39,672 bases of DNA from a virus. Position 1 is the stretch's first letter; each line of letters begins with the position of its first letter. Made by a program: the position numbers and the translations under genes. Below, one piece after another: positions 1 to 39,672 of the stretch. The DNA is taken from positions 1 through 39,672 of IMG/VR virus record IMGVR_UViG_3300045994_000090. One strand, given 5' to 3'. A model generated the notes under the pieces. It had not been told where the DNA came from and did not search any database. It worked only from the letters and a program-made list of their open reading frames with translations.

Positions 1-166
1 TATTTTTTTTGAGTTGCATAAAATTTACAGTCTAAAACCATTTTTTTTTTGAGTTGCATAAAATTTACAGTCTAAAACCATTTTTTTTTTTTTTTTTGAG
101 TTGCATAAAATTTACAGTCTAGTCCGTTGTCAACGACGTAGAATCAAATCCCCCCATCGATCGACA
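1..166. repeat. left copy of direct terminal repeat
   Basis: This stretch recurs at the other end of the window (39506-39672). The copies agree throughout except in one T-run, which has 10 T here and 11 T there. The length is close to the short terminal redundancies of T7-like phages, and a large terminase gene lies near the right end. A plain assembly overlap would normally be identical, so the one-base difference mildly favours a real repeat, although homopolymer error is also possible. Confidence 0.8.
11..121 (+). repeat. three poly-T-led tandem units inside the terminal repeat
   Basis: A 24-base unit starting GAGTTGCATAAAA and ending ACAGTCTA occurs at 11-34, 51-74 and 98-121. Each is preceded by a T-run (8, 10 and 17 T), and the first two are followed by AAACCA. 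The same three units recur near the right end at 39516-39539, 39557-39580 and 39604-39627. The strong strand asymmetry and regular spacing suggest a packaging, end-processing or protein-binding signal, but no function can be assigned from sequence. Confidence 0.75.
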
Positions 167-258
167 AGAGAAAACTCCTCTGACAGAAGAAAACTCCTCT
201 GACTTATGAATACTAGAAGAAACTCCTCTGACTGATTTGTCTATCTAGTATTCATAAG
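167..258. repeat. triplicated AAACTCCTCTGAC motif with flanking inverted repeat
   Basis: The motif AAACTCCTCTGAC occurs three times, ending at 184, 203 and 232, each preceded by AGA. A perfect 13-base inverted repeat (203-215 with 246-258, CTTATGAATACTA and its complement) encloses the third copy in a 30-base loop. No reading frame is evident. The stretch begins just inside the terminal repeat and may be a regulatory or end-recognition region. Confidence 0.6.
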
Positions 259-300
259 TAATTGATAGTATTAATAGTTAAAAATAAATAAAATAAATTA

Positions 301-328
301 TTTACGTTTTTAAAAGATATGATATAAT
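301..328 (+). promoter_or_regulatory. extended -10 promoter for leftmost rightward genes
   Basis: TG-A-TATAAT (320-328) is an extended -10 element. TTTACG at 301-306, with 16 bases between, is a weak -35. The same TGATATAAT string recurs upstream of the genes at 4773, 12243 and 15915, so it is probably the standard form of internal phage promoter recognised by host sigma70. Confidence 0.5.
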
Positions 329-397
329 ATAATCTCATTCAAAATTGATTGAATCATCTATCTATATATGATGATTCTATCGATGATAATGATGATG

Positions 398-519
398 ATT
401 GAATGATAATGATCTAATCTATATCAATCTATCAATCAAAGATTATCATCTCTTAGAGATGATTCTCGATCTTTAAAAATCTAATCGATCAAAGATTATC
501 ATCTCTTAGAGATGATTCT
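398..519 (+). repeat. AT-rich leader with duplicated hairpins and one copy of a dispersed element
   Basis: A 32-base sequence beginning ATCAAAGATTATCATC is duplicated exactly at 435-466 and 488-519. Each copy holds the perfect stem ATCATCTC/GAGATGAT with a TTA loop. The run 398-460 (GATTGAATGATAAT, then CTATATCAATCTAT, then ATTATCATCTC) also matches the element found at 10451-10525 and, on the minus strand, at 19418-19478. No coding frame is seen between 1 and 559, so this is leader or regulatory DNA. Confidence 0.6.
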
Positions 520-559
520 TTAAAAAATCTAATCAATCTAATCCATCTGGAGAATAAAA

Positions 560-700
560 ATGATAACCGATAATCTAAAAAATAACGTCCTAGACATCGA
601 ATGCAGTATATTAGAGATCATTCATGAATATGATCTTAATCTGGACGAGATAAAGGAAGTTTTTCAATCTCTATTATATAGAGTTGAAGATAATGAATAA
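560..700 (+). CDS. small acidic hypothetical protein (46 aa)
   Basis: This is an open frame of 46 codons with a clear GGAG ribosome site (CTGGAGAATAAAA) before the ATG. It starts MITDNLKNNVLDIE and ends YRVEDNE. The product is acidic and probably helical, with no recognisable domain. It is the first gene after the leader and shares its leader wording (AATC repeats, then CTGGAGA) with the next gene at 801, which supports genuine translation. Being leftmost, it would be among the first genes expressed if this end enters the cell first; small host-takeover proteins often sit in such places, but that role is inference. Confidence 0.55.
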   Translation: MITDNLKNNVLDIECSILEIIHEYDLNLDEIKEVFQSLLYRVEDNE

Positions 701-743
701 ATAGAATAGAATAATCTCGGACCTCAGGGAAGAGGTCAAAACC

Positions 744-788
744 TAATCAATCTAATCAATCTAATCAATCTAATCAATCTAATCAATC
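744..788 (+). repeat. five tandem copies of TAATCAATC ahead of a gene
   Basis: Five uninterrupted 9-base units run directly into the ribosome-binding sequence TGGAGA of the gene at 801. A two-unit version occurs at 529-545 before the gene at 560. A 6-base hairpin (GACCTC/GAGGTC, 720-737) lies just upstream. The array gives an unstructured A/T-rich 5' leader, which may help translation, and its copy number could slip. Confidence 0.75.
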
Positions 789-800
789 TGGAGATACACC

Positions 801-1349
801 ATGACTACTGCAACTAACCAAAGAACAGCTTCATCCGAAGGCACTCAAGCTCACAACGATGCGGCCAATAAGAGAGCCAATATCAAGTATTGGACACATG
901 TCGAGGGGATGGATAGAGACGAGGCCAAGAAGAAGGTTGACCATCCTACCTACAAAATGATGACCAATGCAGAGATTAACAAGGCAATCAAGATTGAAGC
1001 CAAGAGACAAGAGACACTGAGAAAAAGAGCCGAACTTGACGCCAAGAAGAAAGCCGAAGAAGAGGCCGAACTCAAGAGACAAGAAGCGACACAGAAGCAA
1101 TGGGAGAACGACGCCAAGAAAGCTGAGGAGAAAGCGAAGACCGAATCCGAACCAAAGAAAATCAACCAAAGATCTATCGGCATATCGGTTAACGGAACTG
1201 AATACCCATCCATCTGCAAAGCCATGGCAGCTTATGGCATTCCAGACAAAGGAACCAAGAACTGGTTCAAGATCAGAGCGGCCTTGAAGAAGTCTAACGA
1301 GATAGACTTCGAATATGGAGGTGAGGTTTTCAAATTCATTCAATTATAA
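801..1349 (+). CDS. early protein: charged coiled coil plus NUMOD/IENR1-like C-terminal domain
   Basis: The product is 182 aa with a good GGAGA ribosome site. Residues about 60-120 form a Lys/Glu/Ala-rich helix typical of a coiled coil. Residues about 127-180 form a compact domain: VNGTEYPSICKAMAAYGI, then WFKIRAALKK, then FEYGGEVFKF. The pattern (short strand, Gly, Tyr, Ser-Ile, Ala-rich helix, Gly-Ile, second helix) resembles the small DNA-binding NUMOD1/IENR1 modules of homing endonucleases. A related domain ends the 274-aa protein at 5942, with matching Gly-x-x-Tyr, Gly-Ile and W-x-x-I-R positions. No nuclease domain is present. A DNA-binding early accessory protein is the best inference. 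The opposite strand is also open here, but it has no start context or domain. Confidence 0.8.
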   Translation: MTTATNQRTASSEGTQAHNDAANKRANIKYWTHVEGMDRDEAKKKVDHPTYKMMTNAEINKAIKIEAKRQETLRKRAELDAKKKAEEEAELKRQEATQKQWENDAKKAEEKAKTESEPKKINQRSIGISVNGTEYPSICKAMAAYGIPDKGTKNWFKIRAALKKSNEIDFEYGGEVFKFIQL

Positions 1350-1400
1350 TATAATCAATCAGAATCATCATTAAATATGATGATTCTGATTACCCTGTTA

Positions 1401-1463
1401 GACCCTGTCAAACGATAATCTATATCTTGATAGATCATTAAGATAGAAAATTATCGTTGACCC
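1401..1463 (+). repeat. dispersed inverted-repeat element, copy B
   Basis: The left arm GACCCTGTCAAACGATAAT (1401-1419) and right arm ATTATCGTTGACCC (1450-1463) share a perfect 9-bp inner stem (AACGATAAT/ATTATCGTT). It lies 36 bases before the gene at 1500. The arms resemble those at 10451-10525, which begin ATCGACCCTGTTGAATGATAAT-like sequence on the left. It may be an RNA-processing hairpin or a transcription signal. Confidence 0.6.
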
Positions 1464-1499
1464 AGTGAGATATTTTAACCAATCAATCGGAGCAATACC

Positions 1500-1664
1500 A
1501 TGAAGCTTACCAAGAAAAGTACGCAAGCCAAATGTGATAGACTGTACCAAAAAGCGGCAAAGTATGCAACTGAAGTAGACTGCGACGGTTGTCAACCTGC
1601 CATTATAGTGTCTTGGAACGCCAGAGGTATGCGCATAATGCGTAGAGTGTTTAGCATAGCCTAA
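1500..1664 (+). CDS. small basic hypothetical protein (54 aa)
   Basis: This frame has 54 codons, from MKLTKKSTQAKCDRLYQ to MRRVFSIA. The leader AATCGGAGCAATACC before the ATG is almost the same as that of the gene at 5575, which supports real translation. The protein is basic and has a CDGC pair at about residues 28-31. No family is recognised. Its stop overlaps the stop of the leftward gene at 1661-1972 by a few bases, so the two genes converge tail to tail. Confidence 0.65.
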   Translation: MKLTKKSTQAKCDRLYQKAAKYATEVDCDGCQPAIIVSWNARGMRIMRRVFSIA

Positions 1665-1972
1665 TCGCGCTTCATATCAATGATAAGAGTAGTAGCATTA
1701 CTACTCTTTTCTTTGATTTCTAACGTCCTCAAGTCAGGCATACATTTGCGCAATATAGTTGTGAATATATCTGCCTGGAACTTTAACCTAGGTAAGTCTT
1801 CGATGTCACAAGTCTTTGACTGCTTACCAAGATCGAGCAGACCAAGGATTGCTGCCTCAGGGTCGAGTTTTTCTCTTAACTCTTCAGCTCTTAAGCCAGC
1901 TTTTACTTTCTTTTCACTTAGTATCATTCCGTTGACTTTTCTCATAGTCTCCGGCCAATTGATAGTTTCCAT
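1661..1972 (-). CDS. possible small terminase subunit or regulator (103 aa)
   Basis: The product is 103 aa with a TTGGAGAA ribosome site seven bases before the ATG. It is mainly helical and charged. The C-terminal half (residues about 62-95) reads LPRLKFQADIFTTILRKCMPDLRTLE. This resembles the 'K-A-D-x-x-L-R-x-x-L-P-D-L-K-x-x-E' stretch seen in many putative small terminase subunits of short-tailed phages. No other small-terminase candidate lies beside the large terminase, which supports that reading. It is the only leftward gene in the left arm and faces away from the GTTCCC-rich region, so a divergent regulator binding that array is the main alternative. Assignment is tentative. Confidence 0.35.
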   Translation of the reverse strand: METINWPETMRKVNGMILSEKKVKAGLRAEELREKLDPEAAILGLLDLGKQSKTCDIEDLPRLKFQADIFTTILRKCMPDLRTLEIKEKSSNATTLIIDMKRD

Positions 1973-2011
1973 GATTTTTCTCCAAAATATGCCTAAAAAA
2001 TGTCTCGAATG

Positions 2012-2253
2012 GTTCCCCCCTGTTCCCCTATAAAGTCTATATAAATCAATGATTTAGATCATAGGGAACCGGGGAACCAGGTAAAAAAACTAGATCTATA
2101 TATTTATTTTAGATTTTAAATACCAAGATAGAGATAATAATGGTTCCCTTGGTTCCCTATCTATATTTCTTCTTATAAATCAATCACTTACATGGCTCAT
2201 AAAGGGGAACCATTACCAGTTCCCTACCAGTTCCCTCAGTTCCCTCAGTTCCC
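2012..2253. promoter_or_regulatory. array of eleven GTTCCC cores: candidate origin or operator
   Basis: GTTCCC occurs forward at 2012, 2022, 2143, 2152, 2219, 2230, 2239 and 2248, and inverted (GGGAAC) at 2064, 2072 and 2205. Neighbouring cores are usually 8-11 bases apart, about one helical turn, and the last four form a tight direct array (CAGTTCCCT). AT-rich DNA separates the groups. The array lies between divergent genes and just upstream of the primase/helicase and its promoter. Iteron-like spacing beside a replication gene suggests an origin; clustered operators controlling both directions are equally possible. Confidence 0.6.
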
Positions 2254-2317
2254 TACCAGCCATTTTCTCTATTCTGTATATACTATCACGTCTGGTACGA
2301 TAAATCAAGAAAAATAG

Positions 2318-2346
2318 TTGACATCAAGTCATAATTATGATATGAT
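2318..2346 (+). promoter_or_regulatory. consensus sigma70 promoter, main rightward unit
   Basis: TTGACA (2318-2323) is followed by 17 bases and TATGAT (2341-2346), an almost perfect sigma70 promoter. Transcription would start near 2353. The late promoter at 39411-39439 has the same two hexamers, the same spacing and the same TGATATGAT wording. It lies 65 bases downstream of the GTTCCC array, so proteins bound there could influence it. Confidence 0.85.
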
Positions 2347-2387
2347 TAACATGTTCTAAAAATCTATCTAATCAATAGGCTTTTAGA

Positions 2388-2468
2388 CCATCATTGGCTG
2401 ATTACCAATGGTGTTCCTCGTTGTACCACTGCCTGTTATATGCCATTCGCGTCGGTCTAGGCCGACGC
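2388..2468 (+). promoter_or_regulatory. structured leader before the primase gene
   Basis: Two hairpins lie between the promoter and the primase start: an interrupted one at 2388-2417 (ACCAT..CATTGG with CCAATGGT) and a GC-rich one at 2449-2468 (GCGTCGG/CCGACGC around TCTAGG). The second is unusually GC-rich for this genome. No T-run follows, so it is probably not a terminator; a translational control or RNA-stability role is possible. Confidence 0.4.
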
Positions 2469-2526
2469 ACTCTTGGTAGTGCAGTTGGTAAACGTAATAA
2501 TTAACAGGCGATTATTAGGCAACATA

Positions 2527-4542
2527 ATGGACCATGTAAATATAGATGATTTTTTACAAGCAATATTCAAAACACAACAACACCAAGCATTCACATGCGA
2601 CCAGAGATTTCGCTATATACCACCAGACAAGCTGAATCTGCGCCATTCATTATACTATGCAATATGTGCAGTAACTAACAATACTCGTAAAAACGACAAC
2701 TTCGTGAGCCTCAACGTTTTGGTATGCGATGACGTTGGTACTAAAGCAAAGACACCATCTCTACCTCCGTCTTATATAATAGAATCATCCCCAGATAACT
2801 TTCAATATGGCTACATACTCTCTGTGCCAGAGCAAGACCCACACAAAGCTAAAGAGCTAATAAACGGGCTAGTTAAATCAGGCTATACTGACGCCGGCGC
2901 TCACGGCATAGGCCGATTGGTACGTCTACCTGCCGGAACTAATGGTAAGCCTGGCAAAGAGGACTTTAAAGTACATCTGACTCATTGGGACCCAGTTACA
3001 ACATATTTATACCAAGACTTGCACTCGTTCTTCGTTGGTAAGCAACAGTCTAACAATAAAGATAGTTATGAGATACCGTCGCATATACCAAACGGTCAAC
3101 GTAACTCGGAACTAACTAGATTGTGTGGCTACTTGTTTGGTCAAGACCATACAACGATAGAGGTGACGGCCATGATGTTCACTTATAACGCAACACTATG
3201 CGATGAACCACTGTCAGCTGATGAGTTACAACGCATCATCGACTCTATTGGCACACGCAACGCTAGTAAGTACAAGGATGTAATCGAGAACATCTACCAC
3301 ATACGTGCCACTAACACATGGTTCGACTTCAACGACATGACTGAGCTCAGTGCTGACTCGTTGAACATCTCTAACATTAATGAATTTCCTGGCACTAAAG
3401 ACCATAAGCCTAAGCTAGCCACATGGTTACCTAAGCAGCAAGGGTTTAACCAGGTGGCTGACTACACTTGGTACCCAGTACCGCACCATCAGCAGAAGCG
3501 TACAGTGGTTCAGGATGGTCGTAAGCTGTTGAACACGTGGCACGGTTTCGCTATAGAGCCACGGACAGGTGACGTAGAGCCATGGCTAACCCACTTGGCT
3601 CACGTGGTACCTGAGGAGGACTATAGACGAGCTCTGCTCTGGTGGCTGGCCTTCACTATACAGTGTCCGGACAAGCGCACCAGTTGGCAACCCATCATCC
3701 TTGGTGTGTCCGGCGCTGGTAAGGACGCTCTGTTCAGGCCAGTGGCAACTATACTTGGGCCAGCTTACAAGATCATTGGTAACAAGGATATACAAGGAGA
3801 CTATGACGATGGGCTGTACCAGACCAAGCTACTGCAGATCAGCGAGGCGTCTGGCCTACGTGGTAAGGCTATTGACTTCTATAAGCGCATAACTGCAGCT
3901 GAGTCATCATCTATGCAGATGCTTAATATTAAGTGTAAGGGTAAAGTGATGCAGCACAACTTGTGCAACGTCTTGGTCATTACTAACAACATAGACGCTA
4001 TGAAGTTTAATAAGGACGAGCGTAGAGCCTTTGTACTAAGATCGCCCACAGTTATGACTGAAGATCAGCAGACTGCCTACTTTGACAAGTGGTTAGAGCT
4101 GAATGGTTCAGAGCACTTATTTGACTACTTGCTACGCTATGACTTAAGTGAGTATAAGCCCGGCATACGCCCATATCGCACTACACACTTTAATGAGCTA
4201 TTGAACGTGACACAATCAGATAACGAGATTAAGATAGAAGAGCTACTGGAGAGCTATGAGATAGCTCTACCCGAGCTAGTACGGCAAACACTTGGTGCTG
4301 ATGGTGACAAGTATGGTACTACCAAGATTATAGTATGGTTACAAGATAACGACTGGATCAGATGGGATAGGAGTGAGCAGTCCAGACGAATAAAGCGTAA
4401 GATTAATGGCGTGCACTGTGCGCCTAAGAGTCGCAATTGGTACGTTAAAAAGAACTCACAGTTTGATGGTAGCTCTCCTGCTGACATGTGTCGTGAGGTA
4501 GAGCGCGTAGAGGAGCTGTTCATGAAGCGTCATAAGTTTTAA
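2527..4542 (+). CDS. primase-polymerase/helicase fusion (AEP-like plus DUF5906-like)
   Basis: The product is 671 aa from the ATG at 2527. A TTG at 2473 would add 18 residues, but TTAGG just before 2527 and the MDHVNIDDF start favour the ATG. The N-terminal ~230 residues look like an archaeo-eukaryotic/RepB-type primase: an acidic CDDVGT motif, IIESSPDNFQYGYIL, and HGIGRLVRLPAGTN. The C-terminal part is a superfamily 3-like helicase with Walker A GVSGAGKDALF (about residue 393), Walker B LLQISEA (about 435), sensor VLVITNN (about 482) and DERRAF as a likely arginine finger. The layout resembles phage NrS-1-type PrimPol proteins. It would prime and unwind at the fork, working with the family A polymerase at 7702. 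Confidence 0.85.
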   Translation: MDHVNIDDFLQAIFKTQQHQAFTCDQRFRYIPPDKLNLRHSLYYAICAVTNNTRKNDNFVSLNVLVCDDVGTKAKTPSLPPSYIIESSPDNFQYGYILSVPEQDPHKAKELINGLVKSGYTDAGAHGIGRLVRLPAGTNGKPGKEDFKVHLTHWDPVTTYLYQDLHSFFVGKQQSNNKDSYEIPSHIPNGQRNSELTRLCGYLFGQDHTTIEVTAMMFTYNATLCDEPLSADELQRIIDSIGTRNASKYKDVIENIYHIRATNTWFDFNDMTELSADSLNISNINEFPGTKDHKPKLATWLPKQQGFNQVADYTWYPVPHHQQKRTVVQDGRKLLNTWHGFAIEPRTGDVEPWLTHLAHVVPEEDYRRALLWWLAFTIQCPDKRTSWQPIILGVSGAGKDALFRPVATILGPAYKIIGNKDIQGDYDDGLYQTKLLQISEASGLRGKAIDFYKRITAAESSSMQMLNIKCKGKVMQHNLCNVLVITNNIDAMKFNKDERRAFVLRSPTVMTEDQQTAYFDKWLELNGSEHLFDYLLRYDLSEYKPGIRPYRTTHFNELLNVTQSDNEIKIEELLESYEIALPELVRQTLGADGDKYGTTKIIVWLQDNDWIRWDRSEQSRRIKRKINGVHCAPKSRNWYVKKNSQFDGSSPADMCREVERVEELFMKRHKF

Positions 4543-4557
4543 TTTACGGAGAACGTA

Positions 4558-4710
4558 ATGAGTAAAGGTTCAAAACAACGTCCAACTAACAGAGAGAAGT
4601 ACAATGACAATTACGAACGCATCTTTGGCAATAAAGGCAATGATAAAGAGAGTAGAGAACTTGACACCGCCAGTGCAGGCAGGGTGAAGAATAAAGGTTT
4701 ACAAAAGTAA
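4558..4710 (+). CDS. small conserved-type phage protein (50 aa)
   Basis: This frame has 50 codons starting MSKGSKQRPTNREKYNDNYERIFG, with an ACGGAGAACGTA ribosome site. It begins 15 bases after the primase stop. The N-terminal wording (SKGSKQRP, then D/N-x-x-x-E-R-I-F-G) matches a short protein common in many unrelated phages, usually near replication genes; its function is unknown to me. It is hydrophilic and basic, without Cys or a membrane segment, and may be a small nucleic-acid or replication accessory protein. Confidence 0.75.
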   Translation: MSKGSKQRPTNREKYNDNYERIFGNKGNDKESRELDTASAGRVKNKGLQK

Positions 4711-4725
4711 TTTTGATGATATAAT
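4698..4725 (+). promoter_or_regulatory. extended -10 promoter before the DUF6948-like gene
   Basis: TTTACA (4698-4703), 16 bases, then TATAAT (4720-4725) preceded by TG at 4717-4718. It overlaps the 3' end of the small gene ending at 4710. The predicted start near 4732 falls on the first base of a perfect stem-loop. Confidence 0.65.
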
Positions 4726-4730
4726 ATATC

Positions 4731-4754
4731 AACACCAGAAATTCATCTGGTGTT
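4731..4754 (+). promoter_or_regulatory. 5'-terminal stem-loop of the transcript
   Basis: A perfect 9-bp stem AACACCAGA/TCTGGTGTT with loop AATTCA begins at about +1 of the preceding promoter. Stem-loops at the extreme 5' end often protect bacterial mRNA from decay. The ribosome site CTGGAGAG follows outside the hairpin. Confidence 0.55.
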
Positions 4755-4772
4755 AATTAACTGGAGAGTAAA

Positions 4773-5060
4773 ATGATTGGTAGATATTGTATGGTAAGAA
4801 CGCATTCAGCAGGTGTGTTTGCTGGAACTATTAAAGAACGTAATGGAAAAGAAGCGTTATTAACTGGTGCAAGACGTATATACTACTGGGATGGTGCTGC
4901 AACGCTATCACAACTTGCAACAGATGGTACAGCAAAGCCAGAAAACTGTAAGTTCCCTGTAGAAGTAGCTGAAGTATTGCTAACTGAAGTAATTGAGATT
5001 ATACCAATTACCGATAAGGCAAGTCTATCCATAAAGAGTGTACAAATATGGAAACTATAG
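4773..5060 (+). CDS. DUF6948-like phage protein (95 aa)
   Basis: The product is 95 aa with leader TTAACTGGAGAGTAAA before the ATG. It begins MIGRYCMVRTHSAGVFAGT, then KERNGKEALLTGARRIYYW, DGAATLSQLA and VLLTEVIEIIPITDKA. This matches a small beta-rich family frequent in phages, which I recall as DUF6948, of unknown function. Many relatives, as I remember them, carry a Gly-rich Asp/Ser/Tyr tail. Here the tail is a separate frame starting inside the last codons (5048). The two genes overlap by 13 bases, so they may be translationally coupled, or an ancestral fusion may have been split by a frame change. Confidence 0.8.
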   Translation: MIGRYCMVRTHSAGVFAGTIKERNGKEALLTGARRIYYWDGAATLSQLATDGTAKPENCKFPVEVAEVLLTEVIEIIPITDKASLSIKSVQIWKL

Positions 5061-5365
5061 CTAATAGCGATGGCGATGGCTATGGCGATGGCTATGGCCA
5101 TGGCTCTGGCTCTGGCTATGGCTATGGCTATAGCGATGGCGATGGCTATGGCTCTGGCTCTGGCTCTGGCTATGGCTCTGGCTATGGCTATGGCTATAGC
5201 GATGGCTCTGGCTCTGGCTATGGCTATGGCTCTGGCTATGGCGATGGCGATGGCTATGGCTCTGGCGATGGCGATGGCTATGGCTCTGGCTCTGGCTCTG
5301 GCGATGGCTATGGCGATGGCTCTGGCGATGGCGATGGCGATGGCGATGGCTATAGCGATGGCTAA
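5048..5365 (+). CDS. glycine dipeptide-repeat protein (DG/YG/SG) encoded by NNTGGC hexamers
   Basis: The product is 105 aa: a leader METIANS followed by 49 dipeptides, mostly Asp-Gly, Tyr-Gly or Ser-Gly, with one His-Gly and three Tyr-Ser. Every glycine is GGC, every Asp GAT and every Tyr TAT. Its ATG lies within the 3' end of the DUF6948-like gene in another frame, and no good ribosome site precedes it, so translation probably depends on coupling with that gene. Such a chain would be flexible and acidic. It could be the displaced C-terminal tail of the upstream family. Other frames and the opposite strand are also largely open because of the repeat, so coding in this frame is inferred from the clean start and stop and the resemblance to known tails. 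Confidence 0.6.
   Translation: METIANSDGDGYGDGYGHGSGSGYGYGYSDGDGYGSGSGSGYGSGYGYGYSDGSGSGYGYGSGYGDGDGYGSGDGDGYGSGSGSGDGYGDGSGDGDGDGDGYSDG
5066..5362 (+). repeat. degenerate hexanucleotide repeat, about 49 units
   Basis: The DNA is a run of NNTGGC units. The first two positions are almost always GA, TA or TC, with a single CA, and three units carry AGC instead of GGC. Positions 3-6 are otherwise constant. Such an array should be prone to slippage and recombination; unit-sized changes keep the frame, giving length variants. Confidence 0.9.
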
Positions 5366-5374
5366 ATAAAAATA

Positions 5375-5537
5375 TAGACACTAATTATAATTAGTGTCTA
5401 TCTTAGACTGCTCTACCAAGAACAGTCTAAGATAGGCAAGCAGGAGTCCTCGTAGTCCTAAAAAAGATACGAGTCAGTGCTATGTTCTAGCACTGTCAGT
5501 GGTATATAGTTGTTTATTTAAAGGGTAAACAGTTTGC
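5375..5537 (+). ncRNA. chain of perfect hairpins: candidate structured RNA or 3' UTR
   Basis: Consecutive stems are: 5375-5400 (12 bp, loop AT), 5398-5410 with 5423-5435 (13 bp, 12-base loop), 5449-5454 with 5468-5473 (6 bp), 5475-5482 with 5488-5495 (8 bp, loop TGTTC), and 5523-5537 (7 bp with one wobble). There is no coding frame. The first stem is followed on the minus strand by a T-rich run, so it could stop leftward transcription. No promoter is obvious directly upstream. It may be the 3' end of the DUF6948-like transcript, a processed small RNA, or a leader for the gene at 5575. Alternative pairings exist. Confidence 0.45.
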
Positions 5538-5574
5538 CTATCACCATTAACCACTAATAAATCGGAGCAATACA

Positions 5575-5811
5575 ATGAGCACTTCAAAAGCACTAAAACG
5601 TCAAAAACAAATCATCGAACACCTTACACACGTCTACGACGGTCCAGTGGACCCATTGGTATGTTGCTCAAGAGCATGCTACATGTCAGAACATACCAAG
5701 ACCAATGGCTTTACGGCTTACGAGATTGCTGACGCACTAGAGTCAGCTCTCACCAACGAAGGTTGGTTGGTAAAAGACCCACAGTCATTTAAAGGGAGCT
5801 ACAATTCATAA
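5575..5811 (+). CDS. hypothetical protein (78 aa)
   Basis: The product is 78 aa, with leader AATCGGAGCAATACA that closely matches the one before the gene at 1500. Sequence features are a basic helical start (STSKALKRQKQIIEHL), a Cys pair (LVCCSRACYM, about residues 29-37), and a helical segment FTAYEIADALESALTNEGW that could be a small helix-turn-helix-like unit. I do not recognise a family. It follows the hairpin-rich intergenic region, which would be its 5' leader if transcription reads through. Confidence 0.7.
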   Translation: MSTSKALKRQKQIIEHLTHVYDGPVDPLVCCSRACYMSEHTKTNGFTAYEIADALESALTNEGWLVKDPQSFKGSYNS

Positions 5812-5858
5812 GTCATTGATTCTTATAGATATTTATTTTCAAAATATCGAAAATAAAG

Positions 5859-5887
5859 GTATACATTCAGTCACATTCATATATAAT
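5859..5887 (+). promoter_or_regulatory. possible promoter before the 274-aa gene
   Basis: TATAAT at 5882-5887 lies 55 bases before the ATG at 5942. The region one spacer upstream (5859-5864, GTATAC) is a poor -35. The call rests mainly on the -10 and on the 130-base AT-rich gap. Confidence 0.3.
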
Positions 5888-5941
5888 AGAATCTCATTAT
5901 AAATGAATTAACCAACCACTACAACTAACCAGGAGGCCATC

Positions 5942-6766
5942 ATGGCTATTAAATCAAAAAAAGACAAATTCGCTTCTGAAGAAGTAACAGTTGAAGCTGT
6001 AAACGAAGTCCAAAATGACCAACCAGAAGTTGAGTCGACCGCATTGACTGAAGAGCAAATAGCTCTGAACGTTGCCATCAACGACGGCACTCTGTCAGCA
6101 CTGAGAGATGCAGAGACTACCTCTGGAGCTCTTGTAACTCTTATCACCATCTATATGGCACTACAAGGCGCTATCGGCGATGAAGCTGGTGCAACTGTAA
6201 ATGCCCTGGCTAACCTGAAGGCATTCCAACCTGCCAAAGTAAAGGCTGCCAAAGTGCCAAAGGAAAAAGCCTTCAATGAAGTTAAGGCGTTGAAAGACGC
6301 GATGGCTGATGAACACGATGCTGTTGCGGCATTGGACATCTTGGTCACCGACGAGCGCATTAGCGAAGACTTGAAGAACGCTATCATTACTTACACCACG
6401 TTATTGCACATTGACGGCATTCCACAAGCTATCACTGATGGTGCATGGGAAACTCTTGGTAATTTTGGTCGTAAAGGCAAGTCCGGCACACGTGTCGCAT
6501 CTGGCCCAAGAGTTGCATTCGGTATCGAAGTCGATGGCGTGGTATATGGCGCATTAACTGCAGCCATTAAGGCTCAAGGTATTACCAAAGAGATTACTGG
6601 CGATAATAAGTCTGATGACGCCGACATTGCATGGCGCACCATTCGTCCTAAGTTGTTGAAAGATGGCGTTGCAGAGTACAATGGTGTGACTTACACCAAA
6701 ACTGATGCGCCTGTAACTGCTGTTGCAGAGCCAGAAGCACCTGCTGAAGAAGAACCTACTCAGTAA
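5942..6766 (+). CDS. abundant-type early protein with NUMOD/IENR1-like domain and acidic tail
   Basis: The product is 274 aa, with the strongest ribosome site noticed in the window (AGGAGG, 5 bases from the ATG), which suggests high expression. The N-terminus is charged, the middle (residues about 35-170) is Ala-rich and helical, and residues about 187-245 form a small domain (FGIEVDGVVYGALTAAIKAQ, then IAWRTIRPKLLKDG, then EYNGVTYTKT) that resembles the C-terminus of the 182-aa protein at 801. The last residues are acidic and Pro-rich (EPEAPAEEEPTQ), like the tails of single-stranded-DNA-binding proteins. It stands just before another replication-associated protein and the DNA polymerase. 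A DNA-binding replication accessory role is inferred; I cannot name a family. Confidence 0.8.
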   Translation: MAIKSKKDKFASEEVTVEAVNEVQNDQPEVESTALTEEQIALNVAINDGTLSALRDAETTSGALVTLITIYMALQGAIGDEAGATVNALANLKAFQPAKVKAAKVPKEKAFNEVKALKDAMADEHDAVAALDILVTDERISEDLKNAIITYTTLLHIDGIPQAITDGAWETLGNFGRKGKSGTRVASGPRVAFGIEVDGVVYGALTAAIKAQGITKEITGDNKSDDADIAWRTIRPKLLKDGVAEYNGVTYTKTDAPVTAVAEPEAPAEEEPTQ

Positions 6767-6834
6767 CCTGAGTAAAACCGAATAACGGTACGGTACATGC
6801 CGTCTCATGTACCACAAATAAATCGGAGTCCAAA

Positions 6835-7599
6835 ATGACAGACAAATCAATAGTTAAAACGCAATCGCAAGCACAGTCAATAGCTAATATTGATGAAGCA
6901 ACCAAAGCATTACTTGAGCAGGCTGCCAAAGACCAAGGCGAGGCCGAAGTATCAGGTATACCTTTTATCAGCCCTAAAGGTAAGAAGTTCACTTTGGGCG
7001 AAGAAAAACTTGGTAATACGCTTTCAGTGGTAATCTTGGCCGACGTGTTCGACCATGCTTACTATGATAAAGCATATGACCCAGACGTCATCTCACCTCC
7101 GGCATGTTTTGCAATCGGCAAAGAGATTGAAACAATGGTACCAGACGGTATATCGCCACTGATACAGTCTACTGCATGCAACGTTTGTCCAATGAACGAA
7201 TTTGGTTCATCAAACAATGGCAAAGGTAAAGCATGTCGTAACGGTAGACGACTGCTAATAGCTGCCGTTACTGATGGTGTGCCTGACTTATTGAACTTGG
7301 CCATCATTAATATGTCGCCAAGTGCTCTTAAGGGCTATGCCAGATATTCTAAGTCATTGGCCTCTGTAAAGAAGCTACCTACATGGGCAGTTGTAACCAA
7401 GCTAGGCTTCGACGAAGATGCTGCTTACCCACAGATTGTGGCAACATTTGAAAACATCGTTGGTGGCGAGTATATTACTGCCATCGCACCAAGACTTCAA
7501 GAGTTTGCAGAATCAGTATCAACACCTTACGACGTCTCTGGTTATGTTGAGTCTACTGCAGTGGTTGCAGAAGGCGCTAAGAAGAGCAAGATGAGTTAA
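6835..7599 (+). CDS. replication-associated phage protein, possible ssDNA-binding protein
   Basis: The product is 254 aa with ribosome site TCGGAGTCCAAA. It has a Cys cluster (CNVCPMNEFGS, then GKGKACRNGRR), giving C-x2-C with a third Cys about 16 residues on and a basic segment, followed by LLNLAIINMSPSALKGYARYSKSL. This pattern is common in phage proteins encoded just upstream of family A DNA polymerases, where a single-stranded-DNA-binding or replication accessory role is usually suspected. The N-terminal ~35 residues are low complexity. Position immediately before the polymerase fits. Metal binding and ssDNA binding are inference. Confidence 0.75.
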   Translation: MTDKSIVKTQSQAQSIANIDEATKALLEQAAKDQGEAEVSGIPFISPKGKKFTLGEEKLGNTLSVVILADVFDHAYYDKAYDPDVISPPACFAIGKEIETMVPDGISPLIQSTACNVCPMNEFGSSNNGKGKACRNGRRLLIAAVTDGVPDLLNLAIINMSPSALKGYARYSKSLASVKKLPTWAVVTKLGFDEDAAYPQIVATFENIVGGEYITAIAPRLQEFAESVSTPYDVSGYVESTAVVAEGAKKSKMS

Positions 7600-7653
7600 C
7601 TCTCCAGTTAACTAGTTAGTCATCCATACCATTTTGGATGCATACAAATAAAT

Positions 7654-7685
7654 GGGTTATGATTGTAAAGTCATAGCCCTTTTTT
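7654..7685 (+). terminator. rho-independent terminator before DNA polymerase
   Basis: GGGTTATGA (7654-7662) pairs with TCATAGCCC (7671-7679) across an 8-base loop and is followed by six T. A shorter hairpin (CATCCA/TGGATG) lies at 7621-7640. It would limit read-through from the abundant proteins upstream into the polymerase gene. Confidence 0.8.
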
Positions 7686-7701
7686 ATGCCTAGGAGAAAG
7701 T

Positions 7702-9528
7702 ATGTACACAATAGATTTTGAAACACACCCAATAGTTGCAGGTAGTAACGTATCGCCAACGCCAGTTGGTGTGTCAGTTAAGCACGATAACGAACCATCA
7801 ATTTACATATCGTGGGGCCACCCAACTGGCAACGTAGATACCAAAGGTTTTGCTCAATCAATACTAGATGGCATATGGTTATCAGGTGAGCAGATACTAT
7901 GTCATAACGCTAAATTTGATTTACGCGTGGCGCACGAACACTTCGGTTTACCAGTGCCACTACCGGACCAGATAGTTGACACTATGATTATGGCATATCT
8001 TATCGATGCTCGTGAAGCATCACTTGGCCTAAAACAACTGGCTGAGAAGTATTGCAAGATGCCACCAGATGACCAACGAGAGTTAAACGCATGGCTAATA
8101 GCTCATAAGCTAAAGCCTGGTCAAGATATAGCATTCGCGCCGGCTGGCTTAGCCGGCAAGTATGCCGAGTCAGACACGAACATGACTTATACGCTATATC
8201 AGTACTTGGCACCTTATGTACTCATTGGCCATGAAGTAGATAAGAGTAATATACATACTGCATTTGACCGCGAGATGGCTGTTTTACCGATAGTTATTGA
8301 CATGGAAATGCGTGGCATTACTATATCATCTGACATACATATCACTAGAGAAAGGCTAGAGAGTATATTCAGTCTGCAAGATATGCAGTTAACTGCGTAC
8401 GGCAATGGCGAGAAGCCTGGCTCAAAAGCTATGTTCAATGTGCTACGCAAGAAAGGCCTTATTGACGAGTCTAAAATACAGTACACAGACAAAGGCAATC
8501 CACGATACGGCAAAGACTTTTTGGAGGATATGATAGCAGATAAAGAACTGGTTAATGTGCTTAAGTTACGTGGTAAGTTGCAGAAGTTCATTGGCACATA
8601 CCTTAAGCCATTTTCTGAGTCATCTACCAAGTATGATTTTAAATTCTTTCCGTACTATAACCAGACCAGATCAGAGGACGACTATGGAACACGCACTGGA
8701 CGATTTTCTAGTAATATTCAGCAACTACCAAAAGACTCTGGTTATAATTTTACTTTATATGCCGATGATGATTCTACTATAGATGCAATGCCATCAGTAC
8801 GGTCATTGATAGTGCCATCTAAGCCAGGTATGGTTTTGGTAAAGCGAGATTTCTCTGGTCAAGAGTTACGAGTGGTTGCACATTATGCAGAAGGCTCTAT
8901 TCTTAAGGCTTACCAAGATAACCCTAAAATGGATGTGCACGCATTCGTAGACAATCTTATACAAGAAATGACTGGTCACCATTTATCAAGAACACCTGTA
9001 AAGATGATTAACTTCCTTAAGTTGTACGGTGGTGGGCCAGGTAAACTGGCTGAGCGACTAAAGATACCGGTTGAGCAAGCAAGGACATTCTTTAGAGTGT
9101 ACGATGAAGCATTACCAGAATTTAAAGGGTTAATGAAAGACATCGAAAACCTTGCCCGCTCTGGTAAAAAGATTCGCACATGGGGCGGTAGATCGTACTT
9201 GGTTGAGCCATCCACACACGACCCAAAGACCGGTAGGCGTAAGGAGTTCTACTACAAACTTGGTAATGTACTTATACAAGGCTCTTCAGCAGATATGACT
9301 AAAGAAGCTATGATACGATACTTTTACAATCCAAATCGTAAAGGTAATCTGCTTATGACGGTGCACGACGAAATAGTTGTAGAAGTAGATGCGCAGCACC
9401 AAGATTCAGAAATGGCACTAGTAAGATGGGCAATGGATGGCATACCAGGCTGGGATGTGCCACTATGCTCTGATGGCGCAATCGGCACTAACTTAGGTAA
9501 AATGGAGACGTATGATGACAAAGACTAA
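7702..9528 (+). CDS. family A DNA polymerase with 3'-5' exonuclease
   Basis: The product is 608 aa and replicates the phage DNA. The exonuclease domain shows TIDFETHP (D5, E7), LCHNAKFDLR and YAESDTNMTY. The polymerase domain shows motif A VLVKRDFSGQELR (Asp near residue 383), motif B VKMINFLKLYGGGP (about 433-446) and motif C MTVHDEIVVE (HDE near 555-557). There is no 5' nuclease domain. It is shorter than T7 polymerase (about 704 aa). The ribosome site is TAGGAGAAAGT. It follows a terminator, so its expression is probably lower than that of the genes upstream, and its 3' end overlaps the nuclease gene at 9512. Confidence 0.95.
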   Translation: MYTIDFETHPIVAGSNVSPTPVGVSVKHDNEPSIYISWGHPTGNVDTKGFAQSILDGIWLSGEQILCHNAKFDLRVAHEHFGLPVPLPDQIVDTMIMAYLIDAREASLGLKQLAEKYCKMPPDDQRELNAWLIAHKLKPGQDIAFAPAGLAGKYAESDTNMTYTLYQYLAPYVLIGHEVDKSNIHTAFDREMAVLPIVIDMEMRGITISSDIHITRERLESIFSLQDMQLTAYGNGEKPGSKAMFNVLRKKGLIDESKIQYTDKGNPRYGKDFLEDMIADKELVNVLKLRGKLQKFIGTYLKPFSESSTKYDFKFFPYYNQTRSEDDYGTRTGRFSSNIQQLPKDSGYNFTLYADDDSTIDAMPSVRSLIVPSKPGMVLVKRDFSGQELRVVAHYAEGSILKAYQDNPKMDVHAFVDNLIQEMTGHHLSRTPVKMINFLKLYGGGPGKLAERLKIPVEQARTFFRVYDEALPEFKGLMKDIENLARSGKKIRTWGGRSYLVEPSTHDPKTGRRKEFYYKLGNVLIQGSSADMTKEAMIRYFYNPNRKGNLLMTVHDEIVVEVDAQHQDSEMALVRWAMDGIPGWDVPLCSDGAIGTNLGKMETYDDKD

Positions 9529-10153
9529 ATCATGGTCATACTCACAACTCTCTGGCTATGAGAAGTGTGCTCATGCACACATGTATCGCAAAGTAGTAAA
9601 ATTGCCAGAGCCAATATCGTACCATTTGGCCAACGGCGTGGCAGTACATTCTTTTGCTGAGAACTATCTGCTAGGTAAAATACCGGCACTGCCACCAGTG
9701 CTTAGTAAGTTTAGAAAAGAGTTCCAATCATTGTTAGATGCAGGTGCTTTACCAGAAGAAGAATTTGTACTTGACAAAGAATGGCAACTTATACCAAATG
9801 GTTGGTTGAGCAAGGAAGCATGGCTAAGACTTAAGTTAGATGCTAGAATAGGCAACTACATTGTAGACTTTAAGACTGGCAAGAAGTATGACGATCACGT
9901 TAACCAAGGCAGACTGTACGCAAACGTGATGATGATGCTAAATCAGGACTATGACGAGGTTGATGTAGAGTTTTGGTATCTTAACTCTGGTGAGGTGACT
10001 AGCCATACGTTCCACCGTAGAGATTTACTTGACGACAAATTCGCATGGGAGGCCAGAGTTAACAGGCTCCATAATGACACCGAGTTTAAACCGACTCCAC
10101 ATGAGTATTGTAAGTACTGTGCATTTAAAAGTTTATGTAACGCATATCAATAG
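9512..10153 (+). CDS. PD-(D/E)XK nuclease with iron-sulfur cluster motif (Cas4/RecB-like)
   Basis: The product is 213 aa. It begins with the SxSxLxxYxxC pattern (SWSYSQLSGYEKC, C19). Catalytic motifs are VHSFAE, LKLDAR (Asp about 110), YIVDFKTGK (about 116-124) and QGRLY (Gln about 131, Tyr about 135). The C-terminus YCKYCAFKSLC supplies three Cys (200, 203, 209), which with C19 would bind a 4Fe-4S cluster as in Cas4 and AddB. It probably acts as a DNA exonuclease in replication or recombination. The gene overlaps the polymerase end by 17 bases, suggesting coupled translation. There is no CRISPR context. Confidence 0.88.
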   Translation: MMTKTKSWSYSQLSGYEKCAHAHMYRKVVKLPEPISYHLANGVAVHSFAENYLLGKIPALPPVLSKFRKEFQSLLDAGALPEEEFVLDKEWQLIPNGWLSKEAWLRLKLDARIGNYIVDFKTGKKYDDHVNQGRLYANVMMMLNQDYDEVDVEFWYLNSGEVTSHTFHRRDLLDDKFAWEARVNRLHNDTEFKPTPHEYCKYCAFKSLCNAYQ

Positions 10154-10165
10154 TGAGGTAGTAAA

Positions 10166-10435
10166 ATGGGTACTAACTGTAATATGATTTTAATATCGGC
10201 TACAAACTTAACTCATAAGCGTTTTGAGCTAACAAGGTACAATTTTAAAAGTATCGGCGAGTATAAAGCACTGTCTGCAGTTATATATAACTTTCGTAAG
10301 TATATTGTTGCACTTGGCTACAATTGCAGCCTACTTGACGATTGTGAGATTATGGCATTTGAAGAAGTAATTTCAATTGCTGAACGTGATAGCAACGATG
10401 GATACCTTATAGAAATTTTAGAGTTTCTTAAATAA
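10166..10435 (+). CDS. hypothetical protein (89 aa)
   Basis: The product is 89 aa with ribosome site GTGAGGTAGTAAA. It contains Cys residues at 5, about 54 and about 60, and two predicted helices (SIGEYKALSAVIYNFRKYIVALGY and MAFEEVISIAERDSNDGYLIEILEFL, each quoted only as an extent here). I recognise no family. It lies between the Fe-S nuclease and a large inverted repeat, 13 bases after the nuclease stop. Confidence 0.6.
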   Translation: MGTNCNMILISATNLTHKRFELTRYNFKSIGEYKALSAVIYNFRKYIVALGYNCSLLDDCEIMAFEEVISIAERDSNDGYLIEILEFLK

Positions 10436-10450
10436 ATCTATAGTTAAAAT

Positions 10451-10525
10451 ATCGACCCTGTTGAATGATAATTTTTAATCCATATCAATCTATAGATTAT
10501 ATTATTATCGTTCAACAGGGTCGAT
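10451..10525 (+). repeat. dispersed inverted-repeat element, copy C (22-bp stem)
   Basis: The left arm 10451-10472 (ATCGACCCTGTTGAATGATA...) pairs with 10504-10525 over 22 positions with one G-U pair; the loop is 31 bases and holds ATATCAATCTAT. It lies 25 bases before the VRR-NUC gene. The right-arm wording (AACAGGGTCGATTCTCGT) recurs exactly at 19467-19484. A stem of about two helical turns would suit RNase III processing; no T-run follows, so a simple terminator is unlikely. Confidence 0.75.
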
Positions 10526-10549
10526 TCTCGTAGACGAGGGTTATGATTT

Positions 10550-10831
10550 ATGAGAGAATCTCGAATAGAATCTTATCTGACAAATGAGATTAAAAAACGT
10601 GAAGGCCTATGCTTGAAATGGGTATGCCCAAACTTTATAGGAGTGCCAGATAGGATAGTTTTTATATATAGACAAATCTGGTTTGTAGAAGTTAAGTCCG
10701 AAATAGGTAAAAGATCACCAATACAAGTGTACGTAGGCAAACTAATAATGAAGTACACTGACAACTATTTAGTCATTAGTTCAAAGGAACAAGTTGACGA
10801 ATTTATAAGGAAGGTTAATGAGCACATTTAA
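10550..10831 (+). CDS. VRR-NUC domain nuclease
   Basis: The product is 93 aa, a stand-alone VRR-NUC domain of the PD-(D/E)XK superfamily. Visible motifs are FIGVPDR (Asp34), IWFVEVKS (Glu47, Lys49) and SPIQ (Gln59). Phage VRR-NUC proteins of this size are thought to act as structure-specific DNA nucleases, possibly junction resolvases. The gene overlaps the SNF2-type helicase by 14 bases; this nuclease-helicase pairing is common in phages. The start ATG follows the hairpin element within 25 bases and has no strong ribosome site, the nearest purine run being CGAGGG. Confidence 0.9.
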   Translation: MRESRIESYLTNEIKKREGLCLKWVCPNFIGVPDRIVFIYRQIWFVEVKSEIGKRSPIQVYVGKLIMKYTDNYLVISSKEQVDEFIRKVNEHI

Positions 10832-12164
10832 ACCACACAGCTATCAGCAAGATGGTATAGACTGGATATTGTCACATAATGGTGCAGGATTATTCTTGCC
10901 ACCCGGTCTTGGCAAGACTGGCATAACACTCAGTGCATTACGTATACTTAAAGATGCTAATGAAGTACAAAGAGTGCTTATCATAGCACCATTAAGAGTA
11001 TGCTATATGGTATGGCGTCAGGAGAACATTAAGTGGGACTTTGGATTCTCTATCGGTCTGCTACATGGTAAAGATAAAGACAATGTAGTTCGTCAGAAAC
11101 ATGACATATACCTAATAAATACAGAAGGTTTGGCATGGCTATTTAGATGCCACTCTGCTTTGTTTAGTAAGTATAAGTTTATGCTTGTATGCGATGAATC
11201 AACACTGTTTAAAAATCAAGCATCGTTACGGTTCAAAATATTAAGTAGAATGCTAGAACGATTTAGGCGAAGACTTATTCTAACTGGCACACCTGCACCA
11301 AATGGATTGTTGCAGCTATGGTCGCAAATATACATATTAGACAATGGTAAGCGGCTCGGTAAGGACATAACAACATATCGTAGACGTTGGTTCATACCAA
11401 ACTTCACTGGATTTGGCTATGCCATGGTCAATGGTGCAGACGAGCAGATATACTCTGCTGTAAACGATATAGTTATGCACAAAAGCTCTGACGAATTAGA
11501 GTTACCAGAGAAATCGTTCAATACTATACTAGTGCAGTTGCCAACTAATGCGTTAAAGCTATACAAAGGCATTAAAAATGACTTTATTGCGGAGTATGGC
11601 GAGGATGAAAGCCTTATAACTGCAATGAACTCTGCATCACAAGCGTCAAAGTTAAAGCAAATCGCCAATGGCGCCTTGTATGGTGAAGATAGAGTAGTAC
11701 ACGAGATACATAGTGAGAAATTATCTGCGTGCGAAGAGATAGTAGAATCACTTGGTGGTAGACCGTTATTGATAGTCTACGAATTTAATCATGATCTAAG
11801 TAGGCTTAGAGAGACTTTTAAAGATGCACCACATATTGGCGGAGGCTTAAATGGTAATGACTTAGTTAAAATAGTAGAAAATTGGAACAAAGGTAAAATA
11901 CCAGTGCTACTCGTACAACCACAAGCTGGGGGCCATGGCCTTAACCTTCAAGGCGGCGGCTGCCATGACGTAGTTTGGTATAGTATTACATTTGACTTGG
12001 AGCTTTATGAGCAAGTTAATGCTAGAGTACATAGACAAGGAGTAAAGAACAGTGTAACTATACATCACATAGTTGCAGAAGGCACAGTAGATAGCAAGAT
12101 AATTAAAGTACTGGAGGGTAAAGCCAGGCTTCAAGATGCTTTACTTGAAAGTCTTTTAAAATAA
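10818..12164 (+). CDS. SNF2-type superfamily 2 helicase/ATPase
   Basis: The product is 448 aa. Helicase motifs in order are LPPGLGKTG (Walker A, about residues 27-36), VLIIAPL, VCDEST (DExx, about 125), LILTGTPAPN (about 155), then in the second RecA-like domain LLVQPQAGGHGLNLQ, WYSITFDLELYEQVNARVHRQG and HHIVAEGTVD. These are the signatures of phage SNF2/Rad54-like DNA translocases. It probably remodels replication or recombination structures together with the VRR-NUC protein, whose gene overlaps its start. Confidence 0.92.
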   Translation: MSTFKPHSYQQDGIDWILSHNGAGLFLPPGLGKTGITLSALRILKDANEVQRVLIIAPLRVCYMVWRQENIKWDFGFSIGLLHGKDKDNVVRQKHDIYLINTEGLAWLFRCHSALFSKYKFMLVCDESTLFKNQASLRFKILSRMLERFRRRLILTGTPAPNGLLQLWSQIYILDNGKRLGKDITTYRRRWFIPNFTGFGYAMVNGADEQIYSAVNDIVMHKSSDELELPEKSFNTILVQLPTNALKLYKGIKNDFIAEYGEDESLITAMNSASQASKLKQIANGALYGEDRVVHEIHSEKLSACEEIVESLGGRPLLIVYEFNHDLSRLRETFKDAPHIGGGLNGNDLVKIVENWNKGKIPVLLVQPQAGGHGLNLQGGGCHDVVWYSITFDLELYEQVNARVHRQGVKNSVTIHHIVAEGTVDSKIIKVLEGKARLQDALLESLLK

Positions 12165-12186
12165 AAGTATTATATTAGTAAAAATA

Positions 12187-12195
12187 TGATATAAT
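12187..12195 (+). promoter_or_regulatory. extended -10 promoter
   Basis: TGATATAAT lies 48 bases before the ATG at 12243 and just after the helicase stop. A clear -35 is not seen, which extended -10 promoters can tolerate. It would start the nucleotide-metabolism unit. Confidence 0.5.
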
Positions 12196-12242
12196 ATAAC
12201 CTCTTAAAGAAGAAAATCACTAAATATTAACTGGAGAGTAAG

Positions 12243-12404
12243 ATGGGTATTAGACAAGCAAGATTGACAAGACGGGAAGAGAATGGTCGATACATGGAAA
12301 TAGCATCAAAAGAACGTGGCGGTGCAGATCGTACTACGGCAAGAGATATTCTATTTGCTAGAACGCCATCAAATCAACCGTTCAATGCTAAAAAGGCAAA
12401 CTAA
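12243..12404 (+). CDS. small basic hypothetical protein (53 aa)
   Basis: This frame has 53 codons from MGIRQARLTRREENGRYMEIA to NQPFNAKKAN. Its leader TTAACTGGAGAGTAAG is almost identical to that of the gene at 4773. The stop overlaps the next start as TAATG, indicating coupled translation. The protein is strongly basic, with many Arg, and could bind nucleic acid. No family is recognised. Confidence 0.7.
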   Translation: MGIRQARLTRREENGRYMEIASKERGGADRTTARDILFARTPSNQPFNAKKAN

Positions 12405-12610
12405 TGGACGTAATGAAGACATCTACCTTGACAGGCAATGTACACATCAGAAATATTGATGTTACAGACGACCAGTTAAGGGAGTGGCGACGTGGAGCAT
12501 TAATACAGAATGTAATGCCTCACCTATCTGCTGCAGATAGAGAGTTCTTGATGACCGGCACCACTCCAGAAGAGTGGACTGACTTAGAAAATTTAATAGG
12601 TGAAGAGTAA
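12404..12610 (+). CDS. conserved-type phage protein (68 aa)
   Basis: The product is 68 aa. The central and C-terminal part (DDQLREWRRGALIQNVMPHL, then SAADREFLMTGTTPEEW) matches a small protein found in many phages and prophages: a helix with W-x-x-G-x-x-I-Q, then REF-x-x-T/S-G-x-T-x-x-E-W. Its function is unknown. It begins inside the stop of the preceding gene (TAATG), and its stop TAA overlaps the next ATG in the same way, so three small genes are translationally linked. Confidence 0.8.
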   Translation: MDVMKTSTLTGNVHIRNIDVTDDQLREWRRGALIQNVMPHLSAADREFLMTGTTPEEWTDLENLIGEE

Positions 12611-12927
12611 TGGCTAAAGTTATTTTAATATCGACACCATACAATTGTCATGCAATAGTATCATTGGAATTAGCTACACAGCTAATGAATTGCAAAGTAT
12701 ACAAAGAAGATGGTTGGGGTGACAATAAAAAATTCACTCTACAAGATTCTATGGAAATAGAGTTTATAGATGAAAGTAAGTTAACAACGCCAACTGTGCA
12801 AGAGTTGGCCATAGAAGAAATACTTGCAGAAAACAATAGGCTATCAAGGCTGGTTGAGCAATTGAAAGCACAAATAGAGCCAGTATCTACCAGTACTGAC
12901 TTGGTAGTAGAGGATGATTTTGTATGA
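12610..12927 (+). CDS. hypothetical protein with C-terminal coiled coil (105 aa)
   Basis: The product is 105 aa. The N-terminal half starts MAKVILISTPYNCHAIVSLE. Residues about 68-92 (ELAIEEILAENNRLSRLVEQ and onward) form a heptad-like helix, and the end is acidic (VVEDDFV). There is no recognisable domain. It overlaps both neighbours (TAATG upstream; 4 bases with the deoxyribosyltransferase-like gene downstream), so it is part of the coupled operon. Confidence 0.65.
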   Translation: MAKVILISTPYNCHAIVSLELATQLMNCKVYKEDGWGDNKKFTLQDSMEIEFIDESKLTTPTVQELAIEEILAENNRLSRLVEQLKAQIEPVSTSTDLVVEDDFV

Positions 12928-13355
12928 GAGTCTACATAGCAGCCCCTTGGTTTACGTCAGACCAATATACAAGATTGCAGGCCCTAAAGACAGTGCTAGA
13001 GTCTAATGGCATAGAATTCTTCTCGCCAAAGGACGAGAATCTTTTCGGTGACGGTAGCGCTACAGTGTATGATGTGCTAGATGGCAACATTAACGCTATC
13101 GTAGGGTGCGATGCAGTTGTAGCAATTACCGATGGTAAAGATGTTGGCACTATGTGGGAGTGTGGATACGCATATGCCAAAGGCATACCGATATTGTACG
13201 TATGGCTAGAAAGAATACCTGGCCAGAAGTTCAATCTTATGCTAGCCGCATCTGGCAGTGTAGCATATACGCTAGGCCAAGTTGTTTCACAATTATTCCA
13301 TTTTGAAGAAGAAAACGAATTTGCCGATGTACCGTACGTGGATGAAGTAGAATGA
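12924..13355 (+). CDS. nucleoside 2-deoxyribosyltransferase-like protein
   Basis: The product is 143 aa. It has the MRVYIAAPWF start, CDAVVAITDG (Asp63, Asp70) and GTMWECGYAYAKGIPI, in which Glu79 corresponds to the catalytic Glu of the 2-deoxyribosyltransferase fold. Classical members exchange bases on deoxynucleosides; relatives hydrolyse nucleoside monophosphates. In this operon it would help recycle host nucleotides. The ATG overlaps the upstream stop by 4 bases, and its own end overlaps the HD-domain gene by 4 bases. The exact substrate cannot be read from sequence. Confidence 0.85.
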   Translation: MRVYIAAPWFTSDQYTRLQALKTVLESNGIEFFSPKDENLFGDGSATVYDVLDGNINAIVGCDAVVAITDGKDVGTMWECGYAYAKGIPILYVWLERIPGQKFNLMLAASGSVAYTLGQVVSQLFHFEEENEFADVPYVDEVE

Positions 13356-13864
13356 AGACCGTGCAAGATTTTTACATGCAAATGCTAAATCTTGCACACA
13401 TTAAAAGATACTCGGTAATACCAAGAATACATGAAGAAAGTATTGCCGAGCATTCATTTTTTGTGGCGGCTATAGTAATGAAGTTATATGACGAGTACGA
13501 ATTTAGAGTAGGCCATGCAACTTGTATGGCTATACTTCATGATTGGACTGAGTCATATACCGATGATATTACCGTAATGACCAAGCGTAAGTATCCAGAG
13601 ATCGCCGAAGTTATTGAGCAAGTAGAGTCAAAGATAGCTAAGGTAGAGCTATCACCAATGGCATACGAGCTCTGGAAAGAGTACAAAGATGGTAGTACAG
13701 TAGAGTCAAAGATAGTAAAATATGCAGATACTATTCAGGTTATTCAATATGCACAAGGCGAAGTTAACCTTGGTAACAGTGCATACATGAAGAGTGTGGT
13801 AGATGATGCAACTTACAGAAGCATAAAACTTAAGGAGCTACTAAATGAGTATAAGAGGTTATGA
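13352..13864 (+). CDS. HD-domain phosphohydrolase, YfbR-like 5'-nucleotidase
   Basis: The product is 170 aa. HD motifs are visible: R25-x-H27, EHS at 33-35 (His34), LHDWTE (His63, Asp64), TDDI (Asp71/72) and VKYADTIQ (Asp about 125). The arrangement R..H..S-I-A-E-H-S followed by H-D-x-x-E-x-x-x-x-D is that of YfbR-type deoxynucleoside 5'-monophosphatases. It would dephosphorylate deoxynucleotides, possibly shaping dNTP pools beside the ThyX pathway. DatZ-type dATPases of 2-aminoadenine phages share the fold, but no PurZ is present. It overlaps both neighbouring genes. Confidence 0.85.
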   Translation: MKTVQDFYMQMLNLAHIKRYSVIPRIHEESIAEHSFFVAAIVMKLYDEYEFRVGHATCMAILHDWTESYTDDITVMTKRKYPEIAEVIEQVESKIAKVELSPMAYELWKEYKDGSTVESKIVKYADTIQVIQYAQGEVNLGNSAYMKSVVDDATYRSIKLKELLNEYKRL

Positions 13865-14111
13865 CTGGGAAGAGTTCTCAGAAGTTGTGCATGAGCACAT
13901 TGAAACATACACCATACCGCAGTACGGCGATAAAGGCGAAGACATAGCTTCAGAGTACAGTGTTGAAGACTGTTATCGCAACATGAAACGCTATCTTGCC
14001 AGAGCTGGTAAGAATAGCAGAGATGGTCAAGAATCACTTGACTTAATTAAAATAGCACACTACGCCCAAATGGCGTTCACACTTATCGGAGAGCAAAATG
14101 CCAAAAAATAA
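13845..14111 (+). CDS. conserved-type phage protein (88 aa), unknown function
   Basis: The product is 88 aa. Notable stretches are TYTIPQYGDKGEDIASEYS, CYRNMKRYLARAGKNSR and LDLIKIAHYAQMA. The pattern (C-x-x-N-x-x-R-Y-x-x-R-x-G-K-N-x-R then D-L-x-K-I-A-H-Y) is one I associate with a small family often found beside ThyX genes in phages, loosely like DUF3310 proteins. Function is unknown. It overlaps the HD gene by 20 bases and the ThyX gene by 14, so it is tightly tied to nucleotide metabolism. Confidence 0.75.
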   Translation: MSIRGYDWEEFSEVVHEHIETYTIPQYGDKGEDIASEYSVEDCYRNMKRYLARAGKNSRDGQESLDLIKIAHYAQMAFTLIGEQNAKK

Positions 14112-14994
14112 CAATACAGTTGTAGAACAAATGCATACGACACTTAAATTTGACGAACCTGGCCATTTAGAGTTTGTTGAGCAACTTAACAATATCGACG
14201 TTAAAATTGTAGGCGCACCATCAGTGGCAGAATTTAGAAAGACTATATCAGTCTTTATGATGAACACTTGGAATGACCATTTGCATTTTGAGTTCAGCGA
14301 AGAAGCTATTGACCAGTGCATAAAAGACTTATTTGCTGGCAAGATATTACCAACTGGTATGGAAACAATTGGTATTACATGGTCAGTTAGTGGTCTTAAC
14401 TTGATTGACACCACTCACTTAATACGTCATAGATTGTTTTCATTCTCTGCACAAACACATGCCGATCGCGACATGAGGGACGATATGTGCGTAGTAGCAC
14501 CCGGCATCATAGCCAATGAAGACTTTTATGACCGCTATCAATCTATTGTTCGTAACGCACACCAACTGTACATTGACATGATGGACTCTGGTAGAGTTAA
14601 TTGTCTTGACGCCAGAACCATCATGCCACGTTGCATGGACCATTTCTATATTACCAGATGTTGCATCAAAGACTTGGTTAGCTATTGTCAGATGCGCGCA
14701 GATGAGCAAATACAGACAACTGTAGACAACGTTGTGGCTATGAAACTATGGCTGGAAGTATTGAAACTATATCCGTTCTTAAAAGGGTTAGTGGACTTCA
14801 ACAAACCGGATGCTTACTATGTAAGCCAATGCTCTGCAGGTAAGACTAACATCTTTCCGCCGAATAGAAAGAACGACTCGTTTGAGTGGGCTGATGGGCA
14901 GTTTGTACATGCCATTCATCGCGATAGTTTCCCTGGTGGTGACGTCTATCTAAAGCTTAGAGCAGAATTATTAGCTCAAATAGACGCTATTTAA
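14098..14994 (+). CDS. thyX: FAD-dependent thymidylate synthase ThyX, divergent phage type
   Basis: The product is 298 aa. It would methylate dUMP to dTMP using FAD, NADPH and methylene-tetrahydrofolate. The signature appears as LIRHRLFSFSAQTHADRDM (RHR at 110-112). Canonical ThyX has RHR-x7-S; here the eighth position is Thr120, as in a phage branch with AQ-x-x-x-DRDM. The C-terminal part (LDARTIMPRCM, then LVSYCQMRADEQIQ) matches the ThyX substrate-binding segment. Upstream and downstream genes supply its dUMP: dUTPase-like at 15032 and dCMP deaminase at 15417. Confidence 0.87.
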   Translation: MPKNNNTVVEQMHTTLKFDEPGHLEFVEQLNNIDVKIVGAPSVAEFRKTISVFMMNTWNDHLHFEFSEEAIDQCIKDLFAGKILPTGMETIGITWSVSGLNLIDTTHLIRHRLFSFSAQTHADRDMRDDMCVVAPGIIANEDFYDRYQSIVRNAHQLYIDMMDSGRVNCLDARTIMPRCMDHFYITRCCIKDLVSYCQMRADEQIQTTVDNVVAMKLWLEVLKLYPFLKGLVDFNKPDAYYVSQCSAGKTNIFPPNRKNDSFEWADGQFVHAIHRDSFPGGDVYLKLRAELLAQIDAI

Positions 14995-14999
14995 CTGCA

Positions 15000-15021
15000 A
15001 TGGCCAAGGATGGCTATTTTT
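15000..15021 (+). terminator. short hairpin with T-run, AGGA loop
   Basis: ATGGCCA/TGGCTAT with loop AGGA is followed by TTTTT and then the TAGGAG ribosome site of the next gene. Nearly the same sequence occurs on the minus strand below the capsid gene (33096-33116). It is probably a weak terminator or attenuator between genes. Confidence 0.5.
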
Positions 15022-15031
15022 AGGAGTTGCT

Positions 15032-15427
15032 ATGAGACAGATATTGGCAATGCAATTAGAGTTACAACAGCTTATTGCATCAAAAAGTAACAAGATAGAT
15101 CACAGTCCTTACGCTAATGAAGGTGGTTTAACTAATGGCGATATGGTGCATTATATAAAAGACCAGGCGTACTTCTTACAACAAGAAATAACAGAATTGG
15201 CAGAAGAGTTTGGTGGTAAAGATGTTCTTAAGCCATGGAAGGCCAATTATGTCAATGTAACATCTGCTATAGCCAGTGTTACAAATCAGACAAAGTCAGA
15301 AGCCATTGATGCTCTATGCTTCTGTATGAACATTTGCTTGGCTGCCGGTATTACTCCAGAAAACATAATGGACGAATATTCTAAAGTTTGGCTTAAAAAC
15401 ATAAATAGGCAGCACGATGGCTACTAG
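15032..15427 (+). CDS. all-alpha NTP pyrophosphatase, dimeric dUTPase/MazG-like
   Basis: The product is 131 aa, all helical. Metal-site motifs are FLQQEITELAEE (E-x-x-E-x-x-E/E) and KSEAIDALCFC (E-x-x-D), and the end KVWLKNINRQHDGY matches the closing motif of dimeric dUTPase_2 proteins (K-x-x-x-N-x-x-R-x-x-x-G-Y). It would hydrolyse dUTP (or a related dNTP) to the monophosphate, feeding dUMP to ThyX and keeping uracil out of DNA. MazG-type pyrophosphatase activity on other nucleotides is the alternative. Its last 11 bases overlap the dCMP deaminase gene. Confidence 0.8.
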   Translation: MRQILAMQLELQQLIASKSNKIDHSPYANEGGLTNGDMVHYIKDQAYFLQQEITELAEEFGGKDVLKPWKANYVNVTSAIASVTNQTKSEAIDALCFCMNICLAAGITPENIMDEYSKVWLKNINRQHDGY

Positions 15428-15869
15428 ACCTAGTAAACATTTCACATTTTTAGTAATGGCCCACCATCTGTCAAAGCAAAGTACTTGTAGTCGCAGGCAA
15501 GTAGGAGCTATATTTGTCAATGATAGGAGCCACATTGTTGCATCAGGCTATAATGGTGCACCGTACGGATTTGGTCATTGCATAGACAACCCATGTAATG
15601 GTGCGCTATTATCAAGTGGTACTGGGCTGGCAGAATGCGGTGCCGTACATGCAGAACAAAATGCACTAATGCAATGTAGTGACGTACATAGTATATACTC
15701 AGCATACTTGACATGTTCACCGTGCATGCATTGCCTAAAGATGCTACTTAATACTGGTTGTAGAAACATATACTTCTTAGAAGAGTACGCAGATAGTGAA
15801 AAATGTAAGCAAATGTGGGAAAACGCTGGCAGACTTTGGCACAACTCGAGTAATATAGTTTACAAGTAG
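15417..15869 (+). CDS. deoxycytidylate (dCMP) deaminase
   Basis: The product is 150 aa. The zinc deaminase motifs are CGAVHAEQNA (His78, Glu80) and SPCMHC (Cys103, Cys106). SRRQVGAIFV and ASGYNGAPYG are typical of dCMP deaminases (ComEB-like). It converts dCMP to dUMP, the substrate of ThyX. The gene overlaps the dUTPase-like gene upstream, so the two dUMP-producing enzymes are probably translated together. Confidence 0.93.
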   Translation: MATRPSKHFTFLVMAHHLSKQSTCSRRQVGAIFVNDRSHIVASGYNGAPYGFGHCIDNPCNGALLSSGTGLAECGAVHAEQNALMQCSDVHSIYSAYLTCSPCMHCLKMLLNTGCRNIYFLEEYADSEKCKQMWENAGRLWHNSSNIVYK

Positions 15870-15887
15870 TATTTTAATTGATATAAT
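15859..15887 (+). promoter_or_regulatory. sigma70 promoter with extended -10
   Basis: TTTACA (15859-15864), 17 bases, then TATAAT (15882-15887) with TG at 15879-15880. The -35 overlaps the end of the dCMP deaminase gene; the ATG of the next gene is at 15915. Confidence 0.7.
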
Positions 15888-15914
15888 GTACATTCTAATC
15901 AATCGGAGAACCAC

Positions 15915-16154
15915 ATGCAAACATTAATAGTTATAGACAGTGTAGAGCTAGATGTAGAATTTAACTATAGACCAGGTAAACCGGCAAAGGTAGACGGACC
16001 ATGGGAAACGTCCTATCCTGCACAAGACGCTGAGGTAGAGCTAATTTTGGTACAAGTTAATGGCATTAATATTTTTGAACTGCTTAGTGAGAAAGCACTG
16101 ATGCAAATAGAGTCGTACATAGAAGAGAACGTAGATGGCATTGTACGCAATTGA
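15915..16154 (+). CDS. conserved-type phage protein (79 aa)
   Basis: The product is 79 aa with ribosome site TCGGAGAACCAC. The sequence VELDVEFNYRPGKPAKVDGP followed by VELILVQVNGINIFELLSE is typical of a small beta-rich protein common in phages, whose function is not known. It has its own promoter. Its 3' end overlaps the next small gene by 20 bases. Confidence 0.75.
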   Translation: MQTLIVIDSVELDVEFNYRPGKPAKVDGPWETSYPAQDAEVELILVQVNGINIFELLSEKALMQIESYIEENVDGIVRN

Positions 16155-16296
16155 TTCTCGTTCATGCAAAGTACCAGTTTACGTACCAAACATATATGTG
16201 AATTGGTTTATAAGAGGTAAGTTCGATAGACTTGAGTTAAGATTAAAGTATATGAAATTACTAGATAGTGCAATAAATGCTGGTTGTCGATTCTAG
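16135..16296 (+). CDS. small basic hypothetical protein (53 aa)
   Basis: This frame has 53 codons from MALYAIDSRSCKVPVYVPN to SAINAGCRF. It starts inside the 3' end of the preceding gene, with AGAGAAC as a modest ribosome site. The product has two Cys and a basic helical C-terminal half. It ends shortly before a strong terminator, consistent with being the last gene of this unit. No family is recognised. Confidence 0.6.
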   Translation: MALYAIDSRSCKVPVYVPNIYVNWFIRGKFDRLELRLKYMKLLDSAINAGCRF

Positions 16297-16322
16297 CTCC
16301 TATAAAAATCGACACATTCTAT

Positions 16323-16350
16323 GGCAGGCCTAATTAGCCTGCCTCTTTTT
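16323..16350 (+). terminator. rho-independent terminator
   Basis: GGCAGGC (16323-16329) and GCCTGCC (16337-16343) form a perfect GC-rich 7-bp stem with loop CTAATTA, followed by TCTTTTT. It is among the clearest terminators in the window and separates the nucleotide unit from the ligase unit. Confidence 0.9.
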
Positions 16351-16366
16351 ATTTATAAGGACTAAA

Positions 16367-17413
16367 ATGACAACATTATATAAAATAACAAACGTAGGAC
16401 AAGTATACATATGGACTATAGCGGCTAACGATGCTATTATACATATCAGATACGGCATAGTTAATGGCGCCATGCAAGACAGATTTGAGCACATTGAAGT
16501 AAACCAATCTGGCAGAACTCTCTCAGAACAAGTAAGATTACGAGTACAATCAAGAGTTAATCGTAGACTTGACCAAGGTTACAGATATAGCATCGAAGAA
16601 GCTAGATCAAACGTTGGTAATAATGCGATGGACTTACAACGACCAATGCTGGCCAAGCAGTTTGATAAAATAAGAGCTATTGACTACAGTACTTGCTTTG
16701 TACAAAAGAAGTACAATGGCCATCGTTGCCTTATAACCAACCAAGGTGAAGGCAACATTGCCTATTCGCGCAATGGCAAGCCGATAACTTCAGTTGACCA
16801 CATACTAAAAGGTATAGAGTTGGAAGAAGGTGAAACTCTTGATGGTGAGCTATACATCCATGACACACCATTGCAACAACTTGGTAGTCTTATACGTCGT
16901 AAGCAACAAGACAGTGCACTGCTACAGTACGTAGTGTATGACTCTATGATAGATGTGCCATACGCTTATAGGTTAGACTATATTAATAGTCTATCATTTA
17001 GCAAAGACATATCAGTTGCACCAACAGAGTCATACTCACATAAAGTATCTTTGAAAGACCAGCTAGATGAGTCTATTGCTGATGGCTATGAAGGCCTTAT
17101 ACTTCGGCATGGCAACTATGGCTATGAAGCTGGCAAGAGAAGTTCATCACTGGTTAAAGTAAAGAAGTGCATGGATGAAGAATTTTTGGTTGTCAATATA
17201 GAACCATCCAAAGATGGTTGGGCTATACTGGTATGTCATTTAGACAATGGTACTTTTAAAGTACCTGCGCCGGGCACGATGGAAAACAAGATGCAAATAT
17301 ACAAGAACCGCCATGATTACATTGGCAGATTTATAACTGTAGAGTTCTTTGAGTGGACTGATGGCAAAGTGCCATTCCATCCTAGAGCAACCAACTGGAG
17401 AGACGTAGAATGA
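16367..17413 (+). CDS. ATP-dependent DNA ligase with N-terminal WGR-like domain
   Basis: The product is 348 aa. It seals nicks in replicating DNA. Residues about 1-85 resemble a WGR domain (TLYKITNVGQVYIWTI, IIHIRYGIVNG). The adenylation domain has the KxxG-type motif CFVQKKYNGHRC (Lys about 114), then LDGELYIHD, EGLILRHG and LVKVKK; the C-terminal OB part ends with FFEWTDGKVPFHPR. WGR fusion to phage ligases is known in the family. The gene follows a terminator with a ribosome site TAAGGA; a promoter for it is not obvious. It overlaps the next gene by 4 bases. Confidence 0.9.
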   Translation: MTTLYKITNVGQVYIWTIAANDAIIHIRYGIVNGAMQDRFEHIEVNQSGRTLSEQVRLRVQSRVNRRLDQGYRYSIEEARSNVGNNAMDLQRPMLAKQFDKIRAIDYSTCFVQKKYNGHRCLITNQGEGNIAYSRNGKPITSVDHILKGIELEEGETLDGELYIHDTPLQQLGSLIRRKQQDSALLQYVVYDSMIDVPYAYRLDYINSLSFSKDISVAPTESYSHKVSLKDQLDESIADGYEGLILRHGNYGYEAGKRSSSLVKVKKCMDEEFLVVNIEPSKDGWAILVCHLDNGTFKVPAPGTMENKMQIYKNRHDYIGRFITVEFFEWTDGKVPFHPRATNWRDVE

Positions 17414-17637
17414 GTACTGTAATATTCGACTTTATAATGGCAGCTATAGTAGTTAGCATCTTATATGTAACATTATTTCATGGCAAAACCATGTCACCAC
17501 CGACACCACCTGCAGTAGAGCAGAAGGCAATGCCATGTGTTGGCACTGGCACAGATTACTTGGTATCAGTTGAAATGACTAAGTTCCTAGAGAACGAAGG
17601 CCACGGTAAAGTATTTGACGAAGGGGATATGGAATGA
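17410..17637 (+). CDS. small single-pass membrane protein (75 aa)
   Basis: The product is 75 aa. An N-terminal hydrophobic segment (about residues 5-23, IFDFIMAAIVVSILYVTLF) is followed by a short Pro-rich linker and an acidic C-terminus. This suggests an inner-membrane anchor with a soluble tail. It overlaps the ligase stop (ATGA) and the following micro-gene (ATGA). No family is recognised. Confidence 0.65.
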   Translation: MSTVIFDFIMAAIVVSILYVTLFHGKTMSPPTPPAVEQKAMPCVGTGTDYLVSVEMTKFLENEGHGKVFDEGDME

Positions 17638-17732
17638 TTTCACAATATAAACTTGGTATAGCTGATTATATTGCTACTGCCGTACTAATCATAGCACCAT
17701 TGGCTGTTGTGATTTATTTATTAACTAATTAA
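17634..17732 (+). CDS. 32-aa single transmembrane peptide
   Basis: This tiny frame starts MISQYKLGIADYIATAVLII and ends VVIYLLTN. About 20 residues form a transmembrane helix. It begins at an ATGA overlap with the stop of the 75-aa membrane protein and is followed closely by the gene at 17742. Coupling plus a coherent membrane segment support a real gene, though the length makes this uncertain. Confidence 0.5.
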   Translation: MISQYKLGIADYIATAVLIIAPLAVVIYLLTN

Positions 17733-17741
17733 GGAATTGTT

Positions 17742-18212
17742 ATGTACACCGAAAAAGAACACTTGTTAAAAGACTTGCGACCCAATAAAGAGCCTACCGG
17801 AGGATTGCACCAACCAAATGTGGCCGATACATTTAAAGTAGAGCCAGTGGCACAAAGTGGCATATATGATACTTTAATATCAACTTCTGCTGAGGCGCAA
17901 GAAGTGGCTAGTGACTTCGCTAAATGCATATCGACAGATGAATACAACGAAGCTTTACATATGCAGACAGGTTATTCGCATACAGCCAAACAAAGTGAGG
18001 CCGGCCTACCTAATCACATCAGAGAATTGGTAAACATGGCTAAGAAGGTGCAGAAACTTGAGGCTGCCTACAGGGAATGTTGCCAAATGAACACTTGGAC
18101 GGAAGAGTCGCCAGGTAGTTGGGCACATAGAAAGGTAGATTTTGATTTACTTGAACGTGATTTGCTTGCTGCAAGAATACTTTACTGTAAACTAATAAAG
18201 GAAGCGCCATGA
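17742..18212 (+). CDS. hypothetical protein (156 aa)
   Basis: The product is 156 aa with ribosome site TAAGGAATTGTT. The N-terminal third is polar (PNKEPTGGLHQPNVAD), and the rest is helical, with a charged helix ELVNMAKKVQKLEAAYREC and a final helix DLLERDLLAARILYCKL. Some phage proteins of nucleoside-kinase regions share the 'W-T-E-E-S..G-x-W' wording, but I cannot place it in a family. It overlaps the next gene by 4 bases. Confidence 0.65.
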   Translation: MYTEKEHLLKDLRPNKEPTGGLHQPNVADTFKVEPVAQSGIYDTLISTSAEAQEVASDFAKCISTDEYNEALHMQTGYSHTAKQSEAGLPNHIRELVNMAKKVQKLEAAYRECCQMNTWTEESPGSWAHRKVDFDLLERDLLAARILYCKLIKEAP

Positions 18213-18724
18213 GCAAAAGATTCGGACGAAATCAGAAACGTAAATTAAAGGCTGAACTGGCAGAATCGAATAAAGCTCTGGTTAATCAGATAAATACTTC
18301 ACAGGCTATGCAAAAAGAACGGCGATGTTTAGAGCGCGACATTAAAAATATAATAGAGCTTGTGGAGCGTTTCTGTTACAATTCTGCAGCCATACCACCA
18401 AAACTGACCGGGCATACAAGTCATAGTTCATACAGACTTCCTATGGGCGGTGTCACAACTTTATATGAACAAGTAACAAGCTTTATTCCAACAGACGATA
18501 TGGGCATATTGCGAACAATAGACGTGTATAAATTGGATATGTACATAGCAGACTATATAGGGGAGTTCTCTAAGTGTGTACATCTGAAGTTCGGTGATAT
18601 AGCTAAAAACAGCTATGCAATGTCTATGGACGCATTTAGCAGAGCACCAGCAGATTATGTGGCGCATAACATAACGGTGAAGCTGGTAACAGACTTGCAG
18701 AAGACTATTGGTAAGGAACGATGA
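18209..18724 (+). CDS. hypothetical protein (171 aa)
   Basis: The product is 171 aa. The N-terminus is basic and coiled-coil-like (FGRNQKRKLKAELAESNKAL), followed by RRCLERDIKNIIELVERFCY. The remainder looks globular. No motif or family is recognised. It overlaps both neighbours by 4 bases, so it belongs to a coupled run of unknown genes (17742-19035) at the end of the rightward arm. Confidence 0.65.
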   Translation: MSKRFGRNQKRKLKAELAESNKALVNQINTSQAMQKERRCLERDIKNIIELVERFCYNSAAIPPKLTGHTSHSSYRLPMGGVTTLYEQVTSFIPTDDMGILRTIDVYKLDMYIADYIGEFSKCVHLKFGDIAKNSYAMSMDAFSRAPADYVAHNITVKLVTDLQKTIGKER

Positions 18725-19035
18725 TAGTGACAAGACTGGCAGAAGACTTATATGCTGCAACTCAAGATGGCAAAAAGTGTGTGGCAACCACTAGACTGGT
18801 TGCTATGCAAATGATGTCAAGATGGTTAATTATGGAGAAGACTATGGAAGAACTGATAGAGGCCGCTAAACTGGTAGAGTTTGCAAGAAATGCAGTAGTA
18901 GAGTGCATGCCTAGGAGTACGTTCAATATGACCATAGAAGAACGTGATAGACTAGATGCTAGGTATGTCAGTGCCGTAGGTGCGTATAATGAAGCACGAA
19001 GGCAATACGATGAACTAGTAGCAATTTGCTTGTAA
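18721..19035 (+). CDS. hypothetical helical protein (104 aa)
   Basis: The product is 104 aa and almost entirely helical: MQMMSRWLIMEKTMEELIEA, then ERDRLDARYVSAVGAYNEAR. It is the last gene of the rightward arm and is followed within 10 bases by a terminator. The family is unknown. Confidence 0.65.
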   Translation: MIVTRLAEDLYAATQDGKKCVATTRLVAMQMMSRWLIMEKTMEELIEAAKLVEFARNAVVECMPRSTFNMTIEERDRLDARYVSAVGAYNEARRQYDELVAICL

Positions 19036-19044
19036 TTAGAAACT

Positions 19045-19069
19045 AGCCCAGATCAATCTCTGGGCTTTT
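19045..19069 (+). terminator. terminator between converging arms
   Basis: AGCCCAGA (19045-19052) pairs with TCTGGGCT (19059-19066), then TTTA. It closes the rightward arm. Read leftward, the same stem is followed by AGTTTCT, so it may also help stop late transcripts. Confidence 0.85.
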
Positions 19070-19178
19070 ATTGCCTATCATCTTTAGAATTTTGCATTGA
19101 ACTAAGACTTACTCCACCTATGGCAAATGGTGGAGTACCATGTTTTAACGTGTGCAGTAAAAAATCTATATAGTTCAT
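19068..19178 (-). CDS. possible small gene at the end of the late unit (36 aa)
   Basis: This frame has 36 codons (MNYIDFLLHTLKHGTPPFAI to NSKDDRQ) and starts 14 bases below the stop of the 62-aa gene. No Shine-Dalgarno sequence is visible, only an A-rich leader, and the stop lies in the terminator stem. It is plausible as the last late gene because of position and composition, but may be chance. Confidence 0.35.
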   Translation of the reverse strand: MNYIDFLLHTLKHGTPPFAIGGVSLSSMQNSKDDRQ

Positions 19179-19191
19179 ACTTTTACTTTTA

Positions 19192-19380
19192 CTAAGTGCG
19201 TCGTTTGTCAATAACTCCCATCATTGGTGCTTGTAAGGCAAGTCCTGCCATTTTACCAGGGTCTTGCATATCTTGCATACTTGGTATATTATGATTAATA
19301 TTACTTTTAAGTTGTTGCCATTGATTATTAAGCGGACTACCTTTAGCAACTAACTGCAAATAATCGTCTATTGCACTCAT
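19192..19380 (-). CDS. small late hypothetical protein (62 aa)
   Basis: The product is 62 aa with an ATGGAAATTATCTT leader. It is polar with a helical first half (MSAIDDYLQLVAKGSPLNNQ) and a Met-rich end (MAGLALQAPMMGVIDKRRT). It follows copy D of the dispersed hairpin element, which lies between it and the long ejection-type gene. A minor virion or end-of-operon protein is possible; no family is recognised. Confidence 0.55.
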   Translation of the reverse strand: MSAIDDYLQLVAKGSPLNNQWQQLKSNINHNIPSMQDMQDPGKMAGLALQAPMMGVIDKRRT

Positions 19381-19417
19381 AAGATAATTTCCATTGTTAA
19401 AATATTCGATTTAAGAG

Positions 19418-19484
19418 ATGATAATTATTATCTGATAGATTGATATAGATCATATAATTATCATTCAACAGGGTCGATTCTCGT
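19418..19484 (-). repeat. dispersed inverted-repeat element, copy D
   Basis: On the minus strand this reads CGACCCTGTTGAATGATAAT, then CTATATCAATCTAT, then AATTATCATCTC. That matches copy C (10451-10525) in its left part and copy A (398-460) in the rest. The inner stem is 10 bp (19418-19427 with 19455-19464); the outer arm is decayed. It lies in the 139-base gap before the 62-aa gene, in the same orientation relative to transcription as the other copies. Confidence 0.7.
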
Positions 19485-19519
19485 CATGATTTGGATATGA
19501 TTATCATGATATATCTATC

Positions 19520-21802
19520 TCATTTTTCTTTATAATTATCTTTCAACCATTGTTGTGCTTTAGTCAGTTTATCGCCAACGCCTTTAACTTGGCCTTCTAC
19601 TGCATTATACGCCTCTGGCCATGGTTGAGCATACTCCTCTGCAGCTCTAGTATATAGTGCTGGGTCACCAAAGTTCTTGCCAGACGCATATTTTAGCAGA
19701 CCGGTAGTAACTGGGTAACCATTAACATATGCACGCAAAGCCAGATTGGTAAGTCCAGATATAGGATTAGTCTCACTTGGTGATAGCAGACGTTGTAGTA
19801 ATGTAGCTTTATCGTTAAGACCATGCTCATGAATACCCATACCAGATAAGTCACTACCAGCCTGGTGCGTCTGCATATAGTTAACTTTGGCCAACTTAAA
19901 TAGAGTATTAAGATTGTCGCCAGCGCCTTCAGTTAAGAAACGCTTAGAGTCACTATTCAATGCATACTGACCAAATCTAGCCGGGTCAAATCTGCCTAAT
20001 GGTGTAGTACCATGCTCCATCATCATATTAGCCAAAGCCCATTGTTCATTAGCCTTTTTAAATTCAGCCAAGTGCTCTGGCCCCATGCCACGCTCTACAG
20101 ACTTGTCAAGAGTACTTAAGAATGGCCCTAATGCTCTAGCTTTACTATTGTCACCATTGTTATAGTACTTACTAATGTCTTCTTTAAGTCTGCTACGTAG
20201 ATCGGCAAAATCCTTGCCATTGACTGTAGATGGTGCTTGTTGACCAAGCGTGTTTACATTAGGCGCCATCAACTTATCCATACGACGCTTATAGTCCATA
20301 GCGTCATTATAGATGTTCTTGCCTTCTATAGTTTTATCGCGCTCTAGTTGAGTAGTATGTGCAGATAGTACATGCCTATCCATGGGGTCAAATACGCCAG
20401 TTGTACTAGCCTCTAATCTGTTGAAATTATCCTTAAGACCTTGAAGGTGTACCGTTAATTGCTCTGGGCCCATAGAGTCGACTTGACCTCTCGGTATACC
20501 AAGTGCTTCATACGCTGTACGATTGGCGGCAATATCGTTACCATCCATAACTTCTTTTAATGGGCCTGCAAAGTTATTAGTGTTCTTCATACCAGCTTCA
20601 AAACGTTGATACTTTGGTATGCCATACTTTAGGCCAGGAGTTAACGTATAGCCACTGCGTGTAGCAAAGTCTAGCAAGTCTTTCTCGTGCGGAAACTTAT
20701 CTCGCATGTTCGGTGAGTTAGCTAACCATGGTCTTGCAGCAGAGCCAATTAATGTGCCAAGAGCGGATGATAGCGCGCCCTCACCGGCGGTATGATCTGG
20801 ATGCAGGGCACCCTCTATACCACCAAGCGCAGCTGAACCAACCATAGTGCCAGAACCGGCCATAAGTGGTGACATACCTTGAACTCTATTGGCTCTACCT
20901 ATGGCAGCATTCTCCATAGGCTTAACAACTTCTCTCTGTAGTCGTTTACCAATAGTTGCGTCTAGTATGGGATTGTCTATGCTGGCTAATTTATTTACGA
21001 CTCTAGACAGTACACCTTTGCCCTCATTAATAGCTGCGCTAGGTGTAAATGCCAATTTAGATATGACGGCTTCTGCGCCTTTAGCCAATTTTGGTCCTAT
21101 TAGCGCACCATCAATCATGTAAGGTATTGAGCCACCTATCATCTCTGGCATACCAGAGTTCTCATTGCGTATGGCGTTAAGTTGGTCTTTCTCTGCTCTA
21201 TCTGCATCAATGGACTTTGATTCGTTTAGCCATTCGAGTGGTGTTTTAAATCCGGCCATACCGGATACTGTATTACCTGCATGTTTTACACCAGTATATA
21301 ACTTATCTATTTCTTCACCGGCCTCAATAGCAGCTCTACTATCTGGAAACTTGGTTACATACTTATTTATAGCTGGAGCCCAACCACCGGCTATAGGTAT
21401 CATACCGGCAATATCCTGCGGAGATACTGCTGGTATATCTTGTAGGTCTTTATATTTTTGGTATGCAGCCGGGCCTTGTTTGTACGCAGATAGTTCTTTG
21501 CCAAATACGTCTGGCACAACATTAGAACCAGGTAAATGCTCCATTAAATCTTTAGTACTAGACTTAAATGCGTCTGGCACAATATTTTGCATATTACCAA
21601 GATGCTTGTTAAAAGTATCATTGGTACTAGGTACAACAGGCACGCTAGGAGTTGGCCTAGACTGCATACTAGTATATACGCCTTTAAGCTGACTATCGCT
21701 CATGTCTGATACAGGCGTCTTCTGTAGTGCAGTTTCCTTTGGCGCCACATATTGCGCGTGTGCAGCCATTAAATCTTCGTCGCTCATTTCAGAAACTTTC
21801 AT
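19520..21802 (-). CDS. large internal virion / DNA-ejection-type protein (760 aa)
   Basis: The product is 760 aa. The N-terminus has two short 'MSD..L' repeats (MSDEDLMAAHAQYV, MSDSQLKGVYTSM), as seen in internal virion proteins. It continues with a Pro-rich linker, Gly/Ala-rich hydrophobic stretches (about residues 150-170 and 225-350) that could insert in membranes, and long polar helices. It lacks recognisable enzyme motifs. Its place at the distal end of the structural operon, after three Gln/Gly-rich proteins, matches the ejection-protein cluster of short-tailed phages (P22 gp7/16/20 or T7 gp14-16). No lytic transglycosylase motif was noticed. Confidence 0.6.
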   Translation of the reverse strand: MKVSEMSDEDLMAAHAQYVAPKETALQKTPVSDMSDSQLKGVYTSMQSRPTPSVPVVPSTNDTFNKHLGNMQNIVPDAFKSSTKDLMEHLPGSNVVPDVFGKELSAYKQGPAAYQKYKDLQDIPAVSPQDIAGMIPIAGGWAPAINKYVTKFPDSRAAIEAGEEIDKLYTGVKHAGNTVSGMAGFKTPLEWLNESKSIDADRAEKDQLNAIRNENSGMPEMIGGSIPYMIDGALIGPKLAKGAEAVISKLAFTPSAAINEGKGVLSRVVNKLASIDNPILDATIGKRLQREVVKPMENAAIGRANRVQGMSPLMAGSGTMVGSAALGGIEGALHPDHTAGEGALSSALGTLIGSAARPWLANSPNMRDKFPHEKDLLDFATRSGYTLTPGLKYGIPKYQRFEAGMKNTNNFAGPLKEVMDGNDIAANRTAYEALGIPRGQVDSMGPEQLTVHLQGLKDNFNRLEASTTGVFDPMDRHVLSAHTTQLERDKTIEGKNIYNDAMDYKRRMDKLMAPNVNTLGQQAPSTVNGKDFADLRSRLKEDISKYYNNGDNSKARALGPFLSTLDKSVERGMGPEHLAEFKKANEQWALANMMMEHGTTPLGRFDPARFGQYALNSDSKRFLTEGAGDNLNTLFKLAKVNYMQTHQAGSDLSGMGIHEHGLNDKATLLQRLLSPSETNPISGLTNLALRAYVNGYPVTTGLLKYASGKNFGDPALYTRAAEEYAQPWPEAYNAVEGQVKGVGDKLTKAQQWLKDNYKEK

Positions 21803-22980
21803 TTTAGTAGACCTCTACGCCTCATTTCAGCTTCAATCTCTTTACCACTATCTGGTGATAAGGCAGGTATAACTTCAGGTGCAGATTTTACTTCATCAGC
21901 AATACCAGGTCCAGCACGTTTTTTCAAATCATTAGCGACAGAGCCCATTTCCTGTATCTTAGACGCTATAGTCTTTTTGTCATCACCCCATTTTGGTACC
22001 ATAGCTTCTGCCTTAGTCTCTTGCTCTTTTTCTGAGAACCCAGAGCCAGACATACTATGAATAATGGCAGTAAGTGCCTGTGATCTTTGCTGGTTAAATG
22101 CTTGCCTATCTGGCGATACATTAGAGTTAGCCAAAGGAGACACAAATGGTATGCCAAGACCGCTAACAGTGTCTGCGGCAAAGTCTTTCATACTGTCAGC
22201 AGGTTGAGTAGCTATGAAGTCTAAGTTATTCTTCATGTGCTCTACGGCCCTATTTAAGCCACCATAGAACATGCCAGATTTGGCCTGGTCTTCTGTAACT
22301 GATACTGGATGCTGCACCAACTCGCCAGTTTTAGTATTTTTGGTTGCAGGTATCTTTGGACTAAAGCCCCAATCAAGTTTTTCTGCGTCTGTAGCAGGCC
22401 GCATCTGCGTGCCATTACCCATATCAATATTAACGCCAGAACTTGGCTTCCATGGCTCACCAATAGCTTGTGGACCATTAGGCCCCATTACTGCGTTAGT
22501 TCTATAGCCTTCCTTGCCAGGTACGCCCATTTCCATGTAATGTGGAGCCACTGGTGCCCTAGGTGCAAATTGGTCATTGAGCATAGCCATACCAAATGGG
22601 CGTGTTACTTTGTTGGACATTAGCCCTGACATAACTTCTTCTGGTGTTTTTTGACCGCCCAAGTAACCTTCACCAGGAGTCGCATCATGTGCGCCCATTA
22701 ACGGGGTCGGCACCCTGTCTGTGCCAACATTACCCATCAAACTTTTCACTAATTGGTCAGCATCTAGTTCATCCTTATTTGACTTAGATTGGCCCATCAT
22801 ATGCATTAGCATACTAGTATCAGCACCTCTACTTTCTGGCAAAGGTGCTGCTTGAGGCATTTGAACTTGGCCCTGCGACAAAAATGATAGTAGCGTACCA
22901 AGACCAGCCATAGAGTCTTGTTGCGGTGCTTGTCTTTTTACAATATCGCCACTCAGCATATCTTGTATGGTAAGTCCCAT
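21799..22980 (-). CDS. ejection-type virion protein (393 aa)
   Basis: The product is 393 aa. The N-terminal ~170 residues are low complexity (Gln, Pro, Met, Gly). The C-terminal half is helical and contains AFNQQRSQALTAIIHSMSGS, then FSEKEQETKAEAMVPKWGDD and KKTIASKIQEMGSVANDLKK. That arrangement (G-S-G-x-S-x-x-E-x-x ... P-x-x-x-D-x-x-x-T-x-x-x-K) is frequent in phage DNA-transfer proteins. It overlaps the 760-aa gene by 4 bases, so the two are co-translated. Confidence 0.55.
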   Translation of the reverse strand: MGLTIQDMLSGDIVKRQAPQQDSMAGLGTLLSFLSQGQVQMPQAAPLPESRGADTSMLMHMMGQSKSNKDELDADQLVKSLMGNVGTDRVPTPLMGAHDATPGEGYLGGQKTPEEVMSGLMSNKVTRPFGMAMLNDQFAPRAPVAPHYMEMGVPGKEGYRTNAVMGPNGPQAIGEPWKPSSGVNIDMGNGTQMRPATDAEKLDWGFSPKIPATKNTKTGELVQHPVSVTEDQAKSGMFYGGLNRAVEHMKNNLDFIATQPADSMKDFAADTVSGLGIPFVSPLANSNVSPDRQAFNQQRSQALTAIIHSMSGSGFSEKEQETKAEAMVPKWGDDKKTIASKIQEMGSVANDLKKRAGPGIADEVKSAPEVIPALSPDSGKEIEAEMRRRGLLK

Positions 22981-22981
22981 A

Positions 22982-23359
22982 TTAGCCTCCAGAAAGAAGT
23001 TTTAGCAATGCAGATAAGTCAATATTGCTATTGGTAACCGGCTGCATACCATTTTGGGCGGTTGAATGCTGCTGCGCCACAGGCATTTGCATTTGAGCTG
23101 GTTGTATTTGCTGATGCTGTTGCTGTGGTGCTTGTTGCATTGCACTTTGCATAATCTGTGCAAATATAGGGTTCTGTTGTTGCGCACCACCTGTCATGTC
23201 TTGGTAACTCTCTATGCCATGTGCGCCAGCGCTGCTTTGTGGTGGGTTCTTCATTATTGACTGCAACATACCACTGCCGCTGCCGCCTTTAGAAGAACTG
23301 GCACCACTACCGCCACTACCGCCAATCATCTTCATTATACTACCAAATAGTGCACCCAT
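22982..23359 (-). CDS. Gly/Gln-rich small virion protein (125 aa)
   Basis: The product is 125 aa and low complexity: a Gly/Ser-rich start (MKMIGGSGGSGASSSKGGSG), then Met/Gln runs. This is typical of disordered internal or ejection proteins. It lies between two ejection-type genes with overlapping or touching ends. It cannot be assigned a specific role. Confidence 0.5.
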   Translation of the reverse strand: MGALFGSIMKMIGGSGGSGASSSKGGSGSGMLQSIMKNPPQSSAGAHGIESYQDMTGGAQQQNPIFAQIMQSAMQQAPQQQHQQIQPAQMQMPVAQQHSTAQNGMQPVTNSNIDLSALLKLLSGG

Positions 23360-24207
23360 TATGAACCTCCTATCCCACCGCCTTTACCTTTACTATTAGA
23401 CGAGCCGGAACCATAGCTAGAACCACTAGATAGCACGGTAGGCGAGCCTATTACATTTGCGTAATTACTCATATTTTGCCATGGCATCATAGTTGGTGCA
23501 AATGAACCCATACCAAGATTTTGCATAGCACTGCCTTGATTAAGGGCATTATTCGTTGTCTGCTGTTGCTGCCCAAGCATACCACTCATCATCTGCTGAC
23601 GTGCCAACGTATTGCTATCAGCAGCTTGTGCAATACCAAGTTTGTTGTTTAAGTCAGTATTAAACGTATCATAACCAAGATTTGCTTCGGTATTTTGCAA
23701 GTTCTTGTTGTTTAGGCTTTGATTAAGTGCGTCAGTAACACCTTGGCGACTACTGCCGCTCATGCCTGCCGCTTCTGCTACGCCTGCGTTGGCAGCTTGT
23801 TGCTGGCCATTTAGACGAGTGTTAGTATCCTCCAAACTGCTACGCATAGCATCTAAAGAGCTATTGCCATTACCACCCATGATACCGTTGTATACTTGCT
23901 GAGTATTAGATGGACCAGAGTCTGACCTGTTTATAGAGTCCATTAAACTCTTACCAATACCAAGATCACCATATGCACCGCCTTGCAAGCTATCTTGATA
24001 TGCAGGTAGTGCAGAATTATTTACCTGGTTTACATAGTTAGACACGCCAGGTACTTGTTGCTGTGTGGCATTATTAGTTTGACCAAACGTCTTAAGTGCT
24101 TGACCATATAACTGCTTAAGTGCAGTCTTTTGAAACTCAGGTATGTTTTGAGCAAAGCTACTGTTGTTGCTCATGTTACTGCTAGATGTATTTTTATGGC
24201 CGCCCAC
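23359..24207 (-). CDS. internal virion / ejection-type protein (282 aa)
   Basis: The product is 282 aa. It is rich in Asn, Gln, Gly and Ser. The segment AAGMSGSSRQGVTDALNQSL followed by repeated polar helices is characteristic of internal virion or DNA-transfer proteins (pattern A-G-x-x-G-S-S-R-x-G-x-x-x-A). The C-terminus is Gly/Ser rich (SGSSYGSGSSNSKGKGGGIG). Its neighbours upstream (tail proteins) and downstream (other ejection-type genes) fit. Confidence 0.6.
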   Translation of the reverse strand: MGGHKNTSSSNMSNNSSFAQNIPEFQKTALKQLYGQALKTFGQTNNATQQQVPGVSNYVNQVNNSALPAYQDSLQGGAYGDLGIGKSLMDSINRSDSGPSNTQQVYNGIMGGNGNSSLDAMRSSLEDTNTRLNGQQQAANAGVAEAAGMSGSSRQGVTDALNQSLNNKNLQNTEANLGYDTFNTDLNNKLGIAQAADSNTLARQQMMSGMLGQQQQTTNNALNQGSAMQNLGMGSFAPTMMPWQNMSNYANVIGSPTVLSSGSSYGSGSSNSKGKGGGIGGS

Positions 24208-24208
24208 G

Positions 24209-24661
24209 TTATTCTCCTACGTCACATTTTATTACAGTGGTAATATCAGTCCATCCGAGTGCTTTTAGTCTACGTAGCCAACCTTTACGCGAAGCCAGGC
24301 CGCGCAACTCTGTGCAGTTGAAGTCTTTTGCTATTGCTTTAGCAACAATGAAAAATTGGTCTATCCATAAGTCCATCTCAGTACCTCCAACAACCGGTAT
24401 GTACAATGCTCGTAAACCGCTATCAAATTCCATAATATCCAAAATATTAACTGCTATTATTTCTGGGCCCTTGCATACGGCCACTATAAGCGTTTCGCCT
24501 ATAAGAGCCCTGCGCTTTACACCAGCACAAGTTATCTCACCATTGGCAACCTCTACTACTAATTGTACTAGTGGCTCAAACTTATACCATAAAGGCTCTA
24601 TAAGAGTAATTGGTATAGCAGCTATAACGTAGCCTGTAGTATTCATCCTAAAAATCCCCAT
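24209..24661 (-). CDS. GNAT-like internal virion protein (150 aa)
   Basis: The product is 150 aa. It ends with the pattern AKDFNCTELRGLASRKGWLR, then LKALGW. This matches the small acetyltransferase-like protein encoded among tail/ejection genes of many short-tailed phages (the 'gp13-like' type), in which G/N-C-x-x-L-R-x-x-x-R-K-G-W-x-R is conserved. Whether it keeps enzymatic activity is unknown. Its start overlaps the previous gene by 19 bases. Confidence 0.65.
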   Translation of the reverse strand: MGIFRMNTTGYVIAAIPITLIEPLWYKFEPLVQLVVEVANGEITCAGVKRRALIGETLIVAVCKGPEIIAVNILDIMEFDSGLRALYIPVVGGTEMDLWIDQFFIVAKAIAKDFNCTELRGLASRKGWLRRLKALGWTDITTVIKCDVGE

Positions 24662-25014
24662 GTAAATGTTGTGCCAGTGCCTGTACCAGGGCCAGTGGCA
24701 ATGAACGTTGTTCCTACAGTATTTACGCCGCCTACTAGTAAGTAGTTGGTAGTACCTATAGATATAATTGTATAACTAGTGCCAGTTGTAAATGAACCTG
24801 CTGGAACCAATTTGTAAATCCAAGCACCTATAGTGGTAATCCACGTACCGACTAATGCTTTAAAGTAGTAAACTTTACCAGCCACTGGTTTAGTTGGTAG
24901 CGATGTCAAACCAGGTAGCACTTGTGAGCCATCTATTTGACTTTGTAGTTTAAGTAGCTGGCGAACCAAGTACTCTGATAATTCGGCCTTAGTACCATCT
25001 GGTGGTTGTTCCAT
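24643..25014 (-). CDS. virion-associated protein with fibre-like beta repeat (123 aa)
   Basis: The product is 123 aa. The N-terminal ~30 residues form a helix (KAELSEYLVRQLLKLQSQID), followed by VAGKVYYFKALVGTW. The C-terminal half reads SFTTGTSYTIISIGTTNYLL, then VGTTFIATGPGTGTGT, a beta-repeat pattern I recognise from many phage tail-fibre and virion proteins. It abuts the 523-aa tail gene (shared base at 25014). It is likely a minor tail or fibre-attached protein. Confidence 0.6.
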   Translation of the reverse strand: MEQPPDGTKAELSEYLVRQLLKLQSQIDGSQVLPGLTSLPTKPVAGKVYYFKALVGTWITTIGAWIYKLVPAGSFTTGTSYTIISIGTTNYLLVGGVNTVGTTFIATGPGTGTGTTFTWGFLG

Positions 25015-26585
25015 TATCTGGCTCCGTCGATCACATATTCAATATCCATGCCAGTAAGAATGAATGGGTTCACACCAACACTCTCAATGCGCCAAGATAG
25101 CAGAGTACCGGTGGTTCGTATATCAACTTTACGATTGGTATTAGGATTGAATAGTACTGCCGGCTTCCATCTTATAGGAGCGCCGACGAATGACTGTGAG
25201 CCGAGTTGTATACTTACATCGCCACCACAAGTCATATGCGGATATACAGATTGCGTAGTAATAGCAACTTCTTGGCCTTCAACAGCTATACTCAACCTCT
25301 CAACTACTGTATTTTGTGTGGTAGCACCATCGTCAACCTCAAGAGAGTATATAGCACTTGTAGCCCTATCAACGCCAACTATACCACTGGAAAACTTAGA
25401 TGTCGGGTCATAGTTCCACACGGACATTATGTTGGCCCATGTATTAGTAATACTAGCCCACGTCAATGGTGTGGAAAGTATAGGCCCAACAGTCATTGCT
25501 GTATGTATGCCAGTCAACGACCGTACCGCCAATGTGCCTTCAATATAATTATATACAATAACCGTAGATGGTAGTGTATAGCCACTTTCTGGGTAGCAAA
25601 ACCAAATCTCTTTTGTCAATGGGTTGGTGATAGCATATGAATTGGCGTAGTTAGAACTATCGAGATTGTCTGCATATTTGGATTTTAACTTACCGTACAA
25701 TATAGACTTCACACTATTGCCGTCATTCATCATTATGTCTGCATCAGACATAAAATAATGCGTGCCTAATGCTTCTACCACACAGTTCTTAGCCAGTAGT
25801 CCATGGCTATCAGTTAGCAATCTACGCTTCCAAATGAACTCACCGCCAACATTATCCAATATGTGTATGCTACGTTCTGAATATAGGCAGAACGCGTCGC
25901 GTAACGATAGGCCATCAATTAACTCACCGCCATTGCCACTAATGGAAGCCTTACCAGCTATAGCACTTAAGTCTGTTTCATCCCACGTAGATGGTAACCC
26001 ATTGGTATCTGCAGGGTGTGACCAACGATACGTAGTAGGTAATTTAGTAGCTCCCTCTGTTAAATTTAGTGCAAATAAATAGTTACCATGTGAGCGCATT
26101 ATTTTTGCGCTATAGCCCTTAGTTTGCCATGTAACACCGGCGCTGAAGTTTAACGCTACAAGTTTGGTTGCAACTTGCTGTGGAGACCAGTATTCTGGGT
26201 ACCATTGCGGGTTGTTAACAATTGGTATCTGGCCTAATTTGCAACTATGCCATAACAATTCATCGTTGGAACCCAATGCACTATAGTTGGTCGATGCGGC
26301 CGATGTTATATCAGACCAAGTGGTTCCATCGAACGCGTACGCACGAGTCCTGCCAAGTAGCACGTAATAAGTGATTGCAGAACCTGGCACGCGTATTATG
26401 TGTGACGCAAAGAAGTTACTAGGCGGTGTTGCTAATAATTTCTGTGCTTTGAATGACTTTATTTTTCCATTAACTAGTCGTATATTGCTACCAAACGTGA
26501 TAGTTTCTGGCGGCAAATCACAATGCTCCAAATCAGCATTTATGCTTTGGGAGCCTAAACTATTGAGTCTTAGTGGCGATGACAT
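25014..26585 (-). CDS. tail protein (tubular/stabilisation type, 523 aa)
   Basis: The product is 523 aa. It begins with the pattern ETITFGSNIRLVNGKIKSFK followed by IIRVPGSAITYYVLLGRTRA and TTWSDIT. This is typical of a family of podovirus tail proteins in which each particle carries a beta-rich tail hub or tubular protein (a role like T7 gp12 or P22 gp10). The body is rich in beta strands and Trp/Thr, and no enzyme motif is seen. The order adaptor, fibre, tail protein, ejection proteins supports this. Confidence 0.65.
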   Translation of the reverse strand: MSSPLRLNSLGSQSINADLEHCDLPPETITFGSNIRLVNGKIKSFKAQKLLATPPSNFFASHIIRVPGSAITYYVLLGRTRAYAFDGTTWSDITSAASTNYSALGSNDELLWHSCKLGQIPIVNNPQWYPEYWSPQQVATKLVALNFSAGVTWQTKGYSAKIMRSHGNYLFALNLTEGATKLPTTYRWSHPADTNGLPSTWDETDLSAIAGKASISGNGGELIDGLSLRDAFCLYSERSIHILDNVGGEFIWKRRLLTDSHGLLAKNCVVEALGTHYFMSDADIMMNDGNSVKSILYGKLKSKYADNLDSSNYANSYAITNPLTKEIWFCYPESGYTLPSTVIVYNYIEGTLAVRSLTGIHTAMTVGPILSTPLTWASITNTWANIMSVWNYDPTSKFSSGIVGVDRATSAIYSLEVDDGATTQNTVVERLSIAVEGQEVAITTQSVYPHMTCGGDVSIQLGSQSFVGAPIRWKPAVLFNPNTNRKVDIRTTGTLLSWRIESVGVNPFILTGMDIEYVIDGAR

Positions 26586-26586
26586 A

Positions 26587-26856
26587 TTAGTTAAAAAATG
26601 TGGCTAAGTCAGCAGTAGGTATAGTACCTGCCGCAATATACGCATCTGCTTTGGTGGCTGCATAAATATCTACCATAGTTTTGAATTTGGCCTTTATCAA
26701 TATCTTAGCACCGTCATCGCCAGCTTTAAGGGCATCCACTATAGTCTGTTTATCGGCCACGGTCAGTGCTGCAAAACCTGCATCCAGGTCGGCAATACCA
26801 AGGGATGCCCATTTGGCATTCGCTATATTCGCAATCAACTTATCTCTTATAGTCAT
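26587..26856 (-). CDS. small Ala-rich hypothetical protein (89 aa)
   Basis: The product is 89 aa and all helical: DKLIANIANAKWASLGIADL, LTVADKQTIVDALKAGDDGA and DIYAATKADAYIAAG. It is encoded between the fibre and tail genes with a 1-3 base spacing. A virion or fibre chaperone role is possible but not shown by sequence. Confidence 0.6.
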   Translation of the reverse strand: MTIRDKLIANIANAKWASLGIADLDAGFAALTVADKQTIVDALKAGDDGAKILIKAKFKTMVDIYAATKADAYIAAGTIPTADLATFFN

Positions 26857-26859
26857 AAA

Positions 26860-27948
26860 TTACTCGTACATTACGTTAATGGTGCCAGCGTCGAATGTAT
26901 CCGTACCGCCCGTTGTGGTCAGTACTAATTGTGTTAGAGCTGCGGCCAGTGTTTTGTCACCGGCCAGAATCATCATGGTCGATACTGAGTCGTTGAACTG
27001 TCCGGCTATTTCCCATACATTGCCGTTTACTTTATTAATAATCACATGGCCGCGCAGTGCTCTTCCGGCTGCTCCGGTTGTCTCAACTTCAAATCCACTT
27101 GTCGCTGACAGAGAGCCATTTGTTGATGATGCCGCTACCGATTGAATCCAAGATGCATAACCTGTAATTTCAATACCGCCAGCAGTACCAAGTCTGAGAG
27201 TTGTTACTCCTGTTGATGCTGTAGATATACCTGACATCATAACAGTAATACGTTTTGCCCAATCCGGTATGCCTGAGAATGTGACCGCTGTTCCTGATGC
27301 AGTTTGAACTCCCATCGAGGTAAGAACACCGACGCCTGTTGGAGTTCCTGCAAACACTGGACTGGTTATTGTTTCAGTATCTGATATTGTAATAGCGTCT
27401 AATACCACCCAATCTGTGCCGTCAAACTGCACGTCTGATACCTGATTGGCGTAAATTACTGCCGCTACTTTAGTGCCAGCAGGAGTGTACTGTTTTAATA
27501 ACGGCGGTGATATTACACCGGAAACTTGAAGAGTTGGTGCTGCTCCACTAGCTGCATTGAACCTAACGCTAAATTGAAGCGGTGCTGTGTACGCAGTGAT
27601 TGCAGGTGTCGGCGTTAATGTGTATGCCGTTGATGTGCCGCCAGTAGTCCATGCAGTATACGTCTGTGCCTGCAATGCTGCCTGTATGGCAGTATTCAAA
27701 TTGGTTGTGGCCAGTACTGCAGCATTTATCTGCGCCTGAATTGCACTTGTGACGCCATGTACAAAGTTTAATTCGGCTTCTGTGGCAGTCAATGGCGTAG
27801 CGAAACCACTTCCACCTACGCCAGGAAATATGGTTTTAAGTACGTTCTTAATCAAGACAATGTGGTCATCACCTTGACTAACTGGGTCACTTGTAGTAGG
27901 ATTGGTGTTTATCAATCCAGCTATCGTTGTTGTAGATTCTAAAGCCAT
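26860..27948 (-). CDS. tail fibre protein (362 aa)
   Basis: The product is 362 aa. The N-terminus SDPVSQGDDHIVLIKNVLKT followed by FPGVGGSGFATPLTATEAEL and a 'gvts-iqaQ' segment is the usual start of phage tail fibres (virion-attachment region). The rest is Thr/Ala/Gly-rich beta structure. No intramolecular chaperone or enzymatic domain is evident. It directly follows the adaptor gene. It may share receptor binding with the SGNH protein at 30914. Confidence 0.75.
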   Translation of the reverse strand: MALESTTTIAGLINTNPTTSDPVSQGDDHIVLIKNVLKTIFPGVGGSGFATPLTATEAELNFVHGVTSAIQAQINAAVLATTNLNTAIQAALQAQTYTAWTTGGTSTAYTLTPTPAITAYTAPLQFSVRFNAASGAAPTLQVSGVISPPLLKQYTPAGTKVAAVIYANQVSDVQFDGTDWVVLDAITISDTETITSPVFAGTPTGVGVLTSMGVQTASGTAVTFSGIPDWAKRITVMMSGISTASTGVTTLRLGTAGGIEITGYASWIQSVAASSTNGSLSATSGFEVETTGAAGRALRGHVIINKVNGNVWEIAGQFNDSVSTMMILAGDKTLAAALTQLVLTTTGGTDTFDAGTINVMYE

Positions 27949-27949
27949 C

Positions 27950-28570
27950 TTAACCTCTTTTGGTTGTTAGAGCAGGCCCGCTCCAAGTAGACTTAGCATC
28001 TTGGAGATCAATATCGCCAAGGACTTCTTCAAATCTGGTCTTCCATGCCATGGCAGCATCAAATGACTTAACGAACGCGCATATCTCCATAACTAAGCCA
28101 AATACATAGCAGTCCGGATTTAGTAAAGACATCCAGTTAGTGGTGTTAGTGCTAGTCAATGGTACGATACGACTGTAGTATGTCAGCACCAGGCTTCTTG
28201 TGTTATCTAATGGTGGCCATATTTGCAACGCATTGTTAACAAGAGTATAGTAACTACCAAGGGCATTGTTGGTGCTTGCATTAGCTATCTGCTCTGGTGA
28301 AGTGTAGCTATACTCTTGTTTGCCAGTACGCAGCACTGCATCTTGGTTATAAATGTCTTTCAACGATAAGTAGTCAGCTGGCAAGCTATATACTTGCTGT
28401 AGACTTACGCAAGGCACTGTAATAATAGACGACATTTTTTGCGCTATTAGAACTCTGTTCATTTTAGCTTCAACCAACTTGAGCATATTGTCTATGTGAG
28501 TGGTGACCTCTAAGTTGTCAGACCTATCGGACTCCGATAAAGCCATGTCTACTATTTCAGAATATTGCAT
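27950..28570 (-). CDS. head-tail / tail adaptor protein (206 aa)
   Basis: The product is 206 aa. The pattern (helical N-terminus MQYSEIVDMALSESDRSDN, then LVEAKMNRVLIAQKM, PADYLSLKDIY, YYTLVNNALQIWPPL, LVLTYYSRIVPLT and a final helix) is that of the phage adaptor (gp6/T7 gp11-like) family, which forms the ring linking portal and tail. Its promoter-distal position after the lysis genes is unusual but within the same transcript. Confidence 0.75.
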   Translation of the reverse strand: MQYSEIVDMALSESDRSDNLEVTTHIDNMLKLVEAKMNRVLIAQKMSSIITVPCVSLQQVYSLPADYLSLKDIYNQDAVLRTGKQEYSYTSPEQIANASTNNALGSYYTLVNNALQIWPPLDNTRSLVLTYYSRIVPLTSTNTTNWMSLLNPDCYVFGLVMEICAFVKSFDAAMAWKTRFEEVLGDIDLQDAKSTWSGPALTTKRG

Positions 28571-28583
28571 TTTACTTACCTGT

Positions 28584-28673
28584 TTAGTCTGGTACTGATA
28601 TGCAAACCACTACTGCTAGCATAAGCATAGTGGCCATTATCACGGCCATATTGTTCAAAATCTTATCTATCAT
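28584..28673 (-). CDS. 29-aa transmembrane micropeptide
   Basis: This frame (MIDKILNNMAVIMATMLMLA to CISVPD) is almost wholly one transmembrane helix with a short basic/polar start. It begins within the last codons of the Tad2-like gene and ends just before the adaptor gene's leader. Being next to the XhlA-like and endolysin genes, it could be a small holin-like or lysis accessory peptide. Its length makes the call uncertain. Confidence 0.45.
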   Translation of the reverse strand: MIDKILNNMAVIMATMLMLAVVVCISVPD

Positions 28674-28899
28674 CTATAACTACCCATTCATCGCTTAACA
28701 ATTCATTGTGGTTTGCATGCCAAAAACTTAGCCCAACGTTACCGACTATCGGATAGGACTGTTCATATATACAAGAACGTGGGCCGCCTCTTTTGCGACG
28801 ATCTAGCCCTAAAAATATAACTTTGGTATTCTGCCAATCTTTAACTGTAACTTTTTTGCCAGCATTCAACGCTTTTATGGCCTCTCCAAAGCACGCCAT
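28663..28899 (-). CDS. Tad2-like (DUF2829) protein, candidate anti-Thoeris factor
   Basis: The product is 78 aa. The start MACFGEAIKALNAGKKVTVK with DW directly after, and the end FWHANHNELLSDEWVVID, match the DUF2829/Tad2 pattern (F-x-E-A-x-x-x-L-x-x-G-K-K-V-x-x-x-x-W ... D/N-L-L-x-x-D/E-W). Tad2 proteins of other phages bind cyclic ADP-ribose-type signals and so block the Thoeris defence system. Here it is in the late transcript between the XhlA-like and adaptor genes. Whether it binds a signal cannot be told from sequence; the middle region (LGLDRRKRGGPRSC) is unlike the usual one. Confidence 0.65.
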   Translation of the reverse strand: MACFGEAIKALNAGKKVTVKDWQNTKVIFLGLDRRKRGGPRSCIYEQSYPIVGNVGLSFWHANHNELLSDEWVVIDDR

Positions 28900-28900
28900 G

Positions 28901-29149
28901 TTAACCCTTACCTACAAAATAGTGGTATGCAGTGGCAGCAACTGCACCTAAAATACCGGCCAACCACACTGCTCCAGCTATGAAGCTTTGTGCTTTTAAT
29001 CTGTCGTGCTCAAGACTAACTACTTGTTTAGTAAGTTCTTCTATTAGCCGATTGGTTTCTTGTATTTCATCTATGAATTTGCGCATCATAGTATCCACTC
29101 GTTGCTCTAAGCAAACTATCTTTACTCTACTATCATCATCAATATCCAT
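28901..29149 (-). CDS. XhlA-like membrane protein, holin or holin accessory (82 aa)
   Basis: The product is 82 aa. Residues about 10-50 are an amphipathic coiled coil (EIQETNRLIEELTKQVVSL), followed by one transmembrane segment near residues 56-76 (FIAGAVWLAGILGAVAATAY) and a short tail. This is the layout of XhlA-type (haemolysin/lysis) proteins. It shares one base with the endolysin gene upstream (TAATG style), so it belongs to the lysis cassette. It may act with the 3TM holin at 30434. Confidence 0.65.
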   Translation of the reverse strand: MDIDDDSRVKIVCLEQRVDTMMRKFIDEIQETNRLIEELTKQVVSLEHDRLKAQSFIAGAVWLAGILGAVAATAYHYFVGKG

Positions 29150-29607
29150 TACTTAGCCTCCAGATCGCGGCCAAGAACTATATCTCTGGATAGCTGGAAG
29201 TGCATACCGTCGGGCCTACTCCAATTACCGCCCCAGTCAAAGCCGGCACCTGTAAAGCAAATCGCTAGCTCCTTACTCATATTAGGAGTCTTGCCTAGTT
29301 GGTTCCAGGCTGCATTAACATCAATCGCCAGTCCCCAAGAGTGTAGACTAGGTACTCCAGCAGCCCCCCTAGTAGGTCTTATATTGAAGCAGCCATCCCA
29401 AGTACGGAGTTCAAGTCTGCGTCCTGCATTCTGTACAGCTCTGAGCGCGGACTCTAAAGGCAGTGGCATAAATCTATTGCAGTAGATTCTCCTTGGTATT
29501 GCATGAATCTGTATGTCATCAGGTACGTGCCATACCATCATACTAGACTCTTTATCTGGTGCGCCAAACTTGTCGAAGCACTCTCTAGGACTTAATAATT
29601 TAGCCAC
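29149..29607 (-). CDS. endolysin: M15 family D,D- or L,D-carboxypeptidase
   Basis: The product is 152 aa. It contains the M15 zinc-peptidase motifs SLHSWGLAIDVN (His89, Asp96) and FDWGGNWSRPDGMHFQL (Asp133, His136). No signal peptide or cell-wall-binding domain is present, so release would depend on a holin. It would cleave peptide cross-bridges or stems in peptidoglycan at lysis. Neighbours are XhlA-like and holin genes. Confidence 0.88.
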   Translation of the reverse strand: MAKLLSPRECFDKFGAPDKESSMMVWHVPDDIQIHAIPRRIYCNRFMPLPLESALRAVQNAGRRLELRTWDGCFNIRPTRGAAGVPSLHSWGLAIDVNAAWNQLGKTPNMSKELAICFTGAGFDWGGNWSRPDGMHFQLSRDIVLGRDLEAK

Positions 29608-29637
29608 AGGTTATTCCTAATATATTGGAGTGAATAG

Positions 29638-29778
29638 TTAATTTTCATGGTCAATTTTATCTTTTAATATTGCTGCATATTTTTTTGTGATAGCAACATT
29701 ATCTTCTGGATAGGTGCCAAAAACCAATGTTTCCCGCTGAAATTCTAGTAGGATTAAATAAATATCTTCTTCGGTCAT
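29638..29778 (-). CDS. small hypothetical protein (46 aa)
   Basis: This frame has 46 codons (MTEEDIYLILLEFQRETLVF to KIDHEN). It begins at an ATGA overlap with the stop of the 220-aa membrane protein and fills the gap before the endolysin. It is helical, with an acidic start and a basic C-terminal half. Coupling supports a real gene; no family is recognised. Confidence 0.55.
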   Translation of the reverse strand: MTEEDIYLILLEFQRETLVFGTYPEDNVAITKKYAAILKDKIDHEN

Positions 29779-30437
29779 GCCGTGTAATTATTCCAAAGCC
29801 AAGGCGAGAAAGTAAATTGAGCAGTACCGCCTTTGCTAATATCACCCCATAACTTCCAGCCTAAATTAATCCGTATGCACCTGTCTGGCCACCATTGCCA
29901 TTGGCGTATGTAGTACCATTGAAAGGCGATAACCTTTCCGTCACGCAAAATATACCGACGCACTAAACCGGTTTTACCTGGAACAGTATTCTGTATAGCA
30001 GGATTTCCGTGAATGACTCTAGTCTCGCACAACATGCCTTGCAATTTAATGCCCATGACATCGACTTGGAAGTTGTGCATTGAGTTACGCCAAAGCCAGC
30101 AACAGCGATTGATATATCGTTGTAACCGGTTATGCTCAATAATGAATGGTCGGTTATCGGTTTTCCATGGTAAGTCGCCATCAAGAGGATTCTCTGTATC
30201 GAACCATTCTAACCATTTTGGTAGCGTTACCGGATTGTTACCAGTTGCCAGAAGCACCATAAACGGCGTAAGTGGATAGGCAACGAGGTATTTTGCAGTA
30301 ATACTAAAAATGGCCATAAGCCAGTATTTAATGTAAATCATAATTACGACCTTTTTGCGTAATGTTCCTAGCAAAAATAACGCCTTGAGTGGCAGTGATA
30401 TAAACCATAGAATTACTATGGCCACGTAGACTCTCAT
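29775..30437 (-). CDS. DUF7338-like membrane-associated phage protein (220 aa)
   Basis: The product is 220 aa. An N-terminal hydrophobic region (about residues 3-22 and 35-65) gives two or three membrane segments. It is followed by LPKWLEWFDTENPLDGD and a Trp/Arg-rich domain with CCWLWRNSMHNF and INLGWKLWG. This combination is frequent in phage genomes beside lysis genes (I recall it as DUF7338), function unknown. It overlaps the holin gene by 4 bases and the 46-aa gene by 4, so it is part of the lysis block. Confidence 0.65.
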   Translation of the reverse strand: MRVYVAIVILWFISLPLKALFLLGTLRKKVVIMIYIKYWLMAIFSITAKYLVAYPLTPFMVLLATGNNPVTLPKWLEWFDTENPLDGDLPWKTDNRPFIIEHNRLQRYINRCCWLWRNSMHNFQVDVMGIKLQGMLCETRVIHGNPAIQNTVPGKTGLVRRYILRDGKVIAFQWYYIRQWQWWPDRCIRINLGWKLWGDISKGGTAQFTFSPWLWNNYTA

Positions 30438-30856
30438 TTACCTACATTCTTTGTTTCGACACCCTTAAGCTTTTCAGCTGTACGCATACCGCCCAGTCCA
30501 AGCAAGCCCATGAGTATCGCATTAGCTGTCGAGTCGGTAAACGGCGGTAGCACCGGCAGCCCAAAACATAGCGCTATCCAAGACAGAAACGACACGCCTA
30601 TTCCACTGTAGAGCAAAGATAGTACGCCAACCCATATTGCAGCTGGACGACCTCCAGCCACAAACCAGTTGGGCGATGCTGCTTCGACTTTGTTTATGTC
30701 GAGTTGGCCAATCACCAATGCATATTGGTTGTTTATTTCCTGTGCAGCTTGTGCTAACTTTGCCTTTTCAATTTCCGTAGCATCTGGCCATATGCGAGTC
30801 ACTACGTCATCAACTAACTTACTTCCCGCTATTATTGCATCATCTATTCCGAACAT
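30434..30856 (-). CDS. 3TM holin-type protein (140 aa)
   Basis: The product is 140 aa. The N-terminal half is a polar helix, followed by FVAGGRPAAIWVGVLSLLYS, IGVSFLSWIALCFGLPVLPP and LMGLLGLGGMRTAEKLKGVE. This is the pattern of the 'holin of 3TMs' family (F-x-A-G-x-R-P ... L-G-L-G-x-x-R-T-x-E-K). It would permeabilise the inner membrane to release the M15 endolysin. It is encoded upstream of the endolysin on the same strand. Confidence 0.82.
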   Translation of the reverse strand: MFGIDDAIIAGSKLVDDVVTRIWPDATEIEKAKLAQAAQEINNQYALVIGQLDINKVEAASPNWFVAGGRPAAIWVGVLSLLYSGIGVSFLSWIALCFGLPVLPPFTDSTANAILMGLLGLGGMRTAEKLKGVETKNVGK

Positions 30857-30913
30857 TTTGACTCCTTGATTTTATCTCACATTTATTTTTATAAATTATT
30901 GGCATTATTGGCA

Positions 30914-32233
30914 TTAGAGTATCGCTTTAATAAAGTTAGCAAAGTATCCAGCTTTGGCACCATAACCAGCTTTGGTAGGATGTAAATCAGAAGCATTAAC
31001 GTGCCAACTGTTAGCCAAACCTAATGCAGTCGTGCCGCCCCATTTGTTATACACATCAATTACAGCAATACCATATTTGATAGCTACGGTGTAAATTGCC
31101 GCAACATGTAGATCTTGAACCGCTTTAGTTGCTGATGCAACTGGGCTAGGATTTGGTGTAACAAAGATAACCGGAACACTCGCAGCAAGTAATGTCGCAA
31201 CGGTGGAGTCCAACGATGCTTGAAATGTAGCCGATAGTGTCGGACGATTGACCCAGTGATTAATGCCAAAATCTAAAACAACAGCATCAAATTTTGTAAC
31301 ACCTGAAGTTAATACATTCAATGCTCCCCATGACGATGTATTGCCAATAGATAGCCAATCATCTATAAACCCGCCATTAAACGCAACGTTTGAGCATATC
31401 ACTTCTTTGACTGCTGAGTTATAGGCTTCCCAACCAACTATATAAGTGCCGTTGCCCATAGTAGCTGCATTTACTATTGACCACACATTGCTACCCAATG
31501 TAGCTGTGGCGGTAAGTTTTCGTATTAACCCAGTGTTACCTGATGCTGGGGCGGTAGCAACTACTGTAGCCCCTGCCTTTATAGTGAAAAGATTCGTGTT
31601 CCCTGCCGCTAAATCAATATAATAAACATCAAAAGTATCAGTTGGTACATTTGGTGTGTAAGTAATTGGGTCGACAGTTGTATTGTTTGATAAAGCTCCC
31701 CATCCAAACGTACCAGGAGGAGCAAATCTTGTCCACGCCGCTGGTAAGTCTGTAGTACGGGGGTCAACTGCGTTCATAGCTGTATACGGTGTGTTATATA
31801 CATCTGCCTGTACACCATAATGTGATTGATGTCCGGCATGTACTACCTGCGCCGTTAATGCCGCCGCCACCTGTGCGGGCCATGCAGTTAATACCTGAGC
31901 AACTTTTCCAGTTTCACATACCCCAGCAGTTGTTGAGTCGCCAATAAATGGAATCCTTGTGTTACTAGCTCCACGTAGTGTTGCCCTTATTGCATTAGCT
32001 AAAGTTACATAATTACTAGGTATTAAGTTTGTAATTGCTTGATATGATTGCAGAATCTCTGCAAGAGTGCCGTTAGCAATAACCACGCCACCGTTATCAA
32101 GCTGCGTAATGGATTTTACTGTTGGGTCTACGGCTGATATGGTGGTACCGGATATAACCGGTACTGGCACTCCAGGAGGGAGCAACCCATTTCCTGTGCG
32201 TACCCAATTTATTCCATCATTTATTAGTGACAT
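30914..32233 (-). CDS. SGNH/GDSL-hydrolase virion protein (candidate depolymerase/deacetylase spike)
   Basis: The product is 439 aa. The N-terminal ~90 residues are a Thr/Val/Gly-rich region typical of virion attachment. The SGNH signature is visible: FIGDSTTAG (Ser100), LDFGINHW (Gly/Asn block) and DLHPTKAGY (Asp416, His418) near the C-terminus. Such proteins on phage tails remove acyl groups from surface polysaccharides and serve in host recognition. It is encoded between the PASTA protein and the holin, away from the tail-fibre gene, which is unusual. Confidence 0.82.
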   Translation of the reverse strand: MSLINDGINWVRTGNGLLPPGVPVPVISGTTISAVDPTVKSITQLDNGGVVIANGTLAEILQSYQAITNLIPSNYVTLANAIRATLRGASNTRIPFIGDSTTAGVCETGKVAQVLTAWPAQVAAALTAQVVHAGHQSHYGVQADVYNTPYTAMNAVDPRTTDLPAAWTRFAPPGTFGWGALSNNTTVDPITYTPNVPTDTFDVYYIDLAAGNTNLFTIKAGATVVATAPASGNTGLIRKLTATATLGSNVWSIVNAATMGNGTYIVGWEAYNSAVKEVICSNVAFNGGFIDDWLSIGNTSSWGALNVLTSGVTKFDAVVLDFGINHWVNRPTLSATFQASLDSTVATLLAASVPVIFVTPNPSPVASATKAVQDLHVAAIYTVAIKYGIAVIDVYNKWGGTTALGLANSWHVNASDLHPTKAGYGAKAGYFANFIKAIL

Positions 32234-32241
32234 TTTATTAC

Positions 32242-32502
32242 CTATGCTATGTTTATTTGGGCATGCACTACTGTTTTAGTACCTGCCACTAATGACTGTG
32301 AAGCAACTGTAGTGCTTACTGTGTTTGTTCCCACGACAAATCCTGCCGCAGCTATGGCTGCTATGGCTGCGGCACTGGTCATACCGATCAGATTTGGTAC
32401 AGTTAACATAGTTTTATTAATGCCAACCGTTTGAAGCACTCCACGATCAGGGTTTCTGGTCATAGAGTTTACTGCACGTTTAAAGTTAAGAAAGTCAGCC
32501 AT
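32242..32502 (-). CDS. PASTA-domain small virion protein (86 aa)
   Basis: The start is taken at 32502, where ATG overlaps the upstream stop (TAATG); an upstream ATG at 32520 would add six residues. Residues about 33-86 form one PASTA domain (LTVPNLIGMTSAAAIAAIAA, then AGFVVGTNTV). PASTA domains bind peptidoglycan-type muropeptides in bacterial kinases and penicillin-binding proteins; in a virion protein it may decorate the capsid or bind the cell wall. The N-terminal helix MADFLNFKRAVNSMTR is polar. It follows the 106-aa gene, so it belongs to the head cluster. Confidence 0.75.
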   Translation of the reverse strand: MADFLNFKRAVNSMTRNPDRGVLQTVGINKTMLTVPNLIGMTSAAAIAAIAAAGFVVGTNTVSTTVASQSLVAGTKTVVHAQINIA

Positions 32503-32822
32503 TAGCCTTGCACCAAGCACATCTTGCCTTCAGTAGTCTTTAGGTATCTAGCCATTTCAAGACCTGCAAATTTGCTGTCAGTATTATCTAAATCAAAACC
32601 GTCTCGCTTGGCTTTTTCATACATAATAAACGGTATGCTTGCCATAAGTCTGCCGTAAGATTCGCCACCTTGCTTTCCTAAATCGTGCAGTACGCCAGGG
32701 TTTTTACGGAGTTCGGCGTTACGGGCAAGAATCAAGTCTTCAGTCGGTTGACTAGTCTTATGTGTAACGACTCCAGTATGCTCCTGAAAGTGAAACTCAC
32801 TTTTAATAACGCCGGAGTCCAT
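32502..32822 (-). CDS. conserved-type head/neck protein (106 aa)
   Basis: The product is 106 aa. The stretches QPTEDLILARNAELRKNPGV, YGRLMASIPFIMYEKAKRDG and MARYLKTTEGKMCLVQG match a protein common between capsid and tail genes of short-tailed phages, of unknown function. It is coupled to the PASTA gene through a shared base. It is probably a structural or head-completion protein. Confidence 0.7.
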   Translation of the reverse strand: MDSGVIKSEFHFQEHTGVVTHKTSQPTEDLILARNAELRKNPGVLHDLGKQGGESYGRLMASIPFIMYEKAKRDGFDLDNTDSKFAGLEMARYLKTTEGKMCLVQG

Positions 32823-32823
32823 A

Positions 32824-33084
32824 TTAAACCTTCTCTATGAATGCTGCCTGGTAGAATAGTTCTGCTTGGGTTGCAGCACCTGTTTTGCCAGGTTGTATAA
32901 GACCGTGTTCGAAATCCAATACACCAGCGGTAACATTTTTAACTTGTGCATACACTGAGTGATCGGTTACATCAAGTGTTTCCTCTGTTAACTCTTCCGG
33001 TTCTTTTTCAACTACTTTCGGTGCAGGTGATGTTATAGCCACTTTCGGTGCAGGTGGTGTTATTTTTTCAGGTACTTCAGCCAT
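32824..33084 (-). CDS. small hypothetical virion protein (86 aa)
   Basis: The product is 86 aa. The N-terminal ~30 residues are Pro/Lys-rich and repetitive (PAPKVAITSPAPKVV), followed by an acidic segment EKEPEELTEETLDV and a small domain ending FYQAAFIEKV. Its ribosome site is TTGGAGAATAG. It follows the capsid gene. A head-decoration role is plausible but not shown. Confidence 0.6.
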   Translation of the reverse strand: MAEVPEKITPPAPKVAITSPAPKVVEKEPEELTEETLDVTDHSVYAQVKNVTAGVLDFEHGLIQPGKTGAATQAELFYQAAFIEKV

Positions 33085-33095
33085 GTCTATTCTCC

Positions 33096-33116
33096 AAAAT
33101 AAGCCATCCTTGGCTA
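33096..33116 (-). terminator. short hairpin below the capsid gene
   Basis: Leftward this reads ATAGCCAAGGATGGCTTATTTT: stem AGCCA/TGGCT with loop AGGA, then a T-rich run. It is nearly the same as the hairpin at 15000-15021. A weak terminator below the major capsid gene would reduce expression of the genes beyond it. Confidence 0.5.
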
Positions 33117-33126
33117 TGAATTAGTG

Positions 33127-34230
33127 TTATGCCACTGCAGCAGAGGCAAGTAAAATGTCACCGATGATGGCATGGGTTTTTTCAGTGTTACAAACCAAAG
33201 TCCAATCAACGGACATTTGTTTGTTTTCTGACAAGCCAGTTTTAGCCAAATCTTCAGTACGGTAACCTTTCAAGTAGGAAAGGGCTAAGTAGGCTGGGTC
33301 GATAATAAAAATATCGGCTGTAGTACCTGCACCACCTTGAACTGTATAAGTATCAGTCATAGAGGCTGGAGTACCAGTGTAAGGAAGTTGAAGACGATTA
33401 GGAATCATTTTCAAAGTACCGAAGTCTGTGACGAATACGTTAACAGAACCCATGGCGGTGGCTTTCTCGGCCTTATCGCCAATATCGCTATACAATGTAG
33501 CAACACGAGCAGATGAAGTGAATAAGTATTCAGAGAAGCGACGAATAACTGAAGGCACTGACATCATAATTGATGGGTCACCGCCATTATTATAAATAGA
33601 TTGCACTGCATCACGAACATATGCTTCAGATAGTGCACGAGCAGTACCGTAAGTACGTTTCAGTGTGACACCGGTAGATTGAAAGCCACCAACAACACCA
33701 GAAGCGCCAATAGAAGTGTTAGTAGATAACCAAGTCGGTAAACCACCAGCAACACCTGGAACAGAAGAACCGTCATCGGCAACAGATGCTCTATTAATTG
33801 TGATAGAGGCTTCAACATCACGACGTAGTTCTTGTTGACGACGCATGATTTGATAAGATGTTTCTTTGGTTCGACCAATAACATCTGAATTGTCTGCACG
33901 GAAAGATATACGGACAATCTTATCGGATATTTGGTGATGGTTACCAACACGTGCGCCAAGTACGGAGTCATTACGTGCCGCAGCATCCGAACCGTCGACT
34001 CTAGAATTAGACACGATAGTGGTCAAAGCAGTTGGCAGCACTAATGGAGAGATCAAAGCATCAACTGTCCATTCTTTGTACGCATTTTTGGAAGTTTCAC
34101 TACCAATAATGTCAGTAAGTGGTAAGGGGATTTTTGAAATATCCCAGATTTGGTTCATCACGTCTTCACGGATTAAACCACCTTTTGTGACCGCTTTTAA
34201 ATCGGTACTGTCTGTGTTAGCTGAACTCAT
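33127..34230 (-). CDS. major capsid protein (DUF5309 type)
   Basis: The product is 367 aa. Typical stretches are YKEWTVDALISPL, GNHHQISDKIVRISFRAD, QIMRRQQELRRDVEASITIN and FVTDFGTLKMIPNRLQLPY. This is the DUF5309 capsid family of short-tailed phages, which adopts the HK97 fold. It comes after the scaffold-like gene and portal in transcription order, as expected. It should be the most abundant virion protein; the weak terminator just below supports local high expression. Confidence 0.88.
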   Translation of the reverse strand: MSSANTDSTDLKAVTKGGLIREDVMNQIWDISKIPLPLTDIIGSETSKNAYKEWTVDALISPLVLPTALTTIVSNSRVDGSDAAARNDSVLGARVGNHHQISDKIVRISFRADNSDVIGRTKETSYQIMRRQQELRRDVEASITINRASVADDGSSVPGVAGGLPTWLSTNTSIGASGVVGGFQSTGVTLKRTYGTARALSEAYVRDAVQSIYNNGGDPSIMMSVPSVIRRFSEYLFTSSARVATLYSDIGDKAEKATAMGSVNVFVTDFGTLKMIPNRLQLPYTGTPASMTDTYTVQGGAGTTADIFIIDPAYLALSYLKGYRTEDLAKTGLSENKQMSVDWTLVCNTEKTHAIIGDILLASAAVA

Positions 34231-34250
34231 TTTCGATACCCTGTATTAAA

Positions 34251-35360
34251 TTATAAATTTGCAAGTAGTTCTGCTACTGCATCTGTTTCGGCGGCACGTT
34301 TATCGTACCCCTTTGCTTCTTTTGCTTGCTTAACCAGCCTATCCAACTTGGTTGCAGTTTTAACCGTCTTTCCAGTGCTCTTTTGGAATTTAGGCACAAC
34401 CACATTAAGCTTGGTTTTAGCTGACTTAAGACTATTTCGATACTTCATGGCATCTTTGACTATTTCGAGAACTCGCGCATCTTGCACGTTTGCAAATTCT
34501 TGTGCACTGAAGCCATATTCTTCATTCACGAAGTCAGTCATTTCACCTATAGCTTTCTTGAATACTTCTGGTTTGGCCCAAGATGGATTTTTGGTTATGA
34601 TCTTCTCTGCTTCACCTTTTATATACTCATTAAATTGCTGTTGTTGTTCGACAGTCATTTGTTGTTGAACGCCAGTTTTCTCTTCGGTAACTGCAGAAGA
34701 TATGCGATCAATCTCAGATTGCCTGAAATTAAAATCTTGCACAGCAGCTGCGTACTCGCCAGGGTTTTCAGTACGAAGTCTGGTCCAGTCTACGCCCTTA
34801 TACTCATTCAATAATGTATCTTTTAAATGGGCAGTCAAACGGTCAACTGTTTCAATCTTCTTGGTGTACTCCTGAGCAACAGCCACTTTAATGGAGTCAA
34901 AATCTTTGCGCTCTTCTGCAAGTGCTTTTGATCTATTGGTGACACTTTTGTTGGTTTGGTAGCCAGCAATTAAGTCTTTTATTTCTACCGTACTAACTTT
35001 GCCGTCGATCTTAACATTGATACCAGACAAATTACCTTCTTCGTCAAGTACAACATTCTTTTCGTCGACACCTAGGGTTTTTGCCCAGGTTACTTCTTCA
35101 TCGGAGTCGTTACTATAATCAATATCTTCGTCCGAGTCTTCATCGTCTGCATCGTCTTCATCTTGGTTAGAATCATCTGGTTGGGTATCATCCTCCTCAG
35201 GTTCTTCAATTTGAGGTTTAGCAGGTTCCTCTGGTTTACCACTTAATAAATCTGCAATACGATCGACTGCGCTACCACCACTTATGCCGGCACTGTCAGT
35301 AGAAGGAGCTTCGGCCCAATAACCACGGGCTTGGAGTTTACTCTGTATTCTTGAAAACAT
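34251..35360 (-). CDS. scaffold-like protein (369 aa)
   Basis: The product is 369 aa. A strongly acidic segment (EEDDTQPDDSNQDEDDADDE, around residues 55-95) is followed by alternating charged helices and a basic C-terminus (KLDRLVKQAKEAKGYDKRAA). Acidic/helical composition and a position between portal and major capsid are characteristic of capsid scaffolding proteins. Sequence identity to a named family is not clear. Confidence 0.7.
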   Translation of the reverse strand: MFSRIQSKLQARGYWAEAPSTDSAGISGGSAVDRIADLLSGKPEEPAKPQIEEPEEDDTQPDDSNQDEDDADDEDSDEDIDYSNDSDEEVTWAKTLGVDEKNVVLDEEGNLSGINVKIDGKVSTVEIKDLIAGYQTNKSVTNRSKALAEERKDFDSIKVAVAQEYTKKIETVDRLTAHLKDTLLNEYKGVDWTRLRTENPGEYAAAVQDFNFRQSEIDRISSAVTEEKTGVQQQMTVEQQQQFNEYIKGEAEKIITKNPSWAKPEVFKKAIGEMTDFVNEEYGFSAQEFANVQDARVLEIVKDAMKYRNSLKSAKTKLNVVVPKFQKSTGKTVKTATKLDRLVKQAKEAKGYDKRAAETDAVAELLANL

Positions 35361-35366
35361 AATTTG

Positions 35367-35633
35367 TTACTCGTTATTGTTTAACTGCATTATGGCTAAT
35401 TTGCCGGTTTCTATATCAGTCAATACAGCTTGTTCTAGGCTAGCTATAGCTAACTGGTATTCTTTCAGTTTAGGCAAATCATTTAAGTTTTGGCTAGATG
35501 TAAAAGCATCAAATATAGCTTTATTTTGTTCTGCTACAAACTCTTTTATGTAGCCATTGTATGCAGCTACAGCTCTAGTACCAATAGCTGATTCGTTGCC
35601 TAATTGTGCCTCTTGTTCACTGGTTAATTTCAT
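35367..35633 (-). CDS. small hypothetical protein (88 aa)
   Basis: The product is 88 aa and entirely helical: KEFVAEQNKAIFDAFTSSQ, then DLPKLKEYQLAIASLEQAVL. It overlaps the portal gene by 17 bases and lies just before the scaffold gene. Similar small helical proteins occur between portal and scaffold in other phages; function is unknown. Confidence 0.65.
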   Translation of the reverse strand: MKLTSEQEAQLGNESAIGTRAVAAYNGYIKEFVAEQNKAIFDAFTSSQNLNDLPKLKEYQLAIASLEQAVLTDIETGKLAIMQLNNNE

Positions 35634-37800
35634 TGATATCCTCGTCTACAGCTTCTTCATTGGCTTTAAAAGTAGTCAACATATCCTTGTTGGCATCTGC
35701 GTCTATCTTGGTTAAAGCAACCGCCGTTTGCATAGATAGTTGGTCATATTTAAACTGCATATCTGAAATTTCTTTATGGCCTTTTTCTACCAATTTAGCT
35801 TGCTCTATCGTAGCAAGTAACTGTGCTATTTTGCCTTCGAACGTATGCTTGTCTATTTCACGTTGATGCTTGGCCAATTCTAATTGCGCCTTGACTTGAA
35901 CGTTAGCTTGCTGAGCTTCTGCAGTAGTAGTGGCTGCTTGAGCCAACTGAGCATTTAATTGGAACTCTTTTAGCTTCTCGTCCATTATTTGCTGTTGCTG
36001 TTGCTGGCCTTGCTGTGCAGCTGTTTGTGTTGCTTGTTTACCTTCTTGTGAATTAGGGTCAGTAAAATATTTACCGGCACCATTTAAGCCAGAGAACTTG
36101 CAGAAGTCATCCAATGCAGCATACACTTTACTTGGGTTAGTCAGCGCCTGGCCAGGTGTTGCAATTATCTGTGCCTGTACTTGCTGTATCTTTTCAATAG
36201 CAGTCAGTTTACTTCTGGTATCGCCTGTACCAGTACCAACCCTTACAGTACTCTTAGATCGTTTTGGCCATTCAGATGGGTTAACTTTTACCCATTGGCC
36301 ACGATATTGAAAGTCTTGTATAGTATCGGTATGCTGTGTTACCAAGTCGCGAATCTTATTGCAAAGTGGTTTAATGCCAGTTTCACAGATTACACGAATA
36401 ATTAAGCCAACAAGCTCTTCTTTAGCGTTCATCATACGATCAACACCTTGTGAACCAACTCGATCACCAACATTCTCGGGTGATGCCGAGCCATCGGCTG
36501 AAACGCCAGTCCTACCGGCTTTGGTTTCATCCAAGTAACGTATCATATTGAATGCTGCATCACCAATTTGTGGAGTCATCAAGGGCTGTATAGCGTCCAA
36601 TCTCTTGGCCCTGATAAGACCGCCAGGTCGGCTAACTAGCATATCATCCAGATTAACTTGGCCTTCCAAAACAACATTTCTCTGGTTGTTTTGTAAGTAC
36701 ATGTTGTCCATAACATTTCTAATAACAGCAGTCTTATTGTCTTGTATTTGTTTAAGACGGTCATAAATAGACAGTCCTTGATACTTATGTGACATTAAAA
36801 TTGCGGTAGTAGCAACCCATGGGCTACTGTCAATTGGATCTGTTTCCAATACTACAGTTGGGTTAAGTACTCCACCAACAGTGACTTTAACTCTTTCGGT
36901 AATGCCATCGCCGTTCATATCCAACTTAAGGAAGCACTCACAAATCTCTACCAGCTTGTTGGCCTCATCTGCAGCCGTAACGGATGGTATAAGAGTCGGT
37001 TCATTCTGGTACGAAAATCTGTAAGACGAACGTATCAAGTCTGACTGCATTATCTTCTGAATATCTGCTTCGTCAAAACCTTCTTCGCGCAAGTCACTTA
37101 AAGACTTATTCATTATGTGAGCAGTAAACCTAGCATCCTCCAAGCTGATAGAATTATGCTGAGAATTAACTCTAAACTCTTCTGGTGGTACTGTTACCAC
37201 ACATACTTTACCACTTTTAATAGTTACAGCTAACTTAACGTCGAAAAGTGGTACTTGCTGACCAGTTTGATCGAGCTCTAAGCGTGGTGTCATGCTTATT
37301 ATTTTAACATTCTCGTCTGCAACAATCATTTGTAGCTGATCTTCAGTTAGACCAGTGTAGCTGTATGATTTTACTTCCGTTGTATCATCATAGTATACTT
37401 TTAATAGACCATTGCGTTGTAGCAGTGCATCTTTAACGAACTGATGTATAAGTACAAAGCCTTCATTTTGTTTCATTAATACGTCATATACGTACTGAGA
37501 CTCTATGTCGGCCTGGAGTTCATCTTGCTCGTTTAAAGGGTCGAATATTACCACCTCATTGTTTTGGGTAAATGACTTCATTATCTGTGGCATTATCCAC
37601 TCAATAGCGTCAGCCACGTCAGTAGACGTTATGGCAGAACGGCCTTCAGTCTCAGTACCATTAGGTAGGCCCATGTAGTAAGCAAGTGGCATCCTTAGCG
37701 ACTCCGGATTGGTGGTCGTTACATTAGCATTACTTAGCTCATTCTCAATGATGCTAAGTATATCTGCGTCAGTTAATGGTTGCTTGCCTTTCTTAGCCAT
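35617..37800 (-). CDS. portal protein, P22-like (727 aa)
   Basis: The product is 727 aa, typical of P22-type portals. The N-terminal part MPLAYYMGLPNGTETEGRSA, then TSTDVADAIEWIMPQIMKSF and LIHQFVKDALLQRNGLLKVY are portal signatures (start of the wing/stem region). The C-terminal third is a long Gln/Ala-rich helix (QGQQQQQQIMDEKLKEF and following), matching the barrel/crown of P22-like portals. It forms the DNA-entry ring, to which the large terminase docks. Confidence 0.85.
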   Translation of the reverse strand: MAKKGKQPLTDADILSIIENELSNANVTTTNPESLRMPLAYYMGLPNGTETEGRSAITSTDVADAIEWIMPQIMKSFTQNNEVVIFDPLNEQDELQADIESQYVYDVLMKQNEGFVLIHQFVKDALLQRNGLLKVYYDDTTEVKSYSYTGLTEDQLQMIVADENVKIISMTPRLELDQTGQQVPLFDVKLAVTIKSGKVCVVTVPPEEFRVNSQHNSISLEDARFTAHIMNKSLSDLREEGFDEADIQKIMQSDLIRSSYRFSYQNEPTLIPSVTAADEANKLVEICECFLKLDMNGDGITERVKVTVGGVLNPTVVLETDPIDSSPWVATTAILMSHKYQGLSIYDRLKQIQDNKTAVIRNVMDNMYLQNNQRNVVLEGQVNLDDMLVSRPGGLIRAKRLDAIQPLMTPQIGDAAFNMIRYLDETKAGRTGVSADGSASPENVGDRVGSQGVDRMMNAKEELVGLIIRVICETGIKPLCNKIRDLVTQHTDTIQDFQYRGQWVKVNPSEWPKRSKSTVRVGTGTGDTRSKLTAIEKIQQVQAQIIATPGQALTNPSKVYAALDDFCKFSGLNGAGKYFTDPNSQEGKQATQTAAQQGQQQQQQIMDEKLKEFQLNAQLAQAATTTAEAQQANVQVKAQLELAKHQREIDKHTFEGKIAQLLATIEQAKLVEKGHKEISDMQFKYDQLSMQTAVALTKIDADANKDMLTTFKANEEAVDEDINEINQ

Positions 37801-37801
37801 G

Positions 37802-37963
37802 TTAGGTACGTATTCCGCTAAAGCCGTCGTTCCAAGCGTCCCATGCCTCTGAGCCAGACGGGTGTGGGTTAGTTCCGATCAATGCACCTGCAGCAGCGGC
37901 TCTTGCACCATCACCCCAGGCATGCTCCAATTGCAAATTGTTCTTATATACTTTACCAGCCAT
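37802..37963 (-). CDS. ribosome modulation factor-like protein (53 aa)
   Basis: This frame has 53 codons. ATG overlaps the terminase stop (TAATG), and it ends one base before the portal start. The pattern HAWGDGARAAAAGALIGTNP followed by EAWDAWNDGF resembles RMF (A-x-x-x-G-x-x-A-x-x-x-G ... N-P ... W-x-x-G-W/F). Small RMF-like proteins occur in several phages; whether they act on ribosomes is not known. Its place between terminase and portal is unexpected for a ribosome factor. Confidence 0.6.
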   Translation of the reverse strand: MAGKVYKNNLQLEHAWGDGARAAAAGALIGTNPHPSGSEAWDAWNDGFSGIRT

Positions 37964-39378
37964 TACACGATACCTCTATCTGATTGTGAATAGTCTATGG
38001 GCTTGTTGCCATACCCACCAATAACTCTTGAGTCACCGCATGCACCAAGGAACAGATACTGCATAGCATCACCGGCATGAGAGTATTTGCCCTTGTCGGG
38101 TACGTCTTGGAACCGCTCCATACCAGTAACCTGCATCCTTTTGTACTTGTAGCCACCACCACATGCCTTACGTACGGTAGGAGCACTAGAGTGAACTCTA
38201 AAAGCTGGTTGACCACTGAAGTCTAGTCGCATCATGTAGTCAGCCGGTACCTCACGACGTATGGTAAAGTCATTAGTGTACGTCGGTACAGCGAAGATAC
38301 CTTGATTGTCAAGTATCTGGAACGGTGTAATCTCGTCTGTTTGTGCTCTACCCATACCAGCTGGGTCAGCAAATATTTCTACGTCCTTAAAGTCCTTGTA
38401 GGTAGTGGTAAGCTTCTCATGTAGCAGCTTACCAAACGACATAGCACCCATGTCAAACGTACATAACTCATCAAAGACCACCATAGCACCTGACGGCGTC
38501 TTCTGACCAATGACTGCGGCAGGCGTTAGACCAAAATCAATGCCGATAGAGAGCTTACGTGATGGGTCGGGCTTGAACGGTGCTGTAACACTATGCACCT
38601 CGTCTCTGTACTCTGGCCATACTGGTCTACCATCTGCAATGAAACCATACTTGCCATGGACGTATACGTCAACCCACATAGGAGCCTTGCCTGCCATCAT
38701 ATTCTTGTAATAGTTACGTGGCAAGTTCTCAATGTTCTCAGCGTCTGGCGATGTGCCAGACGGCTGATGGAAGTGCTTGTGGTTGTCTGGTTGTAACTCC
38801 TCAAACAGAGTGTACCACCAATGATCTGAGTCAGGTGGGTTAGTGTCCATTATCAAACCAAAGAACGTAGGCTGTACACCAAGTACTGGTGGAGGGTAAC
38901 GTCCTACACGGCCTTGTACCATGTCAACCACACTCTTGGCAATCTCTCTGGCCTCGTTTATCCATGCAGCGGTGATCTCTAATGACAGAAGTTTCTTAAT
39001 GTCATCGGGCTTGTCAAGAGCACGAAACAGAAACTCTGCTTGCATTATAGTGCCATCAGCCAGTGGCTGGTTCATAGTGAACGTCATGTTTAAACTGGAG
39101 AAGTGGCCAGAGTCTTCTTTAATCCACGTAAAGAACGTTGCTATAGTTGTATCTAATAGTTCGCGATACGTGTTACGTATGATAGCAAACTTGGTTCTAC
39201 GTATACCTTCCTTGTCTGGCTCTTGGTCCATAGCAATCATGAGTAACTCTAACACACATGTGACTGACTTACCACTACCAATCGGACCAAGGAGTGCTCT
39301 CACGAACCCAGAGTCAATGTCTCTGGCCTCATGGAACTTACGTCCGGTTGGCGATGGTGTGTACGTCATTTCTGCCAT
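37963..39378 (-). CDS. terminase large subunit
   Basis: The product is 471 aa. ATPase motifs are GPIGSGKS (31-38) and AAWINEAREI (Walker B/coupling), and the nuclease domain shows SIGIDFGLTP, FADPAGMG and SHAGDAMQYL. It packages DNA into procapsids and cuts at the terminal repeats. It is the first gene after the late promoter. Length and motif order match large terminases of short-tailed phages (P22/T7-like class). The small subunit is not adjacent; see 1661-1972. Confidence 0.93.
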   Translation of the reverse strand: MAEMTYTPSPTGRKFHEARDIDSGFVRALLGPIGSGKSVTCVLELLMIAMDQEPDKEGIRRTKFAIIRNTYRELLDTTIATFFTWIKEDSGHFSSLNMTFTMNQPLADGTIMQAEFLFRALDKPDDIKKLLSLEITAAWINEAREIAKSVVDMVQGRVGRYPPPVLGVQPTFFGLIMDTNPPDSDHWWYTLFEELQPDNHKHFHQPSGTSPDAENIENLPRNYYKNMMAGKAPMWVDVYVHGKYGFIADGRPVWPEYRDEVHSVTAPFKPDPSRKLSIGIDFGLTPAAVIGQKTPSGAMVVFDELCTFDMGAMSFGKLLHEKLTTTYKDFKDVEIFADPAGMGRAQTDEITPFQILDNQGIFAVPTYTNDFTIRREVPADYMMRLDFSGQPAFRVHSSAPTVRKACGGGYKYKRMQVTGMERFQDVPDKGKYSHAGDAMQYLFLGACGDSRVIGGYGNKPIDYSQSDRGIV

Positions 39379-39410
39379 GCTGTACTCCGTGATTTAACTT
39401 TATTAGGATC

Positions 39411-39439
39411 ATCATATCATATACTTGCATACATGTCAA
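39411..39439 (-). promoter_or_regulatory. consensus sigma70 late promoter
   Basis: On the minus strand TTGACA (39439-39434) is followed by 17 bases and TATGAT (39416-39411), the same architecture as the early promoter at 2318-2346, down to the preceding TGATATGAT. Transcription would start near 39404, about 26 bases before the terminase ATG. It is the only strong promoter seen for the 20-kb late unit. Confidence 0.85.
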
Positions 39440-39505
39440 GAGAAATAGTTATTATTTTTCAATGACTTAGTAGCTATAAAAACTTAAGTTACTATCGAAG
39501 ATTGC

Positions 39506-39672
39506 TATTTTTTTTGAGTTGCATAAAATTTACAGTCTAAAACCATTTTTTTTTTTGAGTTGCATAAAATTTACAGTCTAAAACCATTTTTTTTTTTTTT
39601 TTTGAGTTGCATAAAATTTACAGTCTAGTCCGTTGTCAACGACGTAGAATCAAATCCCCCCATCGATCGACA
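39506..39672. repeat. right copy of direct terminal repeat
   Basis: Matches 1-166 with one extra T in the second T-run. The 60 bases before it (39445-39505) are AT-rich and without a reading frame. The right end lies next to the late promoter and large terminase. Confidence 0.8.

Follow-up and report, generated by a model that had tools for sequence, protein, structure and literature searches.

A family of repeated hairpins located between genes is a real, apparently undescribed element, and the family belongs to one group of podovirus-like phages. The window, which is the whole stretch of DNA analysed (an entire viral record, G000, of 39,672 bases), carries four hairpins that had been listed as related in a first-pass annotation; E3 and E4 are indeed strong copies of one element, and E2 and E1 are weaker. 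The working form of the element may be a hairpin in mRNA, acting as a processing or end-protecting stem, and a probability of roughly 40% is assigned to this reading.

Protein scans of the window place terminase, portal, scaffold and capsid genes on the - strand and primase, polymerase, nuclease, helicase and ligase genes on the + strand. Identity to the closest portal relatives with annotation is only about 50%, and a sequence search with positions 1-25000 found no near match among annotated phages. A distant search of annotated phages with E3 returned two matches only, at E 0.4, and the covariance model built for the element (R1) gave one chance-level match in the two best annotated portal relatives, MW900438 and KM058087. 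No Rfam family matched the window, G002 or G028 at the gathering cut-off, and a search of genome contigs yielded no host. Related contigs were gathered with portal, polymerase, endonuclease and ligase queries and with DNA patterns. Those collected by the pattern TAAAATATYNGATTTAAG were mostly chance finds (only L276 scored well among 77 loci tested), and exact 19-base arm matches in the unrelated contigs L005, L008 and L006 had no second arm and were taken as chance. Coordinates of the elements and of neighbouring features are collected in Table 1.

Table 1. Hairpin elements of the window and features beside them (bits are scores under model R1; z is relative to shuffled sequences).
Feature	Position	Strand	Remarks
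E1, weak copy	383..469		leader 5' of the first + genes; 29.2 (-) and 28.5 (+) bits
Promoter-like site TTTACG-16-TATAAT	301..328	+	5' of E1 and the first + genes; 10/12, TG before second hexamer; consensus match only
E2, weaker copy	1392..1477	-	TTAAAATAT-N14-GATAATTTT; 28.1 bits; fold z -4.31
E3, best copy	10445..10531	+	TAAAATAT, apical stem-loop, 3' ATTCTCGT; 97.9 bits (one of the model's own sequences)
E3 arms, 22 nt	10451-10472 / 10504-10525	+	one G-U pair
Endonuclease / Holliday junction resolvase-like gene, 93 aa	10550..10831	+	PHROGs: phrog_93 6.5e-24, phrog_5702 3.3e-6
Terminator-like hairpin, ordinary	19045..19066	+	after the last + gene, 5' of E4
E4	19398..19484	+	TAAAATAT-N14-GATAAT, inverted loop, 3' ATTCTCGT; 72.3 bits (one of the model's own sequences)

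The best copy, E3, lies between an 89-aa gene and the endonuclease/resolvase-like gene, and its hairpin is far beyond chance. Its fold of -38.3 kcal/mol has a z of -10.95, the arms bear out the 22-bp stem that had been ascribed to the best copy, and inverted repeats as strong as E3 were absent from 15 shuffles (top shuffled score 12 vs 19). The gene behind it had been labelled VRR-NUC; no Pfam match was found for its product, and PHROGs points to an endonuclease or Holliday junction resolvase. The arm GACCCTGTTGAATGATAAT, searched as 19 bases with at most 3 mismatches, has four matches in the window vs 0.00 in shuffles. It had been taken to be shared by the hairpins, and it does form both arms of E3 and a single arm in each of E4 and E2; E4 and E1 each have an arm of a second type, AAGAGATGATAAT. 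Similarly, the supposedly common core CTATATCAATCTAT is exact in E4 and E1 (419-432 in the latter) and has one mismatch in E3, and E2 does not contain it within 3 mismatches.

The complete unit spans about 86 bases and consists of AAAATAT, 14 variable bases, GATAAT, a small apical stem-loop, ATT(A/T)TC (with variants), a complementary stretch of variable bases and usually ATYCTCGT. The blocks AAAATAT and GATAAT thus stand at a fixed spacing with the 14 bases between them free, and the window copies E2, E3 and E4 share a sharp 5' edge, GTTAAAATAT. In the window, AAAATAT-N14-GATAAT has exactly three occurrences, on the - strand in E2 and on the + strand in E3 and E4, vs 0.00 expected, a count that is not an independent test because the signature was picked after the alignment had been viewed. 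The stronger evidence is that, record by record, it is confined to element sites: there are 15 occurrences in 9 of 31 related phage records, every one inside such an element, and the reversed control has 0 matches in the 31. Under model R1, records carry one to four copies, those at the E3 place scoring 74-98 bits and those at the E4 place 53-75 bits; most of the sequences scored, or near-identical ones, were built into the model and are high by construction, and the E4 copies of G007, G026 and G027 (53-63 bits) lie outside it. The model and the simple signature together make a searchable element family in uncultured phages, one with no Rfam match.

The signature and the model concur on orientation, with E3 and E4 on the + strand and E2 on the - strand. 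E4 had previously been placed on the - strand; the model puts it on + at its tabulated score, and in G001, a near-identical record with the same E4 sequence, the best - match to it reaches 19.4 bits. E2 had been placed on +, yet the model prefers -, with 17.6 bits on + for the G001 copy. The model does not orient E1. The inference that each hairpin stands upstream of a gene in transcription sense therefore fails for E4 and E2, and it survives for E3 and possibly E1.

E4 lies between - strand genes of 760 aa and 62 aa and is antisense to both. Its fold on the + strand has a z of only -1.73, and its outer stem pairs poorly because the two arms are of different types; the E4 copies of G002 and G003 have the same poorly paired outer stem. 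Because of the ordinary terminator-like hairpin ahead of it (Table 1), it is doubtful that + transcription passes through E4 here. E2 is antisense to the 54-aa gene behind it; it has the exact signature at 1450-1476 (-) and folds better than shuffles, and it lacks the CTCGT end as well as the core. A separate hairpin with 15-base arms (AATCAGAATCATCAT / ATGATGATTCTGATT) adjoins E2 at 1356-1392 and is terminator-like on the - strand, so that only a short - transcript would be expected from a start in E2. E1, part of which is repeated at 481-525, has a fold z of -0.96, indistinguishable from shuffles, and its membership in the family stays doubtful. Counterparts of E1 and E2 were not seen at the syntenic places in G002 and G003.

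Relatives keep hairpins of this family at two homologous places, which supports a common conserved hairpin. At the E3 place, 5' of the endonuclease/resolvase-like gene, a hairpin of the same layout is present in the window and in eight related records, among which gene identity at the protein level falls to 39-62%. The arms of these relatives are mostly unlike those of the window in sequence, with pairing kept (window ACCCTGTTGAATGATAAT / ATTATCGTTCAACAGGGT vs G027 GATTTAAGGAGAGATAAT / ATTTTCTCTTCTCAGATC). The E4 place, beside the end of the tail operon, is occupied in the window, G002 and G003 and, judged by position, in G007, G026 and G027. In E3 of most relatives and in E4 of G002 and G003, the element is in sense and starts precisely where the preceding + gene has its stop codon; in the latter two this gene is the last + gene, where the - operon meets it. 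In the window, G007, G026 and G027, E4 lies antisense to the genes beside it; the window and G007 have at this place a - strand gene whose product starts MSA(I/F)DDYLQL.

Downstream of the capsid gene's terminator is a third site, where G002, G003, G007, L026 and L155 have a longer hairpin with the motif CCCTGTTGAATGATAAT near its top; the hairpin is absent from L066, G004 and G027. The arms measure 26-27 bases in G002 (L108:1369-1470) and G003 (L110:3011-3116). Capsid proteins are near-identical between phages with and without this copy, and for that reason a capsid-protein tree did not resolve whether the copy was gained or lost.

Compensatory changes in relatives had been proposed as the check on the structure, and they were found. 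In an alignment of ten copies, both sides have changed in 13 of the 17 stem pairs, pairing holds in 88.2% of cells, and the covariation score is 0.527 vs 0.243±0.034 (sd) for shuffled and 0.05-0.20 for slid alignments, values that rest on few independent lineages and that template switching can mimic. The structural claim is thus upheld for E3 and, across relatives, for E4. Counts of G-U vs A-C pairs, which are not independent, stand at 12 to 8 for E3, at 12 to 4 for E4 of the window, G002 and G003, and at 3 to 6 for E4 of G007, G026 and G027; they favour no clear strand.

The manner in which the copies differ argues against accepting compensatory change as proof that the element works as RNA. 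Arm sequences change as blocks between copies, and the loop has two forms that replace each other at one and the same place, TCAATC and its exact reverse complement, GATTGA. Inverting only these six loop bases raises the identity of E4 in G027 and G026 from 62 to 68 of 71, and that of E3 in G007 and G002 from 55 to 61 of 86 positions. Within G027, E3 and E4 are identical at 69 of 71 positions, as against 62 of 71 for E4 between G027 and G026, and so exchange between copies also occurs. An apparent loop inversion at any single place may accordingly be such an exchange instead, but the family requires at least one loop inversion. With the loop present in either orientation, there is no loop sequence that is read strand-specifically.

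Template switching between inverted repeats is reported to lead to homogenised arms and an inverted spacer (PMC8604942), and a second study reports that it is able to generate paired stems and preserve them, with compensatory changes of several bases at once (PMC8794818). The covariation is thus attainable by template switching in DNA alone; it therefore shows that the palindrome is maintained and does not by itself show RNA selection. The systems described there, together with the minute inversions of plastid hairpins, resemble the present one in having arms alike in blocks and a spacer inverted between homologous copies, but they concern yeast genes, RNA genes and plastids rather than a repeated phage element. 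Template switching explains the changes of the element and not its job. In this natural case strong covariation is not to be read directly as RNA selection, because its copies also carry arm replacements and loop inversions, the marks of template switching, and this small phage element makes the rule that covariation means functional RNA testable.

The preferred reading is that selection keeps the folded stem and that the working form would most likely be an RNA hairpin in mRNA. The RNase III sites of phage T7 are intergenic hairpins with a lower stem, an internal loop and an upper stem; their sequence is variable and there are several per genome. The element is likewise two-part, with a long lower stem, an internal loop and a short upper stem, and lies between genes, but unlike those sites it has the conserved AAAATAT-N14-GATAAT, inverted loops and some antisense copies; the likeness is one of layout. 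By analogy, the stem could be a cutting site for a double-strand RNase of the RNase III type, or alternatively it could act as a block shielding the ends of transcripts. Within the + operon, at E3, it would separate the nuclease-helicase part from the preceding part, and at E4 it would set or protect the end where the + and - operons meet. Errors of DNA copying, namely template switching at the palindrome and exchange between copies, would rewrite the element, with the versions that still pair surviving. Persistence at E3 in the window and eight records, together with a start that coincides with a stop codon in most relatives, favours a kept signal, for which processing or end protection by an mRNA hairpin would be the simplest use. 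Several observations stand against an mRNA hairpin: E2 and several E4 copies are antisense to genes, the loop is inverted, and the outer stem of E4 is poor in the window, G002 and G003. A weak relative of the element in G005 (L115:17456-17540, 34.5 bits) lies at a junction of + and - genes and has a terminator-like upper stem (AAAAGCTATAC-GTTT-GTATAGCTTTTTTTTT), which fits a role at transcript ends.

REP and MITE-like repeats are short, palindromic, intergenic and variable in copy number, and the element shares all of these properties. A jobless repeat of this kind, spread by recombination or by a transposase encoded elsewhere, is an unlikely explanation, although much of the distribution agrees with it. 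The unit is discrete and sharp at its 5' edge, it varies in copies per record, and its capsid-gene copy comes and goes among phages with near-identical capsids. The earlier suggestion of a small spreading repeat has support, as regards spread within genomes, from that variable copy, from the missing E1 and E2 counterparts in G002 and G003, and from the exchange that left E3 and E4 of G027 nearly identical. However, the element differs from such repeats in having few copies and two fixed places over deep divergence, and E3 in particular is kept where an idle palindrome, being easily deleted, should not persist. No transposase was present among the proteins scanned, and the empty capsid-gene sites also fit deletion between the short direct repeats ATTTTAT and TTATAT.

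It is also unlikely, to much the same degree, that the element acts as a DNA-level site, i.e. a double-stranded or cruciform palindrome with a part in replication, recombination or packaging, where a phage protein would bind or cut it. The protein could be the resolvase-like nuclease encoded beside E3. A fixed spacing of two blocks around 14 free bases would suit such a site, as would the occurrence of the element in sense, antisense and convergent settings, and loop inversion and block rewriting show that the palindrome acts as a hairpin at the DNA level. On the other hand, five records (G031, G024, G019, G022 and G023) have a relative of the nuclease gene and no element, which rules out strict linkage of the two, and with only two conserved places the shared orientation may be inheritance. 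A combined form, a new regulatory element of phages, is a little less probable again: the pairing and the two spaced blocks would be kept, arms and loop would be rewritten by template switching, so that DNA copying itself would maintain the hairpin, and the reader, whether an RNase or the resolvase-like nuclease, would recognise shape and not sequence.

A promoter is improbable, whether of the host sigma-70 type with an atypical -35 or of the phage middle class. Its hexamers would be TTAAAA or ATAAAA and, 17 bases on, GATAAT; E2 (-) and E4 (+) of the window score 9/12 with a spacer of 17, E3 has the same TTAAAA-17-GATAAT, and the invariant blocks and spacing with a free spacer are what a promoter would have. 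But the direction is antisense at E2 and E4, the -35 is poor in relatives (ATAAAA, TAAAAA), conservation extends into the spacer (TAT), and the complementarity of the spacer to the downstream arm is left unexplained. Chance or plain AT-rich repeats are very improbable: region 1-1500 is rich in short AATCTAATC repeats and E1 alone folds no better than shuffles, but for E3 and E4 chance is refuted by the zero expectation for arm and signature, the homologous placement and the covariation.

Two known kinds of element were considered and rejected. Intrinsic terminators have a G+C-rich stem followed by a T run, and a terminator scan covering E2 and E4 listed neither; it did list short stems in the E1 region on the - strand. 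Integron attC sites are imperfect palindromes near stop codons with boxes RYYYAAC ... GTTRRRY at their outer ends, and GTTGAAT / ATTCAAC of window E3 fit the GTTRRRY / RYYYAAC boxes, but the box order is inverted in E3 and, in the aligned copies inspected, the arm type of G007, G026, G027 and G029 has no boxes.

Other repeats were seen in these genomes. An open frame of 105 aa at 5048-5365 (+) encodes almost only Gly, Asp, Ser and Tyr from a 6-base repeat in 49 copies, and a relative of it was not found in the six genomes compared. Just 5' of a 182-aa gene, at 743-789, CTAATCAAT occurs five times in tandem, and similar AATCTAATC repeats precede the counterpart of this gene in G002, G003 and G007. 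Both ends of the record (1-119 and 39508-39627) carry a tandem repeat of 40-41 bases that includes a T run (TTTTTTTTGAGTTGCATAAAATTTACAGTCTAAAACCATT), so that the genome probably closes through the repeat. Similar T-run repeats (TTTTTTTTGARATTGCATTTTATAT) are located close to the terminase gene in G002, G003, G007 and G027, and are possible origin or packaging repeats.
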